In this document: positions 1 to 64,000 of the stretch, in pieces | How positions within the stretch are numbered: the first letter of the stretch is position 1 | Layout: each line of letters begins with the position of its first letter | Origin: Chloranthus sessilifolius | Taxonomy: Eukaryota; Streptophyta; Magnoliopsida; Chloranthales; Chloranthaceae | Assembly (NCBI GenBank): GCA_021018995.1 | Contig: CM037591.1 | Location: 71,575,901-71,639,900 of the forward strand | Length of the DNA: 64,000 nt | Reading direction: 5' to 3' | Translations under genes and position numbers: made by a program | The notes under the pieces: model-generated | Told to the model about the DNA's origin: nothing | Seen by the model: only the letters and a program-made list of their open reading frames with translations | The model's database searches: none

Positions 1-149
1 CTCCTCCTCACTTCTCATCCTCTCCTTTCCATCCCATTCATTCACCCATACCCTCTACTTCCACCCTGCCTGATACTTTCACCCAAATCCTCTCCCTCCT
101 TCAGTCCATTCAGGCACAAGTAGCCAGTAACACTGACCATCTGGCCCTC

Positions 150-818
150 ATGAGCTCATGTCTCCAATCAATTCAATCCACCCTCACTCCCCCCACTTCA
201 GTCCCCCAACCTTTTCCCACTTCTCCTCCCTCCCCTGATCCCTCACTTTTCCATTTCTCTCCTCCCTTTTCACCCGTGGCCCCCCCCATCCCTACTGATA
301 TCCTTTTTGTAGAGTTAGCCGCTCCATATTTATCCCCACCTTCCCCCCCAGCACCTGTTTTTGTAGTTGCTGATATATCCACCAACCATTTCCCCTTCTC
401 CTCCCCACCTGTTTTCCAAGATGACTCCACCCAAACTGATCCATGGGAGGATCTGGTTCTTTCCACCCCCTCCTCTTCATCCACTCCACCCTTACCCTTG
501 CCTCTTATCCTTCGCCAATCCCTGTATATACCCCCCTACCTCACCCTCCTGTATGCAATGAGGGACAACCCGTACATCCACAGGGATGTCTTGAGAGGTA
601 TGGCTGCACTTCAGGCTTCCCTTGAGGCCCCTTATGAGGAGAGGATTGCCACCACTGAATTAGAACATCGAATCCAGCTCCGCGATATCTCTCAAGGATG
701 GTCTGAAATCTTGGTTCGATATGAGTCAGCAAAACAAGTGACAGCGACTGAGAGTCTCATTGCCAAATACGAAATGAAGAATGCTGAGCTCCTCAAGAAG
801 AAATTAGAAAATGATTAG
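150..818 (+). CDS. 3' ORF of element A, proline-rich then coiled coil
   Basis: This 222-codon stretch has a Pro/Ser/Thr-rich first half and a charged helical second half. The hinge block MRDNPYIHRDVLRGMAALQA (residues about 136-155) and the following EAPYEERI match MEENPYIFCDVLKGFADLQA and KTPYEDQI in the 445-codon ORF stretch of element B, so the two are homologous 3' ORF products. The last 50 residues are Glu/Lys/Leu-rich, as expected of a coiled coil. In B the homologous stretch follows a 'putative plant transposon protein' domain; that domain would lie left of the window here. The function of this protein class is unknown. Confidence 0.6.
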   Translation: MSSCLQSIQSTLTPPTSVPQPFPTSPPSPDPSLFHFSPPFSPVAPPIPTDILFVELAAPYLSPPSPPAPVFVVADISTNHFPFSSPPVFQDDSTQTDPWEDLVLSTPSSSSTPPLPLPLILRQSLYIPPYLTLLYAMRDNPYIHRDVLRGMAALQASLEAPYEERIATTELEHRIQLRDISQGWSEILVRYESAKQVTATESLIAKYEMKNAELLKKKLEND

Positions 819-887
819 GAGATACTCAAGGCCACCAAGGAACTCTCTGATCTGAGCCTACTCTATGCTGCCAAACAAATTGATATA

Positions 888-1199
888 TTGGAGAACAAGG
901 TTGCTTCCCTTACTTCTCAGCCTTTCCACCCCACCCCTCTTGCCACTGCCCCCCCTTCAGCCCCTCCTGCCATGCTACCCCCTCCCACCCCACCTGTGAA
1001 TGTTCCCCCTCCCCCTCCTGCTGAAGCACCACCACCTGAAAAACCTATCCCTCCCAAACAAAAGAGGACTTCCTCCAAAAGAACCACCACCGCCAAGAGA
1101 TCTACTTCTTCTGCTACCGCTATAAAAAAAGGGAAACAACCTACTGCCCCATCTAAGGAAGCTGAGCCCGCCTGGTCCTCCCCTCATTCTGACCCCTAA
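888..1199 (+). pseudogene. Pro/Lys-rich tail region of the 3' ORF of element A
   Basis: About 100 codons with long proline runs followed by a basic patch (KQKRTSSKRTTTAKRS) that could be a nuclear localisation or nucleic-acid-binding tail. It lies just downstream of the coiled-coil stretch, and the DNA between them has similar coding character, so I take it as part of the same decayed coding region. It could instead be a separate short reading frame. Coding character fades out near 1400. Confidence 0.35.
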
Positions 1200-1399
1200 G
1201 GCACCCTACTCACTAGGGATGAAAGGAGAAAGGCTGTTGCGGCTCTAGGACTGCACCCCATGGCCTTTTTCCCTTCCGATTTGGATTCTGATCCTGCGCC
1301 TGCGATTGATCCTAAAGGCAAACAGCCTGCTGCCTAGTCTGAGGAGGCACCCACAAAATGAACTAAGTAATCCAAATCCAAGGGCAAAGCCCCTGCATC

Positions 1400-3160
1400 T
1401 AAGCAGTAGCTAGCACCAAGCTTTATATGAATGGGGCAATGTGTTGTTTCAGTTTCTTTTGTATTTGTCTCCTATATGTAGTTGAAATTTTGTTGTGCTA
1501 TTCTATAAATATCTTCTTACCCTGTCTCCCTCTTGATTGCTTTTTCTCAAAACAGTGAAGACACTGTTTAGTTTAGGTTTGGGGGTATGGCAGGTGTGTC
1601 AATGAAATAAGTTATTGATTGGTGCAACTATGCTGAAAAAGTTTTTTTTTTTATAATAAAGTGATGTCCCACCTGATTTTTTTGTTGGAAAAGAGGAAAT
1701 TAAAAAACTTTTTAAAACTGAAATGAGTTGTAGTCCTAACATTTTTCATGTAGAAAATGTCAAGAATTTTCAAAAAATTGATGATTAGTGAACCTGAAAT
1801 GAGAGAAAACTGTGAGGATACCCCCAGAAATTTTGATGGATGACCATACCCAGTGAGATTTGGGCCTGAAAATTGTTAATTTCTTTGAAGAGTGTCTAGG
1901 CAATTTCTTCTGCTCTAAGGACTGATGGGATCTAATTCTAATCACTAGAAGTTAGGCAATTCCAAGTTGAAATAGCTTGACAGCATTCATGACATTGAAG
2001 ACATGAAGTAAGGCCACCCCTTGGACAGTTTGAACCTAAAATGCCCCACCTTTGAACTGCCCTTGATACACAACATTTGAGCCTTGAAATCACAAATTTT
2101 CCTCGATAGATACTAGAAATGCAAACCCAAAACTCTTTAACTTGATGTAGCCTGACGTCACTCTGAGATTTCAGAAGGTAAAGGTAAAGGAATGGAAGAA
2201 GGTATAGCTGGTTTGAGAAGTGGGTACCAGAGGAGAAAAACACTGTTGGTGGCGTTGTGGCATTCCAGCCTAAAAAAAAAAAAAAACAGAAAGGCAAAAT
2301 AAAAGGTTGAGAAAGAGAAGAAATTTCATTGAAAGACTGAAAAAAGGATTAGAAACTGATCACTTCAAATCTGAAAATTCAAGAATTAGATGGAATTATG
2401 CTGAAATGAATGAGGTATTGTCTAGACACCTCCTTACCTTTACTGATTTCTCAATTTTGAATCCTATTTTACCCTGTTATTTCTTTTACAATTTTCACCC
2501 ATAAGCCACATTACGACCCAATAAAAAGACCCTACTGATCTGAAATGGAGTGAGCTGTCATGTGGAGATGAGAATTTGCTTAATCTATGGAGAAAAGAGT
2601 TAGAAAATTTCAAGAATTAAAGCAATGCCTATGCTCCTGCTTGCAGTCCTATTTAAGGGCTACAACTAATCTTGAGCTGTGTGAAATGATGCACCCTTCG
2701 ATTTTGTTATGAGTGAACAGCCTCGGTATGATTTGGGTCTAAAATCAGAGATTTGGGGTGGTATAGGAACAAAATACTTGAATTAAAGGTGAGCTCTGCA
2801 TCAAAGTTTTAAGCCCAATGCCTTGACATGAACTGATTAAGAATGAAGGAATTACAGTAGAATTTCAGGTTTTGAATTGGTGATTTTTCTGTTGAAAATC
2901 CTCTAGAATTGAATGGACATGGTGTAAAATTTATTTTATTTCACTTAAACTATGTTTTGACATGTTGCATGAGTATTAACTAAGTGTATTGGAGAAGTTT
3001 GTGGATACCTTAACTGAAAACCCTCAGGAGACTTCACTCCTCCACTAAGGATAACCTTGGGGTTTAAAAGACTTGGTGCATGTGCTAAATGCATCCGTGC
3101 TCCCTACGAAAGTGGCATTTTATTTTTCTTTGAATTCTCCTTTGTTCAGGGACTAGCAAA
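1400..3160 (+). other. Long 3' UTR of element A
   Basis: This is 1.76 kb of AT-rich DNA without a credible gene. Segments resemble the matching region of element B on the other strand (55828-57600). For example, GGCCTGAAAATTGTTAATTT near 1863 and the segment around 1980-2010 have counterparts near 57000-57140. It contains A- and T-runs at 1640-1652 and 2273-2287. Open stretches here are short and have no domain signal. Confidence 0.6.
1566..1592 (+). promoter_or_regulatory. Second PPT-like box, element A
   Basis: The sequence TTTAGGTTTGGGGGTATG repeats the core of the true polypurine tract (TTAGGTTTGGGGGTG) but lies about 1.6 kb upstream of the LTR. Element B has a similar box (ATAGGTTTGGGGTTGTG, - strand, near 57406-57424) at nearly the same distance from its 3' LTR. 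The conserved spacing suggests a second plus-strand priming site or a relic of an older LTR border; this is inference. Confidence 0.45.
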
Positions 3161-3177
3161 GCTTAGGTTTGGGGGTG
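3161..3177 (+). promoter_or_regulatory. Polypurine tract, element A
   Basis: CTTAGGTTTGGGGGTG lies directly before the LTR start TGTTAAGTGG. The same bases precede the 3' LTR of element B, so the border is well supported. Polypurine tracts prime plus-strand synthesis during reverse transcription. Confidence 0.75.
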
Positions 3178-3397
3178 TGTTAAGTGGTGAAAAATGCCAC
3201 TTTGCACCCTTTAACCTGACCTTTCATGGACCTATGAGCACGCTAATAAGCCTTTGTTCAGTGCATTTTGTAGATAGCAGGGAAATCTGGTAATAATGCA
3301 GCAAACCACTTAAGAATGCCCACAAAGAAGTCATCTCTCAGCACCATTGAGACCCAGCAATAGAACAAGGAGAAAGAAGTGAAGATAGGTCCAAAAC

Positions 3398-3983
3398 ATC
3401 CTATCGAGAGGATGCCGGAAGACTTTGATAGGAGCTGAGGATTAAAAGGAAAGAATTCCTATAGTTGGAGAAGGGTTCGATAGGATCCGAAGGCAGAAAA
3501 AGGATGAAGTCGCATAGATTGAGGAGTTCGATAGGATTTCAGAACCTATCGAGCAAAGAAAGGAAAGAAGAAACTATCTTGTCGAAAACTTGCCTGAAGT
3601 GTAAAAGGAACCTATCAAACGGATCTGAGAACCTAGCGAAAGGACTAAAATGCTCGATTCCAACCTATCAAAGGCTCCCTGAACCTATCGAAATGAAGAT
3701 GTTGAAATTGAACCTATCGAAGGATGCTTAAACCTTTCGATAGGAATGGGAGCCAACCTATCGGGATGACGGCACACAGAACTGAACCTGTCGAAGAGGA
3801 CCACTGGACCTATCAAACTACTCAGCCAACCTATCGAATACTCCAGATATTGGGCTGAGGACCCTGATGCTTTAAAGAGAGAACTCATCCTATCGGTACC
3901 TATTGAAGAGACCAGGGAACCTATCGAAAGGAACTACAAGCTCACTTTTAACCGGTTGGAAGCTTCTCTAACCTGTCGAAATC
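3398..3983 (+). repeat. CCTATCGA motif field in U3 of element A
   Basis: About 18 copies of ACCTATCGA or its complement TCGATAGGT, with one- or two-base variants, spaced roughly 20-50 bp apart. The first copies run in one orientation and the later ones in the other. The field ends about 200 bp before the TATA-like box. I did not see the motif elsewhere in the window. Confidence 0.75.
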
Positions 3984-4188
3984 ATGTGCTGAACTTCTCA
4001 AAAACTATGCTATGCACATGCTAAGACTTGGTGACCTATCACACGTAAATCGAGGCACTTTGGTGATCGGCGCAATGTTCTAGAAGATGCCCTAGAAAAC
4101 CCTAACTGACCCATGTGCTTTAACAGAACTCTAACAAACTCTGACAACCTTCTAGAAGGGATTTTTGGCAGGAAAAATAGAGGAGAAA

Positions 4189-4198
4189 GATATATATT
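4189..4198 (+). promoter_or_regulatory. TATA-like box, LTR of element A
   Basis: AGATATATATTGAG lies between the motif field and the hairpin boxes, a plausible site for LTR transcription start about 30 bp downstream. It is the only strong TATA-like site in this part of the LTR. Confidence 0.4.
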
Positions 4199-4684
4199 GA
4201 GATCCCCAATTGCCATTTGGGAGGATCGAAATTCTGTTCAATTTTCCAGAGATCAGAGCTTGTAGCGAGATTTCATTTCCCTCCTTTAGCCCAACTATGG
4301 TTGGCTAAATCCCTAGGAACAGCAAGGAGTGAGTTAGATCTGTAATTGGGTAAGGTTAAGAGTGTTGCTGGGGTTAATTGCTGCACAAACTACAGATCTG
4401 AGAGCATTCCATTGTAGAGTGACTTTGTTTGTAATGTAAATGTTGTTTTCAATGTTTTAATTAGATCTAATGCTCTTTTGATGCCTTTTGGTACTCGATC
4501 GAATTTGTGTAGAGGAGTTACTTGATCAACTCACCCACTTAACTGGTTGACCTCTTGGATGTCATCTAAATTCCCTGGATCTGATATCTCGGTAATTTCC
4601 TGCGTCTGTGACCTAGAAATTGCAGCATCTATAGTGGTTTTAATTGTTCTCATTGAGGCTCTGGCTATGTAGGAGATCTCTAGG

Positions 4685-4805
4685 ATGGTCTGTGACCATT
4701 AAAGTGGACAAATCATAACCTTAAAGTGAATCTGAGCTCAGGCCTTAATTGGATTTATCTACTGCAATCCATGGTCTGTGACTATTGAAGTGGACAGATC
4801 ATAGC
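4685..4805 (+). repeat. Two copies of an Athila-type leader hairpin box
   Basis: Copies at 4685-4719 and 4771-4805 share TGGTCTGTGAC, a 7-base spacer, then GTGGACAGATCATA. The two halves are complementary, so the transcript could fold into a hairpin. Reverse-complement relatives occur in the LTRs of element B (54394-54434) and of G (10887-10925 and 11405-11443), although the rest of those LTRs barely aligns. The box lies downstream of the TATA-like site, so it would be in the RNA leader. Confidence 0.55.
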
Positions 4806-5329
4806 CTTAAGGCCAGGTGGATCCTGTGATTTGAACTGGAATTTATACCGCAATTGCAGTGCTTGCAGGCTCTGTGGCCACCGAGAGGACTTGTGTGCTT
4901 TTGAACCCCTGTAATATGCTTAGCTCAACCTGATTGTAGTGAAGACAATCTCCAAGCTGCTCTTCTCCATTTTCTGAGTTCTTAAACCATTCCATCTGTA
5001 AGATCTGAGGCTCTAGATTCAATCCAAAACAATCTGCATTTTATTTGTAGTTTAGTTTAAGTGACAACTCATTTCAAAACTCTCCCCTCTCTTTTAACTA
5101 AAGTAGAGATAGCTAGGGTGCCAGATCTCTCACAGATCTAGAGATTTATCCTATTTCTATCCAGCCTCCCTATGGACATTCCCTTACTTACCATTCTTTT
5201 AAAGCTTGCTACAAAGGACCCTGTATCTTGCAGGTGTAGGTTATTTTAGATGTGTTAAATCCATCTATGTTTTCTCCTGATTTTTACATCATAAATCAGC
5301 ACACTGAAATTCCCCAACACCTATCTCTC

Positions 5330-6071
5330 ACATTCGATCTCAGGCCTTCTTAAAATTTACTAACCTTCATCTCCTCAATGGCTACTAATTTTGGTGCAAA
5401 CCTTGATAGCCTTGTAAATTCATTACCATACTCCTATACAGGCATGTTTCCTTGTTCTAAATTGGTAAACTCTTTCTTCAACTGATTCTTCACATGCTTG
5501 GAGAAATATTCCTTAGTAAATACTTGAACAAACTCCGCCTAAGTCCATAAGCTATGAGGATTTTTTATCTCTTTCTTTCTCAATTCCGACTTCCATCACG
5601 GGTCGGCATCACTGTCGAGTTGGAAGGAAGCCCAACCAACTTTCTCATCTTCACTGCTCTGAAGTCACTGTAGAAGCTTCTTTATCTGATTTAACCATTT
5701 CTCTGCCTCAAGTAGATCAGTCTGCCCATAGAAGCTAGGAGGTCTCAATCTCCTTAAGTCGATGAAAGATGAGGGCAATAGTGCTGGTGGAGGTGGTGGT
5801 GGTGGCTACTGCTGGCCTAAACCCTAAACCCTAAAGCCATATGCTTAGCCAATAGAGCAATCTGTTGAGCATGTTGGGTCATTGCGATGGCCACAGTCTC
5901 CATGGCCTGAGCCATCCAAACCACTGCCTCATCCCTCTGATCTCCCTCATCAGAAGGGCTTCTCTGACCTCCACTAGAACCTAGAGGAACTTCACTCTCA
6001 CTCCTGAGGTTCCAATCATGACCGCTTCTAGCTCGTCCTCTACTCCTACTAGACATAATTTCTGTGAACAT
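5330..6071 (-). pseudogene. Gag of element F (chromovirus type)
   Basis: The N-terminal part (5817-6071) begins MFTEIMSSRSRGRARSG and carries an Ala/Met/Gln-rich helix (VVWMAQAMETVAIAMTQHAQ). Further down the same strand come RLRPPSFYGQTD, EAEKWLNQIKKLL, FTKEYFSKHVKNQLKKEF and EYGNEFTRLSRFAPKLV, which match the plant retrotransposon Gag core (Retrotrans_gag). Gag forms the virus-like particle. The coding region is decayed and cut at the border with element A. Confidence 0.65.
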
Positions 6072-6168
6072 GATACCAAGGTTCCATTAGCAGAAGGTCC
6101 CAACATTCTGATGATATCTCAAACACAATACATGTCGAAGATAATTTTCAAATTTTCTAAAGCTATGC

Positions 6169-6180
6169 TTTGATACCAAC
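6169..6180 (-). promoter_or_regulatory. Primer binding site, element F
   Basis: On the - strand TTGGTATCAAAGC directly follows the LTR end. It matches the 3' end of initiator tRNA-Met (TGGTATCAGAGC) with one difference. This is the usual primer of plant chromoviruses and many Copia elements. Confidence 0.7.
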
Positions 6181-8597
6181 TGTGACAACCCGGATTTCCT
6201 AACCGCGAGACCCGGGCCGTCGAGTCTACGCTAAGGCCGATCCCTGAATGAAACACTTGACACATCCATACGCAAAGCAGAAACAAAGCGGAAATCATAG
6301 CTAAACATCAAATGCAAAAGTAAATCTCCAAATCTATATATCAAATACTCAAAATAACAGTTATAATCCCATGCAAAACTCCTGGACAGAAGAACCTAGA
6401 AGAACCATCGGTGATAGCAGACCATCACTGAAACATGGTTCATAAAAGAATAGTACAAGTTTATCCAAAAGAATATATTTAATACATCTCGACCCAAGTG
6501 CTAAACTAATCTCCAAAAGTTGGACCTACCCGTGCCTCGCACACAGAAAACAGTCCTCAGGAGGAGGCTCCAACTCCTCTTCCAATGGCACACATTCAGA
6601 GTCCTCGTCTTGGTCCTCTGTGCCTAATTCTTCACCTATACCTGTGACATATAGTCGAGGAATGAGCTTCATCTAAGCTCAGTAGGGAAAAGCTATTAGC
6701 ATGCATATCTCACCAAAGCACATATATCTCATGACATAAATAAAAACATGATTTTTCCTTGCTTGTAACCTAATTTCAAAAACAATGGAATGAGCAAAGC
6801 AAATTATTGGTGTACATTTCAAGATGACTGAATGAAACAAACATTTTTCTTACTGAAGGAAACTTAGCATATGTACATCTACTGATTCACGTAACACAGA
6901 TAAAGAACCTTAAAGTATTTTACTTAAGTAATTCCTGGAGCACGTATAGCATCGAGCCCCTGATGGAATACCCACCATCATCATTCACATGAACCATTCA
7001 CATACAGTGCCCAAGGTTTCAACAAAGATGAACGCTTGTGCCAAACATAGATTTTACCGTTCGCCTGTAGGATTTCACAATCTTACAAAGGTTGTACGGA
7101 TATCCCGCCGTACCGGTCACGGATATCCCGTCGTGTCAATCAAGGATATACCGCCGTGTCGGCCGGGTATTCACATATAAACCTCTAATCATCGTGGATA
7201 ACTTATAGTTTATCATCGTGTGATGTGGTAAGTATAACTAAGTTTGAAAGTTTAAAACTAAAACACAATCTTTCACACACACGCTTCTCGATATGAATCA
7301 CGAAGGATTCCGCATGGTGGCACATTGCCAAAACAAAGCTTGAAAGGTTTTTCTCATCACAATTACATTCTCCAAATCACACACGCACACTAACACATTC
7401 ACACTTAGATCATAAACCAATTCATGTTTATTCGATGACAAAACTTATCATATCATAACACACGTGCTAATTGTATCAAATATACCTTGTATAGGGATTT
7501 CCCTACCTCGACACGAACTCACAAGCGGAGTCCTTTAAACCGAGCTAGCCTCTCCCTCACACAAATAGAAGCTCAACCTAATACATCAATTCACAATTCA
7601 CCCGTCAGAAATGATGCGAAACAGAAAGATATAAGATCCCTCCAAAATCTCTCAGACAAAACACAACAAAATCTTGAATTAGGCAAATTCGATTGATCAA
7701 TTCCCTATTTCGATTGATCAAAATCCAAATTCAATCAATCAAAAATATTTTTGGTTGATCGAACCCCTCAGAATCCAAAAGTTTGGCACTACAATCTTAA
7801 TCGAACGATTTATAATTTGATCGATCAAAATATATTTCGATCGGTCGAATCCTAATAGCACAAAATTCACAATCCCTGTTATATACCTTTCGATCGAATG
7901 AGTGTGTGACTCATTCGGTCGAAAGACATTTCATTCGATCGAACAAATTTCTCCAGAATTCGTATTCCACCTTCTCAAGTCAATTTTGATCGATTGAATC
8001 CAATTTCAATCAATCGAAATTGACAGATTTCATCCATTCTTTGATTTTCTCATTTCACTTCCTTTCTTTCTCAAATCTATCATCTTTTCTTTATAAATTT
8101 TCAATCATATTATAAGTGAAGCATTATCTAACACTAATTCACAATTAAACATAAATTCCATACCTCAATTTAATCCAATTCCTCTATCCTCGTTTTCAGC
8201 TCAGCTTAGGGTTTCACAAGGTAGAACTCGGATTCTTCTTCAATCAAGTTCCCTAAACTTCACACTTAAGAACGGATCGCACACGCACTCGCACGCATTC
8301 AAATCCCACACTCCTCTCTTCTCATTAACTTTCTCAACCACAATTCACATGAAACATTAATTCTCCTAGGTTTTATTTATTTCACTTAGCCTTGGTCATG
8401 GGCGTTAAGAAAATACACCATCCTTAGGTGCATACTACTCATCAAAGGCTCATACTCAAATCCAACAATTTCTAGTTTACTTAACACATCACCTCTACAT
8501 AACTCATCGATTCATTCTTTGTCAGGTCGGGCACATGACTAGTCGGGCACGCACCCCAAGGCACACTATTCAAAGGTCAATTTTACGGGGCGTTACA
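6181..8597 (-). repeat. 5' LTR of element F
   Basis: The LTR is 2417 bp, with + strand ends TGTGACAACCCGG and GGGGCGTTACA (on the - strand TGTAACGCCCC...GGGTTGTCACA). The lower border abuts the primer site. The upper border may be followed by the target duplication AACGG (8598-8602), which cannot be tested because the partner is missing. The TCGAT motif field lies in its upstream half. No clear TATA box was assigned. A CCG-rich stretch at 7090-7175 repeats GATATCCCGCCGT-like units four times. Confidence 0.7.
7688..8023 (-). repeat. TTCGATTGATCAA motif field in LTR of element F
   Basis: About 11 copies of TTCGATTGATCAA and variants (TCGATCGATCAAA, TTGATCGATTGAA), most with dyad symmetry around TCGA or GATC. 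The field includes a hairpin with arms at 7887-7903 and 7909-7925 (CTTTCGATCGAATGAGT and its complement, one G.T pair, 5-base loop). Confidence 0.7.
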
Positions 8598-8703
8598 AAC
8601 GGCCATCGCCAGTGGTATAGTTTGGATTAGCATTTCAGTTACAAACATTGAAGTATTTTTTTTAGCTTACAGTAATTTGATTCTATTGATACCAAAGAAA
8701 CAC

Positions 8704-9780
8704 TGTATTTAGATTTTGAATTATGAACTAGCGACCCGGTATATTTAAAACCTCGATTTAGGTTAGATTTTGAAAATTTCGGGTCGTTATAGTATCGCAT
8801 TCTTGATATATTCAAAACCTCAAACATGCAATCGTACCATAAATGGAATTCAAAAATAGAAAAAGAAATAAAGCTTCATTAAATACATATCCAAAATTTA
8901 CAAGAGATCCCAACCTGAAGCTTTAAGTAAGCATCGATCGGGAGACCTTCATCATTGCTGAATCGGCCTTCCTCCTGGTGATTACATTCAATCTCCCTCT
9001 ATTTCATAACTACACTAACCTAAACCTACGAATATTCACGCCAGAAGCTCTCTGGAAAAGTTTGTCATGCGAATTCTCTAAAACCAAACCCTAGGGTCCA
9101 TATTTATAGAGTATAGAGGCTCTAGCACAGTTATACATGGCAAAACAATTTATGGGATCCCTAAAAATCCTCCAAGGAAGACGAATCCAGAAGGAAATCT
9201 GCACCGCTTGAGTAATCCAGCTCATAGAAGAGAAATCCGGAGAAGATCTCGGACACAGAAGATAACCACCGTTGGACCTGATTCTTCGCGTGGAAAGATG
9301 TTGTGACCGATCAAAACTGGATTCTCGACCGGTCAGGCTTCAGATTAATTCTCCAGGTCACAGATGCTTCATGAGGTATTCAGAATAACTTGCATTTCTG
9401 ATCGGTCGAACAGGTCGTGATCGGTTAAAAATATATATAAATATTTGGATGTTCAGTTTGCTTAATTTTTTACCGATCGAATAGGTTTTGACCCTGTTCC
9501 CTTTGATGGTTCTAAAGCATCTGAGAGAATTGACCGATCGAAATAGCCATTTCGACCTGTCCATTTGGACTCTTTTCTTCTTCTCTGCTTTTCTCTTGGA
9601 CTGCTCCTTACTGCACGATCCTGACTGGTCCCATATGCAGTCTCGACCAGTCAGAGTGACCTTTCTGAGCAGTCCTTCATGGTTTCTTCTTAGATTCTCT
9701 TGTCATTGCTTTGGATTTCTTCTTAACTTTGGTCTTTTAACCCATTTTACATTTATCCAGCTTTTACACCTGTTCCAACA
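8704..9780 (-). repeat. LTR H, Copia-like, probable
   Basis: On the - strand the sequence starts TGTTGGAACAGG, a common plant LTR start. It carries ACTCTATAAATATGG (TATA box, 9101-9113) and ends near a primer-site-like stretch, TTTGGTATCAATAG (8683-8696). Order and size (about 1.08 kb) fit a 5' LTR of a Copia-type element. No internal coding region is visible because element F begins about 100 bp further on. The lower border is approximate. Confidence 0.45.
9303..9661 (-). repeat. GACCGATCGA / GACCGGTC motif field in LTR H
   Basis: About nine copies of GACCGATCGA, TCGACCGGTC or close variants within 360 bp, upstream (on the - strand) of the TATA box at 9101-9113. One pair, CTGACTGGTC (9621-9630) and GACCAGTCAG (9644-9653), is a perfect 10-bp inverted repeat with a 13-base loop. 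Confidence 0.65.
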
Positions 9781-10460
9781 CAACATGAACTTAAAGTATC
9801 CATTAAGGGTTAAGTGAGGGCTAACAAGGTTGAGATTCGGGTATAATTTATACCATATTAGAGACCGATCAATGAAATTTAGAAATAAAGTGATATGAAA
9901 CTTTGAACTGACTAGAATATGTAACTTGAATAAGAAATACATGAAAAGTAATCAAATGGAATAAGCTAATTAATTTATCGAATATATGAATTTGAATACG
10001 AGCCCTTGAAAATGAGGTTATTGAATATGAGCCCTTGAAAATGGAGTAAATGAATACCAAATCTTGAATCTTGAATACTGAACATTGAAAATTGAATATT
10101 GATTTTGACCATCGAATTGGATACTGAAAATTGATTATGAATCTCGAATTGAGTGTGAACCTGAAATACCAAATATAATAATTTGGAATATTGAAAATAT
10201 GATTGAATATCGAATTTGAACATGGAAAAAAAAATAATCTTGAATATTGAATATACTGATAACGAATCCTGAAAATTTGAAAGGTAAAAGATGATGCCAT
10301 ATCTAACTTTGGAAACCTCGAATAGCTGACTGATGTTCTCATGAACAGGCTCGTATGAGCACCACATATTCGAAAGAGTTATTAAAATGCCAGCTGAGGA
10401 TTGGGTCTCGTTAGACCAACATGGTCATTGATCCTTGTATTGATTGACTAAATGGCAGAG
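9781..10460. other. AT-rich stretch with TTGAATATTGAA-type degenerate repeats
   Basis: From about 9965 to 10300 the sequence is a loose array of TTGAATATTGAA, TGAATACTGAA and GAAAATTGA units, with a duplicated GAGCCCTTGAAAATG near 9999 and 10029. The long Phe/Tyr/Ile-rich open stretch on the - strand is a by-product of this array, not a gene. From 10300 to 10460 I see nothing recognisable. Confidence 0.5.
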
Positions 10461-10886
10461 AGTGTCAGCCTCCGTTTGTGCGATATTAGCAATCAAAAAT
10501 GGACTATATTAGTAAGAGTTTGTCTCACAGAGAAATTGATCCAGAACCCAAAATGGGCAATAATAGTAGGCCTCCAGATCTAGCTACAGATCTGACAATC
10601 CTAAAGAAAGGGAGTTGGGTGTCATGACTACACTAAATTAATCCTAAAAATAGAGAATTAAAATGTAGCCCTATCCTAAAGAAAGGGCGTAAGAGGAGCA
10701 TGGTGGTAATGTGTGCCAAAATAAAATACAAAAATTATGAGAAGTAAGCAGGTTGAGTTAGAGTTAATAATATAGTAATGTAACTCAAATTTAGTCTGTC
10801 TCTGTAGTGTTCGTTGCTGAGACGCTATTAATAGCCTCAACAAGGTATAAGCTCCTAGTTTAACCCATGCCATTTGGGGCTCTCTT

Positions 10887-11443
10887 AGGGCTATACTCTA
10901 TCCAATATAATGGTCACAGGGTATCTGATAGAGTCTGTCAAATCCCATTAGTTAAACTAGGAATTTTCTAGTCTAATCCAGAAGAGTGGACTGATCATTT
11001 CCACAGCCACTGGACCAGTTCTAGCCATGAATACTATTGCAACACTATGTAATGCTAGTGCTACAAGCTCCCCAGATCTATGCATAGACCTGGCTAACAT
11101 CCATAGATATTCTAACCCATAAGATCCTAAGTGCTTTGCTAAGGCTAACTGCTCACTAGTGCCCACAAAAAGGACCATGCAATAGATTGAATAAGGCTTT
11201 AGATTCAGTTGATCATTGCTACAAAAGGCCTGCAATGACTCAACCTCAAACTGCAATTACTATAAAGAGACCAGATCTAACATCTGATGTCTATTAGGTA
11301 AGACAGAGGGGAGCCAGTTACTGTACAAAGCTCCTCAGAAGGCTCTAGAAGCTTATGTGCAAAGGAGAAGAATCCTTCTCAAACATGTGAATGGACACAA
11401 CCTCAGGGCTATACTCTGTCCACTTGAATGGTCACAGGGTATC
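10887..11443 (-). repeat. Two Athila-type leader hairpin boxes in LTR G
   Basis: Plus-strand copies at 10887-10925 (CTATACTCTATCC...ATGGTCACAGGG) and 11405-11443 (CTATACTCTGTCCAC, then TTGAATGGTCACAGGG). They are the reverse complement of the box type seen in element A. They lie downstream of the G TATA box on the - strand, as in A. Confidence 0.45.
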
Positions 11444-12149
11444 TCATCGGTCTGTCCATTCCACAGAGGTCTGAGGAAGAACATGTCAACTGCTGCAACC
11501 ACCATGGTCTGCAGGCCTCCAAGCTCCCAAGATCTCACTATAGATCCAACATTACTTTCCATGTGTCTATCAAACAAAGGAAAATCAGATGGTAAAACAA
11601 AATATCTACTAGAAACTGAATGGGCTAGTCCCAAATACATGGATCCTATAAACATCTTAAGAAACCATAAGATCTATAGATTTGATTAAGCATTAAAACA
11701 GCAGTTTATTGATAATAGTAAAACTTACAATGAATTGTCTCCTGGCTGCAGCCTATACACTACTGCTCATCCATGATCCAAATGTATATAAAATCTATTA
11801 CAAGACAGAAACAAAACTAAACCTAACTACTTACATGGGGATTAGCCAGCAAGTGCTTGGCTAAGAGAAAAGAAAAATAGGAAAAAGACGTGATCAAACC
11901 CTAACCCTAGCCTGCTAGAGCTCTCAGCCAACAGAGGATGAAGGAAAGATCAAAATAATAAACTCTAAGTACAGCTTATATACTGTGTCAAAATGGCCTT
12001 GGCTCTAAAGAGATTAACCCTAATTTTACTAGCAAATGTGGCATTATTACAACCCTTGAATGCCTCAAGATGTGTGCTTCAAAATTATGCCTCGGGAAGT
12101 GTGCCCTAGCCTTGGGACATTCCCAAAAGGTCCCTAAGTTAAAACTGAG

Positions 12150-12735
12150 AAGTGGAGAGCCCACGCTTCGCGGGGCTGGCAGTTATTTTAGTTTACTCGT
12201 GTAGTTGCTTTGTTTTCACGGAGTTGCCTTTGGCTAATGGGAAGAGCTCATTCACATAGTAAACCTTTAGAGAAGTGCGTAGTTCCTTCACGTCGCAATG
12301 CTATCACAGAGATGATTTGGAGAGCCAGGGTGTTTCGCGCAGTAGAGCTTCAGGAGCTCTCTTTCACTAAGTACTCGCACAGGTGGGCTCCTACACTCGT
12401 GTAGTAACTTGTAAGGCTCTAGAGTGTGCGAGATCTGCACGAGGGAAATTCTGGACGTCTCTCTCTTCCAGGGCCACGTGAGAACTCCGCGAGGTGACTT
12501 TTTGCTCTCTATGCGTATGGGCTCACTGTGTTCCTCGCACGGCTGCTTTGAGGCTTGATCTCCGTGAGAGCTTTGAGACCACGAATTCTGAAGGTTTTAC
12601 ACTGTGAGATCTTCGCGATGTCTTTACAGCTCTCCTCTTGACTGCACGGCCTATCTACGTGAGAGCTTCTTCCACTGCATCTTTAGCTTCGCTAGGAGGT
12701 TCCTCAACTCTATAAGGTCTGTTTCTTGACACTCT
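12150..12735 (-). repeat. CTTCGCG / CTCGTGTAG motif field in LTR G
   Basis: Roughly 14 short related GC-rich units in an otherwise AT-rich region: CTTCGCGGGG, CTCGTGTAGTTGC, CACGGAGTTGC, TTCGCGCAG, CTCGCACAGG, CTCCGCGAGG, CTCGCACGGC, CTACGTGAGAG, CTTCGCGATG and similar. The field lies about 170-750 bp upstream of the G TATA box on the - strand. Unlike the other fields, the units are repeated but only weakly palindromic. Confidence 0.55.
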
Positions 12736-13055
12736 GCTGCACTACACTTACTGCTATTGCAACATCCTTCTTTCTCAGCTGACTTCAGTCATCTGGTAGA
12801 CTTTAGGTCAATGATGCTCAGCAACAGTGAGTCACCATGGTGAGCACTACCAAGGTGTTCCATTAGGCTTTGACTCAGCTGTCATCTTTGCTTGTATTCT
12901 CTCTCTTCCTTGGGCCAAAAAACCAGGATTTTGTATTAAGTTGCACATTTTATTAATAACTGTAAAACATACTAAACAAATGATTATTAGTGGGCTTCAA
13001 GGTCCATCAAAGGCTAGGTTAAGAGATGAAAAGTGGTACTTTTTAGTGCATAACA

Positions 13056-13560
13056 ACAAGATCTTTCCATTTTTTTTGTTTCTATTTTTCGTCCATTACT
13101 TTTGAAAACTATTGATGTATCTTTGTATTTTGGACTTGTGTAAATATTGGCTTTTAAATGTTGAACTCTTTGGAAACCTTTTTGAATTGTCTTATTTACA
13201 ATTCCACACTGAGTAGAATTTGCTTAAGATAAAATCGTAAAACCGAATTTTCCCAATCATGAAATCTAATTAAACTAACTGAATGTAACTGAAATATTGA
13301 CATCGATGTGGCTGCGTTGCATCGCTCTTCTTGATTATGAGTGCGAGGCCAGGAGGCAGGGGGTGGGATACGGTGATTGGTGATAATACCGATATTTAAA
13401 ACTATGGATGCAATATATAAGAGGTGGGGCGAGGGAATGCAAGGCACTACAAAATTCAATGCATCAAGTTTTCACTGTGATAGACAATATTTGACCGATG
13501 ATTTGTGGAGCAAAATGATGAAATAATTTTGATTTTCTATAATGCTAATGGACTGGCTGA
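13056..13560. other. Unassigned AT-rich spacer
   Basis: No gene, repeat unit or terminal inverted repeat was recognised. It lies between LTR G and a possible SINE. Confidence 0.4.
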
Positions 13561-13569
13561 ACTTTTATA

Positions 13570-13775
13570 GGAGGTGTTTCAACTCAATCACATACAACGT
13601 GATCTAGTAAAATGAGAAAATGTATTGGAACACATGGCATGGGCTTTGAGTTCGAGCCATAGATCACATAACCCATGGTATGTGATTGCGAGTGGCCCGC
13701 ATCCTCTTAGGGGTTCACCACTTCACAAAGGGTTTTAGAATCTTTTTATCTTTTCTAGCATTCTGCCCTTCAAAT
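13570..13775 (+). mobile_element. Possible SINE-like sequence
   Basis: GCATGGGCTTTGAGTTCGAGCC contains a Pol III B-box-like core (GAGTTCGAGCC; consensus GGTTCGANNCC). It is followed by about 100 bp and a T-rich end (TTTTTATCTTTT), as in many plant SINEs. An A box and target duplications are not clear, so this is a weak call. Confidence 0.25.
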
Positions 13776-13863
13776 TATAGTTAAACATATTGGTTGCATC
13801 CCCCTCCCCTAAAATATTTTTACATCAAAATATTTTGCCTTTGACCTAAAAATATTAATGGTC

Positions 13864-14070
13864 CACTAGCGTAGCCACATAGAAGGGTGTGGGGGCTCAA
13901 GCTCCCATTTAACTCTAGAGTTTCTATTAAGTGTGGTTCTTATACAACCTTTGTTTGTATATAAGCCCTAAAATCAGCTCAAGTCCCCATTTAACTCTAG
14001 AGTTTCTATTAAGTATGATATTTTTATCATTTGTAGCCCCCACCGACAAAAATTCCTAGCTACGCCCCTA
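13864..14070. mobile_element. hAT-like MITE, 207 bp
   Basis: The ends are imperfect inverted repeats of about 30 bp: CACTAGCGTAGCCAC on the left and, reverse-complemented, TAGGGGCGTAGCTAGG on the right, with GTGTGGGGGCT against GGTGGGGGCTAC further in. Near-identical 8-bp flanks (TAATGGTC at 13856-13863, TAATGGTT at 14071-14078) fit a hAT-type target duplication. Inside, TTTAACTCTAGAGTTTCTAT occurs twice as a direct repeat. It has no coding capacity. Confidence 0.7.
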
Positions 14071-14078
14071 TAATGGTT

Positions 14079-14331
14079 ATTGATCAAACTTGGGCATGTT
14101 GAAGTGACACCCAATTATACCTTCGAACCCATGGTCCTTGAGGACCTCAACCTATATATATAGGGAGCAAGTTCCCTAGAACACAGTTGTATAGTCAACT
14201 CTACAATGTGGCCAGCTGGGCACCATATGGTACCCAACCCAAGGATCGGGTGCCACGACAAGTTGCCCAATGTTGATTCGATACCATATTGAAAAAATTT
14301 AGAAATGGAAAAAAAATTAATGCAACATGTT
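14079..14331. other. Unassigned spacer before element C
   Basis: Contains CTATATATATAGGG and ATGGTACCCAACCC but no gene or recognised repeat. The last bases (ATGTT, 14327-14331) would be the target duplication of element C; the partner lies beyond the window. Confidence 0.35.
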
Positions 14332-15056
14332 TGTTTGCAACCGTGGGATTTTTGACGATCCCATCACGACGATGCGCTCGCTAACAAAAATATAGAGTCG
14401 CCACCGAGAGCTTTTGGTGTCTCAGGAAACCTAGATCATTTTTATAAGTACCAAAGTACCAAAAATATGACTCTAAATCCGGTCCACACCAAAGGCTCTT
14501 GGGTAGGGGCTTCGGTTATCGATTGGGAAGGTGTTAGGCACCCAATCAACCCACTAAATGCGGTCTCTACTAATGGCCAAAACAACAATAATATAAATAA
14601 AATGAAAAAGGCTTCCGCTTGCCCAAATGGGTCTTAAAATCCTATTTGTGCCCTTCCGTTCCTACCAAAAATTCGACAGCTTAATGACCCAAATGAGAAG
14701 ATGGAGGAATGACCGAGAAGGTAGAGGAGTAGAGGGGAGAGTCGGAGCTCTCGGGCCCTTGTTGCACCGATGGGGAGCCTTGCGTTGGCTTGCTTTGATA
14801 AGCTTTTGAAGGCTTGTATGGTGGAAAAAGGGGTTCTAACCTCAAAGGCTTGCTAGCTAAGAGGTAGAGAGGGAAGGCAAATGAATAGCACACACCTAAC
14901 ATAGAGGATTTTTATGAAAGGTAAGGCCTAGAAGGAGGTTTATCAATTCTGAAATTTGTATGAGCAATGGTGCACCAAAGGGAGAAAGATCTTCTCACTT
15001 TAAGCTCTTTCTCTCTTAGGCAATTTTCTCAACCTTTAATCCAAGGGGAGGGGGGT

Positions 15057-15066
15057 TCTATTTATA
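15057..15066 (-). promoter_or_regulatory. TATA box, LTR of element C
   Basis: On the - strand CTATAAATAGAACCCCCC, equivalent in position and sequence to CTATAAATAGACAGG in element D. It lies about 290-540 bp downstream of the dyads. Confidence 0.65.
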
Positions 15067-15349
15067 GAAAAAGGATGGGTTAGGGGGCTACTTAGAGGCT
15101 AAGCAAGGTTTGGAATTAGGTAATCTAGCATCGAAGGTTTCCTAGGGTTTTTAGAGCCTTGAAATATGTGAAGAGGTGCTCCAATGGTGGATGATTGAAT
15201 GAGGCTTTAAACCACTGAAGGGGTTACACATAGGTAGTAAATAGGTAAAACAGAACTAGGAAAACACACCCCAAAGGTCAAGAAGGTCAACAAGTCAAAC
15301 CCTAATCTCAATTATGGAGGAAAAAATTAGGGGTTACTGTTCATATGCC

Positions 15350-15602
15350 TAGCGCAACTATTTGTTGTGCCAGGTATATGTACAATAAAATAATGCATGA
15401 ACAGTGCCTGAAAGTTGGCTCCCCGAGGTGGGGTTCACCTTAATGTTAGCACAACTATTAGTTGCGTCAAGCCATTTCTGGTGAGTGATGGCTTGGCGTA
15501 ACTAATAGTTGCGCCAAACTTATTTATAATTGGTGCAACTATTAGTTACACCAAGCCATTTCTGGGGAGAATTGTCCTGGCGTAAATATTAGTTGCGCCA
15601 AA
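15350..15602. repeat. Five dyads GGCGCAACTA-W-TAGTTGCGCC in U3 of element C
   Basis: Copies at about 15350-15372, 15446-15470, 15493-15518, 15530-15555 and 15577-15602. Each has arms like TTGGCGCAACTA and TAGTTGCGCCAA around a single A or T. Most arm differences are single substitutions. Two more copies lie at 45253-45324 in the same element, between its antisense genes. Confidence 0.85.
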
Positions 15603-16017
15603 TCCGTAAGGGGATTTTCATGAAATTACTATCTTGCCCCTCGGGTTGGGACCGCCATATCTTTACCTACACAGCTCCGATTGGGGTGATTCTTGGACGG
15701 TTGGCAAGCTGGAGATTTTTACTTTTAATGGTATAAGATTCGATCATAGTAGAAGGTCATAGCTAGTCTCGGTGCACCACTCCTCATCCATAGCTTGGGA
15801 AAACTAGGTTCAAGTCCAGAACGGGTTCTAAGGGTCGAGATTGGTTTCTAAGGGTTTGGAAAGGTTCCTAAGGGATCTAGGGTGATTCCTAAGGGTTTAG
15901 AAGGGTTCCTAAGGTTTCAAAAGGTTCTTAAGGGTTAACATTCCATCAAAAGCTCGGTGACGTGCCTCTCTCGAAATGTGTTTCGATCGGGCCTTAGGCC
16001 AAATTTGGGTGTCTAAA

Positions 16018-16030
16018 GATGCCCCTCTTT
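16018..16030 (-). promoter_or_regulatory. Polypurine tract, element C
   Basis: On the - strand ACCAAAGAGGGGCATC directly precedes the LTR, identical in core to the tract of element D (38300-38314). Confidence 0.75.
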
Positions 16031-16636
16031 GGTATCCGATCACTAATGATCGAATGCCAAAGAACAGAGACATCCGAAGAGTCCCAAGGCATTACTGACG
16101 GGGTAGCTGTATTTAGAATGAACTTGAAACATCAGATGAATGACATGGTGAGAAAACGAAAGCATGTATGTCAGGCTAAACATTTGTTTCTTAAGGTAAT
16201 CGCTCCCCAAGCGCTTAGCGACATTACTGGGCATAACTGTGGTCGGATGAGTTGCGAATGCCTTATAGTCGGGAAAAACATTCGCTTCTCGGGATGATTT
16301 TAAGGTATTTGATGTTCGCGATTCATTCTAAATACAACAGCTTCGCAAGTAAGAGGGGTGATCGACCCACACTTAAAGATAGGTGCAACGCAAGTATGCA
16401 AAGCTCCACAGTTTGTGTCCAATCCTATGAGGCATTGAGCGCCTCATCTGACTGGTCATGGGTGCCCCTGCGTGAAGCAAGGTTCAAGGTCTTTGGGTGA
16501 ACCCATTGATCCTAAAATTTATTTAGCATGACTACCAAACGGAGCGAACGGAGGACGCACCTCTTTTTGGGAGTACGTGCCATTTTTCCAATGTATCCCA
16601 GATCATCATGAGCCAAAGTATCTAACCTTAAATAAC
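16031..16636 (-). other. 3' UTR end of element C
   Basis: Non-coding. The block 16405-16600 is a diverged direct copy of 40596-40790 (shared CAAGGTCTTTGGG/CGAGGTCTTTAGG, TTTATTTAG/TTTATTTGG and CTTTTTGGGAGT). The two lie close together once D is removed, so the C 3' UTR contained a duplicated block of about 200 bp. It ends with target duplication ATAAC (16632-16636) of element D. Confidence 0.65.
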
Positions 16637-17020
16637 TGTAGACACCCAAATTCGGCCCAAGGCTCGATCAATCTGTACTTTGGGAGAGATGTACCCCTGT
16701 GCTTCGGATGGCACCCCCCTGAACCCTTAGGAACCTACCTAGACCAGTAGGAATCACCCTAAGACCTTTAGAGCTATTCCCCCAATCCTTAGAAGTCACC
16801 CCTACACCCTAGAATCCCTTCCTAGACCTAACTTAAACCCTTCTGGCGGTTGATGGGGGGAGAGCTATAGAATTTCACACAGACTAGAACCATGGCTAAG
16901 CCATATACCATTGGAAAGAAGACTTCTCCAGCTTTCCAACAAGCCAATGATCACCCAATTTGGAGCTACGGTTCAAAAGTTATGGCCGTTTTAAGTTTCA
17001 CATAAAATCATGAATTTTAC

Positions 17021-17242
17021 TCAGGCGTAGATATTACATACGCCCAGCCATTTTTACCCCAGATTACTCAGGCGTATATATTATATACGCCTGGCTATTT
17101 TGGGGAAAATTTGGCCGGGCGTATATAATATATACGCCCAGTATAGGTGGGACCCACCACGGGTTTCATCTTCTCAAAACTCCCCTGATTTTGGTGAAAA
17201 TTACTGTTCCTAAACTGGGCGTATATAATATATACGCCCAGC
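17021..17242. repeat. Four dyads GGGCGTATATA-A-TATATACGCCC in 5' LTR of D
   Basis: Copies at about 17021-17047, 17069-17093, 17117-17141 and 17215-17242. The best are perfect inverted repeats with 11-bp arms around one base, often extended by flanking CTG/CAG. Matching positions in the 3' LTR are 38700-38911. They lie 276-497 bp upstream of the TATA box, as in element C. Confidence 0.85.
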
Positions 17243-17517
17243 TTAGCTACAGTAACTGTCATCAGTAGCTCGAAATTCCTCCATCTAGTTTGACTCTTTG
17301 ACCATCCCCTTGGCTGAGGGGGGTGTCTTGAGATTGGTTGCACCCCCTTTGAGCTTATTGGCAACCCTTAAGTCACCCATGGTCTCACCCCATCATCCGC
17401 CATTGAAACCAGTTTCCCAAAACCCTAGGACCTTGAAAACCCAAAAAACCTTAGATGGGGGATTACCTAATTGCTAAACCAATTAGCTCTTAAGTAAGCC
17501 CCTAACCCATCCCTTCT

Positions 17518-17527
17518 CTATAAATAG
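17518..17527 (+). promoter_or_regulatory. TATA box, 5' LTR of D
   Basis: CTATAAATAGACAGG is a canonical plant TATA box. Transcription would start about 30 bp downstream, near 17550. The 3' LTR copy is at 39188-39197. Confidence 0.7.
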
Positions 17528-18228
17528 ACAGGCCCCCCTATTCCTTAAGGGTTAAATTTTTGTTGAAGGATTAGATAAGTGCTTAAGAGAGAACCCTAGT
17601 GAGAGAAAATGCGAATATTTTCTAGAATTCCAGCATGCATACTTCACCTATTTCAACCCATTTCCACCATTAGATCACTCCCTTTTGCAAAAGTCTAGCC
17701 TCTAGCTTTACTCTACACCCCTTACTTTATTGAATCCTAGCATTAGAACCCATTTTCACACCATTTAAGCCATCGGAAGCATGCCAAAGCGAAGATCTTC
17801 CACGGTGCAACAAGGGCCCGTGAGCTCCGGCTCACCCCTCTCTTCCTCTACCTTCTTAGTGTCTCCTCCATCCAAGGATTCAAGTCGTTACGCCGCCAAA
17901 ATTTCGGTTTGGCTCAAAGCTTGATAGGACCGTATTGCCTTCGGGCAAGGGGAAACTCCGCCCTTTTATTTTTATTTTTGGCCATAGATAGAGACCGCTA
18001 CGTGCGGGTTGATCGGGTGTCTAAACCCTTCCCGATCGATAATCGAAGCCCCTACCCTAGAGCCTTTGGCAAAGACCGGTAAATCAGAGTCATATTTAGC
18101 ACTTCGGTGCTGAAAATATCGATTTGAAGGTTTCCCGGGTCACCAAAAGCTCCGGGTGGCGACTCTACATTTTATTCAAGGCGAGCGCATCGCCGCGACA
18201 GGTTCAAGAGGATCCACGGTTGCACAGA

Positions 18229-18246
18229 TGGCGACTCTGCTGGGGA
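18229..18246 (+). promoter_or_regulatory. Primer binding site, element D
   Basis: TGGCGACTCTGCTGGGGA lies two bases after the LTR end. From memory this is the tRNA-Arg-type primer site reported for Ogre and related Tat elements. The partner position after the 3' LTR is host (element C) sequence, which confirms that this is the 5' side. Confidence 0.75.
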
Positions 18247-19900
18247 TTTCACCCTAGCGCTTCCCCTCTTGTTGGCCTTTCCTTTTATTTTGTTATTTTA
18301 CTAACCATGGCTGTTTTTTGTTCTAATTTGCTGATGTTTTTCGCTATTTTTTATTATTTTTACTAATGTACTCACCCCTACAATTCAGTCCTTTACGTGC
18401 CTTAGCCGTTTGGCGGGCCTACTTGCGCCTTAAATTTCAGCTTTTACGATTCTAGTCATTTAAGCCGCCTTAGCCGTTTGGCGGGCCCGCTCGCATTTAT
18501 TTTCACGTCATTTAAATTTTGGTCATTTACAAGCCTTAGCTGTTTGGAGAGCCTACTTGCGCACTTTATTTCGGTCATCATATTTCACCTTTGAATGCTT
18601 GGCAGAATGGCCCGTTGAGGCGTTTGTCATGATTTTGGACTTAATTTCACTCCCTATAAAATTTATAATTAAAGTGAACCAACGATGGGGACATAATTGA
18701 ATTTATTTTGCATTTTGGGTAGTTTCGGGGTTTAGGCACGTATACAATTTACGGTTCGATGGTAAGAAGGCAGCCCTAGTGGTGATGATCTTGAAAGAAC
18801 CACCTTCCAAGATTACGAGAAGGCGCTTGCGCCGGAGGTATATCGGTTGGGTTGCCAATTCCGATCAAGCCGTAAAACCCGCATTGGTGAGAGCGTAGAA
18901 AACCCAAAATTCAGCCGTGTATCCCTAGAAAACGGAAAGGAGGACCCGATAACAAACACTTGATTCCCGGAGCATTTCTCCCAAGAAACCAGTTCAAAGA
19001 CCCACATTGCTTCTTGTCATCAAGCAGATCCTTTTGCAGCGTATATAATATATCGCCCCAAAATTTGATTTACAGCGTGTATATAATATATGCCAAAGAA
19101 AATCCCAAATTTAAGTATATAATATATCCACCCCAATTCCCCGATTAGCGGTATTAGTGTCCGCGGTAGCCTCCCACATTCTCTAACACCCAATATGCCC
19201 CCGCCCAGTCAAAAGAAGGCGACTTCTTATTGATTTGCTCCGGGGGATCGGGTCATTTGCGTGGATTCCCTCGCCTTCAATAGAACGAAAGGGTTCCCTT
19301 TCGCTTCATCCGAAGTGTGTTGGAACCCGCCGTGGGACCTACTAAAGGTACATATATCGCCCAAAACGGGAGTTGACCATGGGCACCAGGTCATCAGTCA
19401 TCTAAGTAGAGGGGAGTTAATTGCAAAAAAAGAGAAAGAAAATCCTCATCTTAAAAAAAAATCCACCTTCAAAAAAGAGGGAAAAATCAATCAAAATCAA
19501 AAATCAAAAATCACAAAATTCACTTTTCAAAACAAAATAAAATCATTTTCCAAAACCCAAAAAAAAAACACACAAAGAAAAACAATCAAAAATATACCTT
19601 GGAGTGACCGGCACTACGGCAACCTCAAACCCGCCCCGTAGGAGAAGAACCAGGAAGGTATTCGGCCCTTATCCGTGACATCAATACAACACTCATCGGC
19701 GGATCATGTCAAGAGCCGATACATCCCCACCGTCATCCCCTTCCCATTCCCGTATAGGAGAAGACACGGTCTCCGACACCTTCACCCAAGCCAGGTTCGA
19801 TATCACAGGCCCATTTGGAGCGCCCGTGTTCACTTCCACCTCATCCCCTTCCCTTACATTCCCCTAACATACCCCTTTTTCGTCCCCTACTGAAACCCCT
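18247..19900 (+). other. Untranslated leader of element D
   Basis: Long leader without a credible gene before the proline-rich gag. It has three blocks sharing GCCTTAGCCGTTTGGCGGGCC (in parts: GCCTTAGCCG and TTTGGCGGGCC) near 18401, 18467 and 18535, a degenerate direct repeat of about 65 bp. It also has three partial copies of the element's dyad (19036-19131) and an A-rich stretch at 19430-19600. Long leaders are usual for Ogre/Tat elements, and some splice them; no splice pair was assigned here. Confidence 0.6.
19036..19131. repeat. Three GTATATAATATAT dyad copies in D leader
   Basis: Copies at 19036-19058 (GCGTATATAATATATCGCCC), 19073-19093 and 19112-19131. They match the LTR dyad in the core but have weaker GC arms. 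They lie about 800 bp downstream of the primer site and well before gag. Confidence 0.7.
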
Positions 19901-21200
19901 CATTTCCCAGCCAATCCTTACATCCCCATCTCCCCTCCAAACTCCGTTACCGCATCCCCATACTTCCAAAGACCCCCCAGGGAGTCCCATCCCCCACCTA
20001 CTTCCCACATTCCATCCCTCTCATCACCCATGCCCCCAGCATCCTACATCTCATCCACCCCATCTCACATACCATCCACATCCCAACATACCCCCCCATT
20101 TACCCAGGTTATGCCCAATTTCTCCCAACCACCTCCATCCTTAAGTAATCCATCACCCCCCAATCTCACACCTGAGTCCATGCCCTCGATGGAGGACATG
20201 AGAACGATGTATGCCCTGTGGGCTGCTTCTCACAACCCTACCTCTCAAACCCCGCATCCAAATTTCCAAAACCTCCATACCCCATTCCCTCCCAACCATG
20301 CCCAACCACCCATCGTCCATACCTCCCAGAATCCCTCGCCTCAATTCCAGACCCAAACCCACACAAATCCATGGGCCCCACCCTAAACACCACTAGAGAC
20401 ATGGGCTCAGGCTTAAATCCCTCACGACCCATGGGCCCAAGCCCAAGCTTATCAAGCCCAGGCCCCAGCCCAAACACCTCCAAACCCATGGGCTAGAGCC
20501 CAAACCCACCAAGCCCAGGCCCCAGCCCAAACCCCTCCAAACCCATGGGCTCGAGCCCAAACCCACCAAACCCAGGCCCAAACTCAAGACCCTTAAAACC
20601 CATGGGCCCAAGCCCACCAAACCCAGGCCCAGACCCAAGACCCTCAAAACCCATGGGCCCAAGCCCAAGCCCACCATACCCAGTCCCAAGTCCAAGCCCA
20701 AACCTACCAAACTCAAACCCAGGGCCCATGGACCCAAACCCAGCCCCCTCATGCCCCAGTAGCCCAAACTCAACAAGGCCCATTGGCGCAAAGCCATATT
20801 AATCCCCACACCCTGGCGCAGGGCCCGTTGATTCGAGCCTTCCAAAACCATCAAACCCAAATCCCTCAAACCCAAGGCCCATCCGCCCACGCTCATCAAG
20901 GCCCATTCACTAACCCCATACCCCCCACCAATACTCTTCATTCACCTATACCCCTTACGCCTCCATCCCACCTCCAATGGGAAATCCAATCCATTCCATT
21001 CCTCAAAACCACAACATCCCGCCATCTCAATCACACCCCCACCACCCCCAGAATGTACCACCAACTCAGCACATCACTTACCCACAAAATGCTCACCCAT
21101 TTATCCCTTCTCATCCCCTACAAACCATGTGGCCCCACCAAGTCATCCAACCCATCACCCCCCAAGTCCAAATAGCAGAGCTCGCCCCTCACCAATACCA
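19900..21200 (+). pseudogene. Proline-rich N-terminal gag region of element D
   Basis: Pro/His/Ser/Asn-rich coding sequence, for example the stretch at 20030-20386 with SMEDMRTMYALWAASHNP and PPNHAQPPIVHTSQNPSPQF. A second stretch begins at 20977 with MGNPIHSIPQNHNIPPSQSH. Between them is a block of tandem units (separate entry). Proline-rich gag leaders of this kind are common in Tat/Ogre elements. Coding is decayed. Confidence 0.55.
20393..20800 (+). repeat. Tandem proline repeat (CCCATGGGC / CCAAGCCC units) in D gag
   Basis: Seven to eight units of about 50-65 bp built from AAACCCATGGGC, CCAAGCCCA and AACCCAGGCCC. Translated, it gives KPMG-PSPNPPNPGP-like repeats. The opposite strand gives long Gly/Leu-rich open stretches that are artefacts of the repeat. 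The array has GGCCCA or TGGGCC in most units. Confidence 0.75.
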
Positions 21201-22643
21201 CGACCAACAGTACGAGGAGGATGAGATCAGCATGATGGAGAAGCCATTTAACCCTCCAGGCCCACCATCATCACACCTAGGTCGAACCAAATCAAGGGAA
21301 GCGGTCGCCACGACTCGAAGAATCGGAGGCGGTGAAAGAAACAGATAGGCAGAATATGGTGATGAAGATGGGAGGAATGGAACTACACTCGACGAACTTT
21401 TCAGACTTATGTCTGTTCTCTGACGTCCCCCTGCCACAGAAATTCAAGATGCCATCATTTGATAAGTATAATGGCACTGGCAACCGCATCGCCCACTTGA
21501 AATCCTACTGCGGGGATATGTGCCAGTATGGCGGAGATGAACGACTCCTCATCAAAGTGATCCAGAAGAGTTTGACGGGCCCGGCACTGAGATGGTTCAC
21601 ATCCCTCGAACCATCCATGATAAAAAATTGGAAAGATCTGACACGCTTATTTCAAGAACAATACGTCTATAACATGGACAGAACCAAGGAAGTCGGACTT
21701 GGCCCGATTAAAGCAAAGACATGATGAAACATTCAGTGCTTACTTAGGGAGGTGGAGGGCCTTAGCCGCTCAGGTAACTCATCGAATTCCCGATGATGAG
21801 CAGATTGAATTGATAACCAAGGGAGCCCTCCTAGTCATCGCTGATTTTTTAATATATCAGTAGCAGTCAAGTTTTACTGATCTCGAAATGCCAACCGTTG
21901 CGAAGATGCCATTAGAGAGAGCAGGTTAGGAAGGAATGCAGCCAATGGGGCCACTGGGGTTCGAAAAGCCGCCGAGCCAAGAATTGAAAGACGACCAGGG
22001 ACAGAGGTACAGAACATTGTTTACCGCCAAGCCAATACCAATGCCCCCCCGATACAACTCCAGGTTACACAACCGCCCCCGAGCAAGTATCAAGGCCAAG
22101 CAACGGACCAAGAGCCCTGTTTACCCCGGAACAGATGAAAGCATGCTTCGAACGAGTATTCACCCCGTTGGGGTAATCCTTGAGTGTCTTACTGCCGGTG
22201 TTACTACAGAAAGGCCTGGTCAATTTACTCCAACCTCGCCCCCCACCCCACCCAATACCAAGGAATTATGATTCGAATCTGCATTGCAATTTCTACCAGG
22301 GACCGGGTCACCCTACGGACCGGTGCTTCCCGTTAAAGCACGCGGTCCAAGATCTAATAAAGGCGGAAAAGATCATACCCCCGCCACTTCCCCAAGGGCA
22401 GAACCAGAATATCCATCAAGCCCCTCTACCACAGCACCCAGGAGGCCCCAGGCCTAACATACATTGGATAGAGGAAGAAGAAGAAGAGTTTGACCCTTCA
22501 GATTATATTAGCAATCAGGAGGAATTTTCGCTCCCCAGGTCAAATGAAGATGAATTATTTGTTGGGGTGATCGAGCCACTGTATCTTGCCGATTATTTTC
22601 CCACACCAGCTTGCCAAGAGGAGCCCTTAGATTTAGGGCAATA
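21200..22643 (+). pseudogene. Gag core and zinc knuckle of element D
   Basis: The first part (21332-21724) has the plant Gag core: KFKMPSFDKYNGTGN, IAHLKSYCGDM, SLTGPALRWFTSLEP and LTRLFQEQYVYN. The later part (22180-22644) has the Tat/Ogre form of the knuckle, CNFYQGPGHPTDRC, then FPLKHAVQDLIKAEKI, and an acidic patch. Element C carries the homologue CNFHQGPSHPIDRC (63114-63650). Gag packages the RNA. Coding is decayed with a few breaks. Confidence 0.75.
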
Positions 22644-22677
22644 ATTTTCCACCCCCGCTCCTACCTATCAAATCCAA

Positions 22678-23480
22678 ATGGGCATAGCCCCGCCGCAATC
22701 ATACGCATATCCACCCCACGCCCAATTCATCCCATACACCCCTCCGTCACACATAAATCATCCTATTCCTTACGCAATTCCGCCATCCCCATATTATCCT
22801 ACCCCATACATGCCCTCAAGTCCCTCCACCCAATACAATGCTCTGCCCTCCTCAAGTTACCCCATGCCATACACGCCTTCAAGTCCCGCCACCCAATTTA
22901 GCCCATACACCCCTCCATCACCCCCGAATTACCCCGCTCCATGCACCACTCCGTCATCCTCAATCTATCCCATTTCATCTACCAACCCATCATCATCCCA
23001 CCATGCCACAAACCCTTTATATCCCCCCAATCCACCCACTACCCATACGTCCCGGTCATCCACTCAATGCACAACTCCATCGCTAATTTACCCCACTTCA
23101 TCCACAAAACCTCCCCATATACAAATCCTCATACCCCCATCATCCCGCCCACCACACCTCAATCGTCTCCCCATCCCTCCAGTCACTCTGGCCATCCCTT
23201 CGCTATTTTGGCCCTAATCCAACTCCACCACCACTCGGACAAGCAACCCCTCACCCAATCCCCGCATCACCCAATCACCACTGGTCCTACCATGCCCAGG
23301 TAACACCAGTACAAGCCCCCTCCGTGCCCATAACTCCAATTCTGTCAATTCCCCCCACTACCATTCCACCCCCATTGGAGTTAACCTGGTCAGACCCGAG
23401 AAACCAGTATATCCGGCCCAATCCTCCCCGGAATCCTCACGCACCCCATTTCTCATCCCAAAACCTGCTTATGACCCGCA
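22678..23480 (+). pseudogene. Second proline-rich linker of element D
   Basis: Low-complexity Pro/Ser/Tyr/Thr coding (PYAIPPSPYYPTPYMPSS, PYTPSSPATQF, YTPPSPPNYPAPC), imperfectly periodic, between the gag knuckle and the protease. A shorter relative lies in C at 53692-53925 (TPIPLSRINYQWPTF and PPVPPPSSFTTPIWP). It is probably a disordered spacer. Confidence 0.6.
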
Positions 23481-23490
23481 TCAGGTACCA

Positions 23491-25064
23491 TTGAGCTATG
23501 AACAGACGAACATGAATGCCGGGTGCAACCAAGAAGAGGCTGTTGAATTTGTTACTCGATCGGGCCGGATTTCTGCCAGCGAAACATCGCGTGAGGAGAG
23601 GAAAAAGAAGAAAGAATACAGAAATCCCTTTAAAAAAATGGCTAGGGAACATATACTGGAGACACAGCTCAAGAGAACGCCCGCACATATTACCGTGTGG
23701 GATTTATTGATCACGTCTCCACTCCACTTTCAAGCCTTAATGGGAGCGCTCAAGGACGCGCATGTCTCCACCCATGTAACTCCAGATGAAGTAGGGGAAA
23801 TAATAGGGCAAGTGTTGGCCCCAAAGGCCATCTCTTTCACCGATGCGGACCTACCAATCGAGGGGAATGACCATTCTAAACCCCTGAATATAACAGTGGA
23901 AGTAGGGAACTTGGTTGTGCCATTGGTCCTGATCGGCAACGGGTCAGCACTGAATGAATGCCCTTTAAGGACGACAATCAAAATTGGGGCAAACCCCGAC
24001 ACCTTCCGGCCATCCATATCAAGCGCACGGGGATTGACAATACTAGAAGGGAAATCATAGGAGAAGTAGACCTTGACCTGATCCTCGGACCGCAAACCTT
24101 CACCACCCCCTTTCAAGTGATGGACATCAAGTCTACCTTCAATCTACTATTGGGCCGGCCATGGATACATAAGCTCGAAGCGATACCATCTACTCTACAC
24201 CAAACGCTCCAATTCATTTCAGAAGGAAAAATTGTCACCATCTTAGGTGAGAGCAAAGAAGACATGGGGAAGAACGCTCTGCACATTGAGAATCCGAAAA
24301 TGCTGAACATACCGCACACAGCTGAGGACGCCAATCTCCATCGATTTGAGTATGACTTTTTGAATGTTACCCTCGAACCAACTGAAAAGACCCCGGATAA
24401 AACTGGAGGAGGAATGGACGCAGTTGTGTTCATGCTCCACAGATGGAGCCATCAAAAAGGGAAAGGATTGGGCCCACACCTTCAAGGAAGAAGAGACCCC
24501 GTCAAGGCCAAGGGGCAACAAACTAAATTTGACTTAGGCTACAGGCCCAGAGAAGAGGAAGTCAGAGAAGCCAAGGAGAAAATGAGAGTTGCAGCAGTCG
24601 CTAAGGCCAGAGGAATCACCTTGGAAGAGGAACCTCACGCTCGCCCCCACATCCGTGAAACCTTTGTGAGCGTCGGGGTAGTGAAAATTGATCTGAATGG
24701 GGAGACGAGGGTAACCCCACATAAGCCTACTTCAATCCACCCCACCAATCCCTACATCACCCCCCCAGACTTCGAAATGGACTTAGCCGCCCTTTCCTTG
24801 TTTGAGGAAGAAGTGCCCCGATCCACCCCTCACTTCAACACCAACCACTCTAGGCCCCTCCTAACCGTAGAGGATAATGTCCCGGAGGATCCCTCTGTAA
24901 ATATGTTGAGGGAAGAAATGCAAGAGCCTACCGATGCCGCTCCTGATCAAAGAGGTAAAGGCCAAGCCTCGCAGGTGAGTAACTTGACATCCTTGCCCCA
25001 ACTCTTGAGAGCCGCCAAATGCCATGAAAATGGCACTGACTCTCCAAAAAACAAAAACTTGTAA
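23491..25064 (+). pseudogene. Protease and G-patch region of element D
   Basis: The first stretch (23491-24060) contains the linker KKMAREHILETQLKRTPAHIT and the aspartic-protease-like region NITVEVGNLVVPLVLIG followed by SALNECPLRTTIKIG. The second (23958-25064) contains VMDIKSTFNLLLGRPWIH and EAIPSTLHQTLQFISEGKIV, which follow the active site in Tat/Ogre elements. Next come HRWSHQKGKGLGPHLQGRR and GYRPREEE, a G-patch-like motif, here placed between protease and RT. The protease would cut the Gag-Pol polyprotein. Region decayed. Confidence 0.75.
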
Positions 25065-25317
25065 AAAGTGAGGTTAGCCTCTGACCACTCTACCTTGTAT
25101 ATATAGAGATCCACCTCGCCAGGGGCTGACCTTCGAAAAAATACAAAAGATCATAAAAATAGAAAAAATACCAATTCTAAAAATATTGTCCTTTAAAGTT
25201 CCCAATAAAGTTAAAATCAATGTCGGGATACCCGTCCCATGTGAAGCCAACCCCTTCCCTTTAGAAATATAAGAAGAGGTAGGAGTCACGAGTCTGGACA
25301 AGGAAGGCCAAACCGAC

Positions 25318-26360
25318 TAGCTCCTCAGTGAGCTCCTCAAACAATTTGCCGATTTTGAGCATGGACCTACCCCGATCGTCGAAGAGACAGAGGATGTCAA
25401 TTTGGGCACCACAGAGGCCCCCAGAATCACCAAAATCGAAATGTCACTGTCCCCTGTGGAGAGGAAAGGTATGATAGACTTCCTTCGGTCATACCAAGAC
25501 GTCTTCGCATGGTCGTATGAGGACATGCCTGGTTTGGATACCGATCTGGTTGAGCATGAGTTGCCACTGTACCCCGATGTTAAGCCGGTGAAACAGAAGC
25601 TGAGACGACTCCGACCCGAATGGATGTTGAAGGTGAAGGATGAGGTCATTAATGATGTATGTGAGGTTTCTCATGGTATCCAAGTACCCGATGGCTAGCC
25701 AATATCATCCCCGTACCAAAGAAGGATGGAAGCGTTCGAATGTGTATCGACTTCCAAAATCTCAACAAGGCGAGCCCTAAGGATGATTTCCCACTACCAC
25801 ACATCGACATTTTGGTCGATAACACTGCAAAGCACGGGATGCTCTCGTTTGTGGATGGATTCTCAGGATATAATCAGATAAAGATGGCAGAGGTTGATCG
25901 CGAGAAGACAGCATTTATTACCCCCTAGGGAACCTTCTGCTACAAAGTAATGCCATTCGAGCTGAAGAATGCTGGGGCAACCTATCAAAGAGCAATGACG
26001 GCCCTGTTCCATGACATGGTGCACCGAGAGATCGAAGTATACGTCGACGACATGATTGCCAAATCGCCAGAAAGGGAGGACCACTTGATAAACCTACAGA
26101 AGCTATTCGAGAGGCTGAGAAAATATAGATTGCGGTTGAATCCCCAGAAATGTGCATTTGGCGCTATGTTCGAAAAGCTACTGGGCTTTATTGTCAGTAG
26201 GAGAGGGATCGAGGTCGATCCGACCAAGATCAAGGCCATCACTGAGATGCCACCACCGTCTACAGAGAAGGAAGTCAGAGGCTTCTTAGGCAGGATCCAG
26301 TACATCAGCCAATTCATCACACAGTTAACTCCGATATGCGCACCAATCTTCAAGCTACTG
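25318..26360 (+). pseudogene. Reverse transcriptase of element D
   Basis: Ty3-type RT motifs in order: FAWSYEDMPGLD with HELPLYPDVKPVKQKLRRL (N-terminal), MCIDFQNLNKASPKDDFPLP, MLSFVDGFSGYNQIKM, KTAFITP, MPFELKNAGATYQRAM and IEVYVDDMIAKS (YVDD catalytic box), then LRLNPQKCAFG and KLLGFIVSRRGIEVDP. Close to C at 50780-51700. Decayed with several breaks. Confidence 0.85.
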
Positions 26361-26700
26361 AGAAAGGACTCACCAGTTGAGCGGAATGATGACTGCCAGG
26401 CTGCATTCGACAAGATTAAAGGTTGTCCCCTGAAACCTCCGGTATTGGTATCGCCTGTACTTGATAGACCCCTGATACTGTACTTGTCCACGACTGAGTT
26501 TTCCATGGGTTGTGTGTTAGGACAGCGTGATGAGACGGGAAGAAGAGAGCAGGCCATCTATTACCTAAGCAAGAAATTCACTAATTACGAGACGCGCTAT
26601 TCTCATCTGGAGAAAGCATGCCTGGCGCTCATTTGGGCTACTCAGAGACTTTGACACTACCTGTTATCCCAGGCCGTTCTACTTCTAGCACGGATGGATC
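26361..26700 (+). pseudogene. RNase H of element D
   Basis: Connection and RNase H segment after RT: LLRKDSPVERNDDCQAAFDK, PVLDRPLILYLSTTEFSMGC, YYLSKKFTNYETRYSHLEK and CLALIWATQRL. This is the ordinary Ty3/Gypsy RNase H, which removes the RNA template during reverse transcription. Confidence 0.75.
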
Positions 26701-26772
26701 CGTTGAAGTACCTATTCGAGAAACCTGCTCTCACTGGCCGAACCGCACGTTGGCAACTGCTCCTATCCGAGT

Positions 26773-27160
26773 TTGACATTACTTATGAAGTCGATTAAGG
26801 GGCAAGCACTCGTCGATCTTCTTGCTGAGAACCCTCTGCCGAACTATGAGCCTCTAAGGACCAAATTCCCCGATGAAGACATTTTGTTCATGACCGACGA
26901 GGATACAGAGGAAATAGAGGAGCCCTGGGTAATGCACTTCGATGGGGCATCGCATGTTGAAGGCCAAGGAGTTGGCGCCATTCTTATCTCGCCTAAAGGA
27001 TCCCATATACCCATCTCAATCAAGTTCCACTTCCCATGCACCAACAATATGGCGAGTATGAGGCTGCATGCGGTAGTTCTGAGGCTCTTGATCTAAATAT
27101 AACTCACCTTAGGGTCTTTGATTCGTTAATTATATGCCAAACCAACGAGATTGGAAGACC
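26773..27160 (+). pseudogene. Second (archaeal-type) RNase H of element D
   Basis: LLAENPLPNYEPLRTKFPDE, then WVMHFDGASHVEGQGVGAI, LISPKGSHIPISIKF and FPCTNNMA. The MHFDGAS...GVGAILISP...CTNNMAEYEA pattern is the additional RNase H (aRH) known from Tat/Ogre elements, located between the Ty3 RNase H and integrase. Element C has the same at 49955-50140. It is a strong lineage marker. Confidence 0.75.
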
Positions 27161-27304
27161 AAGGATGAGCGATCCCATACCATGAACATCTGGAGGATCG
27201 ATAACTTGCTTTGAGGAAGTCACCTTCTCTTATGTGCCACGAGCAAGAAATCGGTTTTCTTGACGCCTGCTACCACAGCCTCTATGGTTGAGATTCCATA
27301 GGGA

Positions 27305-28636
27305 GTGGTGATGAAGACGATCATGATAGAGCAGAGGAACGAATTGGCTTTCTATCACCTGATCGAAGGACCTACAGAGATAGATGATGAACCACCCTGG
27401 TTCTCAGACATCAAGAATTTCCTCGAGACCCGAACTGTCCCGGAAGGAACATCAAAGGTAGATAAACGCACCATCCAACGATTGGCAACAAACTACGTCA
27501 TCTGCGGCGATCTCCTGTATAGACGGTCTCACAACAATATTCTGCTCTGATGCCTAACCCAGAAAGAGGCGGTTGAGATCATGAAGGAGATTCATGAGGG
27601 GTCTGGAGCCGTCGTGATCACATGCTTGCTAAGAAAATTCTAAGGCAAGGATACTTTTGGACTACTTTGGACCGATTCTTTGCACGTCTGGAAGTGCTAC
27701 AAATGCCAAGAGCACTCCAGCCTAATACACGCTCCGGCCATTGACTTGCACAGCATGGCCACCCCTTAGCCGTTCGCCACCTGGGGTCTCGACGTCGTCG
27801 GCAAGGTCAATCCTAAGGCTTCCAATGGACATCAATTCATCCTCGTCGTTGTGGAATACTTTACAAAATGGGTAGAGGCGGCCTCCTAGACGAGCATTAA
27901 GGCTAGCCATGTTGAGAAGTTCATCAAGAACAACATCATTTACAGATTCGGCATACCTAAAGATATCATCACTGATAATGGCACTAATTTCGCTAATAGG
28001 TGCATCCGGGCCTTGTGTGAGCGGTTCAAGATCAAGCATCATCGTTCATCCCAGTACATACCCCAAACGAATGGAGCAGTAGAGGCAGCCAACAAAACTC
28101 TGATCCGCATCCTGGAGAAGATCGTAGTTACTTACAGAGATTGGAGTGAGTAGTTACCCTTCGCACTTTGGGCCTATAGAATGTCTATCCGCACCGCAAT
28201 AGGGGCAACACCATTCTCCCTTGTGTATGGGACCGAGGCCGTGCTACCCGTTGAGGTCGAGGTACCATCACTCCATATCCTTTTAGAATCCCATCTACCT
28301 GAAGCTGAGAGGGAAAGAGCCCGTTTTGCACAGCTAGACCTAATTGACGAGAAAAGACTCCTAGCCTTGTGCCACACTCAGGTCTATCAGAGGAGAATTG
28401 CACGTGCTTATAATAAGCGCGTCCATGGCCGACATCTGAAGGTAGGAGACACTGTACTGAAGAAAAATTTTCCGTCTCTCCACGCCGATTCGAGAGGGAA
28501 GTTTAGGCCAAATTGGGAAGGACCTTACGTCGTCTGAGAGGTTCTGCCAGGATACGCCATTCGCCTCGCCACCAAGGACGGAGACCACTTTCCTGAGCCC
28601 ATCAACGCTAGATACCTCCGTAAGTTCTACTCATAA
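27305..28636 (+). pseudogene. Integrase of element D
   Basis: Upstream linker at 27305-27550 (FYHLIEGPTEIDDEPPWFSD, YVICGDLLYRRSHNNILL). Zinc-binding region near 27560-27720. Catalytic core from 27770: TWGLDVVGKVNPKASNGHQF, ILVVVEYFTKWVEAAS, DIITDNGTNFANR and SSQYIPQTNGAVEAANKTL. C-terminal GPY-type module: HLKVGDTVLKKNF and GKFRPNWEGPYVV, ending ARYLRKFYS near 28636. Integrase inserts the cDNA. Decayed with several breaks. Confidence 0.8.
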
Positions 28637-29269
28637 GTCTTGGGACAAGGTAAGTTTCGATAAAAGTAGATGCGTGACCGCTTAAGGGCTCCATAAAAGA
28701 GGCCATCATTTCAAAGTCAAGTAGCCCAAATGAATATTCCCTGAAAACCTTCACCCTTTTTTGCTACACACTTCGGGCCAACAACCATTTCTTTCATATA
28801 CCCCACCCAAAATTCCCAAAAAAAGAAGAAAGAAGAAAAGGGAGGAAAAATCCAAACCAAAAGAAGAAGAAGAAGGCACCTCCCAAAAAAAAAACAACAA
28901 AGAAAAGGAGGGGTACCCAAAAAAAAATGAATTGGGACTGGGGCATAAAAAGCCTTTAAAAAGAAAAAGGAGTCCCCGAATCTAGAATCACCCCAAACTT
29001 AGATCCAAATCCCCAGAAAAACCCAACCTGTTTGAACCCCAACCACATTACAACCCGGAAGAAAGCCCTCTTTAAGGTCCACAAGCGGTTATAACATCTA
29101 CTGCATCAGAACAAGCCGAGTTAACAAACCACACAGAACTTCATTCATTATATGAATCGACGCCCATGTCGTGGCTTTACAGTTCTGAGAAAAGAAAAAA
29201 AGAAGAAAAGAGAAAAAAAAAAAAAGAAAAAAAAAAAAAGAAAAAAAATTTGAGTTCAAAGCAAGGCGG

Positions 29270-29440
29270 ACGTAGTGAAAACCCGAAAGGGCGCCACGGG
29301 TAAAAAGAACTCACGGACGAGTGAAAACGAAAGGGCACACAGGGTAGAGGAACCCATGGGCGTGGTGGTGAAAACCCGAAGGCGCTTCTGAGTAAAAGCA
29401 TGATGACAGGCATGGCGAAAACCCGTCTTGGGCGCTATGA
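29270..29440 (+). repeat. GAAAACCCGAAAGGGCGC units, element D
   Basis: Four units near 29277, 29322, 29370 and 29416 share GTGAAAACCCGAAAGGGCGC or variants. On the opposite strand, element C has the same unit (GCGCCCTTTCGGGTTTTCAC) about three to four times at 47630-47790. The unit is therefore an old shared feature of the 3' region, just beyond the end of the second antisense gene. Confidence 0.65.
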
Positions 29441-29699
29441 GCAAAAAATGTCAAGAAAAGAGAGATTAGGAGAAGATCTGTCCTAGCCCGCCTATTTCAG
29501 TTTGGATCCCTCAAGCCTCTTCTCCCCTTTGATGGGCCGCTCCTGTTGAAAATTGGATCGGATCCATCAAGTATGTCGTCTCTACGACGTCGGCGCATGA
29601 CCAAAGGAAAGACAGAGACTAGAACCAATCCGAGGCAAACCTTCCCATGTTTAAACGAAAAAACCTGTGCCTCACCCACAGGGTTCGACCATGCTCAAA

Positions 29700-30600
29700 A
29701 TAGGACCCACTGGTTTGGCCCATAAAAACCTCACATACATGAGGAAGAAAATTCAAAAAGAAAATAGATTTCCCTTTCCCATAAAAAACCTCCCCGTATG
29801 AGGAAGGAAATTGTAGAAAAGATAATGGATTTCCCTTTCCCATAAAAAACCTCACCCAGAAAATTCAAAAAGATAATAGATTTCCCTTTCCCATAAAAAA
29901 CCTCACCATGAAGAAAATTCCAAAAAAGATAATAGAATTCCCTTTTCCATAAAAAAACTCACCCTGTGAGGAAGAAAATTTTAAAAAAGATAATAGATTT
30001 CCCTTTCCCATAAAAAAAACCGCACCCTGTGTGGAAGAAAATTTCAAAAAAGAAAATAGATTTTCCATTCCCCTAAAAAACCCCACCCTGTGAGGAAGAA
30101 AATACCAAAAAAGATAATAGATTACCCTTTCCCATAAAAAAACCTCACCCTGTGAGGAAGAAAATTCCAAAAAAGATAATAGATTTCCCTTTCCCATAAA
30201 AAACCTCACCCTGTGAGGAAGAAAATTCCAAAAAAGATAATAGATTTTCCTTTCCCATAAAAACCTCACATTCAAAAAGAATAATAGATTTCCCTTTCCA
30301 TAAAAACCTCACCAGTGATTTAAGAAAATTTCAAAAAAGATAATAGATTTCCTTTCCCATAAAAAGCCTCACCATGTGGGAAGAAAATTCAAAAGATAAT
30401 AGATTTCCCTTTCGACAAAAGCCTCACCACAGGAGGAAAATTCAAAAAAGATAATAGATTTCCCTTTTCCCATAAAAAAGCCTCACCACAGAGAAAATTC
30501 TAAAAGAAAATAGATTTTCCTTTTCCACAAAAAGCCTCTAAGAAGAAAATTCAAAAAAGGTAATAGATTTCCCTTTTCCATAAAGAAAGAAAATTCCACT
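29700..30600 (+). repeat. Tandem array of 50-63 bp units, element D
   Basis: About 15 head-to-tail copies built from AGATAATAGATTTCCCTTTC, CCATAAAAAACCTCACC and CTGTGAGGAAGAAAATTCC. Central copies (29940-30290) are the most alike and outer copies are shortened, as expected from repeated unequal exchange or slippage. Element C has no such array, so it arose in the D lineage. Confidence 0.85.
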
Positions 30601-30973
30601 TTTTCATGGAGGAGAAAATTCCAAAAACAAAAAAAACAGAAACCCCACCAGGTGAAAAAAAAAAAGAAGAAAAAATCCCATAAAAAGTCTTACATTGCAG
30701 GATTACAAAAAGAAAAACAAGAGCGCATGTATAGATTTCATTCCCTTCCTTTACAAGTGTTGCCCGCTGAGTGTCACGTCCCAAAAAGATAACGACATGA
30801 CACACTTCCTATTTTTGCTGCTTTCTTTACAACAAAAAGCAAAACCCAAAATGTATATAGCTGTGTATATATGAAAAAAAAGAAAAGAACAGAAAAAGAT
30901 AACCCAAAAAGAGATCTTTGTTAGGGGGGCTTTCCCCCTCGTGTATATGATCTATGATATGTGCAGGAACAGG

Positions 30974-32567
30974 TCAAGGGCCGGGAGCACGCTTCAAAGC
31001 GCTAATCTCTGCAAGCAGGGAGTCCTCGCGGGCATTTCGATCAGACATCCACCTACCATGAAGACTCTTCTGCCGTCTCCGTGAAGCTTCAGCTGCGCTG
31101 CGAGACTCAGTCAAAAGACCAGTCAACCGAAGGACCTCGCTCTCGGCTGTAGCAGCTCTCACCTCCGCAATATCAGCTCTGACTCATTCTTTCTCCAAAG
31201 CCCCGATCAAAGCCAGCCTCTCTAAGGAAAGGGACTCGATCCGAGTCTGAAGCATCGCTTCCTTACATGGCCAGGGCCCTGTCTCTACCACATCTACCGA
31301 AGCTGAGCTAGGGGTAGGTAATTCCTCAGATACCAGCCAACCCTCGTAACCCCGGAGACGCCCCCAAGCAAGCTACACATATCGCCTGATTGGCGAGTTT
31401 CCCGGAGCGCAGCTATGCGATCAAGATCACAAAGAGAACCGAGAGAATATCGAGAGCACAAGGTGGCCTCGTGGTGCCGACACATCTTTGAGTATACCCA
31501 ATTGGCGGAGCACCCGAGATGGGAAGTAGTATGTGCTACGGTCAAGCCCCAAAAGTGTGATGCCCTCACAATCCTGAGGCGGACAATCGGAAGGTGTGCC
31601 GTCCATCGTGAAATTTGCCAGTCAACTGCATCGATATACAGGCTCAGTTCCTCAACGCTCCCACCAGGCAGTCTCGAACTCCGGATCAGAAAACTCCGAG
31701 CCACATCCCCTCTAATCAAGCAAAATCTCGGCACAGGCCCCATGATAGCTAAATGCTCTCGTAACCAGATTCCCGAACAAGGAGGCGGGCTCCTGCTAAG
31801 AATCCCAACCCGGCCCGGCCCGCGACATCCAACCTCGATACATCTCCGCCAAGACCGGTGTACCAATGAGCGACCTCCCTCCAATTTGGTCAAAACATCA
31901 CATAGCCCAAGGAAAAGCTCTCACCCCAGTAAAAGAGAACTTCGACATGACAAATAAAGGGCAAGGCCTTCACATTGAAGGATCTCGAATAGGCAACTTT
32001 CAAAGCCTCGAGTCACCGAAAAGTTCTCTCAGGAATTTCACCGAACACCTGGTGGGCCCTCCGGCGAAACACTTCTCGTATCCACCCTTTTTTAGGCCAA
32101 GGACCGCGTGGACCGCCTTTGCATACCCGGTTTGGGCACTACTTTGGCAAGTCCTCGATGCATCTTCAAGCCGTGAGGGGAGGCTAACTCTTCCAAAGTT
32201 GGGTCGACTCCCTAGACCCAAATTTAAAACATGGGCCCTATGGTCCCATGATGCCAAAGCCACCTAGTAGTAGGTCGAGCAACAGAGGAACAACGAGGAG
32301 AGAAGAAAAGGCAGGACAACCAGACCATTCGAATATGGCAAGCTCGCTCTCGGCCAAACTATCATGCCATTTTTGCAAAAAATTTGGGCCCCGGTCCAAG
32401 CAGGAAGTATATCTGGTCCCGTATAAAGCTTGGGCCCTTTTGAAGAAGCGGAGTCATCGGCGTGCAAAGAGGTTCTTTATCGGTCAATATATGGCGATGG
32501 GCCCGCTAGAAAAAGAGAGAAAGAAAATAAAGGAGGAGCAAACAGCCAAACCAAAGTAAAAAAGGAG
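30974..32567 (-). pseudogene. Antisense gene 2 of element D (DUF7745-like, coiled-coil end)
   Basis: The gene lies opposite to gag-pol. The N-terminal part (32000-32263) has TGYAKAVHAVLGLKKGGYEK and GGPTRCSVKFLRELFG. The middle (31294-31893) has IWLREHLAIMGPVPRFCLIR, DAVDWQISRWTAHLPIVRLR and SLGSLCDLDRIAALRETRQS. The end (30974-31162) is a short coiled coil ending LLAEISALKRAPGP. It matches antisense gene 2 of C (45480-46991). The layout resembles plant proteins annotated as DUF7745, an assignment made from memory. Function unknown. Decayed with several breaks. Confidence 0.6.
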
Positions 32568-32617
32568 ACAAGGATGGAACCAAGCGCGGGTTATAAGGAG
32601 CTCGTTGAGCCCCTATA

Positions 32618-32765
32618 GCGATATATATATTATATCAAGGCAAATTTGAACAAATTTTTTGCGTATATAATATATATACGCCCATTTTTGGGATTGGTCG
32701 GTATATAATATATCGGCCGGACTATTGATTCTTGAATGTTGGCTGGTATATATAATATATGCTCG
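32618..32765. repeat. Four dyads in the gap between the antisense genes, element D
   Basis: Copies at about 32618-32640 (GCGATATATATATTATATC), 32660-32683 (TGCGTATATAATATATATAC then GCCC), 32699-32720 (CGGTATATAATATATCGGCC) and 32742-32765. They lie just upstream of antisense gene 2 on the - strand. In element C the matching gap holds two dyads of the C type (45253-45324). Confidence 0.8.
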
Positions 32766-32999
32766 ATTTAAAAGTGGTAGGCCCCCCTTCACGGTCTATT
32801 TCTTTTCCCAAGGAGGGCGGTTATTTTGACCCACCTTTTCCCTCATCATTGGAGAGGTGCCGGTTCATTCAAGCAAGGAAAGAGAAACCACCAAAGCAAG
32901 GAATACCCAAATAATAAACATTCATATAAACCATGAAAATTATAAACCATCCAAAAAAAAAATTGTTTTTTAAAGTTATTACATATCCCCAAATAAATC

Positions 33000-35248
33000 A
33001 AAAGTCTAAATTGTTCATTATGTCAAATTTTGCAGAAATAAACTAGTCTGGCAGCCCCTTGACTTCTTCGGCTCGCACTTTGAAAGGTCTGGGTCTCCCC
33101 ACCGAGTCCATGCACGAGAGATCTGGCTAAGCAAGGGCGCGACTCCTTTTCACGAGCTGAGAGGCACACCAAAAGCCATCGAGATAGAAAGCAGGGCGGA
33201 AAGTAAACTAGGAAAATGACTAGGTTGGGCGGCATTCACTCACCACTTGGTCTCCCTAAGCCCAACGAGGTTACGGTAGTATTGACGACTCACTTTGCCG
33301 ACTCATAATCCACGGCGATAAGAAAAGGAGGTGTTAGTCACAGGCCATCGGCATAATTCAAAGGAAGAAAGAGCGAAACGAGCAACAAGATAGAGATTAC
33401 CCAGAATCAGCTCGGGAGGTGGGACTGGATAGCTTGAGAAATCCATGCCTTTTACATTCGGCACACGCAGCGTGACAAAAAGGCATCATCCAGCGTTTGA
33501 AGGTCCCACGGACCTCGGCAGGCGATGACTACGAAGCACCACACTAGAAGGGTCGGAGGGTCCGGCACACAGAAGCCACGCCGACCAGCACCCCGGAAGG
33601 ATCGGAGGTCCGGCACTGTTGCATCATAGGGCAGGCCTCCTCTTCCCCTCATCGAGTCGCCGCCAGCTCAAAGCTGAGAGAAACATTTTATCATTAAGGT
33701 GACAGGTCAATCAAAGTAACCACATGAAAGCTCTTGAATGAAAGAAGAAAGGGCATTACACGAGATCGCTGACGCCAAAAGCTAAAAAGTTAGCACCGAC
33801 GCGAAGCGGGCGACAAGAAATGATAGAGGCGTCGTACCAATACCCCGGGCGGAGAAGGTCATCGATAGGAACCCCATGATGAAGAAAGTGAGCGGTGAGC
33901 TCATCAATGGAGCCCTCACAGGGGCCAACACATCGGCGGGAGGAGCTTGGGGGCACAAGAGAGGCGTCTTGATGAACCCTCTCCCCTAAATAGTAGGCCC
34001 TAGTCCGGGACCCGTGAGAAAGATGATCTGACGGTCCGAGCAAAAGGCGAAGGACCCAGAGGCCAAATTCGAAGGGGATCCTATGTAAGGTCGAGGATGA
34101 CAAAAGAAGAAAATCGGAAGGGATGCACATTTGATGAACCCCTAGCACACAAGTGGTATCAAATTTACAAGGAATTGTTTTACACCGGATCAACAAATGC
34201 TTCATACCTACGTCCCGGGCGACCCACGTGCGATTACTCATGAGGGAAACGTAGCAATGTCGGAGGCGAGGCGGCGACCGGTTGAAAGTGAAGGTACCCC
34301 AGACGAGAAAGCGACGAGATGAGGGTATGCTATAAAAGAAAATTGGATAAACTAAAACAAAGATAAAATACCTCGATGGCGGGCGAAACCCACAATGGAG
34401 CTAGACTCCCCAAAGCAGCCGCTTTTTTGGACATGAGTGCAACATAGCAGCCCCAATCGAATCGATGCAGTCTCCCGATTCACCATCGAGTGGCGAGGGA
34501 CAAAGACTCGCCCTCCTTTGGTGTTGGAGGAGAGTCTTGCCGGAAGGAACGATAAGGAGATGCGGGCGGCATAAGTGCTGTGCGAGCTCGATGTAAATGT
34601 CCATGTCAGCTGCCTGGTCCACCAACTCATTAGGCCCGATCAACCAACCAGGATAGCTTGACCTCGAGCCCGAACATTCCACGAGGGCGGTAGGCCCCTA
34701 GCAGTTGAATCACCTCCTCCCTACCCGGTGTGCGGGTAGGTACCACACACCCTCCGTCCCCGGTGATCATAGACCACGAGTGAAGGCCATCTCGAACGCC
34801 ATGTGGAATGTCATCGTCTTGGCAAAACGCCTATCGCTTTTAAATAGGCCGATCAATTTACAATGGGCACGTAAATGAAGTCCCCAAACCGGCAAAGAAG
34901 TAGGTCCTTCACCACTGGGGAAAGGTAAAGGCGTTGAGGTCAAACCAACCGCCTAACATAATGTGCAAAATGCAAGCAAAAAGGCATCACCGAGATAAGG
35001 CAGGGAGATATAATGAGGGCATAAAAGGAAAACAAAAGTGGAAAGGAGGAGGGGGTCCATCTGTTTACCTGACTAGTGATCCCGAAGTTGGACATATGGG
35101 TGTTTGGAGGTGAGAGGAGGCGGTGTGGCCTCGCCATGCATCTCATACCAAGGCCGGGAGGAGCGCAGACACAATGAATCGTTTCCCCACGGGGGCCGTA
35201 GGCCATTTCCGGCCCTTCTTGCTGAACATGCCCCTCGTCACCAGACAT
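33000..35248 (-). pseudogene. Antisense gene 1 of element D (plant mobile domain type)
   Basis: The start MSGDEGHVQQEGPEMAYGPR at 35248 follows a splice acceptor (TTTTCAG then GATGTC). Downstream on the - strand lie 34401-34682 (LIGPNELVDQAADMDIYIEL, HLLIVPSGKTLLQHQ) and 33756-34241 (VGMKHLLIRCKTIPCKFDT, GSIDELTAHFLHHGVPIDDL, GANFLAFG). The start and these blocks align with antisense gene 1 of C, where the PMD hallmark is clearer. PMD proteins include Arabidopsis MAIN and MAIL1 and many transposon-linked copies. Decayed, with introns still present. Confidence 0.6.
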
Positions 35249-35249
35249 C

Positions 35250-35509
35250 CTGAAAACATGAGACCCATCGGCATATGAGGGGTTGCCAACAAAAAAAGAA
35301 GAAAGAGAAAAATATGTATATGCACTAATGCAAAGAATAATAACAAAAAAATAAAAACAACCATGTGTGTATGTATACTAATCCAAAACAAAAAAAGAGA
35401 TGTGTGTGTGTGGGTGCTAAAAAAAAAAAACCAAAAACAACCATGTGTGTATGTATACTAATCCAAAACAAAAAACAGATGTGTGTGTGTGTGTACTAAA
35501 CTAAAAAAA

Positions 35510-35547
<38 letters not shown>

Positions 35548-36136
35548 ATGTGTATGAATACTAATCCAAAACCAAAAAAAAAGAGAGATGTGTGTGTGTG
35601 TGTACTAAACTAAAAAAAAAAAAAAAAACAACATGTGTGTATGTATACTAATCCAAAACAAAAAAAAGATGTGTGTGTGTACTAAAAAACAAAAAAAAAA
35701 CTCATGTGTATATACTAATCCGAAAGAAAAGATGTGTGTATGTACTAAAAGAAAAAAATAAAAAAAATCATGTGTGTGTGGGTACTAAACCAAAAAAGAG
35801 ATATGTGTGTATAAAAAAAAAAAAAAAAAAAACAAAACCATGCGTGAGTGTGCTAATCCAAAAAAATAAGATGCGCTAATCCATCGAAAACAAAAAAAGA
35901 AAGAGAAAATAGGATGAGATGAATAAATAATAGATGAAAAAAATAGGCCTAAGGAAAACAACAAAAAAAAAAAACAATAAAACCGAGAGAAAAGGAACAT
36001 AGGCCTCAATATGTTTAAATGGAAATGAAAAAAAGAAAAAGCATTTCACCATAAAAGAAAAAAAAAGAGAGAGAGAAAAAGAAAAACAATAATGTTATCA
36101 AAATACAAAGAGAAAGTAAGGGAAGGTAAAGGTTAC
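35250..36136 (-). other. Leader intron of antisense gene 1, element D
   Basis: Donor GAAG/GTAACC (intron starts 36136) and acceptor TTTTCAG/GATG (intron ends 35250) give 887 bp, with the ATG one base into the next exon. Element C has the same layout (CAAG/GTAACT to CCCCCAG/GATG, 901 bp). The intron is T-rich on its own strand. In D it has been expanded by a TG-rich minisatellite (35300-35870). Confidence 0.65.
35300..35870. repeat. TG-rich minisatellite inside the antisense leader intron
   Basis: About nine imperfect units of ATGTGTGTATGTATACTAATC, given as ATGTGTGTATGTATAC plus TAATCCAAAAC, and ATGTGTGTGTGTGTACTAAAC, separated by poly-A runs of variable length. Not present in the equivalent intron of C. 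Confidence 0.7.
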
Positions 36137-36300
36137 CTTCAATGGGGGAGAAAAACGAAGAGCGGCGGAGGATAAGCGCCTTTCGATCCACACCCGCGAC
36201 TGCCGGTAATGGAATTCAAGCCAAATAAAAAAAAAAACCCTTAGGGGTTGTCCCGGACGCAAGAAGAAAGCAGGGAGGAGGAGAGAATTCAACAGAATCG
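36137..36300 (-). other. Untranslated leader exon of antisense gene 1, element D
   Basis: Non-repetitive GC-richer stretch upstream of the splice donor on the - strand, flanked on its 5' side by two dyads (36311-36378). The 5' limit is inferred from the change in composition. Exon-like because the matching segment in C (about 41395-41536) is similarly placed before a conserved donor. Confidence 0.4.
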
Positions 36301-36310
36301 CCAGATTTAA

Positions 36311-36378
36311 ACGGGCGATATAATATATATACGACCATTTTTTTGTCAGATGGTCAGCGATATATTATATACTGACCA
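36311..36378. repeat. Two dyads upstream of the first antisense leader, element D
   Basis: 36311-36336 (GGGCGATATAATATATATAC then GACC) and 36351-36378, where the arms are extended (TGGTCAG ... CTGACCA) around CGATATATTATATA. They lie at the expected promoter side of the antisense PMD gene. Confidence 0.75.
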
Positions 36379-38299
36379 AAAATGGCAGTTTTTAAACTGC
36401 CCGACCTCCCTTTTTCGATTTTAAGGCCCAACGGCCCCCATGTATGCTATGGATCTCGATCCGGACCCCCTTCGAGGCCCACGTGTCGTCGGCCATGATG
36501 CACGCATCCCCAAATGACCCTTCGAGTTTCCTTCGATTGGCCCAAAGGGACCGTGTTACAACAAACGGTTCCAGATCCGTAGGCGCCCACCTAATGCGCC
36601 CACAAAATCAAAAAAAGAAAAAATAGATAAAAGAGAAAAACAAAAAATGTTGGTTCTCACAAGGGCATCGTAACGTCTGTTTTCCCCACCCCGAGAGCCG
36701 TGTAAAATCAATTCGGAATGATCGGGTTCACCCGAAAGTTCTCGAACCCCGTCTCATGCAGGGACACTTTGTACCTGATCCAGCAGGCAAATGAATTTCA
36801 TTCATCACCGGGAGCATACACTTAGCCCCAGATCTCCCCCAGTAGAAGTCAAGGCCTGATCTGATAGGCAAACCAAGAACCCATCACCGGAATGCACACG
36901 TCCCTAAGGTATATCAACATGGCAAGTTGATTCGCCTAAGGATACATGCAAAAAAATAAAGGCAGTTTGAGCATGCCCAAGGTCTCAATCTGACATGAAA
37001 AAAAAGAAAGAAAAAAAAAGAGAAGAAATAACAACCTATTATTGCATGTAAAAATAAAATAAAATAAAATAAATAAATAAAACTTGAGTGGGTTGACCCC
37101 ACCTTCCAACATTCACTGTGGTCCCCTCCCCTTCGGATCTGCATTGACCAAGAGTGCCCCCGACTTCAGACCATTTGAAAAGTCTATTGTTAGTCGAAAC
37201 TGACAAGTCAAAAATGAAATTACAACCAACCAAACTATGTGCAAACATACAGACCGAAGGGTTCTTTTCCCTTTTATTTTCTTTTACACAGGCTTAAAAC
37301 CTGTATAGGCACGGTGTCCCTGTTGAATGTACGCACTTGCGTCTGGGTATCCGCAGGATGGTCGTTGTCCTCGTAAATTGTACCTTAGGGTCGAGGCTTC
37401 CGTTCGCGCCTATTTTTGCTGCTTATCGCCCCTGATGGGTGTCTGTCTGTGTATAGTTAGTAAGATGTGATTTCATTAGGGACGGAGGCTAGAATTGGCC
37501 ATCTCTTTCAAGGGATGTTTGGTTCTGGCCCGATCTTTAGCTTTCTCTTGAGTTAAGGCACTCTAATTCATATGAATCAGGAGCTCCTCACCACTGAAAT
37601 GCGCACATCCCCCAAGGTATACCTATCCCCAGCATGGCGCACACACTCTTAAAAGCTTATCAGCTGGCATTTGATCCACTTAAAGAGTTGTGCGAGAATA
37701 AAATTGCCAGAGGTCCTTGAGCTTGGCTTAGAAGCCTCGAAGCAAAAGAAAATTAAGAAAATGACAAAAAAAATTACTCAGAAAATGGGCATGCATTCCC
37801 AAGAGGTGTTGCGACATCAATATTCGCTCCACTCGGGTCAATCATGCTAAAGCAACCTCGAGGTTGATGGGTTCACCCGTGCCCAATCCAATGGAGCTGT
37901 CGATATTCCATAGGATTGGACACAGTTTGAAGGCCTTCGCTTTGTATGTTTTGCATCAATTCTGAAGCATAGATCGATCATCTCGTTTCATGAAGCTGCC
38001 TGGTTCAGATTAAGACTCAACATCACAAATCTATAATTTCCCTCAGGAAGTGAACAATATCCCGGCTAGCGGGCTTACACTTTTTGTGATCATCGCAGTT
38101 ATGCCCAGCAATGTCGCAATGCGCTTGGGGACTGTTAGCTTTGAGGTACGGACGATATCCCGAAATGAGAGGGCTTACGTACACTCACCATCACCATGAA
38201 TGTTTGAGAATTGAGTTGAACCAGGCGGACCCATCAAACGTGCCTTGGACCTCTTCGGATGTCTCTCGTCTTTGGCATCCGATCATTAGTGATCGAATA
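36379..38299 (+). other. 3' UTR of element D
   Basis: Non-coding, with diverged repeated blocks also found in the 3' UTR of C: phrases like GGGTTCACCCG, CATCACCGGGAGCATACAC and AAGGTATACCTATCCCCAGC recur at 36725-36915, 37590-37640 and 37800-37950. An AAATAAAATAAA run lies at 37050-37080. The segment 38230-38299 (CCTCTTCGGATGTCTC to TTAGTGATCGAATACC) is mirrored in C at 16031-16100. Confidence 0.55.
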
Positions 38300-38314
38300 C
38301 CAAAGAGGGGCATC
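38300..38314 (+). promoter_or_regulatory. Polypurine tract, element D
   Basis: CCAAAGAGGGGCATC directly before the 3' LTR start TGTAGACACC; the same core as in element C. Confidence 0.8.
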
Positions 38315-39897
38315 TGTAGACACCCAAATTCGGCCCAAGGCCCAATCAATCTGTACTTCGGGAGAGATGTACCCCTGTGCTTCCGATGGCACCCCCCCTG
38401 AACCCTTATGAACCTACCTAGACCAGTAGGAATCACCCTAAGACCTTTAGAGCCATTCCCCCAATCCTTAGAAGTCACCCCTACACCCTAGAATCCCTTC
38501 CCAGACCTAACTTAAACCCTTCTGGTGGTTGATGGGAGGAGAGCTACAGAATTTCACACAGACCAGTACCATGGATGGGCCATATACCATTTGAAAAAGG
38601 ACTTCTCCAGCTTTCCAACAAGCCAAAGATCACCCAATTTGGAGCTATGGTTCAAAAGTTATGGCCGTTTTAAGTTTCACATAAAATCATGAATTTTACT
38701 CAGGCGTAGATATTACATACGCCCAAATACCATTTTACCTCAGATTACTCAAAGTATATATTATATATACCGCCTATTTTGGGGAAAATTTGGGCGTATA
38801 TAATATATACGCCCAAAGATAGGTGGGACCCACCACGGTTTCATCTTCTCAAAACTCCCCGATTTTGGTGAAAATTATCGTTTCTAACCGGGCGATATAA
38901 TATATACGCCAAATTTTAGCTACAAGAATCGCCATCGAGCTCAATTTCCTCCATCTAGTTTGACTCTTTGACCATCCCCTTGGCTGAGGTGGGTGTCTTG
39001 AGATTGGTTGCACCCCCTTTGAGCTTATTGGCAACCCTTAAGTCACCCATGGTCTCACCCCATCATCCGCCATTGAAACCAGTTTCCCAAAACCCTAGGA
39101 CCTTGAAAACCCAAAAAACCTTAGATGGGGGATTACCTAATTGCTAAACCAATTAGCTCTTAAGTAAGCCCCTAAGTCATCCCTTCTCTATAAATAGAGA
39201 GGCCCCCCTCTTCCTTAAGGGTTGAATTTTTGTTGAAGGATTAGAGAAGTGCTTAAGAGAGAACCCTAGTGAGAGAAAATGCGAATATTTTCTAGAATTC
39301 CAGCATGCATACTTCACCTATTTCAACCCATTTCCACCATTAGATCACTCCCTTTTGTTAAAGTCTAGCCTCTAGCTTCACTCAACACCCCTTACTTTAT
39401 TGAATCCTAGCATTAGAACCCATTTTCACACCATTTAAGCCATCAGAAGCACGCCAAAGCGAAGATCTTCCACGGTGCAACAAGAGCCCGTGAGCTCCGG
39501 CTCACCCCTCTCTTCCTCTACCTTCTTGGTGTCTCCTCCGTCCAAGGATTCAAGCCGTTACGCCGCCAAAATTTCAGTTTGGCTCAAAGCTTGATAGGAC
39601 CGTATTGCCTTGGGGCAAGGAGAAACTCCGCCCTTTTTATTTTTATTTTTGGCCATAGATAGAGACCGCTACGTGCGGGTTGATCGGGTGCCTAAACCCT
39701 TCCCGATCGATAACCGAAGCCCCTACCCTAGAGCCTTTGGCAAAGACCGGTAAATCATAGTCATATTTAGCACTTCGGTGCTCAAAATATCGATTTGAAG
39801 GTTTCCCGAGTCACCAAAAGCTCCGGGTGGCGACTCTACATTTTATTCAAGGCGAGCGCATCGTCGCGACGAGTTCGAGAGGATCCACGGTCGCACA
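38315..39897 (+). repeat. 3' LTR of element D
   Basis: TGTAGACACCC to CACGGTCGCACA, 1583 bp, followed by target duplication ATAAC (39898-39902). Close to the 5' LTR except in 38692-38951, the dyad block, where differences are dense. TATA box at 39188-39197. Confidence 0.9.
38700..38911. repeat. Dyad block in 3' LTR of D
   Basis: Counterparts of the four 5' LTR dyads, near 38701-38724, 38755-38775, 38791-38813 and 38889-38911. The third (GGGCGTATATA, A, TATATACGCCC) is perfect; the others are weaker than their 5' LTR partners. Confidence 0.75.
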
Positions 39898-39902
39898 ATA
39901 AC

Positions 39903-41394
39903 ACAGAACAGATCCAACCAAAAATCGGGTGCCCCCTCGAAGGGGGCATCCAATCTCGATCTCTGTCAACAATGATCTTACAACTCAATTGACTACGCAT
40001 AACCATACACCCATTAGGGGCGATAAGCAACAATGGTGATGGAAGTCTCGACTCAGATCCCATTCGAGTACAATTTACGAGAAAAAATGACCATCCTACG
40101 AATACCCAAACGCAAGGCATACACTTTACAGGGATACTGCGCTAATATAGGTTTTAAGCCTATGAAAATAATGGGAAATAAATCCTTCTACATGCATGTT
40201 TACACATAGTTTGGCTGATATATAGTTTCATTTTCAACAGGTTCGTTTCAACCAACGATTGATCTTTTTTACGACAGAGTTACTCCAACCTCAAACCCTG
40301 TAGGGCGCATGCCCAGACTGCACAGACCAAGAGTCCACACCTCCGAAATAGCTCATAATGAATCTCAAGTTAGAAATTCATGTTCATATGGATCTAAAGA
40401 TAGAGCGCTCAGATCGAAGATTTAGCAATGGCATCAACCTGATGGAAACATTGACCGTTTGATTAGGATTGGTGTCATTGCTCCTACTTTGAAGTAGGAT
40501 CCAAAAATCAGAGGCAAACCTTAGACTTCGGCCATTGATATGGCACAACTATATTGCTGATAAAATATTGACATTTTACTGCCTGGGAACACGCGTGTGC
40601 GTCCAGTCGTATGAGGCACAAACTGCCTTATTTAACTGACTGCGGGTATCCCTGCTGGAGGCAGGGTTCGAGGTCTTTAGGCAAACCCGTTGATCCCAAA
40701 GTTTATTTGGGGCGACTACCTAAGTGAAGCGAACAGAGGTCGCAATGCTTTTTGGGAGTGCGTGCTATCTTTTCAAAGCATATATCTTTGTTATTTTATG
40801 TGGGGAATTTTTTACGTTTTTGTTTTTATCATTTTATGTGATTTTTAAATTTTTGAGTTTATCATTTTCTGTGATTTTTTTATGATGATTTTTTTTATTC
40901 TTAAGTTATCATTTCATGTGATTTTATCACTCTATTACTTTATGCGAATTATTTTTGGGATTTTTTTTATCCCCCCCCCCCCCCCTTTTTTTTTTTAGAT
41001 TTTCAAGTTTTTATTTCATGGGATTTTTTTGTCTTTTAAAGCTATCATTTTATGGGGTTTTTCTAGTTTTTTGAAACTATTATTTTATGTGAATTATTCT
41101 ACCATTTTATGTGAGTTATTCTATTATTATTTGGTTTTTCTGTGGGGATTTTCTTCATCATTTGTTTTGGCCCTTTTCATGTTTTTCCATATAGGATCGG
41201 GACGCCTATTGCTCTCACCTATTTTATTCTTAGCACGGCTTTCCAGGTAAGTCGAATGAGGATCGACATACCATTTGGAGGCCGTGTGTATCTGTCGGGA
41301 GCGATAAAACAAAGAGAGGGTGGGACCGGGTCATGCACCCGATCCGCACCAAGCCCGTGGACCCGACCAGCAAGGGCATATTTTTTAAAAAAAT
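39903..41394 (-). other. 3' UTR of element C, right of element D
   Basis: Non-coding. It includes the duplicated block 40596-40790 and, at 40785-41140, a T-rich stretch of loosely repeated TATCATTTTATGTGATTTTT units with a C-run at 40971-40985. No gene seen. Confidence 0.5.
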
Positions 41395-41536
41395 TCTCCC
41401 CCTCTCTTCAAAACCAAAAACCGGCCTCCCCTAGGGTTCCTTTACATTGCTTCTACGCATGCCTCATTATCGGCATTCACTCGTGCCAATCGATCGTCAT
41501 CTCACGCAAGATCAAAGACCCCATCTTCTTCACAAG
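41395..41536 (+). other. Untranslated leader exon of antisense gene 1, element C
   Basis: CTCCCCTAGGGTTCC to TCTTCTTCACAAG, followed by the donor GTAACT. It resembles a plant 5' UTR (CT-rich, CTAGGGTTCC). The 5' end is inferred. It is followed by a 901-bp intron. Confidence 0.45.
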
Positions 41537-42437
41537 GTAACTATTTAAAACTCATTTTCCTTGATTTTTCTTACTTTTTCTTACAAATATGATCATGATC
41601 TTGCATTCTTTGATGAGTAATGATTTATTTTTATGGTATATATGCTTATTGGTGATGTGTGGAAGATTTCTTATGAACAATGCCCTATTTTTGTTATTTT
41701 ATGGATTTATTGGTGCCTAATATACATATTTTTTTGTTGTTTTTTATTTTTTGTTTTTTTTGTTTTTATATTGTATATGAAGCAATGGATTTTTGGATTT
41801 TATTTTTTGAACACTAATTTAGGGAAAAAGGGATTTTCGATTTCTTTTTTTTGAATTTTAATTAAGGAAAATGATTTTTGACTTCTCTTAAAATTAAGAT
41901 AACAAGGGATTTTATATTTTGTGTAGTTTTGAAAACTAACTAAGGCATTGATTTACTATTATTTATAATTTTTGTGTTGGGTTTTTTTTTTTTTTTTATG
42001 GGCATAAACTATGTGTTTTTTTTTTGTAGTTTTTGTTTTTATAAAAGAAAGGCTCTTCTATTTTTGGTTTTTGATTTTGGGAGCATAAAAGGTTTTTTTT
42101 TTGTGGCTTTTCTAATCATAAAAGAGAAACTTTTTCTTCGATTTTTTATTTTTAAAAGCATAAGGAAATGATCATGATCTTTTTTTTTTTTAACTTCCTT
42201 TATTTTTAAACATAGAAAAAGGGAAGTTTGTTTTATTTTTCATTTTCTTTTGGAAATAAAAGGGGAGGGATTTTTTTTATTTTCAATCTAAAAGAGATTT
42301 TTTTGTATGAGTGTATCTTTATTTTCTGACAATGAACAGAAGGAGGGTGAGCATAATTACCTTCCCTTGGTGTGAAGCATAAAAAATCGTTCTTTATCAC
42401 TAATCTGCTCTGATGTGATTGCTTTCTGTTCCCCCAG
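41537..42437 (+). other. Leader intron of antisense gene 1, element C
   Basis: Donor CAAG/GTAACT and acceptor TTCCCCCAG/GATG. Strongly T-rich, as expected of a plant intron in this orientation. Size and borders agree with the D intron (887 bp). Confidence 0.65.
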
Positions 42438-42438
42438 G

Positions 42439-44833
42439 ATGTCCGGTGATGATGAGTATGTTCCCGAGGAGGGCCATGAGGATGGGCCAGAGATAGTTTA
42501 TGGTCCGCATGGGCTTCCTGGATAGATGAGCGGGCCCTTTGCTCAAAATGCAGGGTGAGGCTGCCCGGGTTGGCCTCCTAAATCAACAGTATGCTCACAT
42601 TTCAAATTTTGGCATAGCAGCTAGGTAAGAGACCGGTTCAATTTTTTCTGTTGCGCAGTTTTGCTTTATTTCCATGATCTAATGCACTTTCCTTTGGATG
42701 CAGGACCTTCCCTCTATTGTATTCCGTGGGGGTGGCTTGATTTCCATGATTTCTACCTTTATGTCCCCCCCGTGGTGAAGTTCTTACTGGCACAGGTGAG
42801 CTTTGGGGAGTTTCTGTCTTGCCTTGCTATGAGGGTCGATATCGTGTATCTGAAGGCATTGATTGAGCGGTTCTGCCTCGAGATGATGACCTTTCATATG
42901 CCGTACGCTGAGATGACCCTGACTCCCGTAGATTGGGCTATGATTACTGGCATTAGGAGGGGCATACCGATCGCCAGTCTCACAGTGCCGAGCAAGGAAG
43001 ACATTATCAGAATGATAGGGGCATATCTCCCTCGTGGGCAGATACACGGCACCGAGGTCAAGATGGCCTGGTTATCGACGCTCTATACGGTTGATGAGTT
43101 GGTGGATCTGGGGTAGCCAGATAGGGTGCTTTACATTATGCTTGAGCGGGCAATCATCCTGGCCCGCATCACCCTCCTGCTCCTGCTGGGTAAGACCCAT
43201 TTTACCAACGCGAGCGGCGGTCAGGTTAGCCTAGCGTTGCTGAGCATTATGGACAACTGGGGCGATGTCCATAGGTACAATTGGGGCGGGGCTGGATACC
43301 CATGGTTGATGTATGGCGTAGCCCGGGCTACCATCGGGGATGCCAAGTTCGTCATTGGCTTTTGGGCGGCTTTGGAGGTAATCCCTAGCCTTTTACTTCT
43401 ATCAGTTCCACTTGGATGATCTTCGTATGTTACTGACTTATTCTCTTGCACACTGCTCTTCTCAGGTATGGGGGTACCACCAATTTCATCATGGGAGCCT
43501 GCTCCTCCACTCGGATGCATTCACCTACCCTTTTCTTATCAACTGGAACCATGCTTTGTGCCGTGATGTGGGCCTGAAGCACCTAGAGATGGGCTTGAGG
43601 TTCCAACTCGACCTGATGGTCCCTGTTCATTTCAGCTAAGAAATTCTCCCTAATTTGCTATGCTGCTTATCTGATTGATTGGCTACTTCTTGACTTGGAC
43701 AAATCCTCCATGATCCGTACCTCAACTCCATCGTCTGGGACCGGGCAGCCGTAGGTCCATCGCGCCTTCTCAACAACTGTCACGTTATTTTCTTTTATGG
43801 GGCATGGGCGAGGGTTTACTATTTGGGGGAGCGGGTGGTGCACTAGTATCAAGGTTATCACGCAATACCCATGGACCCTCCGGCCGATGTCATGGGCCCT
43901 ACTGACAGCGTTGAGGAACTCACAGCGGATTTCCTTTATAATGGGCTCCCTATCAATGCCCTTCTTGTGCTCGAAGATTATCACATATGGTACGAGTACT
44001 TGCCGTATAGGTTCATCTTAACGAGCTTCGTCCCTAGCGCTAACTTTCTTGCATTTAATGGCCCGCACGGGCAGGTAACTCCCCCTCTTTTTTTCCAGAT
44101 TAGTCCCCCTTTTATTTTAAGTCGGCCTTGTTTTTTCTGAATAGATTTTTATTTTGTTCACAGTTTGCTCAAGGGGATGGCTCAGATAATGAAGGCGGGG
44201 TGGCGGTGGGTATAGTTGATACCTTAGGGGCAGGCCCCTCAAGTGCCGGCCCTTCTGGTGGGGGTCCCTCGGGCAAGGGTTCTTGTGGCGTTGGTCCGTC
44301 GGGTACCTCTCATGCTGGTGCCCCTGGTGGTGATCCGACCGTGGTCTATGGGACCTGATGCCTTGATGATAGCTTTCTCTTAAGCCTATGTGCTGATGTG
44401 GCTAAGCAGGCACGCATCTCCGCTGAAGTGGCCTGGCCCCCTCCTCTTGAGGTTATTCCAGGGGCAAGCCTTTTCATGACTATTCCTTCTTTGTTTCGGC
44501 CTCTTGATTGGCAACTGATATTCTATCCTTCTGACTGTAGGACTTTGACTCGGCTATGGAGTACGCGACATATCATCGTAACATCTCGAAGCTTCGAGAG
44601 ATGGAAACAGTGAGTATCCTGCCGCTCAGCCTTTCTTAATGATTCTACTTTCCTCGGTTCCTCAATTGATCCTGATTCCTAATTTTGATTATGGCTTGCA
44701 GCGTGCACGTGCCAAGGAGTCGCGATCCTTGCTTAGAAAGATTTCGCAGGCATGGTCTCGGGTGGGAGACATGCAGACCTACCAAGGCTCCTCATGTCGG
44801 CGGATGAAATCAAAGGGCGCTAGCAAAGATTAG
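42439..44833 (+). pseudogene. Antisense gene 1 of element C (plant mobile domain protein)
   Basis: Starts MSGDDEYVPEEGHEDGPEIV. The stretch 42661-43116 carries the PMD hallmark CLEMMTFHMPYAEMTLTPVD, then AMITGIRRGIPIA; compare the family pattern 'tFHLPxGExTiTLxDvaxlxGlxxxG'. Later blocks: SLALLSIMDNWGDVHRYNWG, LMYGVARATIGDAKF, NHALCRDVGLKHLEMGLRFQ, SVEELTADFLYNGLPINALL, then a Gly/Pro/Ser-rich tail and a basic end (SSCRRMKSKGASKD). Intron-like borders remain (for example GCTAG/GTAAGAG to TTGGATGCAG/GACC). A captured host-type gene running opposite to pol. Decayed with several breaks. Confidence 0.65.
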
Positions 44834-45252
44834 GCCTCAGTTTCTGCATTTTTGAACAATTCAAACATTTTAACACTTTTTGAGGCAATTTTATTGGAAT
44901 TTTTGCAAAGTTTGTAAAAGATATTTCTGGCATGGGATGATTTTCTATTTGGACATGTTCAGTGCTTTTCTTTGATTGCAATGTTATCTTTCTTGCCTAT
45001 ACCCCACTGCTTGTAGGAAGATCTTGATGATTGCCCATGAAAGTGTCCCTTGATGCTGCATGCCTTGGTGCGGGCTTCTTCTGCACAAGAGTCAAATTTA
45101 TTTTTAATGTTAGATGCCTTTTTAACTCTTAGGTGCAACTGTCTTTATAAAGCGAGTGAATCAGGTCAGCAAGCTATGGGAGCCGGTAGTGGCTTACAAA
45201 ATAATAATAAAAAATCAGAAAGAGTGGGATGAGGGCGGGGGGGGATTTTGTG
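44834..45252 (+). other. Gap between the antisense genes of element C
   Basis: 3' UTR-like DNA of antisense gene 1 (T-rich, ending near 45000), then unassigned sequence before the dyads. No gene seen. Confidence 0.45.
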
Positions 45253-45324
45253 CTGGCACAACTATCAGTTGCGTCAGGCTTAATCTGAGACAAAATGCAC
45301 TGGCGCAACTAATAGTTACGCTAG
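45253..45324. repeat. Two dyads in the gap between antisense genes, element C
   Basis: 45253-45278 (CTGGCACAACTA, T, CAGTTGCGTCAGG) and 45300-45324 (CTGGCGCAACTA, A, TAGTTACGCTAG). They are the C-type dyad found in the C LTR and lie about 160-230 bp before antisense gene 2, the same place where D carries its own dyad type. Confidence 0.8.
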
Positions 45325-45479
45325 TTTTGGCCTGGGGACCTGTGGGGCCTTATATACTAAAACCAGTCCAAATTCCCTCCCTTTTCTATTTGACTTGGTC
45401 TTTTTGACCGATTCTTTTTCTTCTTGCTTTCCTAGGGGCGGGTCCATCAACATACATTGAATTTTATATTCTTCAAAGA

Positions 45480-46991
45480 TCCTTTTATGTCTATGGACCC
45501 GCCTTCCAATCTTCCCTTACATGGAGGGCTTGGAGCCAATTTACCCCTTTCTTTGGGCATGGGGCCCAATTTTCTCAAAATTTGGCACGGGAGCCTAAAT
45601 GAGATCGAGCTCGTCGTGCTTGAGTGGCTCGGCCTGTCACGCCTTTCCTCTTCCTCAAGGTTCTTCCACGGTGGGATCTATTTCATGCGGCCACTTCATT
45701 TTGGGATGCCAATGCCCATGTGTTTCGTCATGGGAGTCGGGAGCTAACTCCAGCCCTTGAGGAGCTATCCAATTTGTCTAGTTTGAAGCTTCATAGAGGC
45801 TTCGCAAGAGTCACCCCGAAGTCGGGCTACTCTAAATCCATTCACCTTACCCTCGGTTTGAAGAAATTTGAGTATGAGAAAAGTCTCGTTGGGTGGCCCA
45901 CAAGGTGTTCGATCAAATTCCTCAAAGAACTTTTAAGTGACGAAATTCTTCGAAAATTTTCGGTTAGGAACATCTTTAATGTGAAAGCCTTTGCCCTCGG
46001 TCTCATCTCAGAAGTCCTTTTCTTTACTAGGGGAGAGAGCTTCACTCTAGCTCTTTCCAATGTTTTGATCGAATTGGCAGAGGGCGGATCAATGATGCAT
46101 TTGGTCCTTGTTGAACTATATCGATGTCTTCATGCATTTTCTCTGGGCAAGGTGGAGAACCTTAGGGGATGCCCTTTGCTATTTTAAGTCTGGTTAGGTG
46201 AGCATCTCACTATCTTGGGACCTGTGCCACGCTTTTATATCACTCGAGGCGAGGCGACTCGATGTTTTTCGGGTAGGTGTCACTTGTTTCTGCAGGGCAA
46301 TTCGTCAGCTATGAAGCTTTAGTTGACCGACGCCGAGTTGATATGGAGGCTTCCTTGGTTGGACCGGTCCTTCCCAATAGTTCATTACAGAGACCATGAG
46401 GGCATCACACTTCTAGGATTGACTGGCAGCACCTTCTATTTCCCATTTCGAGTGTTGCATCAAGTTGACTGCTCTCAGCAGGATCCATGTGAGACAAAGC
46501 CCCCTCTATATGACTTAATCTTTTCTAGGGGGACCTTCGGGGACATAGATCAGATTGTTGCTCTTTGGGAGATGCGCCAATCGATGCTGATGTGCGATAT
46601 GGAGCAGGGAGATCTAGTTCAGTCCTCCCCTGAGTACGAAGCCTGGTTATTGGCCAAGCATCGTGCTGCTGATAATCTGGACCTGCCGAAGAGTGTTGAT
46701 ACCGGAGGCCCCTGGCCTAAAAAGGAGATGGCACTCTGAACCCGTATTGAGTTGTTGACTGATGAGAAGAGGGTCCTGCATGAGCTCTTAGCGCAAGAGA
46801 AAGTTAGAGCAGGGATAGCAGAGAGCGAGGCCCTTTGTCTGAAGGGATCTTAGAGTGTTGCCCTTGGAGCCGTTGAAGCTTCTCAAAAGAGGTATAAGAA
46901 CCTTCACGGTTGTTGGTTGACCGAGCGGAATGTCTGGGAGGATGGTTTTCACGCTGAGATTAGCGCCTTGAAGCGCAAGCTGGGCCATTGA
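45480..46991 (+). pseudogene. Antisense gene 2 of element C (DUF7745-like)
   Basis: The N-terminal region near 45487 reads MSMDPPSNLPLHGGLGANLP. The main stretch 45624-46187 has WDLFHAATSFWDANAHVFRH, GSRELTPALEELSNLSSLKL, GYSKSIHLTLGLKKFEYEK, WPTRCSIKFLKELLSDE and MMHLVLVELYRCLHAFSLG. The stretch 46323-46739 has TDAELIWRLPWLDRSFPIVH and GTFGDIDQIVALWEMRQSM. The tail (46860-46991) is a coiled coil ending AEISALKRKLGH. The pattern 'FWDxxxxxFxxGxxELTPxLEE' and the LxExYRxLxA segment fit plant DUF7745-type proteins, by memory. Decayed with a few breaks. Confidence 0.6.
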
Positions 46992-48400
46992 GTCCCTCCT
47001 ACACATACATCTTTTTGCATAGATCAGATACACAAAAAAGGGGCATAAGAAATTCCTTTACAGATACACACATCTTTTTTGTATATATATTTTCTTTATG
47101 TTTTTGTTCTACTTTTTGTAAAAAGGAAGGAAAGAAAGAAAGCTAGACATCACACCGGCTATATTTTGGGATGTAGTGTAAGCGGTGCATTTGTAAAAAA
47201 GGAAAGCTATTTTATATTTACATAGACTTTTTTATTCTTTTTTTTTGTGTGCCTTTTTGGGGTGTGGTGCCTTAATCACTAGGTGAGATCTCGGGTCCTC
47301 TTTTGAGCATCGTCGAAACCCCCCTTTTAAATGGTCGGGTCTGAGGGAGTTTCAACAGCCTTACCAAGACTGGAACATCTGGAACATCAATCCCATTGGG
47401 CTGAGTCAAACCTTTCTCCTTACCTTGGGTCATACGCTTGATGAAGCAATTTCACAAAGACAATTTTGGTCAGGGCCAGATTTGAACTAGCATGAGCGGC
47501 CCGGAAAAGGGGATCAGGGAGAGTAACCAAGAGGGCTCCTCAAACATTATATTTATCGACCCATTTCAACAATTATTTTTCTTTTAAAACTCTTTTACTC
47601 ACAACGCCCAATGTGGGTTCGTCGTGCCCTCTTTTGCCCTCTTTTTACCGGTGGTGCCCTTTCGGGTTTTCACCACGTCCATGGGTTTATCTCTCTTACC
47701 CCAGGCGCCCTTTCGGGTTTTCACCTGGTCCGTACAAACATACTGTTTTTACCTGTAGCGCCCTTTCGGGTTTTCACTACGTCCATCTTACTTTGAGCTT
47801 GTATTTTTATTTTATTTTTCTTTTTATATTTTATTTTAAAAGCCACGACATAGATGTCAATTCCGTCATAGCCGGCCAAATGGGGTTCAGGTGTCGTCTC
47901 TCAACTCGGCTCATGTTGACTTAACAAATATTATGACTGCTTGTTAACCTACAAAGAGGGCTTTCTTCAAGATGTAGCTTAGCCATGGGTTGGGTTAGGA
48001 TTTGAAGGTATGCTGGGCTAAAAAGGGTTTCCTTGATACAACTTTAATTTTTCACAACATACTTTCTTCCTTAGGGGATTTTACTGTACACACTCCATGA
48101 TTCTTCTATTTTTTTCTTTTTTCTTTATCTTATTTCAAACAATCTCTTTTTGAGGTTTTGCTTTTTCGAATTTTTAGATTTTGCTAGTAACTTTACTTCC
48201 CCTCTTTTTTTGTATATGTACACACTTTTTCTTTTCCAGGGAAGTGGTTCATTGAAAGAAATGCCTAGGCTCAAAATGGGGTAGCAAAGGGTATCATCTT
48301 TTTTAGGGATGCTTTTTGGCTACAAGACTTGGAATGATGGCCGCTTTTGGGCGATTCTTAAGCAGTTACATATCTCTTCCACCAATACTTACCTTATTGT
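46992..48400 (-). other. 3' region of element C between pol and antisense genes
   Basis: Non-coding and T-rich on the + strand. It contains the GCGCCCTTTCGGGTTTTCAC units (47630-47790) shared with D. The tandem 60-bp array of D is absent. Position corresponds to D 28640-30970. Confidence 0.55.
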
Positions 48401-49925
48401 GATAGACTAAGGGTAGAACCGTCGAACGTATCTAACATTGATGGGCTTAGGAGGATGATCTCCATCCATGGTGGCAAGGCAGATGGCATATCCCGATAGC
48501 GCCTCTCGAACAATGTAAGGTCCTTCCCAGTTCGGCTTGAACTTCCCTCTCAGATCGGCGTGGAGGGATGAGAAGATCTTCTGTAATACAGTGTCTCCTA
48601 TCTTTAGATCTTGACCACGAACATGTTTATTATAAGCGCGTGTGATTCACCCTTGGTAAACTTGAGTGTGACACAAGGCTAAGAGTCTCTTCTTATCCAA
48701 TAAGTTTAATTGTTCAAAGCGAGATCTTTCTCTCTCTACTTTGGGTAAGCTTAATTCCATGAGGATTCAGAGCGAGGGTACTTCAATCTCTACCAGTAGG
48801 ATGACCTCGGTTCCTTACACAAGGGAGAATGGTGTTGCTCCTATAGTAGTATGGATCGACGTTCTGTAGGCCCATAATGCAAACAACAGTATTTCGCTCT
48901 AATCTCGGTAAGTGACGATCATCTTCTCTAGGATGTGGACGACCGTCTTGTTCGCAACTTCCACGACTCCATTAGTTTGAGGCCGATAAGGTGACGAGCG
49001 ATGGTGCTTGATCTTATATTGCTCGCAGAAGGCTCAAATGTGCCTATTCACAAAGTTTGTGCCATTGTCCGTGATAATATCCTTGGGTACTCCATATCGG
49101 CACATAATATTATTTTTGAGAAACTTCACGACGTGACTAGTCGTGATGTTGGCATATTATGCCGCTTCTACCCACTTGGTGAAGTATTCAATGGCGACGA
49201 GGATGAACCGATGTCCATTTGATGCTTTTGGATTTATCATTCCGACGACGTGAAGGCCCCAGGTAGCAAATGGCCAAGGAGTGGTCATGTAGTGAAGATT
49301 GATGGTAGGAGCGTGTATCAGACTAGAGTGTTCTAGACACTTGTAACATTTTTGAACATGTTTGTCGCAATCTAAATCTATAGTGGTCCAAAAGTATCCC
49401 TACCATAGAATTTTCTTAGCAAGCATGTGACCGCTGATGTGGGCTCTGCATACTCCATCGTGGATCTCCTTCATGATATTGATCGCTTCACCTTCAGTAA
49501 GGCACCTGAGCAAGATGTTATTGTAGGATCGCTTGTAAAGGCATTCCCCACAAATGACGTAGCCTGCCGCTAGACATTGAATGGTTCACCGGTCCATCTT
49601 GGACGTACCCTCAGGAAAAGTTAGTGTCTCAAGGAAATTCTTGATATTTGAGAACCAAGGTGGCTCATCATCAAGCTTGGTAGGTTCCTCAATCTTGAGA
49701 CAGAAGGCTGGCCCATTCCTTTGCTCAATCATAATCGGCTTCATCTCAACACCAAACAAGATTTCTATCATCGATGCTAACGTTGCTAGTGCGTCGGCAA
49801 AGCGATTTCTTATCCGAGGGACATATGAGAATGTCACGTCTTGAAAGTAAGCTATCAGATCCTTGAGGTGCTCATGGTAAGGGATCAGTATCTCATCTTT
49901 CATTTTCCAGTCACCATTCATCTAG
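48400..49925 (-). pseudogene. Integrase of element C
   Basis: Read leftwards: linker at 49586-49921 (IPYHEHLKDLIAYFQDVTFS, YVPRIRNRFADALATLASM, EPTKLDDEPPWFSNIKNFLE), zinc-binding region about 49350-49560, and core segments about 48960-49260 that match the D integrase (antisense of the region with ACTCCATTAGTTTGAGG, the 'PQTNG' block). The C-terminal module lies near 48480-48650. Heavily decayed; identification rests on co-linearity with D. Confidence 0.7.
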
Positions 49926-49954
49926 CATATAATTAACTGCGAATCGCCAAACAC

Positions 49955-50780
49955 TCAGAGGTGAGTTACATTTAGATCGAGAGCTGCCTGTAAACTAGTG
50001 GCATAAGCTTCATACTCAGCCATGTTGTTAGTGCAAGGGAAGTTGAGCTTGATAGACATGGGTACGTGGGATCCTTTTGGCGAAATCAGAATGGCGCCAA
50101 CTCCTTGACCCTCGACATTTGCTGCCCCGTCAAAGTGCATTACCTAAGAATCTTCTGCTTCTTCAGTATCATCTTCCGTCATGAATAGGATGTCCTCATC
50201 AGGGAACTAAGTTATCAACGGCTCATAATCTGGCAAAGGATTGTCAGCAAGATGATCGACGAGTGACTGCCCCTTGATCAACTTCTGAGTGACATAGGTG
50301 ATGTCAAACTCCGACACTAATAGCTGCCATTGTGCAATCCGCTCAATGAGAGCCGGCTTCTCGAACAGGTATTTAAACGGGTCCATTCGGGCCAGAAGTA
50401 GAACGGCTTGAGATAGCAAGTAATGGCGGAGCCACTGAGTAGCCCATACAAGTGACAGGCATGATTTCTTCAGATGAGAATAACATGTTTCATAATCAGT
50501 AAACTTCTTGCTCAGATAGTAGATGGTCTACTCACTTCTTACAGTTTTGTCAGGCTGCCCTAAGACACATCCCATCAAAACTTTCGTCATGGAGAGATAC
50601 ATCAAGAGTGGTCTCCCTGGCTCGGGCGGTACCAACACAGGTGGGTTAAGGAGGTAGCTTTTGATTTTATCGAATGTTGCCTGGCAATCGTCCTTCCTTT
50701 CAACGGGCGGGTTCTTCCTTAGTAGCTTAAAGATTGGCGTGGAGATGGGCGTTAGCTGTGCAATGAACCAACTTATATAT
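49955..50780 (-). pseudogene. RNase H and second RNase H of element C
   Basis: 49955-50140 reads MHFDGAANVEGQGVGAILIS, PKGSHVPMSIKLNFP and CTNNMAEYEAYATSLQAALD, the archaeal-type RNase H of Tat/Ogre elements. 50207-50419 reads LLLARMDPFKYLFEKPALIE and RIAQWQLLVSEFDITYV, the end of the Ty3 RNase H. Co-linear with D 26361-27160. Confidence 0.75.
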
Positions 50781-51700
50781 TATATTATGCCCAAGGATCC
50801 TCTAACTTCTTTCATGGTAGATGGTGGAAAATTTTCTGTGATAGCTTTGACTTTGATTGGGTCGACCTCGATCCCTCTCCTGCTAATGATGGATCCCAAC
50901 AGTTTCCCTGATATCGCACCAAATATGCACTTTTGTGAATTCAGATGTAACCTGTACTTTCTCAACCTCTCAAATAGCTTATGAAGGTTTACCTGAATAA
51001 TCGCCTCGCTCCTGTGACTTGGCTATCATATCATCGACGTACACTTAAATTTCTTGATGCATCATGTCGTGAAATAGTACAGTCATAGCTCTAGGGTATG
51101 TTACACCGGCATTCTTCAGCCCAAACGGCATAATGCGGTAGCAAAAGGTCCCCCAAGGAGTGATAAATGTCATCTTCTCTCGATCTGCCTCTGCCATCTT
51201 AATTTGATTGTATCCTGAGAATATGTCCATAAAAGAAAGCATCTCATGCTTAGCAGTGTTATCGACCAAGATGTCGATGTGTGGCAGTGGGAAATCATCC
51301 TTCGGACTCACCTTGTTCAAATTACATAAATCAATACACATGTGGACCTTTCCATCCTTCTTCGGTACAGACACGATATTGGCTAGCCACTGTGAGTATT
51401 TGGATTCCATGAGAAACCTCACATCATATTGCTTGATGACCTCGTCCTTGACTTTCAACATTCATTCAGGTCGGAGACATCTCAGCTTCTGCTTAATTGG
51501 CTTTATATCAGGGTAGAGAGGCAACTCATGCTCGACCAAATCAATGTCTAGACTAGGCATGTCCTCATACGACCAAATAAAAATGTCTTGGTATGACTAA
51601 AGGAAGTCGATCATGCTTTTTCTTTCTTCAGGAAACAGCGACGTTCCAATCTTGGTAATTTAGGGAATCTCCTCAGTCCCTAGATTAACATCCTCGGTTT
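50780..51700 (-). pseudogene. Reverse transcriptase of element C
   Basis: 51045-51461 holds SKYSQWLANIVSVPKKDGKV, HMCIDLCNLNKVSPKDDFPL, MLSFMDIFSGYNQIKMAEAD, TPWGTFCYRIMPFGLKNAG. 50780-50965 holds RKYRLHLNSQKCIFGAISGK and SIISRRGIEVDPIKVKA. The YVDD-box region lies near 51030. Very close to D in order and sequence. Decayed with several breaks. Confidence 0.8.
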
Positions 51701-52287
51701 CCTCGACAATAGGGGTAGGGCCATGCTCAAATTTAGCAAACTGGTCAAGGAGCTAATTGGGGAGCTCCTCCAAGGCGATATCCTCATCCAGACTTGTAAC
51801 TCCAACCTCTTCTTGTATTTCTATAGGAAAGGGGTCGATTTTATGTGGGACGAGTACTTCGATTAAGGCATCTTTTTGTGAGATTTTGTCTAGAATTTTA
51901 AATGATAATATTTTTGGACTTTGTACTTTTTTAATGTTCTTGGGATTTTTATTTTCTTCAGAGCTGGACCCCTGACAGCATGAGTCTATGTATATACAAG
52001 GTATTACCTACCAATGGCTTATCTAACTTTTTATAGGTTATTTTTTTTAGGAAACGGGAGCCAAATGTTAGGCCACTCCTCGCTTTTAGGGTTTGGGGCA
52101 AAGATTCCCAGTTACGTACCTACGAGGCCGCTCCTTTACCTATTTGGATAGAGGGTGCTGACTGATACGTCTCTTTGGAGTTAGCCTCCATCATGTTGAT
52201 CCCCATTTCGTTTGAGATGATGTCCTTCAATGTTAACACAGTTTTGTGGTGATTCACCACAAGGGGAGTTTGTTTAGGTACGGGCCA

Positions 52288-53350
52288 TCATTCCTCAAAG
52301 AGGAATAACGTGGCCGAGTCTATCTCGTGATTGGGAAGGGTGATGTAGGGATTGGTGGGGTGGACTGGTGCTCTGGGCTTATGTGGGGTCAATTGGGTTA
52401 CCCCATTCTGATCAATCTTCACAACCCTGGCACTCACAAATGAATTCCTGGTATGAGGCCTGAGCCGAGGTTTCTCTTCTATGAGGATCCCCCTGGCTTT
52501 TGTAGGTGTAGTGGCACATGCTTTCTCCTTAGCCTCTGTTACTTCTTCCTTGGGCTTATAACTAAGCCCGAATCTGACTTTCTGCCCCACTTTGGTTGTG
52601 ACGGGCTCCCTTCAGCCTTGTAATCTGGGCCCAAGCCCCCTTCCTTTCTGATAGCCCTACTTTTGGAGCATAGCCACTACCGCTATCATTTCCCCTCCGG
52701 TTCTTGGAGTGATGCCATCGATGGGCTCCGGGAGTATCGTCAACACCTCGTATTCAAAACTATGGAGGTCGACGTCCTCAGAGGTGTGCGGCACATACAG
52801 CACATTGGGCTTTTCAACATTGTTGGTGGCCTTCTCTTTCTCACTATGCCCCTCATCGATGATTGTGATGATCTTATGTCCCGATGCAAATTTGAGTATC
52901 TGGTGCAATGTGAAGGGTATCGCTCTAACCTCATGTAGCCACAAGCACCCCAGTAGCTGATTAAATGAGGATTTGATGTGCATTACTTGAAACAATATGG
53001 AGAAGGTCATTGGCCCAATTAATATCTCAAGATCAACTTCTCCCATTATCTCTCTCCTGGTATTGTCAAAACTCGGGCACTAGTTCTCGTGGGTCTCAGC
53101 ATGCAAGGATCTATCCCAATCTGGGTGGCGGTTCTTAGCGGACATATGTTCAATGCAGACCCATTATCGATCAAAACTAGGAGAATAATCATATTTTCAG
53201 ACTCAATGGTTATATTCAAAGATTTTGAGTGGCTACCCCTTCCTCAGGTAAAGTGGCATCAGAAAATGAAATGGCATTTGGAGCCATCACTTGACCAATT
53301 ATTTGTCCAACTTCATCCGGGCTAACTTGAAGTGAGACATGCGCATTCTT
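52288..53350 (-). pseudogene. Protease and G-patch region of element C
   Basis: 52657-53046 has GEVDLEILIGPMTFSILFQV, HIKSSFNQLLGCLWLHEVRA and IPFTLHQILKFASGHKIITI, matching the post-active-site part of the D protease. Downstream, around 52590-52670, lies the G-patch remnant, followed by QKVRFGLSYKPKEEVTEAKE and HTRNSFVSARVVKIDQNG (52288-52590). Decayed. Confidence 0.7.
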
Positions 53351-53391
53351 TAACGCCTCCATTAAAGCTTGAAAATAGAGTGGGGACGTCA

Positions 53392-53962
53392 TTAATAGAT
53401 CTCATATAGTATATGGGCAGACATTCTTCTCAACTGAGTCTCTAGTATATGTTCTCGACTCATCTTCTCGAAGGGATTCACTGCGCTATCTTTCTTCCCC
53501 TCTGGTTGGGCTTGTGCTACTACCGGTGCTTCTGGTTGCTTTAAAATCATTCCAGACTGAGTAATGAAGTCCACTTCCCCTTCTCTATGTCTACCGGCAT
53601 TGATATCTGTTTGTTTGTAACTCAGCGGGACCTGATGAGGATCATCGGTCAGCCCCAAAATCTAGAATGGTATAGCCGGTATCGGAAGCACTTACACTGT
53701 GGGCTCAGGAGGTGTGGGCAACACTTGATTTATTTCTATGGTAGCTGGTTGGGTGGCAAAATTGGGCCAAATGGGGGTGGTGAAGCTTGAGGGTGGTGGT
53801 ACTGGGGGAAACGGGGTGAAAGTAGGCCATTGGTAGTTGATGCGCGATAGAGGAATGGGGGTTTGATGGGCCATCGAGTAATTGACGGGAGTGTTGGTGT
53901 ATGGTTGATTTTCATTTATGTGCACCTAATTGACCGGTGTGAGTGATGAAAAGTAAGTCCTA
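53392..53962 (-). pseudogene. Gag-protease linker of element C
   Basis: 53692-53925 is Pro/Thr-rich (YTNTPVNYSMAHQTPIPLSR, WPTFTPFPPVPPPSSFTTP). 53392-53658 has PLSYKQTDINAGRHREGEVD, FITQSGMI and NPFEKMSREHILETQLRRMS, matching the D linker at 23491-23660. The gag part upstream is separated from it by element B. Confidence 0.65.
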
Positions 53963-53967
53963 AGATC

Positions 53968-55827
53968 TGTTGTTGATCTAAGTGTGCATGATTTATTTGT
54001 ACTTTGAAGACAGATTTGCAAATGATGAATTATACTGAGTAAAAGATCATCCACAGGGAATTGATTTAAAATATATGATAAACCTCCAGATTTGAGCTAC
54101 TAGATCTGGCCTCTAATCCTATCTACAAAGCAAATAAGATGGGAGGTTGAATTTGTCACATTAACTCAATTATCTAAAAGTAAAATTACAACTAAATGAT
54201 CCAGATCCGAGTTGGGGGAATTGGATGCAAAATTAATAAGAATGGAGAAATAACAGCTAACTTAAGCTTAGTATTTGATTGCAGAATGAGAACTAGTGTA
54301 GCACAGTCGAGAAAGTATTAAATCTTCATCTGGCTACCAGCTCAGATGTAAGAGAAAATAATCCAATTCAAGGATTAGGACTGAGTTGAACTGATGGCTA
54401 TGATTTGTCCACTGTCATGGACACAGATCATCCAATAGTCTTCAATCCGAAGTCCTGATTCAGAACATAAGCACCACTACAAAAGCTGTAAGAAATCAGG
54501 TTACAAACACAGATTCTCACAGGGATAATGAATTAAGGGAAATTGCTTTAAAAATAGTAAATCTAAGGGATTCTAATGAGTGAGGAGATCACAATGAACC
54601 CTCAACATGAATCCAATTGAGAACGTACTGATGAAAGTAACCTTTTCAAATCCACCATTACATTTATAGAGCACAGCTTAAACCGCTCTCGGATTTGTAG
54701 TCTTGAATACAATTCTCACTTGAATTACATAAGTATCCCATAGTTCTCAGTTACAAACAAAAGCTAAGCTATTACATAGGTTTCATACAAGCTATCTTGA
54801 TCTAAATGGGTAATGGGGCAGCAGGAATGAAACTCAAATTCTGGATGTCCAAATTGGGCAAATAGTTCGTCTATTTATAGTTTTCCCCAAGTTCAACTCA
54901 GATGTGCATCAACCAATCAGAATTGGTTAGATCCATATCAACCAATAGGAGTCGAGCACAGGGATCCAGATCTGTTCTGGCCAATCAGAACTGCTTGATC
55001 TGGTTCAGCCAATCAGGAGACAGGGGCATCAATTCTGTTATGTAATTCAAAAATTTGTTTGAACTTCTAGAAGTTTCCGCCAAGTAATTCCATCTTTGGA
55101 TGTTCACATGGGGTGAAATGTGCCTCTGGTTCGTACTCAGAATCTTCTAGAATGCCCTTGAGCTTTTACATGCATTGGGGCGCGTGCAGATCAAGCATAG
55201 ATCTGGTGCAATTTGGAAATACCCTTGTAGATGCTGAGAACCTTCAGAATACCATTTCACATAGTTTGGAGACCTTTTCAAAATGTCCTGCAACTTCTGA
55301 AGCTCTATTCACACAAATTGAAGACCTTTTCGAAGGGAAATATGACTTCTGGAGCTCTATTCGCATAGATCTGGTGCAGTTTGCAAGGAGTTTTCTTCTT
55401 TTCGAATAGATCATCAGCAAGTTTGGTTCCTTTCGAATAGATCAGGTGCTCTTCGAAAACCAAGCCTAGAGCTTTAGTTCTATTATCAAGGTTCAGGTTC
55501 TTTTCGAATAGATCAGGAATCTTTTCGAATAGTATTCTGTAGTGCATTCTTCTTTTTGAATAGCTCCAAACTTATTTCTAAGCTGAAACCAGGCCTTTGT
55601 CTTCTTTAGTTTAGGCATTTTGATATCCAATGAGGTTGTCCCTTCTCTTTCTTCCTCCAAATTAAGATTGGTCATCATCTGTTTAGTATTTTTAAGCTAC
55701 TTCCATAGTTAAGCCTGCCGTTATTGTCAGCTATAAAACAAACACTTAAAAAACTTATTTAGTTCTCTCAAGGGTCTATCAAGGCCCAGATTATGGGGTG
55801 GAAAATGGTATTTTCTAGTTCTCGACA
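53968..55827 (-). repeat. 3' LTR of element B
   Basis: On the + strand TGTTGTTGATCTAAG to GTTCTCGACA; on the - strand TGTCGAGAACTAG...GATCAACAACA. Preceded on the - strand by the polypurine tract. Contains the TTCGAATAG motif field (55269-55567), a TATA box (54871-54879, - strand CTATAAATAG) and one leader hairpin box (54394-54434). It lacks a block of roughly 100 bp present in the 5' LTR. Confidence 0.9.
55269..55567 (-). repeat. CTTTTCGAATAG motif field, 3' LTR of B
   Basis: About ten copies of CTTTTCGAATAG, CCTTTTCGAAGGG, CTATTCGCATAG and similar with the self-complementary TTCGAA core, some 390-690 bp upstream of the TATA box on the - strand. Equivalent to 62594-62889 in the 5' LTR. Confidence 0.75.
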
Positions 55828-55850
55828 CACCCCCAAACCTAAGCTTTGCT
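55828..55850 (-). promoter_or_regulatory. Polypurine tract, element B
   Basis: On the - strand AAGCTTAGGTTTGGGGGTG directly before the 3' LTR start TGTCGAGAAC. Identical to the tract of element A. Confidence 0.8.
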
Positions 55851-57600
55851 AGTCCCTGAGCAAAGACAAAATTAAAAATAGAATGAAAAGCCACTTTTGT
55901 AGGGAACACAGTTGCATTTAGCATATGCAACAAGCCTTTTAAACCCCTAGGTGATCCCTAGTGCAAGAGTGAAGTCTCCTGAGGGTTTTCAGTGAAGGTA
56001 CCCACAAACTTCTCCAATAAATTAGTTAATATCAGTGCAGTTCTGTTAAAACAGACTTTCATTCAATCAGATTATTCACACTTGCTTCAGTCAAGCTTGT
56101 AAGAGGATCCTCAAGAAACATCAGTTCAAAACTAAAATTCTGCTATAATTCCTTTTACCATTCACTCAGTTTGTGTCAAAAAAATTTTACAAGAAAAATT
56201 AATGAAAAGCTTGCCTTCTATTTGAGAATCTTGCTTTGATGTTACCCCAAATAAGTTGATTTCAAACCCAACTCTCATCAGGGCTTTCACTCAACATCCA
56301 AGTAGAAGGGTTGTACTTTTTCACACAGCTCAAGAGCAGTTACAACCATCAAATAGGACTGTAAGCAGGAGCATAGGCATTGCTTTTTAGTTTTGAATTC
56401 ACTACTTTTTTCACCATAGATTACATAAATCCTTATCTCCATGTGACAGCTCAATCCATCTTTGATCAGTAAGGACTTCAACTTGGGTTGTAATGTGGCT
56501 TATGGGTGAAATTTATCAAGAATAAAGGGGTGGAATGGAGTTCAAAATTGAGAAGTCAGTCAACGTATGGAGGTGCTAGACACACCTTCTTCAATTCAGC
56601 ATAATTTCATCTTCTTCTTTAAATTTTCAGAGCCAAAGTGGCCATCTTTTTCTCTTTCTTTTTCAAACATCCAATGAAATGACTTTTCTTTTTTGTTTTT
56701 TGGTTTTTTTTTTTTTTTTACAAAGCAACATTGACTGGAATGCCACATTTCTTCTGCTGTTACATCATTGCCTTCAATTATTTTTCTTTTTCTTTTTTAA
56801 AACTGTTACCTAACTCTCCTTTCTTTAGCTTTCTTTCCTTTACCTTCTGAATTCTCAAAGTGAGGGTTAGGCTAAGTGAGGTTGATGAGGTTTCAAAGAA
56901 ATCTTGGATTTATAAAGTTCAAATGGTGTGTATCAAGGGCAGTTGCAATAGGTGGGGCATTTTGAGGTTCAACTTGTCCAAAAGGAGGCCTTACATCATA
57001 TCTTTAATATCATGATTGCTGTCAAACTATTTTAATTTGGAAATGTGTAACTTCTAATGATAAAAAGTAGGTTCAAACAGTCCCTAGAGCAGAAAAAATT
57101 GTCAATTCATATATCCAAAGAATACATTTCAGGCCCAAATCTCACTGGGTGTGATTTTCTATCAAATTCCTGGGGTATATCATTACTGTTTTCTCTCTTT
57201 TTAGGTTTACTGAAACATTAATTTTCTTTTGAAAATTTTCTGACATTCATTTTATGACAGTCTTAGAATTACACTAGAAATCAATTTTAAAAAGTTTTAA
57301 CTTCCTCACTTTTCAAAAACAAACAGGTGTGAAATCACTTCAATTTCAAAAATTCTGCTGATCATAGGCTGCATTGATGTTAACTAAACTATTGACATTT
57401 TTGTCACAACCCCAAACCTATGAGGATCAGTGTCCTCACTGATCCAGAAGTGGATAAGCAAAATGAAAAGAGAAACATAAACAATAAGCACAATGACAGA
57501 GAAAAACAAATGCACAGTAATTGCAAATTAACAGAAGTCAACATTAAACATTAATTACACATTACACAAACAACAAGAAAAATAAAAACTTTTCAAGGTA
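55851..57600 (-). other. 3' UTR of element B
   Basis: Non-coding, co-linear in parts with 1400-3160 of A. Contains a T-run (56703-56720) and a second PPT-like box, ATAGGTTTGGGGTTGTG on the - strand, at 57406-57424, about 1.58 kb from the LTR. No gene seen. Confidence 0.6.
57406..57424 (-). promoter_or_regulatory. Second PPT-like box, element B
   Basis: Same type of box and nearly the same distance from the 3' LTR as in element A (1566-1592). It lies shortly after the end of the 3' ORF region. Confidence 0.4.
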
Positions 57601-57602
57601 AT

Positions 57603-58940
57603 CTAATAACTAGGGTCAAAATCTGTATCATAAGTTGGTTCAATGGGATCAGAACTGGAATCAGTGTTGGAATCTGAACTTGAGTCAGTATTGGAGTCTG
57701 AACTTGATTTAGCTTTCTCTTGGATTATGGCTTGAAGTTCGGTGTACTCCTCAGACTTGATCTTTTTGGTTAGGCCAATATATTTTTCAAGTCTATCAGC
57801 CCTCAGTTTTTCTTGTTCAAGCTTCCCTTGTAACATAGCAACTTTGTGCTGTTCACCCCTAACTATCTGAAATGTTTGGCTCAACAGGTCCTGCATCTTA
57901 TCTCTCTCAAATTTCATAAACAGCTCCAGTTTCTGAATCTGGTCTTCATAAGGAGTCTTAATGTAAGCTTGAAGATCTGCAAACCCCTTAAGGACATCAC
58001 AAAAGATGTAAGGGTTTTCTTCCATAGCCCTTTTGAGAGTGACGAAACGTGGAATGGGAATGGAGTGATAGGGGACCATATGTATCCCAGCAGTGGGGGT
58101 GGGAGAAGATGAATCTAAAAGCACTACATCAGGGTCAGTTTGGGTAGCTTGATCAGAAACAGTGAGGATGGGTAGATCTAAAAACACTACCTCAGGTTTT
58201 GTTTGGGTAGCATGGTCAGAAGTGGAAGGCAGTGTGACTGAGGTATTTAGTTGGGATGTGGAGGCCAAGGTTTGGAGAATGGAATTAGTCACAGACTGGT
58301 TGTTTGTGGTGATCTGTAGCTGAGCTTGGACAGATTGGAGAAAGGTGAAGATTTGGCTAATTGTGTCAGGTGTGGATGTGGTAGGCAGGGTAGGGACTGG
58401 TATGATGGATGTAGATGGTTGAGGAGTAATAGGTGGGATGGCTGTAAAGGGAGAGGTAGCCAAATGAGTGAATTGAGGGGGATCAGGCATGAGGACAGAT
58501 TCAAGCCCAATATTCTCCAAGATAGATCCCATCAAGGATGAATAAGCCTCAGTGGTGAATATCTCAGGTTCAGGGGTATGGGTGATTTCAGGTGTATGAG
58601 CTGAATGAACCGGTGAAGCTGAGAAGGCTTGGAGGAGAAGAGTGCTAGGGGAGTGTACAACAAAATCTGTGGATATATCTGGGTAATTATTAGGTGAAAT
58701 TGGTGGTGTAAGTATGGCTGGAATGGTTGGTGGTGGGGGAGAATCAGTAATTGGGATTATGGTGGTGATGAGTGATGGAACTGCTGGGATAGGTGATGGG
58801 ATAGGTGCTGTGATAGGTGAGGTGGGCAAGATGATGGTCTCCTCAATAATGGGTACAGCTAAAGAGCTGGTTACCTCCGCAATGGTAGTAGGACCTATGG
58901 CAGCTGTAGGTGCAATGGGTGCAGCTAAAGTGCTGGTCAC
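57603..58940 (-). CDS. 3' ORF of element B, Pro/Thr-rich then coiled coil
   Basis: 445 codons. Residues 1-290 are rich in Pro, Thr, Ser and Ile with short repeats (PSTSDHATQTKPEVVFLDLP and SDQATQTDPDVVLLDSSSP are a tandem pair). Residues about 300-410 form the conserved block MEENPYIFCDVLKGFADLQA followed by a long charged coiled coil (HKVAMLQGKLEQEKLRADRL). The C-terminus is an acidic Ser/Asp repeat (SSSDSNTDSSSD). Homologous to 150-818 of element A. It follows the 'plant transposon protein' stretch and probably belongs with it functionally. No membrane segment or signal peptide seen. Function unknown. Confidence 0.65.
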   Translation of the reverse strand: MTSTLAAPIAPTAAIGPTTIAEVTSSLAVPIIEETIILPTSPITAPIPSPIPAVPSLITTIIPITDSPPPPTIPAILTPPISPNNYPDISTDFVVHSPSTLLLQAFSASPVHSAHTPEITHTPEPEIFTTEAYSSLMGSILENIGLESVLMPDPPQFTHLATSPFTAIPPITPQPSTSIIPVPTLPTTSTPDTISQIFTFLQSVQAQLQITTNNQSVTNSILQTLASTSQLNTSVTLPSTSDHATQTKPEVVFLDLPILTVSDQATQTDPDVVLLDSSSPTPTAGIHMVPYHSIPIPRFVTLKRAMEENPYIFCDVLKGFADLQAYIKTPYEDQIQKLELFMKFERDKMQDLLSQTFQIVRGEQHKVAMLQGKLEQEKLRADRLEKYIGLTKKIKSEEYTELQAIIQEKAKSSSDSNTDSSSDSNTDSSSDPIEPTYDTDFDPSY

Positions 58941-58964
58941 CTCAGGCCCAGGTATAGCAGCCTC

Positions 58965-60020
58965 TTAGGCTGGCTCAGCCTCTTCCCTCATTCTATTCGA
59001 CATGGTTTGGCTTGTAGTCCAAGCCCTCTTCCTAAAGGCATGAGGGATTACAATCTCAAATGGCTCCTGCTCATCAATGTCAAATTTGGCCCTTAGTAGG
59101 GCTGTGATCAACCTTCCAAATGGTATTCCAGCTATTTTCTGTTCCTTCTTCATCTTGGCACTGATGTCAGCCATGGCTTCAAAAATCAGCAAAGGGGCAT
59201 TGAAGAATTGCCCTTTAGAAAAATGAAAGAGGGCCTCCAAAATGGGTGTCCTTCTCTCCTGACTGTGCCCAGTGACATAAAAACACCCTCTCAAAATAGA
59301 ATCCATCAGTAAAAATTGGGGTGCTAAGTCTCTCCTCATGATGGACTTTCCAACTATGCCTTGGGTTAGATGGGCAGCCATATCTCTAAAAGTAGTTGTC
59401 TCTAGTGCAGCCAATGGACCAGTAGGATCAAACTGAAATGGTATCCCCAAGGCATTTCCAATGTCTTCATAAGTGACTGCTAAATCACAATCATCAATAA
59501 AAATTACCAGAGTTGGGGCATCAGCATCTTTCTCAGTCACTTTCATCATGTTTTGGTACCATAATCTCACCATCCTTGGATAAATTTTCTCGGGAGGAGG
59601 GGTTAGGATATTGCTCAGTGAAGCATCCCTGATGTAGTTCAAGGATAGCTTACATTCAGGTTTGTTCAAGAAAAAATTCTCATCAACATTAAGCTCTGGA
59701 ATCAGCTTCTGAGCTTCAATGAAAGGGTTTGGCAGCACCAAATGCATAGGAAGAGTAGGAAGCTCAGGCTCAGTACTAGGGTCAGCTGCTAGGATGGGTT
59801 CCTCAATTCTAACCTTTTTTCCTTTCTCAATCTTATCAGCTTTATCCATCAATAATTTTCTCTTGGTTGAAGTTTTCGCTTTTCCTTTGGTGGGGGATTT
59901 GCTAACTTTCTGAGCAGAAGATCTAAGGAATATCTTAGCCAACGTTTTTTCAGCTTTCCCCATTTTACAAACTTCTAAAAACTTCTTCAAATAGTTCCTC
60001 CTTCTAACAACAATTAACAA
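58965..60020 (-). CDS. 3' ORF of element B, putative plant transposon protein domain
   Basis: 351 codons. Residues 1-75 are basic (KSPTKGKAKTSTKRKLLMDK), a likely nuclear or nucleic-acid-binding region. Residues about 120-330 match the plant retrotransposon-associated domain I know as PF20167: YPRMVRLWYQNMMKVTEKDA, VTYEDIGNALGIPFQFDP, RDLAPQFLLMDSILRGCFYV, HFSKGQFFNAPLLIFEAMAD and IPFGRLITALLRAKFDIDEQ. It is typical of the extra 3' ORF of Athila-like elements and relatives. The 5' side carries a private motif field (60260-60502) that could be its promoter. Function unknown. Confidence 0.7.
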   Translation of the reverse strand: MLIVVRRRNYLKKFLEVCKMGKAEKTLAKIFLRSSAQKVSKSPTKGKAKTSTKRKLLMDKADKIEKGKKVRIEEPILAADPSTEPELPTLPMHLVLPNPFIEAQKLIPELNVDENFFLNKPECKLSLNYIRDASLSNILTPPPEKIYPRMVRLWYQNMMKVTEKDADAPTLVIFIDDCDLAVTYEDIGNALGIPFQFDPTGPLAALETTTFRDMAAHLTQGIVGKSIMRRDLAPQFLLMDSILRGCFYVTGHSQERRTPILEALFHFSKGQFFNAPLLIFEAMADISAKMKKEQKIAGIPFGRLITALLRAKFDIDEQEPFEIVIPHAFRKRAWTTSQTMSNRMREEAEPA

Positions 60021-60259
60021 ACAACTCTCTTAAATCCCAGACAATGTATGTTTTTAGAGAAATCAAAATTTGAAAGCACAGACAGAGGATATGGGAAAAA
60101 TACCAAAACCTAGGGTTTGCTCGATATCTCTAGCCTCTTGATCAAATCCATCAAAATCAGAGGCAAAATGTTCTCTTTAAGCTTAATCAGCGGCAAAGAA
60201 ATGAAAGAAATTGGATCTGAGCTCCAAAAGGAACGCAGAGATAGAAAAAAATGGGTTTT

Positions 60260-60502
60260 CTGCGAAATAGGACGAGCTGGAAATGCTTTCGAATATGAAA
60301 ATCTTGCTTCGAATGGGTTTAAATATGCTTAAATTGATTTCGCAAAGCACACGACGTCAGAAACATCTATTCGCAAAGCCAATGTCTTCAGAAACATCTA
60401 TTCGAAAAGCATAATCATTCTTTTCGAGCAGTTGTGGTTATAGCTTTAGATCCTTTTCGAAAAGGAGATTATACTTTTCGAATTGAATTTCTCTTTGCGA
60501 AA
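60260..60502 (-). repeat. Internal TTCGAA motif field of element B
   Basis: Ten copies of the LTR motif type (CTTTCGAATATG, CTTCGAATGGG, CTATTCGCAAAG, CTATTCGAAAAG, CCTTTTCGAAAAGG, CTTTTCGAATTG, CTTTGCGAAATG) between the integrase remnant and the 3' ORFs, 240-480 bp upstream of the ORF start at 60020 on the - strand. A TTTAAATATGC stretch near 60318-60330 could act as TATA. ATCTATTCG is duplicated here (60366 and 60398). Confidence 0.75.
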
Positions 60503-60769
60503 TGATTGTAAAACTTTTCAAATTTACTGTTGAACAAATGTTCTGAAGTACAGAACTATTTTTTTTTTTTATTTTTTTTTATTTTTATTTTTTTAACAAA
60601 ATCTCCACGTTAAAATCATTGGAATTTATTATCTCAAACAATTCAAAACCATTCCTCAACGAAAATTTAACTAAAACATGGCTAAAACAGAGAAAAAACA
60701 ATTACACAAAACTATGCAAAAACCACAGAACAAACAAAGTTACACTACATATGATACAGTTGTGTGACA
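60503..60769 (-). other. AT-rich spacer in element B
   Basis: Contains a T-run (60559-60593) and otherwise nothing recognisable. Confidence 0.4.
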
Positions 60770-61105
60770 TCAGATTTGTGGAGGCTCTTGATGATAGATG
60801 GTCATCACAGGCTCCAGGTTATTTTCAATGCATGATTTGAGCCTCTGACCATTTACTTTCAAGGTTCTCTCATCACTTGGGTCCATAATTTCAACAGCTC
60901 CAGATGGAGATGCTTGAATGACAGTATATGGCCCTTCCCATCTGGATCTTAGCTTTCCAGGAAAAAATATGAGTTTTGAGTTGAATAACCATACCTTACA
61001 GCCAGCTGTGAACTGTTTTCTTAGCATATTTTTTTCATAAAAAGACTTAACTTTTTCTTTGTAAGATCTTGCATTGGTGTATGCATCCATCCTCAATTTT
61101 TCCAA
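60770..61105 (-). pseudogene. Integrase C-terminal remnant of element B
   Basis: 112 codons: YKEKVKSFYEKNMLRKQFTA, CKVWLFNSKLIFFPGKLRSR, then WEGPYTVIQASPSGAVEIMD. The KLRSRWEGPY stretch is the GPY/F module at the C-terminus of Gypsy integrases, which follows the catalytic core. It is the only gag-pol part recognised in B. Confidence 0.8.
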
Positions 61106-61140
61106 CTCAGAGAGCTGTAATTTCCTATGATTACCAGCAG

Positions 61141-61203
61141 TAGTGGTGAGTATTCCCGCCTGTCATGCGGGTGACCTGGGTTCGATCCCCGGCAACGGCA
61201 CCA
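61141..61203 (+). tRNA. tRNA-Asp(GTC)-derived sequence at the primer site of B (not a functional gene)
   Basis: 60 bases match the 3' five-sixths of plant tRNA-Asp as I remember it, with three C-to-T or G-to-A differences. Seen: D-arm remainder TAGTGGTGAG, anticodon arm CCCGC-CTGTCAT-GCGGG with anticodon GTC, and T arm CTGGG-TTCGATC-CCCGG. The acceptor strand follows, then CCA at 61201-61203. About 12 bases at the 5' end are missing, so it is not a functional gene. CCA is added after transcription, so the source was mature tRNA. A normal primer site copies only the last 18 or so bases. This therefore looks like reverse transcription through most of the primer. Confidence 0.8.
61186..61203 (-). 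promoter_or_regulatory. Primer binding site, element B
   Basis: On the - strand TGGTGCCGTTGCCGGGGA, seven bases after the LTR end (AACAACA, then AGTTTT). It is complementary to the 3' end of tRNA-Asp, the primer reported for Athila elements, with one difference at the discriminator base. Confidence 0.8.
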
Positions 61204-61209
61204 AAAACT

Positions 61210-63150
61210 TGTTGTTGATCTAAGTGTGCATGATTTATTTGTACTTTGAAGACAGATTTGCAAATGATGAATTATACTGAAATTAGAAAACTAAAAAGAA
61301 TAAAGAAATATCAGCACAAAGAGAAGTTAATTAGCCTGCAAGATCAGGGCCAATTGTAGCAAGTTTTAAATGTAAGTGAGTAAAAGATCGTCCATAGGGA
61401 ATTGATTTAAAATATATGATAAACCTCCAGATTTGAGCTACCATATCTGGCCTCTAATCCTATCTACAAAGTAAATAAGATGGGAGGTTGAATTTGTCAC
61501 ATTAACTCAATTATCTAAAAGTAAAATTACAACTAAGTGATCCAGATCCGAGTTGGGGGAATTGGATGCAAAATTAATAAGAATGAAGAAATAACAATTG
61601 ACTTAAGCTTAGTATTTGATTGCAGAATGAGAACTAGTGTAGCCCAGTCGAGAAAGTATCAAATCTTCATCTGGCTACCAGCTCAGATGTAAGAGAAAAT
61701 AATCCAATTCAAGGATTAGGATTGAGTTGAACTTATGGCTATATGATCATCCCCGTCATGGACACAGATCATCCAATAGTCTTCAATCCGAAGTCTTGAT
61801 TCAGAACATAAGCACCACTACAAAAGCTGTAAGAAATCAGGTTACAAACACAGATTCTCACAGGGATAATGAATTAAAGGAAATTACTTTAATAATAGTA
61901 AATCTAAAGGATTCTAATGAGTGAGGAGATCACAATGAACCCTCAACATGAATCCGATTGAGAACGTACTGATGAAAGCAACCTTTTCAAATCCACCATT
62001 ACAATTACAGAGCACAACTTAAATAGCTCTCAGATTTGTAGTCTTGAATACAATTCTCACTTGAATTACATAAGTATCTCATAGTTCTCAGTTACAAATA
62101 AAAGCTAGGCTATTACATAGGTTTCAGACAAACTATCTCGATCTGAATGGGAAATTGGGCAGCAGGAATGAAACTCAAATTCTGGATGCCCAAATTGGGC
62201 AAATAGTTTGTCTATTTATAGTTTTCCCCAAGTCCAATTCAGATGTGCATCAACCAATCAGAATTGGTTAGATCTATATCAACCAATAGGAGTCGAGCAC
62301 AGGGATCCAGATCTATTCTGGCCAATCAGAACTGCTTGATCTGGTTCAGCCAATCAAGAGACAGAGGCATCAATTCTGTTATTTAATTCAAAAATCTGTT
62401 TGAGCTTCTAGAAGTTCCCACCAAGTAATTTCATCTTTGGGTGTTCACATGGGGTGAAATATGCCTCTGGTTCATGATCAGAATCTTCCAGAATGCCCTT
62501 GGGTTTTTACATGCATTGGGGCGTGTGCAGATATTACCAAAATATCCTTACAGATGCTGAGAACCTTCAGAATACCATTTTGCATAGTTTGGAGACCTTT
62601 TCGAAAGGTCCTGCAACTTCTGAAGCTCTATTCGCACAAATTGGAGACCTTTTCGAAGGGAAATATGACTTATGGAGCTCTATTCGCATAGATTTGGTGC
62701 AGTTTGCAAGGAGTTTTCTTCTTTTCGAATAGATCATCAGCAAGTTTGGTTCCTTTCGAATAGATCAGGTGCTCTTTGAAAACCAAGCCTGGAGCTTTAG
62801 TTCTATTCACAAAGTTCAGGTTCTTTTTGAATGGATCAGGAATCTTTTCGAATAGTATTCTATAGTGCATTCTTCTTTTCGAATAGCTCTAAACTTATTT
62901 CTAAGCTGAAACCAGGCCTCTGTCTTCTTTAGTTTAGGCATTTTGAAATCCAATGAGGTTCTCCCTTCTCTTTCTTCCTGCAGATTAAGATTGGTCATCA
63001 TCTGTTTGGTATTTTTAAGCTACTTCCATAGTTAAGCCTGCCTTTATTGTCAGCTATAAAATAAACACTTAAAACACTTATTTAGTTCTCTCAGGGGTTT
63101 ATCAAGGCCCAGATTAAGGGGTGGAAAATAGTATTTTTCTGTTTTCAATA
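61210..63150 (-). repeat. 5' LTR of element B
   Basis: + strand TGTTGTTGATC to GTTTTCAATA; 1941 bp. Followed on the + strand by target duplication AGATC (63151-63155). TATA box 62212-62220 (- strand CTATAAATAG). The motif field lies at 62594-62889. The leader hairpin box (61738-61773) is more degenerate than in the 3' LTR. Confidence 0.9.
62594..62889 (-). repeat. CTTTTCGAATAG motif field, 5' LTR of B
   Basis: About ten copies of the TTCGAA-centred motif, for example CCTTTTCGAAAGG (62599), CCTTTTCGAAGGG (62649), CTTTTCGAATAG (62724, 62846, 62875) and CCTTTCGAATAG (62752). It lies upstream of the TATA box on the - strand by about 370-680 bp. Confidence 0.75.
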
Positions 63151-64000
63151 AGATCCAAGGGTTTAATTTGTGGAGTCGGGTTGGAAAAATAATCTGATAA
63201 ATTCAGGGGTTCAATCACTCCAATATTCCTTTCTTCAACATTTCTCGACAATGGCGCCACATAGCTCTCCCAATTACTGATATAATCGAATGGGTCAAAT
63301 TCAAATTCCTCCTCACTTTCCTCTACCATGTCGATGGTGGGTCTGGGACCTGCTCCTCCGATAGGATGTGGGGGTAAAGGCACCTGGTGGATATTTGCAT
63401 GTTGGTTCACTTGTGAAGGTACTGGTAGAATGATTTTTCCGACATCGATTAAGTCTTGGATTGCATGCTTCAATGGGAAGCAGCGATCAATTGGGTGGCT
63501 CGGACCCTGATGAAAATTGCAGTGGGTATTCGAGTCATAGTTTGTTGGGATCGGGTGAGGAGGAGGTTCCGGTTGGCGAATAGTGACTAATCCCTTTTCT
63601 ACTAGTAAAGATAAAATTACACTTAGAGATTTCCCCAGGGGTGTAAACACTTGGTCATAGCGGGCTCTCCTCTATTCAAGAGTCATCTGCATTCCTTGCC
63701 CATTCCTTGCTCTTTGCATCTGCTCAGTTCTGACTAACGTTGGCTGTGTTACTTGAAATTGGAATGGGGTTATGTTATTATTGGGCCTGGTATTGGCAAT
63801 GTTCAAAACACCGACCCCTGTTCTCTTCTCATTCCTTTGTTCTGAAAACCTTCTAACCCCACTCGCTCTACTTGGTATTTTTTTGTTCAGGTGACCCTCC
63901 CTGATGGCATCCTCACACCGATTGGCGTTCCTCACCAGATCAGCAAAGCTGGACTATTACTGGTACACCAAAAAGTCTCAGATCACTGACAAAGTATTTT
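63151..64000 (-). pseudogene. Gag of element C, right-hand part
   Basis: 63114-63650 reads SVILSLLVEKGLVTIRQPEP, YDSNTHCNFHQGPSHPIDRC (the Tat/Ogre knuckle), FPLKHAIQDLIDVGKIILP, then an acidic region (MVEESEEEFEFDPFDYIS), matching D 22180-22640. The segment 63672-63935 (REGHLNKKIPSRASGVRRFS) is further upstream in gag. It is separated from the rest of C by element B and runs off the window. Decayed. Confidence 0.75.

What the first reader, a model, noticed from the sequence alone, without database searches (positions are those of the whole stretch)
15350..45324. Two sister elements carry different dyads with one architecture: GGCG, six bases, one centre base, six matched bases, CGCC
In C the U3 dyads read TTGGCGCAACTA, A or T, TAGTTGCGCCAA (five copies, 15350-15602). 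In D the same part of U3 carries GGGCGTATATA, A, TATATACGCCC (four copies, 17021-17242). The outer GGCG/CGCC and the single central base are kept, the inner six bases differ completely, and both arms changed together in nearly every copy. Shared descent plus coordinated change points to selection on the dyad itself, either as a dimer-binding site or a hairpin, with rapid turnover of specificity. VANC anti-silencing proteins of Arabidopsis VANDAL transposons bind short, fast-diverging motifs clustered in their own non-coding DNA. The analogy is inference, but I know of no such system described for LTR retrotransposons.
Basis: partly seen in the sequence, partly recalled or inferred. Interest (0 to 1): 0.9.

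Follow-up and report, generated by a model that had tools for sequence, protein, structure and literature searches.

The report
Family-specific palindromes in retrotransposon control DNA
Two related plant retrotransposons each carry many copies of their own short palindrome, in the long-repeat control region and again just ahead of their extra antisense genes, which suggests that each family has its own DNA-recognition code, although no binding protein has been shown.

Summary
The dyads are real and above chance. The finding is stronger than stated in one way and weaker in others.

Stronger: the D core (TATATA-N-TATATA, up to 1 mismatch) occurs at 16 loci in 64 kb. Fifteen lie in non-coding clusters of element D: both U3s, the 5' leader, and upstream of two antisense gene regions. 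Shuffles average 0.14. The C core recurs in C's U3 and upstream of C's second antisense gene. Outside the dyads, U3 and internal clusters share no detectable sequence, so matching motifs at unlinked sites suggest a sequence-reading factor. C's antisense ORFs score weakly as plant mobile domain, reported for Ogre elements. A third element shows the same layout with another motif.

Weaker: the inner six bases differ at three positions, not six. No C copy is perfect. Arm covariation alone does not prove selection, because template switching in hairpins also produces it. D's two LTRs, identical at insertion, now differ by clustered complex changes at the dyad shoulders.

Best reading: binding sites of a symmetric DNA-binding factor, possibly element-encoded, laid out as for foamy-virus Bel1/Tas. 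Binding is untested. No other genomic copies could be searched.

The parts
14336..16017 (-). 3' LTR of element C (Ogre-like, minus strand; its 5' LTR is inferred to lie beyond the window)
   Evidence: about 71% identity to D LTR ends; PPT-like AAAGAGGGGCATC before the U3 start; TATA at 15058. Boundaries approximate.
15351..15599 (.). five C-type dyads in C U3, centres 15361, 15458, 15505, 15542, 15589
   Evidence: 17-19 of 20 arm bases match GGCGCAACTA/TAGTTGCGCC
45255..45322 (.). two C-type dyads (centres 45265, 45312, spacing 47) upstream of antisense ORF 2 of C; TATA-like TTATATACT at 45350
42625..44140 (+). C antisense ORF 1 fragments, plant-mobile-domain-like (below Pfam cut-off)
   Evidence: PF10536 E=2.4e-6 (27.4 bits, cut-off 34.9) on 42625-43116; E=0.071 on 43117-43419; no such match on 43847-44140
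45436..46739 (+). C antisense ORF 2, plant-mobile-domain-like (below Pfam cut-off)
   Evidence: PF10536 E=0.0012 (18.5 bits) on 45624-46187; no Pfam match on 45436-45747 and 46323-46739
16638..18226 (+). 5' LTR of element D; TSD ATAAC, TATA 17518, PBS-like TGGCGACTCTGCTGGGGA at 18229
17024..17238 (.). four D-type dyads in D 5' LTR U3 (centres 17034, 17081, 17128, 17228)
   Evidence: three perfect 10/10
19037..19132 (.). three D-type dyads (cores 19042, 19080, 19116) in the 5' leader
32617..32768 (.). four D-type dyads (cores 32624, 32664, 32702, 32747/49) upstream of antisense ORF 2 of D
   Evidence: (printed sequence)
31294..32476 (-). D antisense ORF 2 region (broken frames), matching C 45532-46268
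   Evidence: tblastx C/D matches
36311..36377 (.). two D-type dyads (cores 36317, 36359) upstream of the D antisense ORF 1 region
   Evidence: (printed sequence)
33400..35377 (-). D antisense ORF 1 region (broken frames; assigned by position and partial resemblance)
   Evidence: no Pfam match on 33756-34400 or on 34352-34639 and 34940-35377
38316..39897 (+). 3' LTR of D, 94.7% identical to the 5' LTR (1494 of 1578 ungapped columns)
   Evidence: TSD ATAAC follows
38703..38910 (.). D-type dyads in D 3' LTR U3 (centres 38713, about 38762, 38803, about 38900)
   Evidence: one perfect, three altered
55326..55563 (.). motif CTATTCGAAAAG array in U3 of element E, left LTR (8 sites, up to 2 mismatches)
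60367..60485 (.). same E motif (5 sites) just upstream of E's accessory ORFs
62597..62886 (.). same E motif (9 sites) in U3 of E, right LTR
57603..60020 (-). E accessory ORFs; the first matches Transposase_32
   Evidence: PF20167 E=6.6e-10 (39.6 bits, cut-off 45) on 58965-60029; no match on 57603-58964

Best explanation
Each dyad type is the binding site of one symmetric, sequence-specific DNA-binding factor. Elements C and D (two related Ogre-like Ty3/gypsy elements) keep arrays of their own site in U3, about 290-530 bases upstream of the LTR TATA box, and again ahead of antisense accessory genes (one in C, two in D); D also has an array in its leader. Binding at all sites would couple the LTR promoter and the accessory-gene promoters into one circuit. 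SHOWN: dyad arrays, their placement in non-coding DNA, one type per element, no flanking similarity between U3 and internal clusters of one element, positional correspondence of the U3 arrays. INFERRED: that a protein binds, that it acts as a dimer, that it activates or de-silences transcription, and that the element's own plant-mobile-domain-like protein is that factor.
For: D core with up to 1 mismatch: 18 hits = 16 loci in 64 kb, 15 in D non-coding clusters (both U3s, leader, two accessory-gene upstream regions), 1 in C pol; 50 shuffles mean 0.14, max 2. C core with up to 1 mismatch: 6 of 6 in C's two clusters. With cores masked, U3 and internal clusters of the same element (three D comparisons, one C) show no similarity better than E=1, so the internal clusters are not detectable copies of U3. 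The core is kept in D leader and internal sites whose GC arms are degenerate or carry 1-base indels, which fits sequence reading better than stem stability. Spacing 47 bp recurs in U3 of C and D and in the C internal pair. A third element, E, repeats the layout with another motif: 22 of 32 hits in U3 and just upstream of its accessory ORFs, 10 elsewhere; 50 shuffles mean 6.8, max 12.
Against: No protein, binding or expression evidence. Only one LTR of C and one copy of D are available; no other genomic copies could be searched. The covariation signal rests essentially on one C/D contrast. D's 3' LTR has kept one perfect dyad out of four, C's dyads are decayed, and C dyad 15589 scores nearly as well as D type (16 against 18). 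One C-core match with 2 mismatches lies inside D (32261). Upstream of C antisense ORF 1 only two 3-mismatch C-core hits exist (41074 and 41121, 47 apart), and at 3 mismatches the whole window has 32 hits against a shuffled mean of 22.9, max 38, so that array is not shown. The internal clusters of C and D are not alignable to each other as DNA (best E 0.29). For E the U3 and accessory clusters were compared only unmasked and do match (E=2e-5), so duplication is not excluded there. Plant mobile domain matches are below Pfam's cut-off, none was found in the D frames scanned, and the D antisense frames are broken.
Confidence: 0.5

Rival explanations
1. Mutational origin: hairpin-directed template switching (quasi-palindrome correction), during DNA replication or reverse transcription, creates and repairs the arms, so paired changes need no selection.
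For: The two D LTRs, identical at insertion, differ at 1 of 52 columns within 6 bases of a dyad centre, 7 of 32 at 7-10, 23 of 84 at 11-20, 14 of 92 at 21-40, and 72 of 1429 at all distances beyond 20; 9 of 10 complex differences (3 or more columns) fall at 17047-17264. Each sister LTR has a longer perfect arm at a different dyad: 14 at 38803 against 11 at 17128; 13 at 17228 against 0 at 38901. The mechanism is documented for stems in RNA genes (PMC8794818, abstract and opening).
Against: It acts locally and does not explain why unlinked clusters in one element carry the same core, nor their placement upstream of genes, nor the kept core where arms are degenerate. The hot spot itself is only moderately supported: in a circular-shift test 38 of 1591 placements reached the observed 31 differences (mean 10.6), and a placement more than 60 bases away reached 32. 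E LTRs show no excess at their short motifs (4 of 96 motif, 10 of 175 between, 111 of 1508 rest).
Confidence: 0.25
2. RNA structure: the U3 array, which lies in the 3' end of the genomic RNA, folds into a strong multi-hairpin element (export, stability, 3' processing, or double-stranded RNA that feeds small-RNA silencing).
For: Folding of the U3 array: D 5' LTR -110.3 kcal/mol, z -12.1; C -107.8, z -9.2; D 3' LTR -72.6, z -7.9; 0 of 200 shuffles as low in each. In C the predicted structure pairs neighbouring dyads with each other into one long stem.
Against: Any palindrome array scores so. The internal and leader dyads keep the core sequence but have poor stems by eye (they were not folded). 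A hairpin needs pairing, not the same sequence at unlinked sites.
Confidence: 0.12
3. Host factor sites: ordinary enhancer repeats for a host transcription factor, with different host factors for C and D.
For: Repeated enhancer motifs in U3 are usual in LTR elements (general knowledge). Motif arrays in U3 or U3-like DNA also occur in E and its partial relative.
Against: Two sister elements keep one architecture while the core changes at every locus, which a conserved host factor does not by itself explain. Not separable from the main reading without binding data.
Confidence: 0.13

Closest known systems
Ogre (Tat) LTR retrotransposons with plant-mobile-domain extra ORFs (Neumann 2019, PMC6317226, one passage seen)
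   Same: Ty3/gypsy, long internal region, plant-mobile-domain-like extra ORFs (reported in 57% of Ogre elements). The tRNA-Arg primer type of Ogre is recalled, not tested.
   Different: The passage does not mention dyad arrays; the term palindrom does not occur in its main text
Foamy virus Bel1/Tas circuit (PMC517496 and PMC4929722, starts of abstracts in the listing)
   Same: Layout: response elements of one factor in the LTR and in an internal promoter
   Different: Animal virus, no homology tested; here the accessory genes of C and D are antisense and binding is unproven
VANC anti-silencing proteins of Arabidopsis VANDAL transposons (PMC5735166, PMC10398659, passages)
   Same: Family-specific short motifs, many copies, mainly in non-coding DNA of the element, differing between related families
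   Different: VANDAL motif YAGTATTAY is nine bases in same-orientation tandem arrays, not a 21-base dyad; that VANDALs are Mutator-like DNA transposons is general knowledge; no VANC homologue was looked for
Retand elements with antisense TRP28 ORFs (Vicient 2025, PMC11963269, abstract, section 11 part 1 and section 12 read)
   Same: Antisense ORFs between pol and 3' LTR, suggested to be DNA-binding regulators
   Different: Transposase_28 rather than plant mobile domain; the term palindrom occurs only in its reference list
Arabidopsis MAIN/MAIL1 (plant mobile domain) and the 'DOWN' promoter motif (PMC7156037, passages)
   Same: Plant mobile domain proteins linked to a promoter motif and to transposon silencing
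   Different: Host proteins; the motif letters were not in the passages seen, so no comparison with the dyads was possible

Membership tests
Ogre/Tat Ty3-gypsy LTR retrotransposon | paired LTRs with target site duplication, PBS, PPT | tested here: met
   D: LTRs 94.7% identical, TSD ATAAC on both sides, TGGCGACTCTGCTGGGGA after the 5' LTR, purine tract AAAGAGGGGCATC before the 3' LTR. C: only one LTR in the window.
Ogre/Tat Ty3-gypsy LTR retrotransposon | Ty3/gypsy-type reverse transcriptase and RNase H | tested here: met
   PF00078, PF17919, PF17917 on 25929-26654; some homologues are named Ty3-G or 17.6-type. Lineage within gypsy was not tested by a tree.
Ogre/Tat Ty3-gypsy LTR retrotransposon | plant mobile domain in an extra ORF (57% of Ogre in PMC6317226) | tested here: inconclusive
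   C: E=2.4e-6 and 0.0012, both below Pfam's cut-off; D: none in the five antisense frames scanned, one of which has a weak HTH_23 match, E=0.05, below cut-off
VANC-type anti-silencing system | family-specific motif arrayed in non-coding DNA of the element | tested here: met
VANC-type anti-silencing system | element-encoded protein that binds the motif and removes DNA methylation | not testable with these tools
   no binding or methylation data
VANC-type anti-silencing system | VANC protein homologue | not tested
   no VANC sequence was compared
Bel1/Tas-like LTR plus internal-promoter circuit | the same site type in U3 and upstream of an accessory gene | tested here: met
   C, D and E; that these upstream regions are promoters is inferred from TATA-like boxes only
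Bel1/Tas-like LTR plus internal-promoter circuit | accessory protein binds both sites and activates both promoters | not testable with these tools
   no assay

The most novel reading that the evidence does not exclude
Plant LTR retrotransposons (the Ogre-like C and D, and E) encode their own fast-evolving, sequence-specific regulators in accessory genes. These read a family-specific dyad code placed in U3 and at the accessory-gene promoters; protein and dyad co-evolve, so sister families become mutually insulated, a VANC- or Tas-like circuit in LTR retrotransposons.
Probability: 0.28. Interest if true: 0.88.

Novelty: new variant of a known kind. Interest (0 to 1): 0.62.

Why it matters
What the extra, often antisense, genes of Ogre- and Retand-type elements do is open (Vicient 2025 calls the function of the Retand proteins unknown and suggests regulation). 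If the dyads ahead of those genes and in U3 are the targets of their products, the question becomes directly testable with a DNA-binding assay on a 21-base probe. It would also give plant LTR retrotransposons a self-recognition code that changes between sister families.

Tried and rejected
Relatives elsewhere: exact patterns of both dyads in viral contigs gave 0. An alignment of the D reverse transcriptase segment with 10 of the 120 listed homologues (of 4656 reported) found no confirmed locus in viral or genome contigs. The 120 listed homologues are 58-71% identical; those with an organism name are from angiosperms; the host was not identified. Accessory proteins: no homologue at E<=0.001 for E's first accessory ORF or for the C antisense ORF 1 fragment (the search needs shared 5-residue words and like length); no useful solved structure for the latter (best E 0.16). 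Folding of E's accessory protein without an alignment failed (mean pLDDT 34.7) and no fold search was made. Literature: of 22 papers holding a dyad string, 20 were listed, all through the two 10-base half strings, and by title they are unrelated. Topic searches (one search returned none) showed no such dyads in the titles and abstract starts listed; beyond that I saw only the passages and sections named above.

Rejected: the claim that the inner arms differ completely; the idea that internal clusters of C and D are detectable duplicates of U3; hairpin stability alone as the conserved feature. The indel-tolerant scan missed several dyads because of non-overlapping best matching and was not used for counts. 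The C core at up to 3 mismatches is uninformative (32 hits, shuffled mean 22.9).
Full report
WHAT THE WINDOW HOLDS. The window is nested plant LTR retrotransposons. Element D (plus strand) runs from about 16638 to 39897, with LTRs 94.7% identical, target site duplication ATAAC and a PBS-like stretch right after the 5' LTR. It sits inside element C (minus strand), whose 3' LTR is about 14336-16017 and whose internal part resumes after 39897; C's 5' LTR is inferred to lie outside. C and D pol regions are 72% identical in DNA, so they are sister families. Both have antisense ORFs between pol and the 3' LTR. In C two of these match the plant mobile domain (PF10536, E=2.4e-6 and 0.0012, below Pfam's cut-off); in D none of the five antisense frames scanned does. 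Neumann et al. 2019 report this domain in 57% of Ogre elements (passage), so 'Ogre-like' is the best name, not tested by a tree.

THE DYADS. Alignment of the two U3s places the dyads at corresponding points, with spacings 47, 47, 100 in D and 47, 37, 47, 97 in reversed C. The consensus half sites GGCGCAACTA and GGCGTATATA differ at three positions. Covariation over 13 dyads is above shuffled controls for pairing (0 of 500) and score (1 of 500), but not for the number of pairs changed on both sides (55 of 500) or further pair types (335 of 500).

THE NEW POINT: UNLINKED CLUSTERS WITH THE SAME TYPE. Scanning the whole window showed that dyads are not confined to U3. D has three in the leader (19042-19116), four upstream of antisense ORF 2 (32624-32749) and two upstream of the antisense ORF 1 region (36317-36359), all with the D core. 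C has two upstream of antisense ORF 2 (45265, 45312), with the C core and the same 47-bp spacing. The D core with up to one mismatch is found at 16 loci in 64 kb (18 hits, two loci counted twice); 15 are in D's non-coding clusters and one in C pol; 50 shuffles average 0.14. D's first U3 dyad (17034, 38713) is too changed to be among these. The C core with up to one mismatch occurs 6 times, all in C's clusters; at two mismatches one more C dyad and one stray match in D (32261) appear. With the cores masked, U3 and internal clusters of one element have no similarity to each other better than E=1 (four comparisons). So the motif itself, not a recognisable duplicated block, is what the sites share. 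The antisense ORF 2 clusters of C and D lie in corresponding places, judged from the flanking coding matches (C 45532-45651 with D 32420-32301); the cluster DNA itself does not align between C and D (best E 0.29). In both a TATA-like box follows within about 40 bases. A splice-acceptor-like CTAG also follows, so an intron is possible instead of a promoter. Upstream of C antisense ORF 1 no clear array was found: two 3-mismatch hits (41074, 41121) lie 47 bases apart, but such hits are at chance level in the window.

A THIRD ELEMENT WITH THE SAME LAYOUT. Element E (minus strand, LTRs about 54036-55814 and 61377-63137, 93.3% identical) has a short ORF that looks like the end of pol (60770-61105, by eye) and two accessory ORFs, the first matching Transposase_32 (PF20167, E=6.6e-10, below cut-off). 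Its own near-palindromic motif CTATTCGAAAAG (up to 2 mismatches) has 32 hits: 8 and 9 in the two U3s, 5 just upstream of the accessory ORFs, 10 elsewhere; 50 shuffles mean 6.8, max 12. E's two arrays do match each other unmasked (E=2e-5), so here a duplicated block is not excluded. A partial relative at the left end of the window (72% identical to E over 1647-3238) has a different U3-like array, ACCTATCGAA, with 15 of 21 hits at 3476-3980 and shuffles mean 3.0, max 6. That E is Athila-like is recalled from its pol end and domain, not tested.

MUTATION PATTERN. The two D LTRs were identical when D inserted. They now differ at 1 of 52 columns in the dyad centres, 7 of 32 in the outer arms, 23 of 84 at 11-20 bases, 14 of 92 at 21-40, and 72 of 1429 beyond 20 bases in all; 9 of 10 complex differences lie in 17047-17264. 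A circular-shift control was only moderately strong (38 of 1591 placements reach the observed 31; a placement more than 60 bases away reaches 32). E's LTRs show no such excess. Hairpin-directed template switching, or cutting at the base of extruded stems, would give this. Sequencing or assembly error at palindromes cannot be excluded.

RNA STRUCTURE. As RNA the U3 arrays fold far better than shuffles (z -12.1, -9.2, -7.9). This follows from the palindromes and cannot by itself separate DNA from RNA function. The leader and internal sites keep the core while their stems look poor (by eye), which favours sequence reading.

MECHANISM. The best account is a symmetric DNA-binding factor that reads the family's dyad in U3 and at the accessory-gene promoters. 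That it is the element's own accessory protein is a further inference. It is in line with Vicient 2025's suggestion that Retand antisense proteins are DNA-binding regulators (sections read) and with the foamy-virus Bel1/Tas layout (start of abstract). C's dyads are decaying mainly by C>T and G>A (14 of 17 deviations), as expected of methylated, silenced DNA.

LIMITS. No other genomic copy could be searched: the genome search did not answer in 17 tries, and the scans of viral and prokaryote collections found no relatives. All conclusions rest on one copy of each element. The two accessory proteins searched had no homologues at the search's sensitivity, and the one structure prediction failed.

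Noticed in passing
55326-55563, 60367-60485, 62597-62886: A third LTR element (E) has its own near-palindromic motif CTATTCGAAAAG arrayed in both U3s and just upstream of its accessory ORFs.
   Followed up: yes
3476-3980: U3-like DNA of a partial E relative carries 15 copies (up to 1 mismatch) of a different motif, ACCTATCGAA, which resembles E's motif with about one base fewer per arm.
   Followed up: partly
7688-8020: Degenerate inverted and direct repeats of TTCGATTGATC / TTCGATCGAA type (five copies of a 34-nt repeat at 61% identity or more). The one pattern tested was not above shuffles (8 hits, mean 6.8). Element not identified.
   Followed up: partly
17047-17264 compared with the same part of the LTR at 38316-39897: Complex sequence differences between D's sister LTRs concentrate at the dyad shoulders while the dyad cores are almost unchanged (1 of 52 columns).
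   Followed up: partly
29719-30627 and 35332-35902: Repeat arrays in D between pol and the 3' LTR, a feature also reported for Retand elements.
   Followed up: no
29215-29380 and 47661-47837: A stretch after pol is shared by D and C at 76%; the C part has repeated words such as CCCGAAAGG.
   Followed up: no
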